This document shows, in pieces, positions 1-64,000 of a stretch of DNA of 64,000 bases. Position numbers and translations under genes: made by a program. Every line of letters starts with the position of its first letter. Positions within the stretch are counted from its first letter, which is position 1. The stretch spans positions 1 through 64,000 of the forward strand of contig JASAMV010006058.1 in NCBI GenBank assembly GCA_030248065.1, read 5' to 3'. A model generated the notes under the pieces. It did no database searches, was not told the origin of the DNA, and was given only the letters and a program-made list of their open reading frames with translations. Source of the stretch: Rhynchonema sp. JSB1_4. Taxonomy: Eukaryota; Nematoda; Chromadorea; Monhysterida; Xyalidae.

Positions 1-213
1 ACATTATCGCTAGGCATATGCGTGCCATTAAACAACGCGAGACTGTGCTCCATAGACGGTCTAGGTTGTCGATCAGCGATATGGTAGAAATGACCGGCTT
101 GCTTGAGATTCGAGAAATAGAAGTAAAAATGAACTGCTACCGTAGAGACCAATCGACCAGTGCTCAAGAATCTATATATTGTTCAAGGAAAACACGGACA
201 AACAAACAACCAC

Positions 214-1155
214 CTTGCTTTTGATTTTCTGCACGCCGACCGGTTCGGCCGGCTCAACGACAACGGCGATAGGTGCTTGGTCAACATCAGGGCACGCAGG
301 TTTCATCACCACAGTTGCATCATCAGGAACGTCAGGCTCACAATTTGTATCGGTGTGCGTTTCGGAGTCTATTTGAATCGCAATCGTAGCCGATTGTTGT
401 TGTTCGTCCGATTTTGATTCCTCTGGCTCAGACTGTTGTTGAATGATGGTGGCGGCGAGTGATTCGTTGTCGGAGTCGGTGGGCGGAGTCGTCGCGATCG
501 ATCGACGACCGCGCGACAGACGACTGCGACGACGATCCTGCAAAGTTCGTAGGAAACAAAAGGAACAAATTCGTTGTTTTCTTTTGTTTCCCAGGAAGAA
601 AGATGTTTGGCGCTTTTTGACAGATGAACGGACCGAAAGATTGGTTATTTTAGTTGTTGTGTGTCTTTGAGAGACGAACAGCACGAACATTTTAGTTGTT
701 GGTGCTGTTCGACACTAAAAGGCACACAACAACATGATTGCATTACGGCACTGCCATCCCGGCAACATCAAAGATATGGTTATTTTAGGCTTTAAAATGT
801 CTATTTTAGGCTTAAAATGCTATTTTAAGCAACACATTGGGGAATTAAATGTACCGGACGGGCAATTAAGGGGTAAGTGCACGGGGACGGAGAATTGAGT
901 GTGCCCAGCCCCTATTCCTCCCACCTCCTAAGGAACTACACTGCAGATCAAACTTGTGGTGTGGCCCAGGCCGCCAACTGACACACGACACTAACTTTGG
1001 TCACAGATCGGTCGTCAGCCGAGTCCACCATCGGTGAGTCAGGTGCGGCGAAAGCATCAAAATCAATCGCGTCGGGCACCTCGAGTCTAGGGCTTGTCGC
1101 TGATGCGGCATTTGGCGTTGGACCCGAATCGCCCATCGTTTTTCCTGCTGACTGA
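214..1155 (-). CDS. unidentified gene, two coding exons, 3' part off the window
   Basis: Two exons are supported on the minus strand. The first, 1155 or 1136 to 1005, follows an acceptor (TTTCAG), contains an ATG at 1136 and encodes an acidic stretch (MGDSGPTPNAASATSPRLEV and on) up to a GTGACC donor. The second, 537-214, lies between TTTGCAG and GTGGTT and encodes 108 residues: an Arg-rich start (DRRRSRLSRGRRS), then a Gln/Glu/Ser-rich acidic region. Both are phase 0, so they join cleanly. A further exon probably starts near 140-160 and reads to the window edge, but its acceptor and frame are ambiguous; the most protein-like frame does not match the donor phase. Composition suggests a disordered nuclear protein. 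No family recognised. The intron 1004-538 holds nothing I can name. Confidence 0.4.
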
Positions 1156-1244
1156 AATTAATGCTACAAGCTATCGTATGCAGTGCTGTGGCTACTTTTG
1201 CGGGGCGGGTAGGGTACACAGGTGGAAAAATCCGTGGCGGGTAG

Positions 1245-1743
1245 TAGGGTTAGAGAGATGTCGGGTGTCGGCTGTCGGGTGTCGGGTGTCAAAAAAGTGT
1301 AGGTGTCGGGTGTCGGGTACCCCCAGATGTCGGGTGTCGGGTTTTTTTGGACCCGACACCCGACAGCCGACACCCGACACTTACGGTTCAAAACATCAGT
1401 ATTGCTTGAGAGAAGAATTTTGAGAGAAAATTTTCTTCGAACCAAATGTTTCCGAAGACGCAGAATATGGCATTTTGGTGTTTATTTCGTGTGAAAATAG
1501 TTGAATTCAGTAACTTGAGCCAAAAAATTGCACTCATGATGCAAATGAGCAAAAATTTGCCTGTTTTTGGTCCAAAAACAGGTGTCGGGTGTCGGGTTTT
1601 TTTCAAAAACTAGATGTCGGGTGTCGGGTTTTTTTTGCAACTGTCGGGTGTCGGGTGTCGGCTTTTTTTCTGAGATGTCGGGTGTCGGGTACTTCCAGAT
1701 GTCGGCTGTCGGGTGTCGGGTACCCCCCCGACCTGTAACCCTA
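1245..1743. mobile_element. hAT-like MITE made of TCGGGTG minisatellite
   Basis: The ends TAGGGTTAGAGAGATGTCGG and CCCGACCTGTAACCCTA are flanked by a perfect 8-bp duplication, GCGGGTAG (1237-1244 and 1744-1751). Most of the body is GTCGGGTGTCGGGT repeats in both orientations (about 1258-1380 and 1580-1720). The long open frames in it are repeat artefacts. A second copy with the same ends lies at 60338-60638. Confidence 0.85.
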
Positions 1744-1769
1744 GCGGGTAGGGGGTAGTGTACCTGGAA

Positions 1770-3109
1770 CACTGTAGTGGCTGGGGGGATGGGGGATTCC
1801 CCCCTAAGGGGTATCTATCTCGAGTCAACCCTTAGGGGGGATGGGGGGGAAGGGTATCTATCTCGAGCCGACCCCAAAGGGTATCTCGAGCAAGTAGATT
1901 TATGGTTTTTTTATGGTTTAAGACAAAAATAGGTGTTTTTCAACCTCGGGACCCCCAAAAATCGCGCGCTCCGCGCGTAAACACCAAAAACACCCAAAAA
2001 TGGTCATTTTAGGCCAATTTTCGGCAAAAATGTAAAAAAATACCCATTTTTAGGCCAATTTTGCAGTAAAATTGGGAACTACTAAAGCTCGCGGCCACCC
2101 CCTGAAACTACCGTAATCCTTAACCTACCGTAACCAAACTTCAGTCACGTGACCTACAGACCCACACACACCCCCTTGTGCAATTTCAGTCGAATCGGTC
2201 AACCGAATCAGCCACGGCCGATCGCCATCGGAGGTATCGGGGCAAATTTTCAAAGTTGCTCGAAATTAAACATTAGCACCTCTATCATGTTCAGAATTTC
2301 ACGCTGAATCCAAAAATGTTAGTCTCATTAAAATCCGATGACGAACAAAAAAGATATGTTAGTGAGTGTGAGCCATAATGCGGCTTAATTGGCAAAGACG
2401 AGGATGACAGTTGATGAGATAATTGGAGCACTTGATGATGCAAATATAACAATGGGGGGTCTTGTGCAAAAAGCCCGCCTTTTTATGCGAACCGTGTGTG
2501 CCTTGCATGCTACTTGCGCGTAACAGCATGGTATAACAACATGCAACACACAGTGCACATACAGTCACAACAGGCAGTGCGCACACCACACCCAAGGTCA
2601 CCACTGCCTGTGCTGGTCGCTGATTGGTTGGCGTGTTGGCAGAATATCAAGCCGCTTGCTGTTCACATGTAACACACGCTGTAAAGTTTTCGTGCGTGGT
2701 CTGATTTTAATGAGACTAACATTTTTGGATTCAGCGTGAAATTCTGAACATGATAGAGGTGCTAATGTTTAATTTCGAGCAACTTTGAAAATTTGCCCCG
2801 ATACCTCCGATGGCGATCGGCCGTGGCCGATTCGGTTGACCGATTCGACTGAAATTGCACAAGGGGGTGTGTGTGGGTCTGTAGGTCACGTGACTGAAGT
2901 TTGGTTACGGTAGGTCGAGGATTACGGTAGTTTCAGGGGGTGGCCGCGAGCTTTAGTAGTTCCTAAAATTGCATGCAAAAAACGGCCTTTTTTCGCCTTT
3001 TGACGGACCATAGGGGTATCTTGGTTATAGCCTCTTGGGGGTATCTCGAGTAAGTCCGAAACCTTCCCCCCCTAGGGTATCTTGGGTCGATTGGCCTGCC
3101 ACCACACTG
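1770..3109. mobile_element. hAT-like element with GGGGTATC repeats, second layer of nest 1
   Basis: The ends CACTGTAGTGGCTGGG and GGCCTGCCACCACACTG are flanked by a perfect 8-bp duplication, ACCTGGAA (1762-1769 and 3110-3117). It contains AGGGGTATCTATCTCGAG-type repeats near both ends (1800-1890, 3010-3085), a CG palindrome at 1962-1978, and the inserted foldback element 2075-2963. No coding capacity. Confidence 0.85.
2075..2963. mobile_element. foldback-type element with 261-bp inverted repeats
   Basis: The arms 2075-2335 and 2703-2963 are reverse complements with only about three mismatches seen by eye. The outer ends read GGAACTACTAAAGCTCG. The element is flanked by a perfect 8-bp duplication, TAAAATTG (2067-2074 and 2964-2971). 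The 367-bp centre has no convincing gene. Both arms contain the perfect E-box palindrome GTCACGTGAC. The 8-bp duplication fits hAT or P; the very long inverted repeats are more like MULE or foldback elements. Superfamily left open. Confidence 0.9.
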
Positions 3110-4206
3110 ACCTGGAATCTTGGGGGAATCCGGTTTGGGGGGGAGGGGGGAGATTTTTCGGGACGGGTAGGGTACAATACAAGTTTTTTCGGGTGCCTAT
3201 TATATGCTATAAAGTGCATACCTATATCGCACGTAGCGCGCGATTTTTTGCACTTCTAAGTATTCTTGCGGGCCGAAAAAAAACCGTTTTTTTCGGAAAA
3301 AAAACGAAAAAAACCGTTTTTTTCCGAGGCCCGGAAAAATACGTTTTTATTTTTCCGGAAATTTTTCCAAGTGGAAACTTTTGGAAAAAAACGGTTTTTT
3401 TTCAAAAATTTCCGAAAAATTTTTCAAAGGTTGCGAAAGGATGTTGTCAAAACCAATGTAAATCGACGCTAAACAGTTCTAAATGGGCACTTTTTAATCT
3501 CTAAGTATATTTATCTCTGTATTTTTAGCCAGTTTCAGGCCGTTTCCCGACAAAATTTTCTTCAAAATAGGCGTTTTTGGACCATGGGTATCCTTAAGTA
3601 CTGGAAAAATATTTGGAAAAAAACCGTTTTTTTTCGGAGAAAAACGGTTTTTTTCAAAAATATATTTTGCGGAAAAATACGCAAGTATGCTTTTAAGGCT
3701 TTTCGGTCGAAATTTGGGCATTTTTGACTGAAAAAATGGACATTTTGAGGGCAAAAATCGGGGCGGGTAGGGTACCAGAGAGGGCGGGTAGGACAGGGGG
3801 TAGGGTACCGGAGCGGGGCGGGTAGGGGGTAGAGTACCAGGCCGGGGCGGGTAGGGTACCATTGGGGGGACCCCCTCCTCCCCCCAGCCACAGCACTGAT
3901 CGTATGGGGATCGGAGTCGGCGACGTTGCCGACAACGACGTCCGACACAGACTTTTCAAAATTTTCCAACCCTGACTATGGGTGGGCACAATACCCAATA
4001 CCAATACCACCCAATACCAATACCAGTGTTTGGTATTGGTATTGGGTCTAATTCTGGTATTGGGTATTGTTATTGAAGCTGGCCTGGTATTGGTATTGGG
4101 TATAGGTATTAGGTTTGCCCAGGTATTGGGTCAAAACCAATACCCAATACTAATCCTGAAAAACCCAATACCAAACCAATACCAAACCCAATGCCTGACT
4201 CAAAAC

Positions 4207-4784
4207 TAGGCCTGGGCACAATACCACTTTTGACACCCAATACCAATACCCAATACCAATACCGGCCCTGTACCAATACCCAATACCCAATACCAACACC
4301 AAATTGGTGACCCAATACCAATACCGGGTGAGACCCAATACCAATACCAATACCCAATACCAGATCAATACTAGTGAAGTGCCTGGTATTGGGTTTGGTA
4401 TTGGGTTGGTATTGGTATTGAGTATTGGGTATTGGGTTGGTATTGGTATTGGGTATTGGTCTTAGTATTGGTTTGGTATTGGGTTTTTGGTCTGGTATTG
4501 GGTTGGTATTGGGTTGGTATTGGTTTGGTATTGGGTTTTGAGTCAGGTATTGGGTTTGGTATTGGTTTGGTATTGGGTTTTTCTGGATTAGTATTGGGTA
4601 TTGGTTTTGACCCAATACCTGGACTAACCCAATACCAATACCCAATACCAATACCAGGCCAGCTTCAATACCAATACCCAATACCCAATACCAGAATTAG
4701 ACCCAATACCAATACCAAACACTGGTATTGGTATTGGTATTGGGTGGTATTGGTATTGGGTATTGGGTATTGTGCCCACCCATA
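4207..4784. mobile_element. inverted copy of the CCAATAC element inserted into itself
   Basis: The ends TAGGCCTGGGCACAATACC and GGTATTGTGCCCACCCATA are flanked by a perfect 8-bp duplication, CTCAAAAC (4199-4206 and 4785-4792). Its two halves are the reverse complement of the host element's flanking halves (3977-4206 against about 4545-4784; 4207-4545 against about 4785-5100). The same element family has therefore inserted into itself in the opposite orientation, leaving a roughly 1.1-kb region that can fold on itself. Open frames of 140-196 codons here are periodic repeat translations, not genes. Confidence 0.8.
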
Positions 4785-5173
4785 CTCAAAACCCAATACC
4801 AAACCAATACCAACCCAATACCAGACCAAAAACCCAATACCAAACCAATACTAAGACCAATACCCAATACCAATACCAAACCCAATACACAATACTCAAT
4901 ACCAATACCAACCCATACCCAATACCAAACCCAATACCAGGCAGTTCAGTAGTATTGATCTGGTATTGGGTATATTGGTATTGGTATTGGGTCTCACCCG
5001 GTATTGGTATTGGGTATTGGGTCACCAATTTGGTATTGGTATTGGGTATTGGTACAGGGCCGGTATTGGTATTGGGTATTGGGTGTCAAAAGTGGAATTG
5101 TGCCCAGGCCATAGTAGTGGCTGGGGGGGGGGGGGGGGGGTTGGGGGGGGGGGGTTACCCCCCCCCCTCTCAG

Positions 5174-5577
5174 CAGTGTAGTTCCTGGGGTGGGAGGGGT
5201 GGGACCCCCCCTCGGGTACGTCTGTTCCCCCTCCGAGGTACGCCTGCCCCACTGTTCCCCCTCCGGGTACGTCTGCTCCCCCAATTTTTTCCTAAAATGG
5301 GCAAATTTAGGCCTAAAATAGGCATTTTTAGGCCAAAAATAGGTAAACTTTAGGTGAAACCTCCAAAAAAACGCCAAAATACCCTTTTTATAGGGGATTT
5401 TTCGCAAAAGAAGGCAAAAATTGTCCAATTTTTCGACCTCAAAAAATGACTTTTTTCCGCCCCCCCCCCAAATTGGGACTTCCCCCCCCCCCGTCCCCCC
5501 CAGGTAGGTACGTCTGTTCCCCCTCCGAAAATAGTGGAGGGTACGTCTGTTCCCCCTCCGGACCAGGAACTACACTG
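5174..5577. mobile_element. hAT-like MITE with GGGTACGTCTG repeats
   Basis: The ends CAGTGTAGTTCCTGG and CCAGGAACTACACTG are perfect inverted repeats flanked by a perfect 8-bp duplication, CCTCTCAG (5166-5173 and 5578-5585). The body has GGGTACGTCTGTTCCCCCTC units near both ends around an A/T-rich middle. No coding capacity. Confidence 0.9.
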
Positions 5578-5645
5578 CCTCTCAGTACTTACCTACCACA
5601 AAACCCGAGGGGGGGGTTGAGTACTTACCTCTCACAACTCCAAAT

Positions 5646-6113
5646 CAGTGTTGGAGGTACTCTGGCGGGGGGGAGCCCTACTGTACCGCGCTCAGAGAGG
5701 GGGGGATACCTACTGTACCAGAGCCGATGGCCTGGGGGGGGTTAGGTACCTAGGGGGGGGTTTGGGGGGGGGGGTTGGGGGGGTTAGGTTTTGGGGTGAA
5801 AATTTTTTATGTGTTTATTATGTGTGGAATCGTGTGAAAACGTGGTATTTGCGCGCGTAGCGCGCGAATTTTGGGTAATTTGAGGCAAAAACCACTGATT
5901 TTACACTAATTTTGGCCATTTTGGTCAAAAATTGGCACTTTTTGGGGCAAAATCGGGGGGGATACCTACTGTACCGGGGTGAAAATCGGGGGGGATACCT
6001 ACTGTACCATGCCAAACATCGGGGGGGATACCTACTGTACCAGGCGAGGGGGGATACCTACTGTACTGGGGGGGGCTACCCCCCCCCCCCCCCCCCCCCC
6101 ACCTCCAACACTG
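5646..6113. mobile_element. hAT-like MITE with GGGATACCTACTGTACC repeats
   Basis: The ends CAGTGTTGGAGGT and ACCTCCAACACTG are flanked by a perfect 8-bp duplication, CTCCAAAT (5638-5645 and 6114-6121). It contains GGGGGATACCTACTGTACC units at both ends and a CG palindrome (GCGCGCGTAGCGCGCG, 5851-5866) in the middle, with long G and C runs. Confidence 0.9.
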
Positions 6114-6434
6114 CTCCAAATCATACCTCTCACAAGCAATTTTATACCCTTTTAAGGCAAAAATCGGTGTTTTTCGACCTTATCTTCCCAAAAATCGCGC
6201 GCTCCGCGCGCAAACCCACCCATAATACCTATTTTTCCGCGATTTTCGGCGAAAATTTGGAAAAAGTACTATTTTTACCTCATTTTTTGGCCAAAATTGT
6301 ATCACAAAAACGGTGTTTTTTCGCGTTTTTGGGTGACCAAAATCATACCTCTCACGCTTCCGGTCCCAACCCCGCATCATACTTACCTCTCACACATGGG
6401 CCTGCCACTACACTGGCCCAGGCCTAACCCTGAC

Positions 6435-8175
6435 ACCGAAAAATACCTAGGCCGACTCCGACACTGACACTTGGCGATGTCTGCCGAAACCGACACTACT
6501 AATTTTGGTAAAAAGTCGTATTTTTTACATAAAGTTCGCTCAGATTTTGAGGATTTAGCCGCCGCGGTGGGATCTTCTCAGGTGCGCAGCTGTATTTATT
6601 GTGTCATAAAAACTAGATCCGGCTCACATCACAGCGAGAGCTAATCCAAACTGTTGGTCGAGGGGTCGAGCAGATGCAGAACTGATTTGTCATTCGATGG
6701 TCGATCGGATTCGGCCGGAACGGAAACTAAGGTTACAAAACGTGTCTGTGTGTCATTGTCATGTCATGTTACCTCGGGCTCGGGCTGGCCCGGCCCGACG
6801 AGGTCCTGGGGTCGGCCCGGCTCGGCCCGGCCCGACAGTTCGGGCCGGATATTTTTTTCGGCCCGACTTTTTCTGATTATATTTTGAAGAAAATTTTTTG
6901 GTGCAAAAATTACAGTTTTTTGTTTAAAAATACCTGAAAATCATAGAAGTCGGTCTTAAGCTGCTGAATCGTAAGAAATTTTGGCTAATTTACCGTAAAA
7001 AGTCATGATTTTTTATTAAAATTTGATGATATCGGGCCTTTTCGGGCCGACCATCCCGGCCCGGCCCGAAAAGCCGGCCCGGCCGCCGGGCCGATTCCCA
7101 CCTCTGATCCTGTGGGTATTTTCTTTCCCAAATGTTTGAATTTTTCGCGCCAAGCTTCCCGATGCGTCAGCGGTCACCACGCTGTGGCAGTCGTCTGTTA
7201 TGGTGCATATGCACACGCATGACAAGCTATGGAATAATTCGTACAGAAGTGGTTGTGTGACATGTAAAAGACTCCGCCCCGACGTTGTATTGTTTCCTTG
7301 TCCTGTCTGTCTGTGTACGCTCCTTGTGGGATATTAATAGAACTAGCATCAGGGATACACCAACTCTTGTTTCAGACCCATTCGGCGCGATCCCCGTCAA
7401 TGAGCAATGTTCCCGAACCTTGGTCCGCTGGACTGTTTGAAAATAAAATGGTGTTGTGAATAACTTTTCTGTCAAAATGAGCTGTTTTTCACTATTTGAT
7501 GACATGAATTTTCAATCACAAACCTTTGCGTTCGGCTAAAACGACAGCCCCTATGTGTGGAACATGAATCTCAAAAATTAACATTTTCATCTGTTCAGGC
7601 AACGTACAATACGGAGCCCGTTCAACGGGAGTGCTTGTAGAATACCAATGACATTTTAATTCTTAATAAATCATCTTACGGTATTTCCTCCATAATTGTG
7701 CGCATTTGAAGAGCGAACATTGCGCACTTGAGACATTTGCAAATTGCAAATTGTTAAGCGAAAGGACAGTTGTGATTCATGTTTCTACCATGAATTCGGT
7801 ATAACGTGGTAACACTAATTTTGTGCATGATGCTCACTCATTTGCATAAGTGCTGATTAGCACATCCACACAACAGCGATACCGAGAAACACGGTACATT
7901 TTGATGAATAAACGCATCAACGGTGGTGCCAAGCCAGTGTGATGTAACTATTATTGATCAATGAAAATACAAAAGAGTACTATCGGTAATTTTCCATCCA
8001 GCATCACAGTAACGAAGTGATACGTCCAAGCTTTCAATTTCGTTTCATTCGGTAATTTATTCTCTTGCTGCATCCTACATTTTCCAATCCCACGGTTGTT
8101 ATTCCAAGCAGTGAATCTTGAAAACGTTCTCTCAGGATGCCCAAACATAACCCACCACACAAAGTGCGGTTGTTG
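6435..8175. other. region without recognisable gene; partial hAT-like element
   Basis: Around 6765-7106 is a GCCCGG-rich block. Its right end (CGATTCCCACCTCTG, ending 7106) looks like a hAT terminus of the CAGAGGTGG type, but no matching left end or target duplication was found. The rest, including 7107-8175, shows no exon chain, repeat array or RNA gene I can support. Confidence 0.4.
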
Positions 8176-8178
8176 TAA

Positions 8179-9776
8179 GGCGGCCTTCACAATGCATGCG
8201 GGTTGCGGGTTGCGGGCCGAGGTAATGCGGGCCCGCAAAAATTGAATCCGCACTAGGTTTCACAATGCAATGTGCGGGTTGCGGGCCAGAAGTTCTAATT
8301 GAAGCAAACCCGCAACCCGCAGTTCCTTGCCCGCATGCGGGTGCATTGTGAAACCAAAAAAATGCGGGTTGCGGGCGAAGAGGAGTTTAGGAAACGTCAC
8401 AAAGCATAACATTCATGAGCTCTTCTTTGTCAATACTGACTTCGAAAAACATGTACTGGTACTATTCAGGTACTGGTCGCACACAAAGTTTACAAAAACT
8501 GGTCAAATTTTTTTCCTGAATCGTGAAGCAGGAAAGTGACAGGGCAGTGACGTTGCGTTGCAATCGCACACAAGGCATGCAGTCCACAAAATGTTTCAGA
8601 CCCGCAGCAATGTATAGGCAATCCATCGGTTCATGGCACTTTTATACATAGCGCGCATGCAGCAGCAGACGCCATTTTCTAAACAAGATGTGCACTTTGG
8701 GCGAGTGCCATACTTTGATGGCCGACTTTTAAAATTACCTGGCTTTCATAAGCTGCTTGACATAACACATCTCTGCACATGCACTGTCGCAAAATTTGGG
8801 GATGTTTCAACGGATAGCTGCCGAAAAGTAGATGCACTCATTGACGGCAGTAATTTATCGTGCAGCCTGTGTGTGGAGTGCCATGAGCTGGCGGATTGCC
8901 TATAGGTGCTCTTCTGGTTTATTTTCCGGTGAAAATGTTTTGTGAGAGTCACAAATAGCACAGCGGTTAAGAATGACTGAATGTGAAAATCAGGAATGAT
9001 TTGATGAATTCTTATGTGATCATTGTGCGACCAATATCTACTATTGAGTTTTAGTATTGTGTACTGATTTTAAGATGAGCAACAAATACCGATTGCATTG
9101 TCCTTGTCTGGAGACCACCGAAGTTTCAAGTGGTGATAAAAATTTTGAAAACATGAGGAAGTATCAAACCTTGAAGCAAATTTCGTCTGTGCATTTCGCA
9201 AACATTTACCGCTAACTAATAATAATACCGACATTACATATGTATAAACACGTGCACTCCGTTTGGGACACAATGGGATTGCAGATTCTCGTTGTTTTCA
9301 GTTGTTTGGAAAGCTGAGCATGAAAGTTTCTGAAGAAAGCTGTACAAATTTTGCATGCAAATTGTTTGCGCAAATAAAGATAAGCATGTTGCGCTTGACA
9401 CACTGTTCTTGGAATTCTGCAACATCGAAAACATATAGAGAGTCGAAAACCTGTGCTCCCTGAGCAATGGGTCAACAAAAATCAACCATCCGAGCATGCG
9501 CTGAGGACCCAAACCCGCAAAAAAATAGGATCAGTTCTAATCGAGAAAATGCGGGTTGCGGGCCGGTTTGGCCCCCAACCCGCAATCCGCACGCTGCTAT
9601 GTGAAGGACACTCTGCGTGCGGGTTGCGGGTTGCGGGCCGGGCTCGCCCCGCACTCCACGACCCGCAACCCGCATTTCTTGTGTCTTCACAATGCATGCG
9701 GGTTGCGGGTTGCGGGCCGATGTGGCCCGCAACCCGCACTGTGCATTGTGAAGACACAAGAAATGAAAAGGCCGCC
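8179..9776. mobile_element. Harbinger-like non-autonomous element, long copy
   Basis: The ends GGCGGCCTTCACAATGCATG and (reverse complement) GGCGGCCTTTTC are flanked by TAA on both sides (8176-8178 and 9777-9779). A TWA duplication with a GG-starting inverted repeat is the PIF/Harbinger pattern. The terminal regions (8205-8370, 9548-9745) are GCGGGTTGCGGGC minisatellite in both orientations. About 8253-8354 looks like a small nested inverted-repeat insertion (GGTTTCACAATGC ends). The centre (8500-9540) is non-coding or decayed. It matches the interior of 14200-15128, so the two are copies of one family. Confidence 0.75.
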
Positions 9777-9779
9777 TAA

Positions 9780-10430
9780 GCACAAAGTCTTCATTTGGGT
9801 AAAACAAACGAGCAAGAAATCCCACGTCGGGCAACTTCTTTGATCAAATCCAAGTAGCTTGTCCCATGGTCGTGCCGGGTCCATCTTTGTTGCAGCAGAC
9901 GCCCAAACCTTAGCGTTTATTCTTTCAAATCACCATCTCAGCTATATGACGTGGCACGTGAACAACGCATTTGTTTGAACCGGTTTTCTTGTTGCTCCTC
10001 AGGAACAGTTTCAATACTCTGGGAGTGTAATAAGTTCTTCGATGAGAACATTTCTTGGAAAACGAACAAATGTGGCAAACGTTAACAAATATTTTTGCAC
10101 AGAGAAAGCACCTGTAGCGGTATGTACATACCTATAGCTCTAGGACACATGCGAGATACAATTGTGATTGATTTTTATTGACCAAAAACACGAGCGAAAA
10201 TACATGATAAAAATACAGGATTTCATTTGAAAATACTGTATTTTGTTTTGTTATACCATATACGGTATAAAACGTTTATTTTGTTTGATTCTTATAATCC
10301 ATTTTATTATTTGATTTTATTATGATGCATTCGTTTTTGAGCATCACTTTACGACCAACACACAAATGCGTTTGTTTTGTTTGTGTTCAGTCGTCAGTTC
10401 GCGCATATTTCTCCGCTGTCAATCAAAAAA
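9780..10430. other. intergenic, nothing recognised
   Basis: A/T-rich stretch between the Harbinger-like element and the first cysteine-rich gene. It should contain that gene's promoter, but I see no motif I can defend. Confidence 0.4.
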
Positions 10431-11666
10431 ATGTTCGTCCAAAGGCCAAGAGCGCTTTGTGCGTTGGTAATGGTTATTATTGTGCCATCGGTGAGCACAT
10501 CTGACTGCGCACACGTGATGCGCGTGGCACATCAATGCATCACGGGCTGTGCCAAATCAAGGTTGACACTTTTGTTGTTGTCATCGTTAAACACGTAACG
10601 TTTTCTTGGTTTGCCCGTTTTCGTTTCAACCTGCATTCACAGACCAGGTCATCGACAGCGTCAATGCACAATTGGTTGATCTGTTTCAGTGGTTGCGGCA
10701 CCCATCACAACGCTGGCAAGTACCCAAAGTGCTACACAGCCAACACATGTGATGTTCCATACACGCCTCTCGTCAATGACGGGTGAGTAATTTCGGTGAT
10801 GTTTCACGTAAATTTTCGAAATCGTCACTGCTCTAACTCCAAACCGCACGCAGGTGTTTCTCCAACGTTCAATTCCAAGGCTGCTTTGAGAACAACAAAT
10901 GCGGGTTTGAACGCGGAAATTTAGATTACTTCTTCACGATATTATCAAATCTGAAAACTTCGAAGTTTCAGCGCTCCATATTCTGTCGTGCAAAAGTGCA
11001 TCACGGAGAAATGTCACTGTGTGGACGGCTGCTTGCGCAAAAATCCGCATGAGGACCCCAGGAACTTCTGTTAGTTTACGATTCTTCTGATTTCACACCT
11101 CGTATGCGATTAGCTACCGCTTTTACACCTGTTCTGAAAACCGGGATCAGACTTGGATGATCGTTCCCCCGTTTTGTTCATGTCACTGCACTCGTTCGGT
11201 CCGGCTGATCGCAATCTACTTGCGTATGTACGGTGTAGACGCGTATTTGGGGTCACGACACATTCGCACGGACGATGACCTGGTGCGCCGCCCACTTTTT
11301 GTGGTATAATAGAACAGGAGGGAGCTTCCAACAAAAATACGCCATTCATGATAGTTAATTTATCAAATGTCTGGGGACGACTTTCTTCGAAGACCGTCAG
11401 AGGCATCAGTGTATGTAGTAACACCTTATGCACTGTGTACGGCTCCAAGGTAGCACTGCCGTAGCTCTGAAATCTTGACATTCATTGTTGACGCTGACAA
11501 GTGCGCTAACCGAGGGGATGTTTCAGTGGAGCGAATGTTCTTCATGAACCCTTCTTTCGGCTGTCCGAAATACATCCAGGATCTTCTGCGTTGCTCGTGT
11601 GACTGTGGGGGCAACAAGTGCTGTGTGAGGCAGGGATGGTCCTGCCGCTCACCGTTCGCTGGATAA
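10431..11666 (+). CDS. secreted cysteine-rich protein, copy 1
   Basis: Five-exon spliced model on the plus strand: 10431-10561, 10690-10782, 10854-10904, 10972-11069, 11527-11666, phases 2, 2, 2, 1, giving 170 aa. Residues 1-23 form a hydrophobic signal peptide (MFVQRPRALCALVMVIIVPS), so the product is probably secreted. The rest is rich in Cys: blocks HQCITGCAKS, SGCGTHHNAGKYPKC, KCHCVDGC and CSCDCGGNKCC can be seen. All five exon boundaries, most cysteines and the C-terminal block are shared with the gene at 12487-13956, so this is a tandem duplicate. A possible AATAAA lies at 12041. It resembles no specific toxin or inhibitor family I can name with confidence; a venom-like, antimicrobial or matrix role cannot be told apart here. 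Confidence 0.8.
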
Positions 11667-12108
11667 ACCCATCCAGCTGATGTTTCAATGTCGGGATAAA
11701 AGCAACAACATCGTGTGTGATTATAGTCAAACTATGATGCAGATCTACGTTTTCCATCTGATTATTCTTATACTGTACATGCTATTTATTTGCGGTGAAC
11801 ACTCGTTTCATTCTGTGATATATGCGTTCAATGTGATAACAAGGCGCCGCTGTTGCACAAAGTTATGTATTGAAGAATCAAGTGGATATTGAACAAAAGT
11901 AGCATGATGGTATGCGCCCCATACACATGAGAACACCCGGTAGAGCGGGGGCTAATATTCTGCACACCAAACAAGCCCACATAACCCGAATATGGTATGG
12001 ACTTTGAATGAGCACTCGATGTTTTCAGTGGTGTCGGTTGAATAAAACTAAAAGATATGGTAAAAGCATGTAACACACCAGGCAACAAGCCGTATAGGTA
12101 TTTGAAGG
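11667..12108. other. 3' flank of cysteine-rich copy 1
   Basis: Intergenic sequence between the stop at 11666 and the MITE at 12109. It contains one exact TGATGTTTCA (11678-11687) and AATAAA at 12041-12046, which may be the poly-A signal of copy 1. No gene seen. Confidence 0.4.
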
Positions 12109-12432
12109 CAGTGGCGGATCCAGCTTTTGGCCAAGGGAGGGGCCAAATCCAAAAAGTCATTTTTATACAGTGCTTGTTCCATTTTTGAAAAGTCATTTTT
12201 AGCTTGTTTAGAATTTCACGTCGTTTACACCAAATATCACACAAAATGCGACAATGCGCGCGCAGCGCGCTAAATTTTGGCACTTCTTGCGCGTGGGAAA
12301 GCCAAATTTTACTGAAAATGGGTGTGTCTGACGCGAGAAGCGCGCCTTTCTTCCGAAACGGTGGCCCCCTTTAGGGGACAAATGGACCAAAGAGGGGGCC
12401 ATAGCCCCTATGGCCCCCTGCATCCGCCCTTG
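12109..12432. mobile_element. hAT-like MITE with CAGTGGCGGATCC end
   Basis: The ends CAGTGGCGGATCCAG and (reverse complement) CAAGGGCGGATGCAG are flanked by TTTGAAGG (12101-12108) and TCTGAAGG (12433-12440), a 7/8 target duplication. It holds a CG palindrome at 12255-12270 and short GGCC-rich arms. It lies between the two cysteine-rich genes, so it inserted beside the duplication. A related element is at 14194-15478. Confidence 0.8.
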
Positions 12433-12486
12433 TCTGAAGGTGCGTATGCTGTACATCGTTTCGGTACAATCTGTTTCTAGTCCGAA

Positions 12487-13956
12487 ATGCTGTTCTTTAT
12501 CTCAGCATGGGTCTTGTGCAGCGTGATGTTTCACTCATCACATGGTGAATCTTGCTCGGCCATAATACACACTGCACATCGCTGCGTCACTGACTGTGCA
12601 ACATCAAGGTCAGTGCTGTAGTTGGGGGGATAAGGGATAATACCATCAAACCTGGGTCAGCTAATGTACACATATACATATGCCTGCCGAAAAAATCTAT
12701 ACCTCCAAACTCAGCTACGATTACGATGTCTCCCATGTTCAGGCATCAACCGAAGTGTTCATTTTAGTGCCAAAATGTCCATGTTATGGTAAAAAAATGG
12801 TCAAATTTTCTCGTGGGTTTTCTGATAGGCCGAAAATTATCCCTCTTAAGGCCTATTTTAGCATAATTTTCACCTATTTTATACCCCTAATTTTGACATC
12901 TGGACCAATACCCATAAATCGGCATACCCCGCCAGCTATCTACATAGTATGTCTACCGAGCTTGGACCCCTCCAGCTATCTATGTATGTACAGTATGTGT
13001 ACCACCGGGACCAACTGCATCACCGGGCAAGATTATGGGCTGGCGAGCATTTGAAACATCATTGGGTACAAAACGGGCTTGATTTTACTCTTATCACTGC
13101 AAGAAGGTGGATTTTAGTGGTTGCGGTACGGCGCACAACCCAGGCAAGTACACACAATGCTTGACGTCCAACACATGCAATCTGCCGTACACGCCGCAAC
13201 CTCAGCGTGGGTAAGCGAATGTGTGAGCAAACATGATCAAAGGTGTGATCAATTACGTGATGTGATGTGATTGTTGCAGATGTCTCAAGGACGCAAGATT
13301 CCACAAATGTGTGAAGAGCAACAATTGCGAGTTAGTCCACTCGCACTGAAATACACACTTTTTACGATAATTTGTTTTTTGGCACAGTTCTCTGAGCAAG
13401 TGGCGTGTCGCGTACTGCTAGCCCACCGGATGGCTGTGTGCAACAGATTGCCTGCCAGGTGCACTACCACACAGAAACAGCTAGCGCGCGCAACCGCGGT
13501 CCACTGCAGTCGGAGGCACTTGAAGGGCTGCACTTCACATGCAGCCATCCGGTGGGATAGCATAGTTGACCGCGCAGCCAATCGCGATAGAGCAAAACAT
13601 TCTGCCACTGGCTGAACTATTGCTCGGAGATCTGCACACGACATTCTATTCAGGGTGCCCTATTCGATCGTGCAAAAATGCATCAACAATAAATGCCACT
13701 GTGTCGACCTTTGTCTTAGACGCGGCAGGGACCCACGCAACTTCCGTGCGTTTTCACAATCGTTATTCAAATTTTGATTTAAATTGTGTAGATTACCCAA
13801 AACCCCATTTCAGTGGAGAAAGCCTTCTTCCTGAATCAAGGTCTTGGTTGTCCCAGAGTGATGCGTGACAAGCTGCAGTGCGCATGCGACTGTGGTGGCG
13901 ACACGTGTTGTGTGAAGCGATGGGGCACATGCCAACCGCTGTTCGGGGGAAATTAA
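12487..13956 (+). CDS. secreted cysteine-rich protein, copy 2
   Basis: Five exons: 12487-12608, 13118-13210, 13280-13330, 13654-13745, 13814-13956, phases 2, 2, 2, 1, giving 166 aa. The ATG opens a signal peptide (MLFFISAWVLCSVMFHSSHG), so secretion is likely. Cys blocks: HRCVTDCATS, SGCGTAHNPGKYTQC, KCHCVDLC, CACDCGGDTCC. Exons 2 and 3 are the same length as in copy 1 (93 and 51 nt), and exon 4 differs by two codons. The acceptors of the last exons are TTTCAG in both. Divergence is greatest in the signal peptide and linkers while the cysteines are kept, consistent with a disulfide-rich fold under constraint. Family not recognised. Confidence 0.8.
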
Positions 13957-14193
13957 ATAGGGATAAATGAAACCCATACCATGTGGGGCATGTGCCCAAT
14001 GACCCTCCGCAATATTTTGATTCCCATGCTGCCGAACCTACCAGTTACCGGAGAAATTCGAAACCTTATTCGGCAAGTTTCTGAACAAGTTCAATTGGGA
14101 TTAAAAAATTCTTTCCGTAGCGCGAGAAGTCCGTTTATGTTCAGAGTATGACGTTGACGGGGTACAGCATGTTTTTTTTACCGCACAAAGATG

Positions 14194-15478
14194 GACTAAG
14201 GCGGCCTTCACAATGCATGCGGGTTGCGGGTTGCGGGTTGCGGGCCGAGGACCCGCCCCCCAAACCCGCCACGGGGCGGCCAAAAACCCCCACCCCCCTC
14301 CCTTCCCCCCCCGCCCCAAACCAAAAAAACGGGGGGGGCAAGAAGAAACAAAAAAAAAAAACACCCCTCCCTTTCTCCACCAAAAAAAAAACCCACAAAA
14401 AAAAAAAAAAAAATTTTTTTCCTGAAGCGCGAGAAGTCAGTAAAGTGTCAGAGCAGTGACGTTGCTACGGGACGCACACAAGGCATGCAGTCTACAAAAT
14501 GTTTCAGACCCGCAGCAATGTATAGGCAATCCATCGGCTCATGGCACTTCTTAGACACAGCGCGCATGCAGCAGCACACGCCATTTTCTAAACAAGATGT
14601 GCACTTTGGGCGAGTGCCATACTTTGATGTATGCGCTGTGTGTATAAAAATCCCATAAGCCATGGATGCCTATACATATAAACACGTGCACTCCGTTTTG
14701 GACACAATGGGACAATTCTCTTTTTTTTCAGTTTTCGAAAGCTGAGCACGAAAGTTTCTGAAGAAACCTATACAAATTTAGCATGCAAATTGATTGCGCA
14801 AATAAAGATAAGCGTGTTATGCTTGGCACACTGTTCTTGGAATTCTGCAACATCGAAAACACACAGAGGGTCGAAAACTTGTGCCCCCTAGCAATGGGTC
14901 AACAAAAATCAACCATCCGAGCATGCGCTGAGGACCCAAACCCGCAAAAAAAAGATAAATCGAGAAAATGCGGGTTGCGGGCCGATTTGGCCCGCAACCC
15001 GCAACCCGCACGCTGCTATGTGAAGACACGCCGCGCGGCCGCCCCCCACCCCCACCCCCACCCCACAATGCGGGTTGCGGGCGGAGGGGGCCCGCAACCC
15101 GCAACCCGCATGCATTGTGAAGGCCGCCTAAGGGATGCAGGCGGTCATAGTGGCCTAGGCCCTACCATTTCGGAGAGAAGAAAGAAAAGGACTTCGAAAT
15201 TGCAGGATTTTCTTTCCATACTGCGCAGGTCCAAAAATCGTGTGCTTCGCGCGTCACGTACACTCATTTCCATGAAATTTAGCTGTCGCGCGTGAAAAAG
15301 GTGCAAAACTTTAGAGCTTTACGCGAACACGCTCATGTGTTGTCTGGTATTTGGACTTAAAATCGCCCAATTATAAGCAAGAACTAGATAAAAACGATTT
15401 CTGAAAAATCAAACGTCCACTACATGAAATGACGTTTGGGATTTGGCCCCGCTTGGCCAAAAGATGGATCCGCCACTG
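14194..15478. mobile_element. hAT-like element carrying a Harbinger-like insertion
   Basis: The right end GGATCCGCCACTG (15466-15478) is the same terminus as at 12109. A perfect 8-bp duplication, CAAAGATG, flanks the element (14186-14193 and 15479-15486). The left end becomes continuous (GACTAAGGGATGCAGG) only after the insertion 14200-15128 is removed, which fixes the order of events. Confidence 0.75.
14200..15128. mobile_element. Harbinger-like non-autonomous element, short copy
   Basis: The ends GGCGGCCTTCACAATGCATG and CATGCATTGTGAAGGCCGCC are near-perfect inverted repeats, flanked by TAA (14197-14199 and 15129-15131). Subterminal GCGGGTTGCGGGC repeats are present. The interior 14430-14960 matches parts of 8500-9545 closely, with roughly 650 bp missing relative to that copy. 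Poly-A and poly-C rich stretches at 14255-14420. No transposase. Confidence 0.8.
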
Positions 15479-15486
15479 CAAAGATG

Positions 15487-15889
15487 GTTACAAAGATTGC
15501 AAGCAGCATTGTAATTGATAACAGTGGTTTACAACGTCTGGAAGAGGTCTAAACATGCCTTAACAGATCCAAAGTATTTACTACGCCATGCAACGACTAT
15601 CTCATTATGCAACAGAATCCCAAATGTCTCCAGAAAAATGTTTAGTAGTCTCTAAATCTCAAAACACACGTGTGTTCCAGCACCAAACAAACCACAAGGG
15701 GCTCGATCGAAGTCCTCCGTCCACCGAAAATGACCGTCGTGATCAGATCATGTCAACATGAAGAAACTCAATCGTACAAAACTTTATTCCCCTGGTAATT
15801 GCGGGTAAACATGACCAAGTAGGACGAATAATACAATAAAAATGAACACCAAGCATACCATTTTATGTATTAACAAAGTCACCGAAACA
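15487..15889. other. 3' flank of gene A13
   Basis: The reverse strand carries AATAAA at 15788-15783, about 100 bp beyond the A13 stop, probably its poly-A signal. Nothing else recognised. Confidence 0.45.
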
Positions 15890-18800
15890 TCACGAGCCTT
15901 CGACATCGAGATAGAAATCATCAGGTGCATACGAACTGTTGTCCACTTCATTATCCATTATCAGTCCGGCCTCTTCGAGTTGACTGCGTTTGCTCGCCTG
16001 ATGTTGCAAGGAGGGGAACTTTTGAAATACGAACATGAATGGATGAAGTAAAACGGAGACCAAGTTTTTCTAAATAAAGACGTGCTCGGTGGTCTTAAGC
16101 TGATTGACAAAAACCGCTTTTTGAACTGAGCACGTTTCGGCATGCCATATACTGTAGGTGAAAATTCGCTTTTACCCGATGCTTATTTAATTTTCGAAAA
16201 CTTCGTGCTTTTTAAAGCTTGAGTCCGAAACTCTTCAATCGACGCACAGGCGCACGTAGCGCGCGAAGATTTTGTTCTTTTTGGACTTGCGGTTACTGGA
16301 GTCCAGGGGAAATTGCACATATGACGCGCTAAGTGCGCAATTTTTTTGCCATTTAATACCTGCAGGAGTGAAAACCTTGCGATTTTTGCAGTGATTCGCA
16401 CTTGTTTGGCTCAAAGCAGCAGTGTTCAGGTTTCTCAAATGAGGGCGCCATGGCGTGTATGGCGCCCCCTTCCTACGCCACTGCCTTCTTCACAAATGTC
16501 GAAACGCGGGTTCTGTTTCTTTCCAGAAAACCTCATGCCTACAATAGAATTCGTAACCGACGCCAAAGTTTGCCAGCACGCACATACAGTGAATATTAGT
16601 TCTTATAGTGACCGAAAATACCGGTTGCCGACTCTGCGAGCATACAGAGGAAGAGTGTGAGCGTGTCCTGTCTGTGTACGTACCTTCGGCGGTCGTTTCC
16701 CATCGCAACATTGCTGCACATACTTGTCAAACAGCCATATCGTCTGTCGCACAGTTGGCATGACCGAGCTGTCCATCAATGTTTGTGCGTCGAATCCCGG
16801 CTGTTCGCGCAGCCAACGTTCGTGAAAGGCGCGGGCTGCCGGCGGACGCATACCGTTGGCGAAGTACGACCGGAATTGGCACATTGTCTGCAATGGAGTG
16901 GGGGGCACAAGTGTGGATGAATGGATAGTGGTACAGTGACAGGACAGTAGCAGTGCTCATCATCGCCATTGGGAGCTTCAGTCGACACTAACACTCACTA
17001 CATCCATGGTCAGGCCTAAACATGAGCGCTCGTCGTAAGATCAAGCCCAAGCGTAAACAACTAAAATACGTGCGAACAGGCTACCAACCGGTGTCAAACT
17101 TGGTGATCTGATAGGAAACGGCGGCATTTGTCTTGGCAACACATTTTTTTCTTGAAATATCCTGCACACTAAACTAGCACGAAATCGTGACCGATTCGAT
17201 TCGATCACCAAGTTCAACACCGCCGCTGATGTTTCATACCTTCTTGGACACACGACGTCTTTGTAGCTCTTTCTCCCCGAGTCTATGATTGTGTCTGCGT
17301 GACATCCGTATGATACATATATCGTTGCGAACCTGAAAGTAAATGTTGTGAATGAAACATCTGTCAGCAACAACACATCTAAATTCAAATAAATAAAACA
17401 AATTAAAAACAATTCTAAATTTTAATGACTTACATTGAACGTCAGCCGTGCCTTACAATCGAGATTGTGACTGTTTTTATCGTCAGCTGGCAGTCGTTTG
17501 TATGTGGATGAGAAACGGCACACATACGAGAGGTAGAGAGGGTTGGACGGGGTCCTGAAACAGATGTTTTCGGAGCAGATGTTCATCTGGTGCACTGCAT
17601 TCGCGTGATGATGCCCCGGTCCACCGCAAGTGGGAAAATCAAGTCAAAACGGGAAACCAAAAAAGACGCAAATGGCAAAATCACGAATCAAAAATAAAAC
17701 TAGAAAAACAGAAATCAATGAAACAGTCAACAAACTTGTTTATCACCGATGCCTTTATATTCCAATCAGTGCTTGATTTCGAACAGTACTCCTGCAGCCA
17801 TTGCTTGATTTGGTCACGTGACGACATGTCACATTCCAATAACAGCTCTTCGGGGTCGAAACTGCCAGCGGGTATGGTTGCTGTAGACAGAAACAGAAGG
17901 GTTTTGCCGTTATCGTCCCGGTCGATCCGATCTTGCATTGATAGTGTGACGTTCTGCACCGGCGATATTTCGAGATTTACTATTTGTCACTAATTGCCAT
18001 TAGCGAATCAATATGTAAAAGGTGTTTATTCAGTGTTGGTTAAAGTTAGAGTTAACGACTTTTACAGTTGGTTAAAGTTAGTGCCGGCACTAGTAAATCT
18101 CGAAATACAGGAAACACAAAGTCACGCGAACAAAGCAAGATCGGATCGATCGCCGTGTGTTGTTGGAACCCCAGTGCCACGCACAATTCAGTGCTGTGTT
18201 GTAACAAGTGGGCACATCAGCAAAGTCCTCCACTCGAGGCATGTCATTCTTGACGAATGGATTTCGAGCCAACTGCATTTTCTGTCGCATCAACGTCGGT
18301 AGTGAACGTGGACTGCGCATTCGACGACGATGCTGACTGGTTGAGTAACGGGTTACGGTAGTTGAGTCCTGGTCTGGAACCGGCCCGAAAGCAGACGGTG
18401 AGCTGACAAGGTGCTCGTTCTCGAACTGATGACGCTGCACATCGATGCCCTGTGAGAAACAAGCAGCCAGGTTACACAAACACAGACATGATAACAGATT
18501 GATTTATTACGTCACCGACACCACACACGAAACACTGAACAATTTGTTGCGCAGCAACCAAAAATAACTGACATCAAAGATTCCGTATCTACCTGGTCTT
18601 CGTGTCTACGCTTGCGTCTAGTTGCGGCAACGAAATCCAGAGATGTTTCACTCTTCAGTTCAAGCACGCCAAGTTGGGGTTCCGGTTCAGGTTCCACCTG
18701 CAGCTCAGAATCCATGCCCAATTTGTCGGTGACATCGGTGCACGCGAACAGACGGCGCACTGGATACAGTTTTGTCGAAGTTTCAGTGCTGGAAAATGAA

Positions 18801-19053
18801 GTGCTTCTACCAGCTGTCACGTGTTCGTTTAAAGTGGCTCACACAATCTCAACAGGGGCAGACAGACAGGCGGCAGTGCACGATGTGCAGCCACTCACCG
18901 ATGTGCGTGCGCGCACTCAATGTGTGCCTGAATGTAATTCCTTGGGTACAGTGCCACACAATGCTCACATTCTGCGTACAACAGCACGACCGCATCGGGG
19001 TCGGTGAACAAATCGATCGGCGCCTCGACTACTTCGTGATCGTTGACTGACAT
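15890..19053 (-). CDS. A13: CARF-like zinc-finger array gene
   Basis: Eight exons: 19053-18899, 18788-18593, 18449-18185, 17880-17736, 17554-17434, 17332-17240, 16887-16684, 15997-15890; all phases agree; 428 aa. C2H2-like finger at residues 29-49 (CEHC ... H-x4-H). The linker carries RRLFACTDV and a LKSE SUMO-type motif and ends at VPTCYNTALN (about residue 205). Core module at 206-325: DQIKQWLQEYCSKSSTDWN, then VCRFSST, NLDCKARLTF and RRHNHRLG (the H-x-H pair). Helical module 326-393 (FRSYFANGMRPPAARAFHE). The acidic tail is degenerate (SSYAPDDFYLDVEGS). Its core is split into three exons, more than in most copies. Poly-A signal near 15783. Role inferred: nuclear DNA-binding regulator. Confidence 0.75.
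16170..16484. mobile_element. partial hAT-like element in A13 intron 7
   Basis: The right end CCTACGCCACTG (ending 16484) is the reverse of a CAGTGGCGTAGG terminus, and CG palindromes lie at 16251-16266 and near 16324-16338. No left end or target duplication was found, so the left limit given is arbitrary and the element is probably truncated. Confidence 0.4.
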
Positions 19054-19371
19054 GTTGAAAACGCTGTGAACAATGCGCTAAATTGGGCTGTTAATCGTGA
19101 TACGTTGATTAACACAACAATCAGGCAGTTAGAATCGGATAGGTGTCACCGATCTGGCATTGGCACACCATTTTATCAGATAAGTCACCTTGTCAACAGC
19201 ACATTGAAACTTTTATTGAGGTGAGACGATAAAAACGTCGTGCCATAAAAATATGGAAATTACTCAAGCTAACGTAAAAGGCAGCAGCAGCAGCAGTGAA
19301 ATTCTGGCGAACCAATCAGATAATGAAAAAGATTGGAAGAATAAATATATTGGCATGTAATTGAAGACAAT

Positions 19372-22300
19372 CTAAATATCAGGCAGCACGTCTTCATCTT
19401 CCAATCTGGCATCATAACCGCCCGTCTTTTGTTCCTGAAAGCGATGTGCGTTGCAGCAGATGTCATCAAACAAGTGTACCTACTAAAACAATGTAATGAA
19501 GCAGTGGCATCAAATATGATGACCGACCATCGTAAAAAGCTAGCTTCGACTAGCGTAAAAGTCATTCATACCTCGGGCCTGATGCCGTATTCTTTTACGA
19601 ATTTCTCATAGATCGTCTTGATCTGCCTGAGCGTCGGCATGATAGTGCTGTCATTCAGCCAATCAGCGACGAACCCGTGACGTGACCGCAGTTTTCGTTC
19701 GTGATGCGCGCGGGCCGCCGCGACACGCAAACCCGCCGAGAAGTAGGACTCGAATTCGTGCACCGTCTGTGATATGGTGGGTTTGGATACGATTAGTGCA
19801 TGTGGTAATGGTGGTGATCGCAGGTAGGGATCGGCGTCGGTGTCGGAAAAAGGTCGATGTCGGTACCGAAACTACTAAAGTCAGTGGCGGTCCACATGAC
19901 GGACGCCGATCCCTAACTGCAAGGACATCGCTTTAAAAAATCAGAATTACATTCGCGGTGCCCACGCTTGAACCCATGATTGCGCTAAACGACGGCATTG
20001 AATCTGCGTTGGTCACGCAATTTTTGTGTGATGCCACTAATTTTTCCAAATTTTCCAAATGCCACTAATTTCGACCAGTGTAAAAGTAGTTCCCAAACTA
20101 AACAACTTGTGTCCTGGTTGACAAAATGGGCATCAGTAAACTTCACAACATTCTGAATAAAAAAAGCTCACGTTATCAAGGCGGGTTCAACAAGTTCGAT
20201 ACCGGCGTTAGTGAAGTAAAGGCAAACTACAATGAGCTCGATCTCGCAGCTGGCAGAATGGTGAAACATTCTGACGTGGCTGCTGATTTGGGAAATGTGA
20301 CACGTTAAAGAATACAAAATGGAGCATGATGATTTTCTATTTCTATTCGTTTTGAACACACAACACCTTCGAAATCGGGCTCGTGTTGGCGTAGTTTGCC
20401 TTTAACTTTTGTGCCCCTCCCCATTATACACCTTTCTGGACGCGGGCTTTGTAGTGAGTTGCCTTCGATGCCCAATCGGATGAGAATGTCTTCTGCCAAT
20501 CCTAATCACACAATAATTGTCCGTGCGAATATTAAACATCAACTGTGCTTTGCAGTCCAGGTTCAATTGCCTGTCCTTGCATTTGTTCTGATTCGAGTTC
20601 GAGTACCGACAGAGGTATCTGAAATTTCGGGTGTATCGAATGACAGCAGTGATGTAGTTGGTCAAGTAGAGCCAGGACCTACCTGGCAAGTTTTGGATTT
20701 TTGGGGGTGGTATTTTAGAATAAAGTAAGTTTCTAATTTCATTGCCTCATGCGTTTTTACAGGCGCAGGGAAACTCTAAGTCGAGACAGGCAACAAGCTC
20801 AGCGCACAGTCAACAAGCAGCTAAGACACACAGCTTGTGTGACTGAAACATTCGAAACGCTCGGCACGCGAGCCAGCTACGTGGTAGCTCGACCCAGCTG
20901 CCCCACTTAGATCACCGAGTGATGTTTCATTCCTACTCAAATTGGAACATCAACCAGAAAGTCATCTACATAATGGTCTTTATCAAACTTGATGATCACG
21001 ATCACCTAGGGTCCCGTCGGCCCGGGTCTTGGAACCGCAATATTTTTGTATTCGGGATCTTTGAGATTGCCGATGCCAGTATTTGCGATTCAAACAATCT
21101 TGTCTATTACGTCGGGGCACAACTTTAGCGCTGTTCGATAATACATTCCAATACATTCAACAATACGGCGCCTAATACTTTCCCAAGCATCCACTGGATG
21201 TTGACAGATCCGGTCACCAACATTACCGCTCAACAATCGTACAAAGCGCACTCACTGACAATATTGCTTTGACAAGGCGTTGCGATTGAGTTTCGACGTG
21301 GTCAGCACCCAATTCGTACCCGATTTATCCGATAATTCATCCACCCATTCCTTCATCTGGTCCTTGTCCTGTATGCTGCATCTCAATGTCACTTCGTCAG
21401 CATCACACGGTTGCAGCGATGCGCTCGGACGGGTTGCTGAAAATTTCAGCTACAGTCCAGTCTCCATATAGTTAACTGATCGGGACGGGAACCGGACTTT
21501 TCGTTCACTATCCATAATATCATAACACTGTGGTACAATACAAAGTGGTATGATTACAAGATTAAGGACAAACTGGGAACTAAACTGATGTATGTATATG
21601 AACATAGAACACAACCATGCTAGAAGTAGTATTTACTCAGGTTATCTAATGCAGGCTCAACATTAAGAGGGTTGACTGGATTCGATTCTCTTCAACCAAT
21701 GCGCATGAAAACACAGCTAACGGCAGTGTTATGTTAGTGGGCTACATCATTTGCATCTACAAAATACATGAAGCTAACAGCATACTGCTATCATGCCCGC
21801 CGATAGGAACAGCAACAGACTGGCAAGTCATTCAGTCAACACAAGTGCGTATAAACCGACCCAACAACTCCACATTGTAGCTGGTAGGGATATCGGGAAA
21901 GTCCATGATGGCCAAACTGCACTTTGGATCGTGCACCGAATTATCCCGTCGGCAGCGATATGTTCGTTTCCTCTTCTTTGTTGTTGTCAAGTCCTGGTCT
22001 GACCCCGAAAACACATCTGTGACCGAGTCGTCTGGATCTGGAAATTAACGTAATAATATAAAAAGGAGGAATGCAGCAACAATAGTCGACTCACCCATAT
22101 CTTCATTCAGCAAGTTATCCGAAACAGTGGCTTCTGATTTGACCACATCATAACATCCATTGGGAGCAGCTGATTTGTCACGCAGCTCAGTCACGGCGAA
22201 GAAGCGACGCATTCGATTGTGTAGGTCGGATGGTGCGCTGAAACATTAGCGGAGTACTTTGATTATTTGGATACAGTCCACCCCTTTTATGGTGACATGA

Positions 22301-22653
22301 GTCAGTAACTCACAAAAACGAAAATTCACTGAATTGAATGGTGATCAGGTCAGGAAGATCGGGTAGGGTGCCAATACAAAAACATCGTTCAAAAGGCATT
22401 ACGATATGAATGGACTCACTATGCGACCGTCATTATACTCCTGTCACACACATGAACAACAATGCTACTCATGTATTCAAGACCGGATATCTGACTCAGC
22501 AACTCACCAAATATCCTGTTGATGCCCCAATCTTCTGTGTGGCTCAATCGTGTCCACCGAAAACAATCCGTAGCAGAACTCGCACTCCGTGTAGATCAAC
22601 ACATCGGAGTCAAGCTCGATTGAGGCGTTACTAGGCGACACGATTGGCTCCAT
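19372..22653 (-). CDS. A12: CARF-like zinc-finger array gene
   Basis: Seven exons: 22653-22508, 22237-22095, 22037-21861, 21436-21256, 20618-20432, 19766-19572, 19434-19372; phases 2, 1, 1, 2, 0, 0; 363 aa, the shortest full member. Finger at residues 24-44 (CEFC ... H-x4-H). Linker: RRFFAVTEL, a VKSE motif, then MDFPDIPTSYNVELLG ending near 155. Core: DQMKEWVDELSDKSGTNW, CRYSNSN, NLDCKAQLMF, then RRHSHPIG. Helical module FESYFSAGLRVAAARAHHE; tail GGYDARLEDEDVLPDI. The core's Cys and H-x-H segments share one exon (class II). A reverse-strand AATAAA at 19217-19212 lies about 155 bp past the stop. Intron 5 holds a small inverted-repeat element at 19825-19915. Confidence 0.8.
19825..19915. mobile_element. 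small inverted-repeat element
   Basis: The ends TAGGGATCGGCGTC and GACGCCGATCCCTA are inverted repeats around TCGG-rich sequence, inside A12 intron 5. The flanking 8-mers (ATCGCAGG / ACTGCAAG) match only 5 of 8, so the target duplication is doubtful. Sequence around 3906-3968 and 6435-6485 looks like a relative. Confidence 0.5.
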
Positions 22654-23116
22654 GGTTGGCTATAAATGGCTGTGCACAGCAAATATATTGGTGCTTCGTC
22701 CCTGTCTCATTAACGAATATAACACGCCTTGGAAATGCAGGCATTGTGGTGTTATGTAAAACCACTTGATCTGAAGAACCCATGAAACCAACTTCAGAGC
22801 CGGCACACGTTTGCATTTATCTGCACAAATAACGTGGCAAGACGCACTATGAAAGGTCAGCCAATACAGTGCACTCCATTAGAACAGTAGACAGGGTAAC
22901 AGAAATTGCACACGGGTAAAAGAGCAAAAGCACGAAACAAAAGCACAAAATAGGTGATAAAATGTCCAGGCTTTGTAAACAAATAACCTTTCGGTAGCAA
23001 AACGCATAATAATAACAGATCTAGGAGGTATGTATTTATGATGCCGGTAAAAAAATAAAAATTAGTTGTTGTGAGCCAATAAAGCTGCTGGTGAGGGCCT
23101 TTAGGTGATGTTTCCA

Positions 23117-25736
23117 TCAGAGATCGGCCACAAGTTCACCCATCATTGATTCATCTTCAAGTTCGGGGTCATACGGTCCTTGCGGCACCAGACCCTGCAA
23201 ACAGTTATGAAATGACAAAATATAGAAACTTTGACACTTGTGGATGTTACCAGTTCTGAACAGCACAAAAAGTTGCTTGCAGACAATGAATGCAAAACTG
23301 TTTCGTTCAGCGGTGTCTAGTGTGACGTCATCACGATGTCTCGGTATCTGCTTGAGACAAAGAGTCACGTGACCAAGACCGCACCATCCCCTGGTCTGTA
23401 AATACAGCCAGAAGACTCACCGACAACACCCGCTTGGTCTTGTTGCATTCACTGATGTACTTCTTGTACAACGTGCCCACTTGACTTGGTTTCGGCACGG
23501 TGTGCAACATCTGCGGCTTGTAGTCCTGACGTTCTTTGAGTGATTTGATGTGATGCTGCAGTGCCACTGTGGGTTTCATGCCGCTAGCGAAGTACGACTC
23601 GAACTGACGCGCTACCTGCAGTCATCACGGAAATGTCTGTACCCGTTGTAAGACATCAGCCAGCTAGCCAACCAACCTCTCTCAACACACCCCTCCGTTC
23701 GCCCTCGCCAGTCGCGTGCGAATGTTTGGGATTCAGTTTGATCACGCAAAGATCGTCCACTCGAACGCTGAATGTGACAAATGCCTGCAAAGGATGGATG
23801 AAATCTGTTAATATTATCCTGATACTTCAAAGGGAAGGACTACACATCAACCACTATGCATAAAATATGGAACATTGTTCACAGCGATATAGTATGTAGT
23901 GACGAAACAAAATGACGGGTCAATCCAGACTATGTCGTCATAAAGAGCGTATAGTGACAAAACGAACCGACATTTATTCCTGTTATCATCCCCATTGTCC
24001 ACCTCACCTGGCAATCCAAATTATCAATTTTCTTCGATATTTTCCGCATTGGCGAGTGATTGGCGTGTCTGCACTTAAACTGTTGATAGTGCCTGATGTT
24101 GGTGCTGGTCTTGCCCGATGCAGTCAACAGCCAACTCGTCCCAGACCTGCCGTATGCGTTTTTTGTTCACCGATTTATCGGTTGCAACTTGTTCATGAGA
24201 ACGCAAGCAAAAACCATAGCCGACCTGGCCATATAAGCGTTCAACCATTCCTTGATGTGCTCTTTCGTCTGCAGCTCAGTGCGCATCACCAACACATCAC
24301 AGCACTCGGCGTCGTCAACACCCGAAGGTTGCGTATCTATACAGAAAACGTCAAACATTAACTTCCATTAATTAATTCAAATTAAGAGCGCTATAATTGT
24401 CCCGGCTGTTTGACTCGTAAATGAAATCGAAGACCGTGACTTGGCAAAGCCATGGTCACCACGAGTGAAATACACGTGGCATTGGAATGCATCGGACGCT
24501 TTCATGCGTGCATCAGATCTGTTTTTCTCACGTGACTTTTTTAGTTCAAAGGACTTCGATAATCTACTGACATTTAGTTATTTCAACCAGAGTTCAAGTT
24601 GTTTATATAATGGCTGTCAGAAAACTGGTCAAAATCAGAACGTTCAGCGAATCTCGAAATTCTCCTGATTCGATAAAGTCACGTGACAGGGGCACAACGG
24701 CAAACCTCAATATCTCACCGCTGTCGCATCACTGTATATAAACAACACGAACCAACTAATATAGTATCGAACATGGTGGGCATTTGCGGGAAGTCGTTCA
24801 ACGTCAACTTCAGTTCTGCGTCGGGCTCCGGCGGTGGGGGCAGCTCCGTGGCCCGCGCGTACGGACGAGCCCAACGACGTTTCTTCGATTGTGGCAGTTG
24901 TGCTTTGTGCGCATCGATCTTCATTTTCATCAACTCCGACAGACCCAACGGTGCCCCAGTGCTGCATCGCGGTGTCACGAATGAAACATCAGCGTTGAAC
25001 ACCCTGTGCTGTTTGTGCCGTCGTCTCCAGTGCGAGGAGTTTTTGGGTTCAACGCCAAAATTTGGCACCACGCTAATTATGGGCGATTTTCTCTTCGGTT
25101 CACAGTAAGTGGATTCACATGTGGAGGAGGAAGCATTGTCATCATCCGAGTCTACACTGGTCAAATACGCTGGTCGATTGACATGACGAACACCGTTGTC
25201 GAGCACAACACGTCCCGCGCGCACAGGCACATCACAATGGTCAATTGGGGTGACTGCGAACTGACGACACACGGAGCGCTGACGGAGGGAACGGGAGCTG
25301 CAATGGATGGAAGGGGGATGTTGGGCCGGACCAAGTCAGCATTCGCACTGATGATGTCCCACTGCACCGTCCGCCTGTGAAAACATGACTAAACAGACTA
25401 AATTCACTGCTGTTATGTCATTGCCGATATTACGGTCAGTATCATACAGTGATCGGGTTTGCTCGTGCGACTAACTTTAACCAGCGTGAAGGTTCCCTTG
25501 TTCTAGCTGTTTTAGTGAACAAGCTACGCTGATCCCAAATTTAGTGGCATCTGTTTTCCGGAATGATCGTGAAGTACGTAGCAAACGAGTTAATCAACTC
25601 ACTGTTGATCACATTCATGCTGGTGCAGTCTCAAATGTGCGTCCAACGAGCTGTGTGGGAACAGTCCATCACAGTAATCACACTCCGTGTACACCAACAC
25701 GGCGCAATCGGCCTCATAGGATTGCTCAATTGACAT
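23117..25736 (-). CDS. A11: CARF-like zinc-finger array gene
   Basis: Seven exons: 25736-25603, 25297-24753, 24336-24225, 24146-24008, 23784-23677, 23615-23421, 23194-23117; phases agree throughout; 436 aa. Finger C19-x2-C22-x11-H34, with the last His at 38 or 40 (HLRLHQH), slightly different spacing from its neighbours. Linker: RQFAVTPID, a basic KKRRWARPYARA stretch, and FPQMPTMFDTILVG ending near 226. Core: EHIKEWLNAYMARSGTSW, KCRHANHSP, NLDCQAFVTF, KHSHATG. Helical module FESYFASGMKPTVALQHH; tail GPYDPELEDESMMGELVADL. Intron 3 is only 78 nt (24224-24147); without it the frame hits a stop. The second exon has an in-frame acceptor choice (TTGCAG at 25298) that restores homology. Confidence 0.8.
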
Positions 25737-26048
25737 TGCGATCACAATTGCACCAAAACTCAAGGTCTGCCGCTGAACACAAGCCATTATTGCAAATTTT
25801 GGTGCAAACTGTGAAATTGTCATCTTTGTTCGAAAGATTTCCATAATTACGGATAACCTGGTGCGTAAAGGCAACCACAGACAAACGTCAGAGATAAGCA
25901 TTGGCCATGTTATAAAATAATTTTTATACAAATTTGTGAAGACCGAAGAGATCAAATTGATTCGGTAGTCTGCAACATAAGCTGAATCAATTATCACAGC
26001 GCTTGGTGCACAATTTCAATCAAAACAAAACAAGCTAATCAGATTATG

Positions 26049-28973
26049 CTACCGATGAACGTCGCTGGGCTCCGTTTTCACTTCCCCTTCATGCCCAAAT
26101 GTCTGCCCGGGTTCCAATTGTTCGCTTTCCACTTGTTCCAGTTTGGATTCATCTTCCAGCTCGGGGTCATATAATCCGCGAGGCACACCTGACTAAAATG
26201 AAAGAAATGGATGGTCATTCGTACGTTGTTGGCCGATATCAAAAATTCTTTTTCGGTACGCTCTGGTCGGGCCTCGATGTTGTATTTGGATTGAAATGCA
26301 TTCGAATACATTTATTGCCACTCATTTTGACCAGCATGATTGTTGGCTTTCATTTTCATAAGCGATTACACCTTCTATGCTGTTGAAATTTCTACCGTCA
26401 ACAAATAACCCAAAACATTGTCAACGCCAACCCGCGGGACCAGGGCAATCCGGGCCGGTCGACCACCGCGTTTCACATGCCTTCCGTAACAGACAAAACA
26501 CAAAAACGGCCAATCTCACCAATTTGCATTTATTGTAATTCTTGAATAGGGTGATCACTTTGCTCAACGATGGCACCACATTTGGGTCTTCCAGCATTTT
26601 CGCCTCAAAATCGTGTCTTTGCCTCAACAGTCGAATGTGATGTGCCAGTGCGCGCGACGGACGCAGACCACCAGCAAAATAGGAGTCGAATGACAAGGCC
26701 GTCTGCAAAATATTTCCAATCTGCAAAACTACTAAACTCCAAAAATTAAAAGCTGCTGATGGGATGTACAATGTTATCAAATTTGGTGATCCGATCAGGG
26801 AATTGCTTTGGCATACAATGAGCATACTTCGAGATTCACTGCTGCCACCAGTTCCCACCGGCGTAAAATTTGTTCGTGGAGAGCCTGACTAGTGACGCAA
26901 ATCTCTTTGTCGTTTATCAAAAGTCACGAGGCCGCCAAGACAGATCCGATGCTATCGAATCACCAAGTGTGAAAGTCTTGAAAATGGAAAGTCGAAAAAC
27001 GAAAAGTACAGACTTCTTGATATACACCCTTCGGTTTGTACGTTACATCCTTGAAGCCAACAACGTGGGAATGCTTGCGTTGCAATTTGATCATACAGCC
27101 ACTGTCACGAACGATAAATGTGATATGGGACTGAAATTCGGATAGAAGGCGTGCACATGCCACAAAGACACTAAAATATGCCGGAAAACACGACAGCACC
27201 CGGCGGACACTCTTCGACAAATGTTCTACCAAAAGCTAGCGCACGATTGTAATTTTGGATGGTTTACTGAAAAGAAACACCAACCTTGCATCCGAGGCAC
27301 ATAGACTTTGGTGACACCTGTTGTCTGACAGCAACCGAGTCGGAGTACCTGTCGATGCGTCACGCATGATCAAATGATTGACCACTTGAAAATATTTAGA
27401 TATTGGCCAGTATCAAACATGGCGATCGGTCCGGTGCCGGTCTTGCTGTGATCACGTGACTTTATATACACTGATTATGCTGTCCAGATATGCTCCTGCC
27501 ACTATATTCAATCAGCTATACCAGCAAATCTCTAAATATCCTTGACAAACAGTCATATTGTCAAGGATATACCGGATCGATTAGAGCATGTTTGCTATCT
27601 GCCATCACACATGCCGCGCTCAACGATGTATGCGTTTTGCCCGGTTCGACCAGCTTCCCCATACGGGCGGTGCACCAAGCCATCGTCAGCGCGAATGCAT
27701 TATGTATTCGCCAACCTGCACATGTACTGACTGTAGTGTTTGGTGGTCTTGTTCTTGTTCGGTTTGCTAGTGACCGACTGCCATTTGGCACCAGTGTTCT
27801 GCTCCAATTTCTCCACCCAGACTTTGATCGACTGTCGATCCGCTATCGTGCTGATCATCAACAACGTTGACACGTCACACGCATTCGTGGCTGTGGACGG
27901 CTCGACTGCTGCAACGACGTCAAGTGAATTGGCGGCACAACATGCTCTTTTGATCGTGAAACGCTCGATAGTGACGGGCTTGGGTGAAATAGGTATAATC
28001 ACAATCAGTATAAAGAGGGTGGACTTGGACTTTTGTACCCAGTTACGGGAACACGGCAGATCCCATCTGACAATCAGGTTTGATGGCCCTCACTGAGACA
28101 AAGCAGCCACCAAGATATCAAACGTACCCAACAATTGCGTTTCATAACAGGTCGGCACCTCCGGGAACATATGCAATGTGAGTGCTGTCGGTTGTACGGT
28201 CATACCAATGGGGAACAACATGTTCCGACGCGTGCGTGGCGCCCAGCGAGCCTTCTTCCTACTTTTCGGGTAATTGTTCTTGCGTTGACGAGCGCGGCCC
28301 ATTGAATCCACATGCACGGTGCTGGTGTTGGCGCACTGTTTGCGCTTCGCAGCTAGTCTGGCTGACGTTTTCGGTCTGTAGTCACGCTCGTAATCGGAAT
28401 CGTTGTCAGAACTTGACGCTCCATCGTCCTTTGAGCCACCCTGTGAGTCTGGCACGTCCCTCAGCAGACTGGTAAAATTGTTCTCGATTGCTGGTTCCTG
28501 TTCGCAGCCGGGCAATTCCGTCACAGCGAACAGTCGACGTCGCGATGGAGTTGACCTGAAGAGGGGGGGAACCGGTTATCACGGACACATGGCGTACCAG
28601 CTGATCGTCAGTGCACTCCAGTTGCTGTTATTTTTACTCTGACGATCTACGATTCCCACGGCACAGGGGCCAGGGATTTTGTTCAATGCAAATACTTACG
28701 GACGAAGTATGCATATACATATAACAATATGATGACGACAGATTGGAATTGGACACAAAACTGTCTGCCACTATGCAAAGGTTTTCACTGCCCAAGGCAA
28801 CAACACAATGTAACGTACCGCGTATCAATACAATCGACATGTCCCAACTTGACATGTGCACCAATCGTGCCTTGCGGGAACAGGCCACAACAATGTTCGC
28901 ATTCAATGTACACATACACGTCGGCCACTGCACTAGTGAACACACTCAGATCCAATTTGAATGTTTCGGTCAT
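26049..28973 (-). CDS. A10: CARF-like zinc-finger array gene
   Basis: Seven exons: 28973-28819, 28555-28128, 27908-27716, 27348-27285, 27130-27014, 26702-26520, 26192-26049; phases 2, 1, 2, 0, 0, 0; 427 aa. Finger at residues 25-45 (CEHC ... H-x4-H). Linker: RRRLFAVTEL, acid patch DDGASSSDNDSDYERDY, basic KKARWAPRTRR, then FPEVPTCYETQLLG near 194. Core: QSIKVWVEKLEQNTGAKW, SQYMCRYSDSV, MCLGCK, then RKHSHVVG; the Cys pair sits on a 64-nt exon. Helical module FDSYFAGGLRPSRALAHH. The tail is longest in the family: YDPELEDESKLEQVESEQ, then a VKTEPSD SUMO-type motif. The last exon needs the acceptor TTTTAG rather than the nearby TCAG to stay in the homologous frame. Confidence 0.78.
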
Positions 28974-29278
28974 GCCTACTGTGCGCGGACGCGAATCTAA
29001 GTTCGATTGATCAATTCAGCAAACTTAAAAATACATCAGTTTTGAAAGGTATAACGCCCAAAACAGGCACAAACGGTGAGCATTCAACTCAACCAGGTTC
29101 ACATTTCGTTTGCAATAAGTTGAAGAAATCAGTGTGAAATAGTTTTATAAAAATGTAACTGTTATGTATAAAAGTAAAATGCATAAAACGGAAGATCAGC
29201 ATGAGTCGAAGACACAATAAATAAATATTCATACGTGCACATTATCTACAATTGGAACGCAACAGCGAAAAAAGAATA

Positions 29279-32200
29279 TTAGACGGTCAGATCTTGTTGA
29301 GGATAACATTCGAGTAATAGCTCGTCTTCAAGTTCCGGATCGTAGCCCGTACCAGCAGTAGGAGGCTGCAAGATCCATGGATTGGAGTACTGTCTAGCAT
29401 CATTATAATGACATGGGCGGTGACCGTGTATTACAATGAGGTCAGTACCCAGCATTTTCTGTCGCTATAAAAATATTCAGCAAAATGAGTTGTAAGTTTG
29501 AGATGAATGGCAGCTTGGAAACCAAAACATCGCACAGAATACATATTCACTGGAGTCACATCAGTATAGGCTCACACTACAATTCATTACAGTAGGCCAC
29601 CCACCACGACATGATTCCGTAAACAGGCTGGCGGTGCACCTGCTCAACTTCAGCCTCCGAATCCCTACGTCAACAATAACCAACCTTTCTCTTGTCATCG
29701 GCTATCGACTTGATGTATTTCTGATACAAATACGCGACTTGTGTCAGCGTGGGCACCACTTGTCTGTCGTCAAGCATTGCATCCGTGTAGTCTGGTCGTG
29801 ATTTCACAGTCTTCTTGTATTCCCACATTGCAGCTGTGGGTCGTAGGCCTTGTTCGAACAACTTGTATAGCTCGCTCGATATCTGCCATCGATACCATTA
29901 AAATGAAATTTTTTCTCGCAAACTAGATGATCGGCCAGGTCAGCTGGTTTGATTGGGTGCATTTCGGAAAGATAATAAGAGACTTAGGTATTAGTGCCTC
30001 GAATTTTGCCAAGCGTAAAAGTCTTTATTAGCTGTCTGGAAACAACTTGTACGTTCGTCGAAATCAGCATCAAATCTCAAAATACCTTTTAAACAAAAAA
30101 AGTCACGTGGCCAAGACAGGATCGAAGTAATAAGAGAAAATCGCCAAAAGACCAAACCAATCAACTGCACCTTTTCACTGATAACTCGTGCTGAGCCACC
30201 TTTGGTCGGATCACGCTCGCCCAGCGCATGCGTGTGTTTTCGGAAGAATTTGATAGTGCAAACGCCTGACAGAGGGACACTGAAACGGCAGAGAAACAGT
30301 TACGGACAAGGCCGGATTTTTAGTTGCATGCACGTGACACAACCGAGCTTCTCTATGGTGACATGGACCCCCCATTGTGTCACTCACTATCAAGAATCGT
30401 CACCAAAAAGATAGTTTCACCGAAAAAGCGGGTACATTGTATACTTCTCAGGAAGCGCATCAAACACTTCTCCCACCTGAAATACACCCTTGCTTCGCAG
30501 TTGTAGTCCTTGACTTTATTGGACACAATCTTGCGCATCACTTTGTCACCCGAGTGTCGACAACAATATTGATTGTACCATCGATTGCCCGGTCGATTAA
30601 AGGGCTTGCTCCACATCAGATGCCAATCGCTGCCTGCAATGATTCTTTATTCTCAGAATGTGAGCACATTCTTGTTACCATGCCCATCAAGTCCTCCTAG
30701 TGATCTAAATCACAGGCGTACTACAATGGGATATACAGACCAGCCAGGCGAACCTACTTGTAGTAACCCTCCACGTGGTTAAACATGTACGGAAGAATGA
30801 GGATCGACAGTTAGGCCCTATTTACCTATTATGTCCTGTGTACTGCACCTGCACCTTATACGTAAAGTGAAAACGCCGGGTCCCGAATCCCGATCATGTC
30901 ACAACAAAGAGGGTAAAGTTAGATTGTTCCTACAAAACAGCACGCACCGGAATTACTGGACATGTCAGCCATCCACTGTTTCATCTGTTCGGGATGTGTG
31001 ATGTTCGCGTGCATGATCAACACATCGGTCGAGTCACGATCTTTGGCATTCGATGAATTTAACGTCACTCGACCGCCTTTGTTCGGCTTAGCGTTGTCCT
31101 TGAACTTTTTCGCACCTGAAAACAATAATTAATCAAACAAAGGAAATCCGGCTGGTTGATGTCAGTGTGCCCTCCTTATTGTGAAACATTCGCTATTTGG
31201 GTTCCCAGTGTGCCGTCAACATCATAATTATCACTTCATATAGTAAACATTCTTCATAATGACCGAAAATCGAAAATATCGGTTCCCGATTACGTGAGTG
31301 CAGAGAGGGACGAACAATAAACTAACCCATCAGTACAGTATCGAACATGGTTGGCACTTCAGGGAAGTCTTTCTCCAACGTGACATGCGACGGCGGTTGC
31401 GCCTCTGGTCGAGGCCTTTTGCGTTTCACCGCCTCCTTACGAGCCAAGGACTCTTCGGGAGCACAACTGGGCGGCAGCCAGGCTTCTCGCCGAAGGAAGC
31501 GACGCTCCAGCGCCTCCTGCTTGGCCAGCGAGACGAACTGTTGGCTGTTGTGCTTCGCTTGCGATATCCGTTTAGTGTAAAAGCCGTGACCAGCTGCGTT
31601 TCGTTTGGGTCGGCCAGATTTTGGCAGTGAATGTGGGGGCACGTAGGCTTGGTGATGTACCCTTCTGGCCCTGAGTCGCCCTCTAGATCTGTGTGCAGTG
31701 ACCCTAACGCCCAACAATGGTGTTTCAGACGCATACATCAACGTGCTACTATCATCTTCATTCAATTCCGGCATCAGGTCCTGGTCTGAGCCCGAATCAT
31801 CGTCATCATCACGTATAATCAGACGTTGTCGTCGCGGTCGCAGACATGGAGCAGATGACCCTGATATATCAGGGACGTCATCATTGTTAAGGATGGGTGC
31901 TAGTTTCGGACAGGAATCTGGACTTTGAACACGTCGAATGCGAACGACCGGTTGGAGATCGGGCATTGGCGATGATCGCGAATGGATGATCGGATCGATA
32001 ATTGATTGATTATGATCGATTTGGTCGACCGGCTCGCATTTGATCATCTCGATACCGTTCATTTGTTGATGTTTCACGTCGCATATATTAGATTCCAGCT
32101 GCTCAATTGCCGGCATCATTGTACTATCATTGTCGACTTCAGTGCTTGTTGCTGTTGTTTGCACAGCCTGATCACGAGTTCGTGGACCACTGGTGGAAGA

Positions 32201-32465
32201 CTTGTTGGGATGGAATTTGGCAATCGTGAATAGGTTGCGATGCAATTTCCTGCGAGTATGGTGCCTGAAAACGTGATGGACAATGAAAGATTATCATTAT
32301 CATCAGTCGAAGTGAGACTGACACATACCTGATTGGTTTATCAGCATGCATACTGTGTACATGGGAGTTCACCGTTCGCAATGGGAACAGACCAGTGCAA
32401 TGGGCACATAGGGTGTACAGGTTGTGCTGTTGCGTAAACACCGATGACCGCAGTGCCGTCGGCAT
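29279..32465 (-). CDS. A9: CARF-like zinc-finger array gene
   Basis: Seven exons: 32465-32329, 32264-31327, 31115-30948, 30633-30477, 30279-30171, 29882-29685, 29365-29279; phases 2, 1, 1, 2, 0, 0; 597 aa. Class I: one 938-nt linker exon. Finger at residues 20-40. Linker: LFTIAKF, MIKCEP (SUMO-type), an Asp run (DDDDDSGSDQD), two copies of a basic SLAxxEA motif, and FPEVPTMFDTVLMG near 358. Core: EQMKQWMADMSSNSG, DWHLMWSKP, CCRHSGDK, DYNCEARVYF, RKHTHALG. Helical module LYKLFEQGLRPTAAMWEY; tail GTGYDPELEDELLLECYPQQ. The exon with the H-x-H pair begins at the upstream TTTCAG (30280); the nearer CAG would break the frame. ATG at 32465; an upstream in-frame start at 32543 is possible. Confidence 0.8.
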
Positions 32466-32738
32466 GGTTGAGCTCAGGCTGGATTGAAACTTGTTACTCG
32501 GATTGCAAATGCACAATTCGAAAACATCTAAAGATATCCTCACTTTTCACCGTGGCTTGGCAGATACACAACCAATAAGCGGTCGCCAGAATACTCATCA
32601 AGTTTTTAAGACAACAAACTTTATTCCAATAAAAATTCATATCTGGTCCAGCTCAAATCAGATAAAAAGGAACAACCACAACAAGAAGACTACAACGGTA
32701 TAAATATAAAATCTCGAAACCCTTTATATGGAGGTCCC

Positions 32739-35007
32739 TCACGAATAACATTTCACATCATTTAGATAGGCCCTATAAAATTCCCTGACTTGGCTCAACG
32801 ACGGTACTGTCGATTTGGCTTGGAGCACTGACTCGGTGAACATTGCCTGATTTTGCAGGGACAGCTTGTACTTGGTCAAGGCTTGCTCGGCCCGCAAACC
32901 CATGGCGAAATACGGTCGGAATTTGGGTGACAGCGCTCTGGCAGCTTGGCAGGACTGGGAGTGTTTGTGCCAGAATTTGATCAGACAATACGGCGCGTCT
33001 TTGATCACTCTAAAAAATAGATACATTGCAGATTATCGACACGTAATACAGCCCATCCTTCTTATAGTGACATGACCGAAACACACAATACGACACGTAC
33101 TTGAAATTGAGTCTGGCGGCACAGTTCACGTCGGACACTTTGTGCTTGTGTGTCTCACCAGGGGAATTCCGGACGAAGGCGTTTGCACAACGACGTTGGG
33201 TGTAGAAACTGCACTCCGAGTTCAGATTGTTGTGCGACAGGCAGGCTCGCCAGGCAGTACCTAGATCAAAGTCCAATTTGCTTCCAGGTAAATCTCAACC
33301 ATTAATCCCTCTTCACAATGTGATGACTTCTGCTCGTTTACAAATACTGTACATTGCTAGCATGTTGGCTAGGGCTGGCTTCCATGTTTATGCGACGCAT
33401 TTGCAAAACAGTTTTTCTATTTCCAGCGAAAAAGTAAATATTGCAAAAAGTATTCACCGGTATTGTTGGCCAGCTGCGCCATCCACGCTTTGATTTGTGC
33501 CGGATTCTGAATCGCGCATCGCAGCAGCAGCACATCGGCCGCTTGCACACTGGTGACGTTTGGTGAATTGAATGCCACATGCTCTTGGTCGCGTTGCGCA
33601 CCTGAAAATGAAAACAAGGATACGAGTTTTCCACCCACATCAACAAGCATGCTCCAAACGAGTAGTAAAAAGTACCATTTCTTTTCAAGTAAATGTGGTA
33701 TCTTTTCTTATGCTGTATTCTCACAACAAACAGTAAAGTACATTGTTCCCGTTGTAAATATTTTCACCGTGACTGAAAACGAGGGGTCCCACACGATTAT
33801 GTCGCTATAAAGAGGGTATAGTGCAGTAATCAATTCGACCAACCAATCAGCACAGTATCAAACATTGCAGGTACATGAGGGAAGTCAGTGAGTTGGAAGT
33901 TGAGCGGTCCAATTGGGTTCAGGTGTAGCAGCCAATTTGGTTTGGCCCGTTTCCGTACTTTCATATTCGCAACATGCGGCAGGCCATCAACGTGCTTCTT
34001 CGGTTGTTGTGACAGCGGACCAACATTGACTTTGAACTTCAAAGTGCCCGGTTGTTGTTTCACTGGCACAACCGGACTGACTTTCATTTTCTTCGCATTG
34101 CCATTGGCCAGCCGTTTGTAATAGCCGTAGTCGCGTGTTTGTGACATTCGTTTTGGTCGACGGCCACTGCTTGGCTCACAGTTTGGAACGGGAAAAACAT
34201 CCGTTGAACCATCTTGATGTGATTGCTTTGGTTCAGTGACCACATTTACAGTTCTCAGGTAGTCATAGTTTGAGTCGGTATCGGCTTCCCAGACCGGCAG
34301 TCGTTTTGTCCTTCCTTGATCAGGGTGGTCAGATTCATGTGACATAAACGCACTGGCATCATCATTCTGGATCGGTTCACACTTTGGAGCTGGATGATCA
34401 GCCGCGATCGAGATGACTTCATGGTCCGGTTTTGGCCCAGTGAGCACGTGCACCGGTCCCCGGTAGTCCTGGACTGGGTGCAAATTTGCTTTCCAGACTG
34501 GCAGTCGCTTTGTTCTGGGCCGATCAGGGTCGCTTGAAGCACGCGGCATGTGCATGCCAGGTGAAACATTGCTGATTTCAATCGGTTCGCATTTGATGAC
34601 TTCGATTGCACTGGTGGGTGACACCATGGGCAGCTGTTGTTTCATCTCGAGTATAATATCGGACACGGACAGATACTCGACGTTTTGACATGAACTTGAT
34701 GAGATCGGTTCAGGCGTGTCACACGAATCGGTTTGCACGTCCTGTTCAAGCGTTTGTGGGCATCTGATGTCTGGACAGACCTTCGTGACCGTGAATGAGC
34801 GAGGACTACGCTTCTTCGTTTTCGACCAGGGACTGGAAATAACAAACTCTTGAAGAGGCGGTAACACAGTTACAGCAACAAAATAACGAGAAAAAAATAC
34901 CTAATTGATTTGAGCGGATGCGCAGTGCGAATATGCGAGTTGATGGTTTGCAATGGAAACAATCCAGTGCAATGGACGCACAGAGTGTAGAGATGGCGAT
35001 GGGACAT
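32739..35007 (-). CDS. A8: CARF-like array gene with fused exon and lost tail
   Basis: Five exons: 35007-34901, 34832-33844, 33601-33458, 33260-33101, 33009-32739; phases 2, 1, 1, 2; 556 aa. Finger at residues 10-30 (CVHC ... H-x4-H). The ATG that starts A6 and A7 (MCI..) is followed by a stop here (MCI then TAA), so translation must begin at the inner ATG (MSHRHLYTL). Linker: SFTVTKV, VIKCEPIEI, two copies of a TKRLPVW repeat unit, FPHVPAMFDTVLIG near 365. Core: AQIKAWMAQLANNTG, then a Cys-rich segment (CSFYTQRRC, VNCAARLNF) and FWHKHSQ. The last two exons of its neighbours are fused and shortened here, and no acidic tail exon follows: the protein ends AYLNDVKCYS. Reverse-strand AATAAA at 32625-32620. 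Confidence 0.75.
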
Positions 35008-35317
35008 TGGGTTGAGGGATTAAATGCACATCGATGATTAGCTAAAGTTAAAGCTAATGGAGAATTTCATTTGGTTGAAATTGGTTCATAAATTTCCTTT
35101 CAAAATAAACAGCCACATGACTGGTCGGTTCGAGCAACCAATGAAACCAGTAATTGAAATAGCAACCTAATATTGCCAGCACAATTGAGCAAATTTTCCT
35201 CGTATAAATAGAACTCTATTCAATAACAAATGACATATTCCGCCTCCACAAAACGACGCAGAGATAAAAATAAAACAGCCGATTGAGCAAATCACAATAA
35301 ACAGTCAGTTTCGTCAA

Positions 35318-38300
35318 TTATGTTCTCACATCTTCCAGTTCGGGTTTGTACGGCCGATCATCAGCACTGGCTGGCTGCAAGCGCAGATCTCATTTAAAAC
35401 AAAATTTGTTTAAAACCGCAATTGGTTCGTAAAAAAAGCATTTAAAATGCGCGCGAAATTAACGCCACCAACCACTTTGCCCTCCTTCCATTTCGTATAA
35501 ATGATCCAGACTTGGCTCAAACTGGGCGTGATGCTGCGGTCATCAAGCATCTCCTTTGTGATGTTCGGTTGTTCGCATAAAGCGGTCGTGTAAGTCTTCA
35601 GGGCTTTGGCTGGTTTGAGTCCTTTGGCAAAATATGGATAGAATTTGGCAGCAACCTGCAAGTAGCCATTTCATTGCCTGTTTTTTTGTGCCGGTACCGA
35701 ATCAAATAGAGTGCATCCTCTTTATAGTGAGCTTTTTCATATTGAAATCCTCTCTATATTTTGAATGCAATGTGGTCTTCTATCTTGCCATTAATCTCCT
35801 TATCTGTTTATAGGGTGCACATGCTGAAAAATGACCAAAGAACAGCATATCGCGAGCACTACAAAGAGGATGGACTGTAACCAAATGCACTAATTGCAAT
35901 CGTTCATGTTCTAACCTCAGGCCGTATTCTACCAGTGTTCTGCGATCGAGGTCTGGTCGGATCGCGTGTCCCGATTTCGTGCGAATGTTTGTGCCAGAAC
36001 TTGATGATGCAACATTGTAATGTTGGGTACACACTGCAACAATGAGTATAGTCCAACCACGAACTCATGAGACTACTTTTTTTAAGTTGGCTTGTACAGA
36101 TCCAATAATGTTCCGGTTCACGTATTTCGAAATTGAAAGAAAGAGAAACGCACGTATTTCTTTAAAAACACGCTCTCCACTTCGGTGCGTAAATTCCCTT
36201 TTGACTCCCAAAACATTTGTGTGTCAAACACCGTTGCTGTTCGCGTAAGCACGCAACAAATTGAGGTCAGCCAGCTGGAACTTGTCATCATCTCTCTCAG
36301 CCCAATCTCTTTCTTTTGTTTGCGAAAACACAACCGGAGCATTTTTTAATCTGGCCAAGTAAGCTTCAAAAAAATTGTCTCATGAGCTCGTGGCTGAACT
36401 ATACTTCAGGACAGCTGTACGCCCATTCACAATGCAACATACGCACCTGAAGTACACTTTGGCCGTGCAGTTGTAGTCCTTGACTGCAACTCCCGCCGAT
36501 TTGTTCGGCATCCGATCTCTGGTGGCATGTCGACATATGTAATGTCTGTAGAATCGACCGCTTAGTCTTGACTTGGAAGCTGGCGTGGTCCATGAAGTGA
36601 GCGTGTGATAGTCGGTACCTGTAAATCAGTTTTATTTCAGACTGTGTATCGTCTTTACACGTGGTGAGTCTGGTGAGCCCCAAATAGCGAAATTCCCGAT
36701 GACAATTTTTGAACAATATGTTGGTGCCAGTTTTCCCGTTACCGCCTCGCAATCACCAAGTTAGTATTCTTTGCAAGTGACCAAATACACCGGCACCCGA
36801 TCGTGTCACAAGACAGGCACGGATGACTTATAGCTCAAGCTCGTGACAAATCAAACCAACCAGTGTCGTTCGACAAGCGATCGATCCAGTTTTTCATTTG
36901 TGTGAAATTCGTAATGGCACATTTGATGACAAGCAGGTCGGCAGAATCAACATCGGTCACGTTCAGGTCCGATTCCGACCACCGTATTTGGTAATGCAGT
37001 TTGCGCGGGTCGTCGACCTTGCGGGCTCCTGCAACAAACTTGCTATCAGGCTCGGCACCAAACGTGTTCTGGAACGGTCCGGTCTTATCCCGGTCACGTG
37101 ACTTTTTAGGTCACGAATTACGAATAATTACACGTTTACTAATGCTCGGTTTAAAATACCGTATTCAAACATGAATATTTTAAAAAGCATAGAAAGTAGT
37201 GGCCTCAGTAAATCTAGCAATATCCTCAATACAAAAAGTGACCAATGCAAGAACAGCCCGGCCTGATCTTCCACCGTAGCCTTCTCCAACATAGAAAAAT
37301 CTGAAATCTGTACATTTGATAAATTGTTATCAAACCCGAACCAACCAATCAGCACGCCGTTGTACGCGTTTGGCACTCCAGGAAAGTCGGCCAATGTCAG
37401 AGCGAGTGGTTCCAATTCAACCGACTTAATGTATCTTACAAGAGCATCGCGATTCATTTGCACATGTTCAGACCCGTGTTTTCCTTTAGCCTCAAGTCGA
37501 CGCGCCATTGCCTCTTTCTTGGCCAGTGACAGCTCGTTCGGCTTTAGTTTCTCCTCCATTCTAACAATCGGGGTGAATGACCGTTTTTGGGGTTTGTTTG
37601 GTCGCCAGGTGCGTTTGGGTTGCAGTTGAGCGTCAATGAGCGCCTTGGCACGACGTTCGAACGAGTGTGTCGCGTGCGACCAGCTTTTGCCAAAAATACG
37701 ACGTGCCAGGGCCTCCTGTTGCGCCAGCGACATTCCGTTCGGTTTGAGTTTCTCTTTCATTTTGCCAGTATTCATTTTTATCGATCTTGATTCACTTGCG
37801 AGCTGTGGCAAGTCGGAGTAGAATGTGAAGCCATGTTGATTGGCCATTGCACGAGTGCGCGAGCGCTTGATTAGTGCAACATCCTTCTCCTTCGCCATGG
37901 TTGTGCTGGTCGACGGCAACTTTCGTACAAGAATGATTGACTTTGATAACTGAACGCTCTGCTGTTTGCGTGGCGTCACTGTCTCGGTCGATATCGGCTG
38001 AGCTTCATTGCCGTTCCTTGTCGAATTAGGGTCGGTATTCAGTCTGATTCGTCGTAGTCGCACAACAGGTTCGGAATCGGGCTGGAGTAAAGGTCGCCCT
38101 GGACCAGAACACACGGCATCGTAATCAATCTCGATCGGTTCGCTCTTGATCCATGATTCAATACTTTCAATCAAATCGGGTTCCGTCTTGATCACACCAA
38201 TGTCAGGTTCATTGTGACTAAGTCCTTGGTCAAAAACAGCCTGATGTTTCACACGGTGTTCATAATGATGATCGTGGTCAGCTACTGTTTGCACACCCTG

Positions 38301-38626
38301 ATCACGTGTTAATGTCACGCACTGTCGTTGTTGATTAGTGACACTGGTTGAAGGTTCTTTATCACCATCGAACTTAGCGACTGTGTATATATTGCGAGTA
38401 GATTTCTTGAATGGGCGATGCCTGAAGAAGACAGATGCACATACGGGCATCAATAACATGCTTAGAAACAAAACGTGCACAAAAGAAAGCCCCACCTTAT
38501 CGATTTCAGCGGATGCGCAGTGCGAATGTGCGAGTTGATAGTTCTCAATGGAAACAGTCCCGCGCAATGGACACACAAGGTGTAGAGACGGCGATGGGAC
38601 ACTGGGGTAGGGGATTGGATGCACAT
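35318..38626 (-). CDS. A7: CARF-like array gene with frameshifted tail
   Basis: Seven exons: 38626-38496, 38421-37346, 37028-36861, 36618-36447, 36033-35916, 35655-35473, 35374-35318; phases 2, 1, 1, 2, 0, 0; 634 aa, the longest member. Finger at residues 18-38. The linker exon (1,076 nt) has IYTVAKF, IKTEPDL and IKSEPIEIDYDAV (SUMO-type motifs), two LKPNxxSLAxxEAxARR repeats and FPGVPNAYNGVLIG near 402. Core: QMKNWIDRLSNDTG, ICRHATRDR, DYNCTAKVYF, IKFWHKHSHEIGTRDP. Helical module FYPYFAKGLKPAKALKTY. Tail starts RPYKPELED, then reads VRT and stops; a length change relative to A6 removes the homologous ENIIDETD-like end. Very similar to A6, so a recent duplicate. Confidence 0.8.
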
Positions 38627-38886
38627 TGGTCGCTGATACGAGGGATAGACTGAAGGGAAAAATATTACGTCCCTTCCTTTCTGCCTCATCCCACACATTC
38701 TCCTTTTCGAGATAACAATCGCGTGATTCCTTGGTACGACGAACGACCAATTATAAGCAGAGAATGAAATAACAGAGAGAGCGCATTCTCGGAAATTTTA
38801 CTCTGTATCTGCACCTTGTATTATCATGCATAATTATCAGTACGTAACAGTTCCAATCCAAAGAAAACAACAAAGAAAATTTAGCG

Positions 38887-41800
38887 TCACAATAAAAGGT
38901 CAGTTTCATCGATTATATCCTCGTCTTCCAGCTCGGGTTTGTATGACCGATCAACATCAGTGACTGGCTGCAAGCAAACGAAAGCCCCGGTTTTGAAACG
39001 TAAATTTGTTGAGAACTGCAGATATAGGTTCATGAATGGCTTCACCCACCACTTTTCCAGCCATTTTTCCTGCTTTCCATCTGCCATAAATACCTCGGAC
39101 GTTATTGATAGTCGGCATCAGGCTGCGATCAGTGAGCATTTCCTTGGTGAAGTCCGGTCGTTTATACAAAGCATTGGTGTATTTGTTGAGTGCCTGGCCC
39201 GGTTTCAGACCCTCGGCAAAATACGGATAGAGCGCAGTATAAACCTGCAATTTTTTATTGTTCTTCCTTTGGTTGGGTTAATACAGTTCAACCGAACAAG
39301 TTTGAGCGCCGTTTTGGTCCTCACTCTGCCCTGATATCTTAATGGGCACACTCTAGTTGGTGAAGGTAGACTGAATTTTGCCTCAAACTAACCTCAGGCT
39401 TGAGTATGCTCTTTGCCTCTGGTCCACCTTTGGTGGGATCGCGTGTCCCAATTTCGTGTGAATGTTTGTGCCAGAACTTGATGATGCCACATTGAAGAGT
39501 CGGGTACACACTGCAACAAAAGGAGACATTGTACAACCGTGTTGTACTGTAGGAATAGCATACGTTCTGCCTTCTTTATTGTAGGCACAATCGGAAGAAA
39601 TGGCTGTCGAGTGAAGAGCATTTACTACGTGGAGTGGAAATTATGAGTGAAGACAGATCGGAGACAAAAATTCATCCAAAAAATATTCACCATATAAACT
39701 GCATCTGCGCGAGCATGAGCCCCCAAAAAATTGTTTCAGCGTGCGTTAAAAACGGTTGCTATTTGCGTAGAAAAAAGTATAACTCGTATTAGTAGATACT
39801 GTACGGGCAACTACAGTTTGATAACTTGAAGTATAGGTCCCGCGTACAAAAACAAAATGATAGTTCTGGGACACGTCGCGCGCACCTGATGTACACCTTG
39901 GCTGGACAGTTGTAGTCCTTGACCGTTTTGGCGATTCCAAACGATCGGTTTGGCTGCCTGTCCCTGGCCGCATGCCGACACACGTAGCGCTTGTAGTGGC
40001 GACACAGGTCCTTCGTTTTGGTTCGCGACGTGAGCGTGTGATAGTCGCTGCCTGCAAATCAATCCTATTGCATCACACGAGGCTATAAAATTTACTGGTA
40101 ACACCGGTTCTGACCAGGTCTTTTGTGAATGTTCAGATCGAGATCTACTTATGCCACCAGAAGCATAATACTCATTTGGGCGCGTGTAGTCACACCGGGA
40201 ACGGGGACTCATGGACCCGAAAAATTTTTAGACGCACTTGCCCACAGAAGTCGTATGACCAAAAGCAGTGGAAAACATACTAAGAGACTTAACCACTCAA
40301 CAGGAAAACGCATGGAACCAGCAGCACTACCAGCACCAACCGGTGTCATTCGACAAACGATCAATCCAGTTTTTCATTTGTGTGAAATTCGAAATAGCAC
40401 ATTTGATGACAAGCAGGTCGGCTGAGGCAACATCGCTTACATTCGGGTCAAACCACTTGAAGTGCGCTGGGATTTGGTGGGGGTCTTCCACCTTTCGAGC
40501 CCCTGTAAAACCGTTTATGGACGATGTAGCGCGGCAAACGGCTTCAATATGAACTAGCTCGTTTTTGAACATCAGTTCCAGCAAAGTGTAAAATAGTGGC
40601 AGGCAGGCGAAGTGGTGCAGGGCACCCCTGGGGGGCGCAAGTTTTTTTTAGATATTTGAGGTCGAAAAACAGCCATTTTGCCTATAAAACGCATAAACAT
40701 GGTGGTGCAGGGCACCATTTGAAGTTGGTGCAGGGTACCCACCTCTGGGGGGCTGGCAGCCCACCCGAGCACTACACTGGTCCAGCCCACCCCAGATCTT
40801 TTATTCTGATGTGATCTATGATCGTGCGTGTCCCACCATTTTCTGTCATTGTGAAGAATACTCACCATGTGTATTTTAACGTATGTTGTGACATAAAGGT
40901 TGCGAATAAAGATACCGTCCAAAAGTTTGATCATGGATGTTTTCATGATGTGGAGGGCTATTATTTAAGGCATAGACGAATATCAGTAACGACTATAAGC
41001 ACAAAACCATTAGAATTGCTTGACGCACCAATCAGCACGCTGTTGTAGGCTTTCGGCACGTTTGGGAAGTCGGCCATTGTCAGGGTCAGCGGCTCAGCTT
41101 CGATCGACTCGATGTATCGTTCAATGTGGCACTTCGTGTTTTTCAAACGTTTATCCGACTTCAGTTTTCGTTTCACTTCACTTCGACCTGCCAAAGCTTC
41201 GTTTTTATCCAATGAAAGTTCCTTCGGTTTCCGCTTCTCTTTCATTTTCACCGATGCTCGATGGACTGGTTTAGATTTGGTTGTCGACTGCTTTCGTGAT
41301 TGAATCGGCGATGTGGTTGTCGTGGCCCAGGTACGATTCACGACATCCTCGATGCGCATAGTTGTGTACGATGACTGATTGTCACTGGGCAAGAGCTGGA
41401 TATGGTTCGTGGCCGCATCCGGCATGATTACCGTCGTTTGGTTGTGCTTGTACTTTCGCACGACTATTGGTCTGTAACTGCTTTCGGTTGTTACCGCCTT
41501 GATCGAGGCATATTGCCTGCTGGCCGATTTCCTTGCAGAATCAAGGCCAGTGTTCAGTCTGACGCGTCTCAGCTGCTGTAGACGCTCAGGATTGTGTAAA
41601 GGTCGCGCTGGACCAGAATACACTGCATCGTAATCAATCTCGATCGGTTCGCTCTTGATCGATGATTCAACGTTTGTGGTCAAATCCGGTTCCGTCTTGA
41701 TCTCCACACCAATGGCATGCTCATTATGATGTTTCACGGGCTGTTCGTCGGTTTGAACGCCCTGGTCACGAGTGGTTGTTATGCGTTTTTGTTTGATGGT

Positions 41801-42169
41801 CCCATTTGAGGCCCGTTGTTTTTTCACATCGAACTTGGTAACCGTGTAGAGATTGCGCGCAGACTTCTTGACCGAAACGTGTCTAAAAGAAGCAAACGTG
41901 GTAGACGTCAGAGTTCTCCATGCGATACAGTCACGAACACGTCACACACGTGATAAGACGTACTGCTTTAACTTTGTTTGCAGCTGACTAAAAAAATACG
42001 CGACAGCCATATAAATGAAAGAATCGAAGCCATACCTGATTGATTTCAGCGGATGCGCAGCGCGAATATGCGAGTTGATAGTTCGCAACGGAAACAGTCC
42101 GGCGCAATGGACACACAGAGTGTAGAAGTGACGGTGATTGGACATTGCGTTCGGAGACTTGATGCACAT
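38887..42169 (-). CDS. A6: CARF-like zinc-finger array gene
   Basis: Seven exons: 42169-42036, 41882-41029, 40502-40341, 40051-39886, 39510-39393, 39244-39050, 38967-38887; phases 2, 1, 1, 2, 0, 0; 569 aa. Finger at residues 19-39 (CVHC ... H-x4-H). Linker: LYTVTKF, IKTEPDL, IKSEPIEIDYDAV, one KPKELSLDKNEALAGR motif, FPNVPKAYNSVLIG near 329. Core: QMKNWIDRLSNDTG, VCRHAARDR, DYNCPAKVYI, IKFWHKHSHEIGTRDP. Helical module LYPYFAEGLKPGQALNKY; acidic tail YKPELEDEDIIDETDLLL. This is the best-preserved class I copy. Intron 2 holds a short hAT-like insertion (40583-40778). Confidence 0.82.
40583..40778. mobile_element. short hAT-like MITE in A6 intron 2
   Basis: The right end GAGCACTACACT resembles the CAGTGTAGTG termini of nest 1 and 2 elements. 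The body has GGTGCAGGGCACC units near both ends. Flanking 8-mers GTTCCAGC (40575-40582) and GGTCCAGC (40779-40786) match 7 of 8. The left end is not a good inverted repeat, so the exact limits are uncertain. Confidence 0.5.
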
Positions 42170-42508
42170 CGTTGGCCGATACGAGGGATCGGCTGAAGGG
42201 AAAAGAAGTTTTTAGGAATATCAGATTTAGAAAGCGGCGATAGCTTTATATTCGGCTTTGTTTTGTCAAGTTATGCAACATAGACAATATGGTAGCACCA
42301 CACATGGTGGTAGATTGGTGAAACAACCAACAGACGATGTTACACGCAAATCAGAAACACGCACATTTTGGTAAAGCGATTTATTTGTCTGCATAAAAGT
42401 ATAAAATGTGAAAAGCAATGTGTACAAATAAATACGAACGACGCTATTGAAATCGTGACAAAATTTGGAATGTGTGACAGGTTTGAACGTGAGAAGTTTG
42501 ACACTTTT

Positions 42509-45500
42509 TTAGAGAACTGGCTCCAATTCTTCCAGGATCAGCTCATCTTCGAGTTCAGGATTGTACGGGCCGGAATCAGATTGTTCCTGAAATCACATTG
42601 CGCTGGAAAATTCTATTCACAGTTAGCAGAGTTAGGTATCGGGCAACGTCGAGTGCTGGCATGCAAAAATATGTAGATGTCGGTTGTCGGGTGTCGGGCA
42701 TTGATACTCTCAGATCTGTATTAGATGTCGGGTGTCGGAACCCAAAGTGTCGGGTATCCCCCGGTCCAGCTAAGATCAAAATAAAATAAGTAAGAAACCA
42801 ACCAATTTGCTCTTTTCCACTTCTTTCAGATACATTCTGTACATGTAGGCGACTTGATTCATCTTTGGCGTAATCTTCGGATCGTTCCACATCTCCTTCT
42901 TGAAATCAGGCCTGGCTTTCACTATTTTCTTGTATTCGTGCAGTGCTGCCGTGGGACGCATACCCGCTGAGAAATACTTCTCGAAACTGGCGGTCAGCTG
43001 AAAACACTTGATAATGTAACTTTGCACGTGAATTTTACCCTTTTCATGGTGAACTCCTTCACAGTACGAATCTTGTAGTGAGTGATTGGCAGCAAGCAAC
43101 GTTTCCAATCTGCCGCTAATATGCTAATTACATATCTCAAACTCCATTGTATTGAATGCACTTTCTAGTGACAGCAAATGCCAGGTCCGGATTGTGTGAC
43201 TAAAACGAAGGTGGATGCCGATAATGTCCCCACCTCTTCATTCAGCCCGATAATCCCATTTCCGAGCCTGGTCGGGTCCCGTTGTCCCGTCTCGTGTGAA
43301 TGTTTGTGCCAGAATTTGATGAGACAATGCGGGTCATCGGGCTTCGTTGAAACGCTCAAATAGTAACAACATAGTCTGCTCTTATTATACTGAATCAATC
43401 CGGGGCCAGATTTTCCGTCTGCAGAGAATATTCACCACATCATACATACTGTACATTAAGTACTTAGGAGCAGGATTGGAAAAAAATTTTTTTAAATGAA
43501 AATTTAAAAAAAAATTTTTTTTAATAAAAATATTTTTTTTATTTTTCGAAGATGGCAAAAAATGATTAAAAGATAAATGCAGAAAATGGCTAATAAAATA
43601 CACAACGAGCAATTACACTTGCTGAATGTGACTTATTGGCGTTTTCCTGTGTTATATTTGTGCCCTTCCAGTAACCGATGGGGCCCGAGAAGCCCACGTG
43701 GGCCACTGACCGTTGTTCTGTCTCATAGTGTTGCTGCATGTGTGCATCAGAGATGACCAAATAAGGTATATTTACGTGATAACGTAGGTTGCCTATAGAG
43801 AAACCAGATATTTTGCTGTTTGTCCTGAATATGGGTTGTCTAAACAACTCTGATTGCTCTGATGAAGCTCGTCATCCGTGATCTACTGACGAAAGAAGCA
43901 CAATGTACCTTATGTTTTACATCAAGGCACATGATAAACGCTTTCAGAGGCGCCAAGATGTGAAAAAACAAGCGCCGCATGCACTTTTGTGAAGAAACCA
44001 TCACGCACCCTGAGAAAAAATTACGAATTTTAAGCTCGAAAAAGGCCATTTTTGAACGTTTTAGACAATATTGTTCCCCGGCCAAATTTAAAAAAAAATT
44101 TTTTTTTAAATTATTTTTTAAAACCGTTTTTTTAAAACACGTTTTTTTAAAAAATTTTTGTTTTTTTTGCCCAACCCTGCTTAGGAGGTTAGCAGCAGAT
44201 AGTTGGGGATCAAACTCTTGTTCACCACGTAGCGGTGCGTAACACAGTGGGTCGAGTATTTCGCATTTTAAACAAGTTTACTATGAAAAAAATCTAAATA
44301 TTCAACAAGCGCACCTGAATATAGCTTTGGCTTTGCAATCGAGATCTTTGACTTTACTGGACACAATCTTTCGAATAGTTTTGTGACTCGAATTTCGGCA
44401 CAAATACTGCCGGTAGCAGCTGATGTGACCGTGTTTACCGTGTTTGTCTGGCTTACTGCACAGTAACTGCCAATCGGTGCCTGAATTGCAAAGGGAAATT
44501 ACTGTGCGCATGCGTATCAATGTTTCGAGACTTTTACACGTGTCACAAATTTCGAACATGACGACGCGCATTACAAACATGAGCTCGGAAGAACTTCTAC
44601 GTCCTTCGAAATTTACTGCTATGGCATCAGTCATCATCATCACCTATTGTCCTCAATACAAAACATGTCACATGACAAAGAAAGGACCGATCCGATCACC
44701 AATATTGCTATCAACCAATCAGAATGAAACACCACACAACAAATCGCAAATCCATCAACCAAGAAAATGACCCCTGCCCAGCCCACCAGTGTTGCTGGAC
44801 AATTGATTCACCCATTCGATAATCTGTGCTCGATTCTCGATATTGTTCCTGAGCAACAGGACATCGGCTGATTCCACGCTGGTCGCGTTTGGTGCGGCAT
44901 GCATTTGCACTCGCTTGTGATCGAAGTGGGGCTGTGCAGCTGGAAAACTAGAGAAAATTGCAACCCTGAAGGCAAACACTTTTTTCTGTATCGGCACATT
45001 AGATGGGTGGTTGCACCCGGCACCAGGTTATCGTCAATAGAAAGGCATCGCATCAAAGAGCGGTAATTTGATAGTCGGATCGGATCGCCTTAATCACGCC
45101 ACACGACTTTTCAGGCACTGAGATTTGTTCGAAATTTACTGATCCCACTAAATTCGACCAGCGCTGAGATGAACAACCTTTACACAGGTCAAAATTAGTG
45201 ACACCACCCTAGGAAAGCTATGTAGTTGATGCAAACGCGACTAACAGAGGGATATTCAAACCGATCACCAAGTTTGACATGGATCCTAAAAAACATTTCT
45301 CCCAACTTACCAATCAATGTGGTGTCAAACATGCAGGGTATACCGGGGAAGTCAGCGAGAGTCAAGGTCAGCGGTTCACTCGTTCCCACTTTCGGCACAT
45401 AAGTGTCTGGTCTGAGCACTTTTTTACTCCTTGACCTTGATGATTGCGCCATAATATCAGTCAGCACTTGATTCCCGCCAGCACTGCACGCCAGCTGGTG

Positions 45501-46411
45501 GTTGGATGATGATTCAGCCACAGTATAACTATTGCCCTGCACTTCAAAGGCCAGTCGTCGTTTCTTGTGCGGCAGCAGACTTTCCTTAATCCGCTTCGAC
45601 AATGTTTGCGTGTACAATTGATGGGTAGACGGGCGTTGTGAGCACTCATTCAACTGAAGTAGCATCATTCGACGATATTTAGGTCCGATTTTGACATTTT
45701 GCGCCGACCGGCTCACAGTCCGAATCACTTTGACATTTCGTTTGCTACTTTTATTATTTGATGTCATCGGTCCGGCAACGCACTCCACCACTGAATTATT
45801 GGGTGCAGTTTCTGCAACTGAATCAACGGGTGCCGAATTGGGTTCATCTTTGAAAGCGAGACCATTGGGTAGTGCAATGAGTTCGTGTCGTTTCATGCCT
45901 TTTAGTCTGGTCACTGCGAATAACTGGTCGTCGGTCGGTCTGAAAATCGGATGGCCCGGTCTTGCCTTCACCATTCAACTTTCTGGATTATTGTGACGTT
46001 TTTTAGAGATTTACTCGAGCCACTAATTGCTGTCAGCGTAAACAGCCACATACTAAACAGCAGAAACGATGGTAGAAATTGGTGGCAGCATGAACAAGTT
46101 AGGAAAATATATATTCTGAATACAAGCACAAGGTCACATGACCGCAACCAAACTGGATCCAGATGGAACACCGGGCCAAGCTTGATAACAGACCACATTT
46201 TGGAACGAGTTGATCAGTAAAAAGGATATCGACCAAGTAGCTTAGCAAAAGAAACGATCACGAACCCCCTTTCGTTGCCGTGTCCCACCCGCAAATGTGT
46301 TTCGATCACTCTCAATGGGAACAGTCCCGTGCAATGCTCGCACTCGGCGTAGACAAGCACTTGTGAGTCCAGTTCTGTGTCTGCCTCGCTGTGAAACATC
46401 ATCTTGGCCAT
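42509..46411 (-). CDS. A5: CARF-like zinc-finger array gene
   Basis: Seven exons: 46411-46266, 45939-45311, 44939-44787, 44480-44315, 43354-43234, 42997-42803, 42586-42509; phases 2, 1, 1, 2, 0, 0; 495 aa. Finger at residues 24-44; its flanks (VLVYAECEHC) look like class II, while the exon layout is class I. Linker: LFAVTRL, FKDEPN, and ADFPGIPCMFDTTLIG near 258. Core: AQIIEWVNQLSSNTG, DWQLLCSKP, LCRNSSHK, DLDCKAKAIF, IKFWHKHSHETGQRDP. Helical module FEKYFSAGMRPTAALHEY; tail GPYNPELEDELILEELEPVL. Reverse-strand AATAAA at 42385-42380. Intron 4 carries a 709-bp hAT-like insertion (43471-44179). The last intron contains decayed GTCGGGTGTCGGG sequence (42670-42765). Confidence 0.8.
43471..44179. 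mobile_element. hAT-like element with poly-A/poly-T ends in A5 intron 4
   Basis: The ends CAGGATTGG and (reverse complement) CAGGGTTGG are flanked by a perfect 8-bp duplication, CTTAGGAG (43463-43470 and 44180-44187). The subterminal regions are long AAAATTTTTTTT runs on both sides. The middle has no gene. Confidence 0.85.
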
Positions 46412-46839
46412 ACATTGGCTAGAAGGAAATATACAGCTCGCATTTGGTACAATTGGTTTCAAATAATTAAAAAAGTAAATGTATATGTCCTACTTTGTGG
46501 TATACTGCATTGTTACGAAGCAGTGCGGAAAAATAACCAAGAAAACTAAAGTAAAAGTGCGCGACGCCCATTCTTGTGGCTCTTTTACACAAGAGTTGCA
46601 CTGTCACTGGAGCTGTACAAAACACACAAAGCAAACACAAAATAGAAACGACAATACACAATTAAATATGTATATAAAATACGAGCAATTTGACGGTTAG
46701 CGAGCGGAAGGGCAAGTGAATGCAGAACACGTGTCACGAATGCACGAAAAACAAAAACGGGTAAAATTTAGAATAAATAATGGCCGCAACGGCAACTGTC
46801 CGGCAATAATTACGAAACATAATTTTGCACAAGCGCTGA

Positions 46840-49727
46840 TCACAATTCTTCCATCATTGTCTCATCTTCCAATAATGGGTCGTAACCAAGATCTTGCCCA
46901 AATGGATCCTGAATAAATTTTCAACCCATGTTTTAAAAACATTTTTGCGTTTGTCTTTCAGTTTTGTCTATGTTTGACAATTGACTGATTGAGCACAAAT
47001 GTGCCAGAAACTTGTTCATGTTGATCATTGTTACAGCATAATGTGACCACCGCTCATGTGAGTACAGCAAACAATCCGCAAAATATTTCAAAAAAAGTTC
47101 AAACACAAAACCAACCATTTTACTCCTTTCACAATCCTTGATGTATTTTTGATACAAACTGCCAATTTGACCCAAGTTCGGCACCACCGTTCGGTCGTCA
47201 AGTACTTCAGGTTGAAAGTCGGGTCGTTGTTTGAGCAGTTTCTTATGATGGTACAATGCCGCTGTTGGTTTCATACCCGCTTGGAAGTAGGACTCGAATT
47301 GTGCCGCAGTCTGGAGGATAGAACAAATTATTGACAATACAATGCTCGGCATCAAGCGCAGTGATCGGTTAGATCAGGTCCTAGTCTTGAATTGGCTACG
47401 TCAGTGTTTGCACAAACGATATTTCGGGATTTTAACGAACGTAAAAGTTGTTCGAAGTCAGTGAACGACTTTTACACTGGACAAAATTAGTGGCATCAGT
47501 AAAACCTGAAGTGCGTCGTTAATACAAAAGTTAAGTGACCAAGCAAAACTGGACGGGACTTCAGGGAATACCGCTTCTGAACACTTACATACCTATTACA
47601 CGCACATCATACACTCAAGGATAATGATAATAATAATAATGATAACCGAAAATGACGGTACATGACTGTGCCACTACGAAGAAGGCAGACTATATCAAGA
47701 ATAAACAAAAACTCGCTTCCACACCTACCTGTTTGGGCACTCCTCTCTGTTCGCGGGTGCCAGTCGGATGCGTGTGTTTGAGTGCGAGTTGTATCAGACA
47801 ACAATTGTCATAACGCACCATAAACGACACATACGCTTTGCAGTTGAGGTTCTTTTGTGAGTCTTTGCTGCGCATTCGGATATCGCTCGAGTTTCGACAT
47901 CTGACAAAGATGGCATAAAACCAGCTCGAGTATTTTTGGGATCACGTGGCCATTTCGTGCATCGCCCGTCTGTGAGAACATGTCGAAAATGGAAACCAAA
48001 AACACGCAGCACAACTCATAATTTGGAACCGATTTTAGAGGACATTTTTTTATCATGTAATGCGTGACTGAGGAATGACAAAATAATCAAAACACATCTT
48101 TTTGATTGGCTGACGTTACACCCGAGCATCCAAGGCAAGCTCACACTGCTTGTCAATCTCACACAAGACCACAAAACAGAAAAAGAACAAGAATAAGAAT
48201 AAAATCATGACAATGGGCTGCAGGAAGGACTAGCAAGAATCTTGCAAATCGGCTGGGGGCAATGACTCATACGCTCACCTGTACTGCGAATATTGCTTGG
48301 TGATCGAGCTGTGATTGGGTTTGCTGGTGATCAGATTCCAATTTGTGCCTGATTTTGTGGCGAATTCATCGATCCAATCCTTGACCTGATCCTTGTTCGC
48401 CACATTGTTTTTGAGTATCAACACATTGATTGAGTCGAGATCGCTCGCACCCGATGGCTTGGTCGCTGCAACAACAACTGACGATGTCCCGGTGCACCGC
48501 CCTCCCGAGGAAAACACGAAAAACGTATGCACAACACCTCGTTATCATAAGTCTTATCTTGTTGGCATTAGCTATCACAACGATGCATCCCTCTGCCACC
48601 CTTCACTCACACATCACTTGTGTGTCATACGAAGTGGGAATGTCCGGGAAATGTTGCATTGTGAACGGCAGGTCTTCATCGGGTTGAGGTGGTGAGTGTC
48701 GACGGCGTTGGTATTTGCGACGACCCGACGGCGTCTCCGAATTGAGTTTGGCTGCCGCTCGTTCCTCCGCTCGTCTCTGCAACAATGATAAGGGAGTGAT
48801 CTACAAGATTGGTTCACCAAGGCCGGTGTCAAACATGGTTATCGGTCCAGTCCAATACTGTATAGCAAGACCGATCACATTGTCTTTCAAAATAGGACCT
48901 GATTGATCGATACGATTGATGCCAGATACGATTGATGTTAGAGGGTGTGGTTTCTATTCACATTTATGAAACATCACGGAGCGGAACCTGACGAAAAAAA
49001 CGTCGCCTCTGATCTTGAACGACCCCAGACCCAAAAATGTAACTGCGCGCACCTTCCATATCATTTTGTGTTCCTGAATGTTCTGCTCAATCTTCTTCGT
49101 GATCGCGTCGAGATCCCACTTCCCGCTTTTCCCCGATTGGCCCCGACCTCGTTTGTGCGGTTCGTAGTCATCAAGGTCGAGATCAGCTGGTGTTTTATCC
49201 ACATATTTCACCCTTCGCACGAATCTGTCCGACTGCATTATTGATTGGCTGCTGCTTGATGCGTTGAACATAGCGTTCTTGGCATTCAATACGCCATTTT
49301 GGATGGTTGATGGGGACAGTTCGGTCACTGCGAACATACGACGGGTGGGACGGACACGTTTCAAAGGGGAACTGCAATTCATTCAAGTTCGTTGATGGCT
49401 ACAGGGTTTTGGCGCAGGAGCTTGGCTTGATTATTTGTGCTCTTGGTTACGCTTAGCCTTGATCACAGTCTGGCTCTGGTTAACCTTCGGCCCGGTCCGC
49501 CGTCAGAAAACCAGCACCGAGTCCAAACTAGCGCTAACATAACGACGACAAAAGCAAAAACTCATCCACAAACAGCCAACTGACCGTGTTTCGCGTTCGT
49601 GTCCCACCCTGATGTGCGAGTAGAGACTGTGTTGCGGGAACAGGCCACTGCAATGTTCGCATTCGGTGTACACCATCACCGTTGCGTCGAGATCCAATTC
49701 GGGTTCTGTTTCAGTGCTGTTTTGCAT
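46840..49727 (-). CDS. A4: CARF-like zinc-finger array gene
   Basis: Seven exons: 49727-49585, 49371-49053, 48776-48611, 48465-48279, 47900-47729, 47310-47116, 46908-46840; phases 2, 0, 1, 2, 0, 0; 416 aa. Finger at residues 23-43 (CEHC ... H-x4-H). Linker: RRMFAVTEL, a basic KRGRGQSGKSGKWD patch, then HFPDIPTSYDTQVM near 209. The core is the clearest in the array: DQVKDWIDEFATKSGTNW, SKPNHSSITKQYSQYRC, NLNCKAYVSFM, LKHTHPTG. Helical module FESYFQAGMKPTAALYHHKK, then LDDRTVVPNLGQIGSLYQKY; tail LGYDPLLEDETMMEEL. This copy is the best query for testing the CARF/ALS2CR8 assignment. The ATG at 49727 is the first in-frame ATG after the exon opens. Confidence 0.85.
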
Positions 49728-49972
49728 GACTGGGAACTGACACAAAACTAAAGCAGAAAGTCAATGTTGACCTTGGATCTATACATATGTTGGTATAATA
49801 CTGCGATAAGTTGTCACAATCAAAATGGTGACAATCTTGGAAACAACAACCAAATTTGCACAAAAACCAACGTAAATTATGGAGATCCATTATATTTATA
49901 CAAACGTTATGCTGCACGCGAACCGTTGCATTCAACTTGCAAATGTGTGTAATGATAACAATGCGATAAAAC

Positions 49973-50000
49973 AATAATAATAATAATAATAATAATAATA
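49973..50000. repeat. (AAT)n microsatellite
   Basis: About nine uninterrupted AAT units between genes A3 and A4. A shorter, interrupted ATAATGATAATAATA run lies near 47620-47645. Confidence 0.9.
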
Positions 50001-50310
50001 CCGCGTGTAGGAACTATGTAAAATGAAAAAACAATGGAAAACATGATAAAAGCATAATAAGAGCAGCCAGTATCAGTTATTTTGCACGGTAAGCGGAGTT
50101 GAAACACGGAACCTCATTCATAAAATGTACATCAAAAGAACAAAATCTGAGAGAGAAGTTGGTTGGTTTTGAGAACAAGTTTATTTTGTACAATAAGGAT
50201 ATAAAATCATCAGTTGTAACGTTGCAAAACGTAGAGCAGGGCAGGAAAGTACATAATTATACATAACATGAAATAATATTATTAAATTATTGATTGTTAA
50301 TTGCATCGAG

Positions 50311-53300
50311 TCAGACTTCGGTCATAATTTCTTCGTCCTCATATCTCGGGTCGTAAGCGCCCCAATCCTGTGAAAAAAAGCACTGTTTTGTTAAAAAATT
50401 TGCATTACATATTGCAGTTTATGTCTTTTGTTCGGAAGACAACATGTTTTGACATGAATAAAATCACGACAAACGAGTTCCAGCGTGAAATATCAGCAGA
50501 ATAATGGGCAAGTGTGACCTTTTCACAATTTGACGACGTAGTTGAGTTTATTTATTGTTTGTTTCACAGATGATTACACATTCAAATCCAATGCTCCATT
50601 TTCACCGCCCAAGGTCGTGAGCACCCGAAACAGCACCCGAATCACAGGCGTGTGAGTTGATTAGGTTTCGCGTTACAGACGAAACATCAGCAAAATTTAA
50701 AGCAAGTCTGGTTGTTCTCGCAGTTCTGATTTTGAGCACGAAGTTGGGTCCAATTACTTATTGTTTGGTCTGAGCAAAGCAAGAAACTGCGAAACAAACT
50801 CTAATTTTTCATCACAGAAAGTCATTTGCGGGTAAAAGATCAGTGAAAGCGCAAGCAAAACTGGCTGTTTTGACAACTCCTCGGAGTAACCGTTGACCAT
50901 GAAAATCTCTGCATGTAACATCAGTGCGCGTCATGCGCGTGTGAAACATCAGGAGCCAGTCAGCAATAACAACTAAATGACAAGGGCCCCCAACATACCG
51001 GCAATGGCGCGCCGTCAGCCTGCACCCCACCCGTTTTCGACACGAATCTCTTGTACAACGTGCCCAGCTGTCCAAGTGACGGCATGATAGCCCGATCCTG
51101 TAGAATCTCCTCCGTGAAACCGGGTCGCGAGCGAAGTAGCTTTTCGTGATGTTGCAATGCTGCTGTGGGGTACATGCCGGCAGCGAAGTAGGACTCGAAT
51201 TGCAGCACGGTCTGGAAAGGAACATGAAATGTCACTTGCAAAAAGCCACAAGTTTCTTTATGGTGACATAATCTGGACGCACGTTTCGTACCCTATGAAG
51301 TATATTCCCAACATAACGTTACATTAGGACGTTGGGTGCCACTAAAGCATTACAAGTATTCACTATTGAAGGTTTCACCGGAAACAGCTTACTTGCGAAG
51401 GTACACTGTCCCAGAGCCAAAATAATATCAACACGAAACAAATGTTTCGTTGCCAATGTAAAGCGTACAATAGTAACGAATTTCAAGCTAATGTTGACTG
51501 GAATGCAACAGAAAACAACCCAAGAAGCATCTCAATTCATCAAGATCATAGGTTACAGCTTGTCCGCTGCACAAAAGAGCCAAAGACACGAACCTCTTTA
51601 GGCACAGCCTTTGAGTACATTTTCCTGTGTTCACCCAGCGGATGTGTGTGTTTTCGTTCGAATTTCACCACACAATAGTTCTTGTCCGTTCGAACATTGA
51701 ACACAATTTGCGCTTGGCATTCCAGGTTCTGTTTTTCATCGGGCACCTGCGCAAATCAAGTATGTGCATCACATGTTTTCAGCCGCCAGCCAACTTCACT
51801 TTTTGCATAATCACAAACGTCAGTTCAGCTGACCTTTCGTAAACTAGCGACCTTCCTCGAGTATTTGCATTTGTACTGCGAATAGTGCGAGCTGTTATGG
51901 TATTTGTTGGGTTTGCTGGTCACGAGATTCCAAACAGTGCCCGATTTATTCGCCATTTCTTCAACCCAGTCACGTATCTGGTCTTTGTCACGAACATCAG
52001 ACCTGAGCAGCAGAGTGTCGACGCGATCCGTTGATGTTGCATCCGTCGGTTTGGTGGCTGCAGAGCAAGTTGACTGACGTTTCAAGTGCTTATTCATACT
52101 TGAGTTCTTTTTTCTGGGGTACTGTCACATTGAAAAAATTTCAGTGCGCAGTTTCGAGACCAATTTCCTCACGCACCAGCTGGCATAGGCATTCTGAAGT
52201 ATACATCAGCCTCCATCCAATCCGACCAACTGGGTTACACAATTGCACAGAGTTGCTTGTGACAACTTGCGCCGCCCTTTCATTGGATCACAATGAATCA
52301 ATCACAAACTTACAATATATTCTCTTCCTGTCTGTTGACTATTTTCCTGTGATAGCTCTGTCCTACATCGGTCACTTGGCATTACCCATGTCAAACGAAA
52401 CCAATAATTTCCATGAATAATATGCTTGCACATTTTATGATGGCGAACTCAAATAGCCCTCACCCCAACCCCACTCACCAAGCAATGAGGTTCCAAAAGA
52501 GAGTGGTATTTCAGGGAAGCTGTCCAACGTGAGTGAACAAGCAACGGTGTGTTCTGTGGGGTCCCATTTTCTCACGTATCTTCGTCTCGGTCCGACTGTT
52601 TTGTAGTCGTATTTATACTTCTTTTTCACTTTGTTCTTCGTTCGAAGGCTGCGACGCGTGGTTTTGGTGGGTGTACGAGTGTTCTCCTCTTCTGAACTGA
52701 AATACAGAAAAGACGAATAAATTATGACATCATTTTGTTGCATCTTGTTACGCGTTTTCTAAAGACCAGAGAGAGAAGTACGCATTATATATAAGTCCTA
52801 GCTGGCCTAACAACAAGTGCTGACGGATCACACATTTGAGCTTGAGTATCGAAAGCGAAAACTGGGATTTGAAGCGCAAGGCAAGTTTGTACAATTTTAT
52901 TAAATTTTCTACTGGCCACCACACATTTGTTTGCCTGTTCAATAACAGCATCCTATATACCAACGTAAAAACTCGCTTTGACCAAAGTCGCAAGGTTATT
53001 GTTGCCAAGGAACCACCATTAGGTACAAGTGACTTAAAATCGTGGTTCTGAATTTCGGCAGCAAAAACGCCAATATATTCCGTGAAAAAGGCAAACTACT
53101 GTTTTTATCCATGCAGCAATCCAAACCAACCCGGACTGTTCATTATAATTGGGCGTGCCTGTGGTCCACGAGCCATCGAGTGCTGCGCGCCCAGCAGGGG
53201 TGAGGAAATTGGGTAGTAGCAAATCAGCCAGATCAGGCTCAACGCTATCCACTATTTCGGACTTTGTCGGTGTCTTGCCGTCGTGCACAGGCGCGTCGCA

Positions 53301-53914
53301 ACCGTTCTCGAATGCAACCAGGCCGTCGTTGTTCACCTGTCACACAACATGGGCATTGTTGAGGTATAATCATCAAATATGTCCAGTTTTTGGGTACCTG
53401 GCCAAAAGCAGGAGCGAGCTAACTCAAATTTTGGTGGCAAACTCAGAATGAACATGATCAGCGACTGACTCGCCTACGCAACTTCTGAATCAGAAATACT
53501 TTCCGAAATATTTCGGTAGCGTGAGAAATGCTTTTAGTACGGTACCTATACAGATCAGATTATGACATTTGATCAGAGAAAGCCTTCCGCGTGAAACCAA
53601 CAAAACTGCAATCCAGTTGTAACTTGCCTTCACTTTCTGACTGTTCAACTCGGTCACAGCAAATATCCGTCGACAAGAGCGTCGGCGTTTTGGTTCAGAG
53701 CTGCAACAATTAGTGACATTCGTCGAAAAATACATCTAAAACATCATAACAGACCAATTATTTCACAGACGCACCTAGTCTCATTCTCATGCCCGACCCT
53801 TGTGTGCGACTCAATCGAATTCTGCGGGAACAATCCATCACAATATTCACATTCGGTATAAACAAGTACATTTGAATCCAGATCCACGCTCTTCGGTTGT
53901 GCAGCAACTGCCAT
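50311..53914 (-). CDS. A3: CARF-like zinc-finger array gene
   Basis: Eight exons: 53914-53775, 53700-53628, 53336-53131, 52696-52479, 52057-51834, 51746-51594, 51211-50999, 50367-50311; phases 2, 0, 2, 1, 0, 0, 0; 427 aa. Finger at residues 22-42. The linker is split over three exons: RRRSCRRIFAVTEL, an acidic piece, then KKKYKYDYK and DSFPEIPLSFGTSLLG near 212. Core: DQIRDWVEEMANKSGTVW, SHYSQYKCKYSRK, NLECQAQIVF, RKHTHPLG. Helical module FESYFAAGMYPTAALQHHEK; tail WGAYDPRYEDEEIMTEV. The intron after exon 2 uses a GC donor (AAG then GCAAGT). Reverse-strand AATAAA at 50185-50180. Confidence 0.8.
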
Positions 53915-54416
53915 TGCGAACAACCAGTCACGTGATCATTAGATGAGATTCGCCTTCGAAAATCAAGAAGGTTGGAATTGGGGAAAATAATTTCGGCAAG
54001 GATATGACTGCTCACAGCGAGCAAATCGGTGAGTCCAACCGCACAATGCTTAAAATGATCACCAGTCTTCTTTGAACTTTAGATCGCATTTATACAAATA
54101 TATCCGCCTTACAGGCAGGATCTACAATGCAAGAACGTGATAAAGTAATATAAATAAAATGGAAATGGCGAGACCACTGGAAGAAGATTATCAATCGAGC
54201 AGCCAATGAACAGTATGGATCAACTACAGATCAAAGTAACAATCCAACAGCACAAAATGCACAAAAATACAATTCAACAGAAAAAATAATATTCAGAACC
54301 AACGAAAGCGATAGTTCATCATGATAGCAGATCGATGTGTTTTCACAATGCATAGGGTGCAGCATGATAAACAGAACCTGTTTAAACACGTCGTTGAGTT
54401 GGATGGGAGTTTGGAG

Positions 54417-57400
54417 CTAAAAGTCGGCCATCATTGCTTCGTCCTCTAGTCGGGGGTCGTATGAGCCGGGTTTGACCGGTGTCTGAAGGAGCTTCGCACA
54501 TGCAATTTCTATTTTCAGTCATGGTATCGTGGACCTAAGCTGTAACTTACATAGCCTGCATTTTTACAGTGGCAAATTGAGAAGCTGTGTTTTGGTCATC
54601 GTAAAGATATTATCTATTTTGAGTGAAATTTAGGAGGCTGACGACAGATTTGGCACCAAAATATCGTTCAACGATATTCATCATATGGAAGGATTCTCTG
54701 CACAGAGCGTCCCAACAAAGAGAGAGCACTGTATTTCGAACTTACCACACTGGCATCTTTGTTCAAAATTTCAACTGAACCCGAACTCATTCCAACCCCC
54801 GAACTAACCACGGACGGTGCCTTCCCATTACAGAAATCCCTGATGTATTTTTTGAACAGCCAGCTGACTTGACCGAGTGTGGGCATTATGGCTCGATCAA
54901 CCAATATCTCTTCAGTGAAACTGTCCCTGGATCGAAGCATTTTCTCGTGATGCGCTAACGCCGCCGTCGGACGCATGCCAGCGTTGAAATACAACTCGAA
55001 TTGCATAGATGTCTGAAGACGATTTTTTTGACCGAAGATATTTTATGAGCATATTGCGGCTCATTTCCTCAATAGATGTTACGGCGGTCTCACGAAAATC
55101 GGGACAAACACGTGTGCTCTGCAACTGGGCGATGCAGGTGTCATGCGTGCATGAACGGAATTGTAGACAAATGGCCCAGGTTTTCCTGTTTCAAATAAAG
55201 CTATAGATGCCGCCTTAGATTATGGCAAGAAATTAGCAGTACCTATTCTTTTATGTGCCGAAAAGACATTCCGTCTACGTGCCTTTGTAACCTAAAGCTG
55301 AAGGCGTAACCTATGTTTGAATTTTGATTTAAGCGCCAAGTCGGCTACATTCAGCAAAAACACTGGTCCCACTGCGACACAACGCACCTCCTTAGCCACC
55401 GGTCTGGTGCCCACTTCCGTCACACTAATATCGTGTGTGTGATTTCTGCCGAATTTAATAACGCAACAATTGTCCTTTCGAATATTGAACGCAATCCGGG
55501 CACGACATTTGAGATCTTTGCATCGCGTGAACGTCTTCCGTGTTTTGTTATTGACACTCGAAAATCGACAGAAATACGTCGCGTATCTGTAATCGGAGCT
55601 CTCAATGAACAGTGATAGTTAGTTAGTTTATAGCGTCAACACCCACTCAATAATACATAAATAAGAAGATTAAGTGAAAGAAGCATAATTACAAGACCGG
55701 GTGTGGAGTTTACGGACATGAAAATAAATACAAAACAGGGTGTTACGGGAATGAAAAATGAATACAAAATGAACAGTGATCGAATCGAAATGGATCTGTC
55801 TTGGTCACGTGAGGTTCTTGTTGGAAGGATATTTTGAAATTAACAGGTGCGACTAATTTCGATCAATGTACAACTAGTGGCACCTTAAAAGATCGTGGAA
55901 AGGCTAAAATAAGAAAAAACACCCACTAACAGCTTTGATATACTGCTTCGATTGAGTTTATTCGTGGTAAGTAGCCAATTAGTACCCGATTTGACAGCGA
56001 GATCATCCAACCAATCCTTGATGTGGTCTTTGTTCTCGATTTTGTTTTTCAGCAAAAGGTCAATCGGCTCGCCATGGGCGCCCGCTTTGGTCGCTGGAAT
56101 TGTGAAATAACAGATGTTAGTTTTCCTTTCTATTTTTATGCATTTTTCTATTTTTAAGCACTTATGGTTTGCTGGTAGCTACGTTGCCAAACATAATTGG
56201 TCTCTTTCTTAAACTATTTTACTATTGCTTCCTTTTAGGTTACCAACATTATCCTAATTCACTTTCTTCACTTTCTAATTCTTTAATTCTTCTTCAATTA
56301 GCTCTTTTGTTCACAACTAATCTTTTTTCATACTCTCGCACCCTTTATGCAACTGAGCGACCGTACTCAATAAAAAGTGGTTCAAAACGGGGATATCCTC
56401 CAGTGCAGGGTCTTTTTTTCAAAATTTACTAGGTGCAACTTAGGTGCAACCCCCCAATTTTCAGGTGCAAGCTGGCCAAAGTAGGTGCAAGCCCTACTTT
56501 GAATAAAAAAACGCCGATTTTAGGTGTTTTTTGCCTGGTCATGCGTTTTAATGCTATTTGCGTGCTTTTAGAAGTTCAACAAAGTTGGAACGCAATGAAT
56601 AGTCGCTTTCCCAAGCATGCTTATTACCAATACCAGGTACTAACTGTGCGCAAATGCAATCAGACCAATAAATATTTTTTGTCGATGTCGACCAAACACC
56701 AAAGCAGAGGTCGCAATCGGGCCGCGATTTTGGGCTTTTGGCTCGGGCCGGGCCCGGCCCGAAGCTTCTGAAGTGACCTATTTTACTGAAAAAAGTAGGG
56801 ATTTTTTTGTCAAAAATACTAAAATTTCTGACGGATTCGGCAAGTAAGTGATCAGTATTGTCCAGTGGTGTAGCTACCCAGGCGGGGCGGCAACCTACTG
56901 TACCACTAAAATGTGGGGCGACAACCTACCTACCAGTGGTGTGGCTACCCAGGCGTGCAATCAACCTACTGTACCACCAGAAAGGCCTGCAATCAACCTA
57001 CCTGCTGTACCGGCCGAGCTAGGGGGGAACAAAATTTTTGACGTCTAAATTTTGATGAAAATGTGCTCTAAAATCCTAATTTCGCGCGCATCGCGCGACT
57101 TTTCGCCTATTTGGAGTGAAAAATATCGATTTTATACCAAGGGGTACCTAACCTACTGTACCAAGGGGGACCCCACCCCCTGCTGCACCATTGGTATTGT
57201 CTATCTGACGACTTTTTAGGAAAACAATGAATTTTCAACCAAAAAAATTGGCTCAAAAATTCGCAAAAATTATGACAAAAATTGGGTTAAAATCTGAGCC
57301 AAAAATTCGGGCCGGGCCGGGCCGGAGATTTGGGGGTTCGGGCCGGGCCGGGCTGGAGATTTGGGGGTTCGGGTCGGGCCGGGCCGGAGATTTGAGGGCT

Positions 57401-59071
57401 CTTTGAGGGCCCGATTGCGACCTCTGCACCAAAGGTTTCGATGGAATTTAGTGGAAGGAACGAAGAAGCCGCGCAGCGCATTTTTTTTCGTTTCTAAGGT
57501 TTTCGAACCTTAAAAGATGCTGTATAAATGCTAAATTAAGGAAATAAGGGCTCAAAATGTTAGGTGCAAGCTTGCACCTAACCCTGAATTTTTAGGTGCA
57601 ATTCTGATTTTTTAGGTGCAAATTGCACCTAAAAAGTGTCTAAAAAAACTATGCTCCAGTGACATCAATGCCATCAGTGCAGAAACATAGCTTGACTTAT
57701 ACACATAAAATCAACATGATGTCTCAGTGTACGATTTTACAGAACTCACACCACATGGCATAAATGGGATTCACCTCTAACATAAGATGTCGAAAACACG
57801 TTTGCATTTCCAGAAATACGTTCGCTGCCGTTGCACGCGGTACCTTTTCTTGGACCACTATCACCACCAACCTAACAATTCGGTGTCATAGCTGGTAGGC
57901 AATTCCGGGAAATCTCCCAACGTGTAGGCACAATTCGAGTCTCGCACTGGTATCGCATCAGACACCCGTTGTTTGTATTTCTTGTACGGACCGCGTCGAC
58001 TGGAACGTCGCCCTGATGATGACGTGTAGGACGTCCGTTTCTTTCCGACCGGCTTCAGATCAGGAGCGTAGTCTTGGTCAGAGTCGGAACTTTGCTCGGC
58101 CGCACCTGCATAGATGGTATCAAGCGTGGCGAATAGATCAAACTTGCCTAGATTTGTTCGCAGTTGTTGTGCATAATTTCGATGCCACAAATGCCGTTTT
58201 TCTTGACCAGCGTGAGACCTGTTCACAGTTACCAAGGTACGGTACGACCGATCAACCACCCAATTTGGAACCGGCCACTATGAAAGGACCAAACTGCTGA
58301 CAACATCGCGTAAGGTTCGACTACAGGGGAAAAGTACGGATAAAACTGACCTATATTTTCATCGACTCCAGCATTCAGTCCACTGCCACTCGGTTGGGCA
58401 TCGAACATCGGCAACGACCCGTTGACAACCGGTGCGGCTTTGGCCTCACTCTTGACCACTTTGTCCAACAATTCGGTGACCGCAAACAGTCGGCGACCGC
58501 GCAGCAATAGGTGCTCACTGGAAAGAAAATCACAATAAAGCATCAAATTATATCCAATTTTTCAAAAACTTTTCATAAAACCACTTTATTACACGCTCTC
58601 GCATTTACTAAGCAACTGCAAGCAAGCTCAATGTGGCATTGTAGGCCCCTGGAGTTTATGACGGGGACACGATTCAAGTTCATGTCTAATATTCCACGTA
58701 AGCACCACCATGTTTGATGAGATGGACATGAAAGGTGTATAGCAGTGTTTTATTGTTTTTTTTATAAATGTGAGCAATATTTATAATAATAGAGTAGTCT
58801 CAAACTTTCGGACCCTATCACGAGACTATGTCACAATGCACCCGGGTCCTCATCAGTCATGAGATGCATCGCTGGCATCCTGGTAATTTACAGCAGGCAA
58901 CGCGGTAACGCTGAACACTAACTTGTCAAACACATCGTGTCCCACCCTGACGTGCGAGTCAATTGTCTCGGCCGAGAACAGTCCAGTGCAATACTCACAC
59001 TCGCTGTAGATCATAACGGCCGAGTCGAGATCCGGTTCCAAGCCGGGACGTGGACAAACCACCGAAGCCAT
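54417..59071 (-). CDS. A2: CARF-like zinc-finger array gene
   Basis: Seven exons: 59071-58923, 58517-58351, 58105-57872, 56093-55931, 55586-55388, 55012-54746, 54482-54417; phases 2, 1, 1, 2, 0, 0; 414 aa. Finger at residues 25-45 (CEYC ... H-x4-H). Linker: RRLFAVTEL, VVKSEA, acid patch SSDSDQDYAPD, Arg/Lys-rich patch, then GDFPELPTSYDTELLG near 183. Core: DHIKDWLDDLAVKSGTNW, LYATYFCRFSS, CKDLKCRARIAF, RNHTHDI. Helical module FELYFNAGMRPTAALAHHEK; tail GSYDPRLEDEAMMADF. Intron 3 (57871-56094) is swollen by a three-layer transposon nest. An alternative upstream ATG lies at 59101. Confidence 0.82.
56705..57426. mobile_element. hAT-like element with GGGCCGGGCCG repeats, middle layer of nest 3
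   Basis: The ends CAGAGGTCGCAATCGGGCC and its near-perfect complement are flanked by a perfect 8-bp duplication, CACCAAAG (56697-56704 and 57427-57434). GGGCCGGGCCGG units sit near both ends. A relative is probably the partial element ending at 7106. It hosts 56863-57193. Confidence 0.9.
56863..57193. mobile_element. hAT-like MITE, inner layer of nest 3
   Basis: The ends CAGTGGTGTAGCTACC and (reverse complement) CAATGGTGCAGCAGG are flanked by a perfect 8-bp duplication, GTATTGTC (56855-56862 and 57194-57201). It holds CAACCTACTGTACC units and a CG palindrome at 57083-57098, as in 5646-6113. Confidence 0.9.
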
Positions 59072-59280
59072 TTTCGGGTTCTTTTGGAAATAATTCTTCA
59101 TGAAATTTCGAAATCACAGGTCTCAGACACGCAAGTATTCCGTGGTTAATTACCAGGCTGGAAATCACAACCATAATTGCAAACCAAATCAGTTGCATAC
59201 TTTATATACTTTATCGTCACAACTTGTTCACAAAGGTAAGAATACTGAAAACGTTTAAGCATGTGCACAGTTATTTATGA

Positions 59281-62200
59281 TCACGGCTTGCCCTCCGCCC
59301 AGCGCTTGTTGCGCGCTTCGATGTGTTTTTGTGACATTTTTCTCTGAAAAAACAAAACAAACATCAAAACACCCTCCCTTTTTGGACAAAACCGCTCCAG
59401 AAAAGTAAATACCTTCGGTTTCACTCCGTTGCAATGCGTTTGCACCCAGAATTCATAAATTTCCCTAATTTTATTCGGAGTCGGCATCATCGAAGCGTCA
59501 TGCAGCATGTTCTCAGTGAAATTTGGCAACGAACGGAGATATTTTTCGTGCTCCTCCCTCGCCGCTGTACAGCCCATGTGTGCAGCGAAATATCCATGGA
59601 ATCGGGCGATAATCTGAACGTATAACTAAACGACATCAAGCATGGAAAGCGGATCGGATTGGCCCTGTACACTTCAAAGGCTCAAAAATTGCAGATGCAC
59701 CCATTTCCATAAAACATGGCTGCCGCGTGCGCAAAAAGTGCAAAATTTTCGCCGCGCGCACGCCTTTTTTCTGTTGTATTTGGCCTAGAAATGCCCAATT
59801 ATAAACAAGCACTGGATAAAAACCATTTTTGAAAAATCAAACATGATCAAAAATCAAGCTGGATAAAAATGACTTTTGGGATTTGGCCCCCCTTGGCTGG
59901 ATCCGCCACGGTCAGTGTAAAAAAGCGCAAGACAACCCAGATTAATCCAGATTTTACGAAACAATCAGCGTACAAAGTCAAACAATAACTGTCTAACCTC
60001 TCTGTTGACCTCTTTGCGCAATCCATGCGTCGTGCCGCCCTTCGGATGATCATTGTGATTCAGATGCATTATGATGTCACATGATCGGCCCGCCGTCTTG
60101 AACTTGATACGCGCCGGACAATCGTTGTTGTATTTGCACGTTGCGTATCTGGCATATCAAACAAATTTCAAATACGAATAATATTAGTGCACAAAAAGAA
60201 ATTCTGCATGGCAGATCACAATCTTGGTGATCGTCCAATCCGATCTGGCCTTGGTGCCGTGACCATTTGTCATTTTTTACGAAATTTACTGGCAAGCAGT
60301 GGTAATTTCGATCAGCAGTAGGTTGTCTGGGCACAACTAGGGCTAGAGGGATGTCGGGTGCCAAAAAAGTGTAATGTCGGGCGTCGGGTTTTTTTGGGAC
60401 CCGACACCGACACGTACGGTTCAAAACATCAGTTTTGCCGAGTGAATAATTTAGAGAAAATTTTCTTCGAACCAAATGTTTCCGAAGACGCAGAATGTGA
60501 TACCTTGGTGTTTTATTCGCTTGAAAAAACTTGAATCGGGCGTGGGGTATTTTTAGAACTGTCGGCCGTCGGCTTTTTTCTCAGATATTGGGTGCTTCCA
60601 GATGTCAGGTGTCGGGTACCCCCCGACCTCTAACCCAAGGAACAACTTCAATTTTCACGCTCGTCGAAATCAGTGCCATCAGTAAATTTCCAACACATCC
60701 TGCACACAAAATGTCACGTAAACAAGGCAAAGCCCAGTCGGAACTAGAGCGAATTTGTCCGCATGCCAAGCAAAGCAATCATCAACTTTGGTAATGGCAG
60801 TCAGTGTTGCAGTTTGTTGGACGAACAATATGCTACCACCCACCGAGCCACGACTGCCCAGAGGCGAACAACACCAAATGCCTGACTTGTTTGTTTTCCT
60901 TGAGTAATATCGACAATAGAACACCGCACTCATTGATCGACTGCTGCCCGTCTTCCCGCCAACCGCCCAGCCCGACGCCGATTTAGTCGTGTACTCCGTC
61001 ACCCAACGTTTCATTTGTTCGTGTGTCCAGATTTTGGCGCGCAGTCGTAGCTCGGTTTCACTCTCGTTTTTGGCTGCATAATTTTGAGTTTTTTGATTTG
61101 GCATATGGAAAAAAAATAAATTGGAAGCCAAGGGCTTTGATATTTCGTCAAGTTTCTTCATCCACTATCAAAATTGGTGATCGGTCGGATTAACCGGTCT
61201 CAATTGATTTGCCGAGCACCAAGTTTGGGTACCGGTTTTGATGTTTTGCGCAGCCTCCAGATTCAAGTTCTACACGGTTTCGTTCGTTTCGTTTTTCGTT
61301 TCGTTTTACTTTTCATGGTTATGACCACAAGGAACATGCGCAATATAATCATCACGGTTTTTTATTTCAACTGGCAAGCGATTCATCCAAAGATATATAC
61401 CAGCTTGCATCTCACAACACAAGGCCATAGTCAAACCAGACTAACCAACTAATTTCGTATCCATAATCCTGGGTATTTCCTTCAATTCATCTGCATCGAA
61501 TGGTCGTGCCTTCATACTGCGGTAATCGACCACAATTTTACCAGTCTTTTTTTTCAGCAGCAATGCACCGCTCGAGCCCTGTTCCGTCAGCAGACCACTT
61601 TCATTCACAATGTCGTTACACAATGGCTGGATTGGGATTTGAGCTGGGTCGCATTCCAGTGATGATTCAACTTTGATGACCGGTTGGACCGACGATGTGG
61701 GTGCTGAAGGTATGATCAGATGGAGCTGTTGACACACACAGGCTACTCGTGACACAAACATCGTGTTCGACTGGCGTGAGTGAATGTCTTGATGCATCAG
61801 TTATTGGAAACTATTTTTATGCTGGTCGAAATTCGGACTCTTTCGTGCAAATACGAAACCAAGACACGATCGACTAAGACAAAGCTTGATACCGGCTCAT
61901 TTGTCTATTATTTTTGTCATACCACTTTGGGAACGCGTTTAATTTGCATCTGAAAATTGCGAAGTCAGGTCCAGGTGCCGCATTTTGACCATTGCAAATC
62001 GCACTTGAAAACATGAGACTCACACGAAGTAGACGCAGTCGTTGCCATATCATCACTATCCGACATCAATTTCCGAGGCGATTTGGATTTGCGTCGATTC
62101 GCACTGTCGACATTGTTCGTTTGTGGTGGTGATTCGGTGACCAGATCTGCATCTGCAAACAGCGCCAGCTCACGCGGTTAGTTAGCCTGACAGATAAATT

Positions 62201-62837
62201 TTGGGCATAAGGTACTAAAAAGACAATGGGCATGCCTAAATCAAGTTTTGTAATCGGTGCGCTCCGGTTTCGCTTTGGTGACGAGACTATTCGTGCTGTG
62301 AATTGAATATCAGGTATACAGTGATGCCACTAATTTAGACCAAACGAGAAAGTTGTCGCGACAATTCATGGCCCACGACCACTGCAGTGACATTGCGCCA
62401 CAGTAAATCCTACTGTCTGTCTGGCCGTTTTGCCGCAAAATTCACACGCCCACAGGACCGAGCCGATCACTAAGTTTGCTGTTAGATAGCATGATCATGG
62501 TGGCGCACCCTCATTATTCTTGCCAGCAGCATCAGATGCTGCCGATTCCGTAGATGTGCTGCGTCCGGTCTCCCTATCAACCAATGAACTCGGTGAAACA
62601 TCAGCAATCACAATCGATTGGTCAGTATTGGTGCGCAAAGCGACTTCGTTTGAAACCTCCGGGGACGACAGCGGTGTTGAGACACTTGTTCGCCCTTCCA
62701 TCATTGCACGCAGCCAAGGTCTGCGAAGAAATAGCAAGCAATGAAGACATCCCAAAAGACGAGAAAGCACAGCGAGCAAGGGTGACGGGTAACCGCCCGG
62801 GTTCAGCCGGTATCGGAATTGAAACCGATTCGAACAT
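59281..62837 (-). CDS. A1: divergent CARF-like array gene without the zinc finger
   Basis: Eight exons: 62837-62794 (tentative), 62720-62509, 62152-62024, 61703-61446, 61073-60887, 60148-59998, 59613-59413, 59343-59281; all phases agree; 414 aa. No C-x2-C finger exon was found; the tentative first exon (MFESVSIPIPAEPGR) is supported only by ATG, donor and phase. Linker: Ser/Thr-rich, VIKVESS (SUMO-type), then LKEIPRIMDTKLVG. Core: EQMKRWVTEYTTKS, FYCRYYSRKTNK, CKYNNDCPARIKF, HLNHNDHPKGG (H-x-N-x-x-H variant spacing). Helical module FHGYFAAHMGCTAAREEHEK. The tail is basic (RNKRWAEGKP), lacking YDPELEDE. Intron 5 carries a GTCGGGTG element (60338-60638). The most diverged copy; may have lost or changed function. 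Confidence 0.7.
59680..59910. mobile_element. probable partial hAT-like element in A1 intron 6
   Basis: The right part (GGATTTGGCCCCCCTTGGC, then GGATCCGCCAC) matches the right end of 14194-15478, and CG-rich GCGCGC sequence lies at 59715-59760. The terminus is altered (CCACGGTCAGTG) and no target duplication was found. Confidence 0.5.
60338..60638. mobile_element. second copy of the TCGGGTG MITE in A1 intron 5
   Basis: The ends TAGGGCTAGAGGGATGTCGG and CCCCGACCTCTAACCCAA match those of 1245-1743. Flanking 8-mers GGCACAAC (60330-60337) and GGAACAAC (60639-60646) match 7 of 8. Shorter and more diverged than the first copy. Confidence 0.8.
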
Positions 62838-64000
62838 TATTATGCATGTTTCGAAATAAATAATTTTATTTTCTCAATTGTAAGAACAACGAGAAAATTA
62901 CAGAAGTCAGACAAAGACAAGATATCACAAAAACATTACTAGGGCTCTATCGCCACCGCGTCCGGATGCGGTCAACGGGATGGATATGGCGATGTCTCGT
63001 TCGATACGCATTCACGTCAGCCTGGGGACGCCAGCCACGTCGCTAAATGGTGGTATACGGAAGTTACGGACAATCACCAACCCACCATCTGTTCTGGACT
63101 GTTGACAATATGGACTGATCCCAATATGCGCCCTCTGAGCCCGACATTTGTCGTTTGACGAGGAAGGGGATTAATGCATAGTTTTCAGTTATGTTAACAT
63201 GTCCTATGATCTGTCCTGATGTCCGTGATCTTTCTCTCTCCTTGGCGCTTTTTGTAGCTTTTATTTGCTGTGGTTTTGTTATAACCAGTGTTGTAACTTT
63301 TTTCATTTCCGTATTTGTCACACCCGGTATTGTAACTGTGCTTCTATCATTAATTTACGTGCATGGTTTTACGCTTCACTGAGAGCTATAAACAAACAAA
63401 AACATCTACAAGAATTTCGTTTTATTGTGCATAGTTTTCAGTTGTATAACAATGACAAAAGGCAAAGCTTCGTCGATAGATAGAACCTCTTTTTTCCTAG
63501 GAAAGAAATGAAAAAGGAAGAAATGAGGACACGGAAAAAAGAAGAAATCGAGAAAGTGCAGAAAAATGATTAAAAAATGAAAAGTAGCAATATTTTAAAT
63601 AAACGTATTTTAAAAAACACACAAGATTGACCAATTTTTTTGAAAAAATAAAGCTTGCTAACATGCATCTCACCCTGAAAAACTTGTGAATGCTTGCTGG
63701 ATGGTCACACATGCATTTTCACACCAATTTCAAGATCGATGAATGTTGAAAAGTGCGGTCGAAAAGCACCATTCTTTGTCTAGAAGTTGGACAAAATTTT
63801 GCCCGTTTTTTAATTTTGCCCGTTTTAGCTCGGAAATTAATTTTCAGTCCAAAAAAGGACCCGGCTTTTTTCAAGTATCTCTTTCGGGGTCCCGTTTTTT
63901 ACAGAAAAAAAGACGGTTCTTTTCCATCCGCAACCGCAACTTGGCTTTCAGGCAAAAAATTCGAAAATATCAAAATTCGAAAATATTGCTATACATACTA
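62838..64000. other. right edge, no recognisable feature
   Basis: A/T-rich sequence upstream of gene A1. Its promoter should lie here, and a missing A1 finger exon would too, but no C-x2-C motif with splice borders was found on the minus strand. No repeat array or RNA gene seen. Confidence 0.4.

Follow-up and report, generated by a model that had tools for sequence, protein, structure and literature searches.

Between about 15.9 and 61.8 kb, the window holds a head-to-tail row of thirteen related genes, all on the minus strand. The window, the 64,000-nucleotide stretch analysed here, is nearly the whole of contig C3705 (64,326 bases) of a 204 Mb eukaryotic assembly. A single query with E6, the exon that encodes a predicted four-helix domain, finds 13 modules, 13 of 13 on the minus strand (E ≤8.3e-7); an E6 profile also gives 13 matches (E ≤8.3e-23; next best 0.73) and a finger-exon profile 12 (E ≤9.6e-16; next best 0.31). 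Because these two profiles were made largely from the window's own modules (12 of the 13 for E6 and 10 of the 12 for the finger), the independent test is a leave-one-out spliced profile alignment, run per gene unit with a purpose-written aligner: the window genes score 258-705, whereas the plus strand of this DNA reaches 41-69 and the best of three 6-mer block shuffles 49-74. Scores so far above both controls confirm that the thirteen-gene array is genuine, as the earlier note had described it: 13 same-strand, head-to-tail paralogues.

Gene models of the array

Twelve full gene models are internally free of stop codons and have 5-8 exons each, in agreement with the first description (five in g06, eight in g01, and seven in the remaining ten). 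With intron positions left free, 12 of the 13 genes have a phase-0 intron upstream of E6 and 11 of the 13 have one downstream of it; the scripts fixed the phases of the first intron and of the one before E4 and permitted only GT-AG introns, so those features are not independent evidence. Features bearing on operon-like processing point neither way. Between the 12 models lie 11 gaps of 260-583 bases. Polyadenylation signals are found downstream of five of the 12 genes, which is no excess (p 0.19), and the acceptors upstream of start codons are only slightly better than those at random ATGs (p 0.008). A search for SL1 had no hit anywhere, which carries no weight. The array had been placed at 15890..62837: its left border coincides with the stop codon of g01 and stands, but its right border has to be drawn in, since a profile search for the finger exon of g13 gave nothing better than E 2.3 in that region, making 61800 the last supportable base.

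g01, 15890..19053, minus strand: eight exons; YAPDDF tail on the last exon, 15890-15997, placed by hand (the automatic alignment gave 15768-15791)
g02, 19372..22653, minus strand: seven exons, complete module order
g03, 23117..25736, minus strand: seven exons
g04, 26049..28973, minus strand: seven exons; tail with a VKTEP motif
g05, 29279..32465, minus strand: seven exons; linker with an IKCEP motif
g06, 32739..35007, minus strand: degenerate, five exons; no intron between E5 and E6, which are fused; HxH without its second His; acidic tail exon looked for and not found
g07, 35318..38626, minus strand: seven exons; IKTEP and IKSEP motifs; forms the closest pair with g08
g08, 38887..42169, minus strand: seven exons; IKTEP and IKSEP motifs
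g09, 42509..46399, minus strand: seven exons
g10, 46840..49727, minus strand: seven exons, 416 aa; reference model
g11, 50311..53914, minus strand: seven exons; its core gives the best FAR1 match
g12, 54417..59101, minus strand: seven exons; weak AFT match
g13, 59410..61800, minus strand: partial; E6 59410-59613, E5 59998-60147, E4 60889-61071, and a PRIMDTKLVG-type exon end within the ORF 61444-61800

Module anatomy and the zinc core

The genes share one module order: a finger exon (E1), a second exon that begins near an LFAVT-like motif, a linker that ends in a DFPxxPTxYDTxLLG-like stretch, then E4, E5, E6, and a tail. In the reference model the main modules are as follows.

E1 of g10, 49585..49727, minus strand: finger C-x2-C-x3-F-x4-L-x2-H-x4-H; no Pfam match
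E4 of g10, 48279..48465, minus strand: W240 and W252; first half of the zinc domain
E5 of g10, 47729..47900, minus strand: putative zinc ligands C273, C292, H314, and H316
E6 of g10, 47116..47310, minus strand: predicted four-helix domain, pLDDT 92.5
E7 of g10, 46840..46908, minus strand: acidic tail GYDPLLEDETMMEEL

E4 carries two tryptophans, the second replaced by tyrosine in g07 and g08, and E5 carries C, C, and H-x-H; the signatures of E6 and the tail are YFxxGMxPxxALxHHEKxL...DRxxMP and YxPELEDE. Across an alignment of 20 members, W240, C292, H314, A347, and P373 are invariant, and the ligand order C, C, H-x-H is kept in 12 of the 13 window genes, g06 being without the last His and g13 having the two His of the set one residue further apart. 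The order W..C..C..HxH followed by GxxPxxAL, recognised at first reading, is thus upheld. By eye, 12 finger exons fit the C2H2-type pattern C-x2-C-x3-[FY]-x4-[LIV]-x2-H-x3-5-H, and the four tested have no Pfam match. Of 12 linkers, 11 contain basic stretches. Seven members have the motif psi-K-x-E in their linkers, nine times in all (shuffle mean 2.2), and four have psi-K-x-E-P there, six times in all (shuffle mean 0.12), with one further instance in the g04 tail; part of these occurrences are common by descent. In nine of 12 models the C-terminal 25 residues have a net acidic charge of at least 3 (g01 counted with its uncorrected tail).

No printed Pfam match of a core or whole model reaches its own cut-off. 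Among the 20 members, the families matched more than once are FAR1 (5/20, best value 0.0017), ZSWIM3_N (3/20), and AFT (2/20), and 13 other families are matched by one member each. The strongest FAR1 similarity comes from the core of g11 (E 2.8e-4; 22.0 bits, below the curated cut-off of 28.1), so the FAR1 profile, one of several the earlier note had proposed to search, was the right lead. When ten cores were searched singly, AFT was matched by g02 (E 0.04) and g12 (E 0.08) and ZSWIM3_N by one core on contig C2699 (E 0.063), six matched none of the three, and the core of g03 matched Extensin-like_C at 4.7e-4, which counts against a FAR1-type reading. The similarity to FAR1/FHY3 (PF03101; positions 48-88 of 90, with g11) and to ZSWIM3_N (PF21599; positions 52-88 of 102, with the C2699 core) covers the half with the second Cys and HxH; the array genes differ from both in scoring under the curated cut-offs and in lying in intron-rich tandem arrays with no MULE domain found alongside. 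Nearly the full profile of AFT (PF08731), a fungal iron regulator, is aligned, though weakly (2-92 of 92 in g02, 2-91 in g12). A six-frame genome search with ZSWIM3_N gave one match (E 1.34), on a contig other than the window's. FAR1, ZSWIM3_N, and AFT belong to what we take to be one superfamily of WRKY-GCM1-type zinc domains, a class tied to transposons, with FAR1-type domains also found in MULEs. We infer that the core may have the fold of a WRKY-GCM1/FAR1-type zinc domain and read DNA.

The predicted model of the zinc fragment has four strands (pLDDT 69) and no fold match: VIA-align returned none, and Foldseek returned none at E ≤0.001 for this model or for that of E6. No FLYWCH, GCM, or WRKY structure was among the matches listed, which excludes nothing. 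The confidently predicted four-helix domain of E6 has two weak top structural matches: a transpososome chain and the SETMAR DNA-binding domain. Neither the g10 model (E ≤10) nor the 20-member profile (E ≤1) found anything in protein databases, PDB sequence searches with family profiles found nothing or chance-like matches, and searches of phage and plasmid sequences yielded nothing informative. The first-listed accessible papers on ALS2CR8/FLYWCH expansion, WRKY-GCM1, tandem arrays, and FLYWCH/FAR1 in nematodes hold no report of the array's gene family.

A fish relative and the history of the family

A search led to three uncharacterised fish proteins of the si:dkey-75a21.2-like kind (Scomber japonicus; Pampus argenteus), and the one that bears the name si:dkey-75a21.2 is the best relative found. 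In an hhalign comparison, the family profile aligns with it over 157 columns at E 3.6e-10, against 0.33 for the reversed control, while 30 shuffles reached 0.15 at best; with all three fish proteins the alignment has 158 columns. Conversely, a fish profile run among 55 cores finds g10 at 9.7e-10 and, as its best core, C4817_6565 at 2.8e-11. Across the whole core the fish protein has the same W..W..C..C..HxH order, followed by GHTPSSAL..DRSICPD..LYYK, but identity is only ~23%, extra residues separate the second Cys from HxH in the fish sequence, and the fish ends do not align. E6 alone matches the fish protein weakly (probability 17%, E 0.0015), and searching the genome in six frames with that protein gave one weak match (E 0.19, contig C3645), as is to be expected from short, divergent exons. 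Judged by these profile alignments, the array core is homologous to si:dkey-75a21.2 over the zinc core and the helical domain. A literature search on the name of the fish gene returned no paper.

The genome that carries the family is likely that of a nematode: a full 18S gene, one of 11 places with a universal 18S word, has exact copies of both published nematode primer sites (primer sequences in PMC9437051 and PMC4699195), and TTR-52, a nematode-typical protein, matches 15 places; a nematomorph would be a remote alternative. The family extends well beyond the window. Two E6 queries of the genome gave 48 and 52 matches, which merge, with g06 added by hand, into 60 places on nine contigs; this count is a minimum for E6 modules, some seen by alignment having been missed, and it probably counts some haplotypes twice, since C2699 and C4817 have common blocks of 299-7322 bases at 94-100% identity. 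In the outside stretches analysed, 42 of 43 profile matches lie on the plus strand, the one on C463 being on the minus strand, and many genes there have two E6 modules. In an E6 tree of only 65 columns, the single modules of five C3398 genes fall into a clade with all second copies (100/98), C1861_11298 has its first copy at the base of that clade (98/87), and the window modules group with first copies on C1125 and C3319 (83/80), the first copies as a whole not forming one clade. The second-copy clade and the grouping of the window modules suggest that the ancestral gene may have had two helical modules, of which one or the other was later lost in different descendants.

Among 35 cores, the window genes form one clade with moderate support (89/90). 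The earlier proposal of one family expanded in tandem is supported. Four pairs of genes were compared. The pair g07/g08 gives dS 1.21 and dN/dS 0.26, with no exon above 0.60, and is under purifying selection; it is the sole measurable pair, the silent sites of g10/g11, g11/g12, and g05/g09 being saturated, so that no recent burst is seen in those three. We read the array as old, and as constrained where this can be measured. Growth from the centre is only a hint: tree depth falls with distance from the array centre in the window (rho -0.97, p 5e-5) and among seven C3398 genes (rho -0.69, p 0.049), but this test was chosen after the tree had been viewed, and raw identities do not show it (rho -0.01 between mean identity and distance; Mantel p 0.067 for identity and separation).

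Possible function and competing explanations

The array probably consists of thirteen paralogues from a nuclear family of DNA-binding regulators that grew by tandem duplication in this nematode. What the analysis shows is the gene structure, the common modules, the C/C/HxH conservation, purifying selection on one pair, the homology of the core to the fish protein, and the further arrays; the regulatory function is our reading of the modules. The WRKY-GCM1/FAR1-type core would read DNA and the four-helix domain would make a second, helix-turn-helix-like contact; basic linker segments would serve nuclear import; the psi-K-x-E-P motifs, in the linkers of four members and the tail of a fifth, could accept SUMO and so bring about repression; the acidic YxPELEDE tail could recruit partners; and the paralogues would share out target genes. 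An arrangement in which the finger and the helical domain mainly dimerise members, with DNA reading secondary, is unlikely: it would fit the acidic tail and the failure of any DNA-binding Pfam family to reach its printed cut-off, but the similarity to FAR1, ZSWIM3_N, and AFT recurs, and both leading structural matches for E6 come from transposition proteins bound to DNA. We consider it improbable that the genes are CARF (ALS2CR8) orthologues proper, calcium-responsive activators expanded from a single animal gene. The earlier note had named the similar order W..C..C..HxH..GxxPxxAL, and CaRF itself is a regulator that binds DNA directly (PMC2877716). However, membership in ALS2CR8 (PF15299) fails by Pfam, with no match in the 20 members at E ≤5, in the six-frame genome search, or in the fish protein itself, and the same source reports a single CaRF-like gene for every species it covered but none for C. 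elegans, as against the array here (PMC2877716). A remote kinship with CARF may still exist.

Two further explanations involve mobile DNA. That the array consists of Mutator-like transposons or their remnants instead of host genes is hardly credible. It could appeal to the presence of FAR1-type domains in MULEs and to two genome loci with both FLYWCH and MULE matches, but the ten genome matches of MULE (PF10551) all lie off the window contig, 12 models are stop-free, g07/g08 is constrained, and strand order is uniform in the arrays seen. FLYWCH (PF04500), whose profile, like that of MULE, had been put forward for checking, has no match in the 20 members or the ten single cores; its eight genome matches lie on other contigs, and two of those loci pass the cut-off. 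A defence repertoire like that of KZFPs, in which every paralogue would have its own mobile element to silence and would change under an arms race, would accord with the several arrays, the SUMO-type motifs, and zinc-domain loops that vary more (2.3-2.5 bits) than strands (1.5-1.7) in the 13 genes. It has a precedent in transposon-derived factors that expand in single lineages, including a zinc domain tied to Mutator elements, FLYWCH, in ctenophores (16 genes in each of two species), a likewise lineage-specific growth, although of a domain unmatched in the array (PMC10027918). Yet relaxed constraint would give loop variation too, no exon of g07/g08 exceeds a dN/dS of 0.60, and the other three pairs show no recent burst; the conflict with mobile DNA suggested at first reading thus finds no direct support, and we regard such a repertoire as quite unlikely.

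More broadly, though with a rather low probability, the lineage may have built a genome-wide repertoire of an uncatalogued, Pfam-invisible DNA-binding family, with several same-strand arrays whose members shuffled two ancestral helical modules and lost one or the other, possibly silencing mobile DNA. If the preferred reading of the thirteen genes as DNA-binding regulators is true, transcription-factor catalogues based on Pfam overlook a large family of this lineage, and the uncharacterised fish gene si:dkey-75a21.2 gains relatives that hint at a DNA-binding role. The array and its sister arrays, which include genes with one module, genes with two, and a single fairly close pair, would then offer a workable system for studying how tandem regulators divide their targets.

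Spacing and repeats within the window

The genes of the minus-strand array are closely packed: the gaps from the stop codon of one gene to the ATG of the next are short, ranging from 260 to 583 bases (n=11, between the twelve full models; window 15890-59101). Duplicate blocks lie to the left of the array, at 8565-9760 and 14473-15125, with the main pairs 90-97% identical and spaced about 5.4-5.9 kb apart; this duplication is recent. A dense satellite of the GGTATTGG type occupies both strands at 4039-5081. An 87-base repeat, found at 1420-1506 and 60450-60536, close to either contig end, has two copies that are 86% identical and is possibly a dispersed mobile element.

Other loci in the assembly

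FLYWCH and MULE matches occur near each other at two loci (L009, L010, L036, and L037; contigs C2915 and C5047), which likely represent a Mutator-like element. An 18S-like copy on C651 (L045), one side of which is cut off by the end of the locus, scores 809 bits, the full gene on L044 scoring 1729, and is possibly a degenerate rRNA copy. Six TTR-52 matches form a small cluster at 49.7-57.6 kb of C414.

Family members on other contigs

Contigs C2699 (L017-L020) and C4817 (L025-L027) overlap, with longer blocks 94-100% identical but rearranged, and are probably two haplotypes. A divergent family member, with a long branch in the tree, lies away from the larger arrays (L034; C463, 36-46 kb). Genes with two E6 modules, the exon encoding the predicted four-helix domain, are present on C2699 (L017-L018), C1861 (L029), C1125 (L030-L031), and C3319 (L032), and the paired modules are apparently two old types, of which other arrays may have undergone reciprocal loss.
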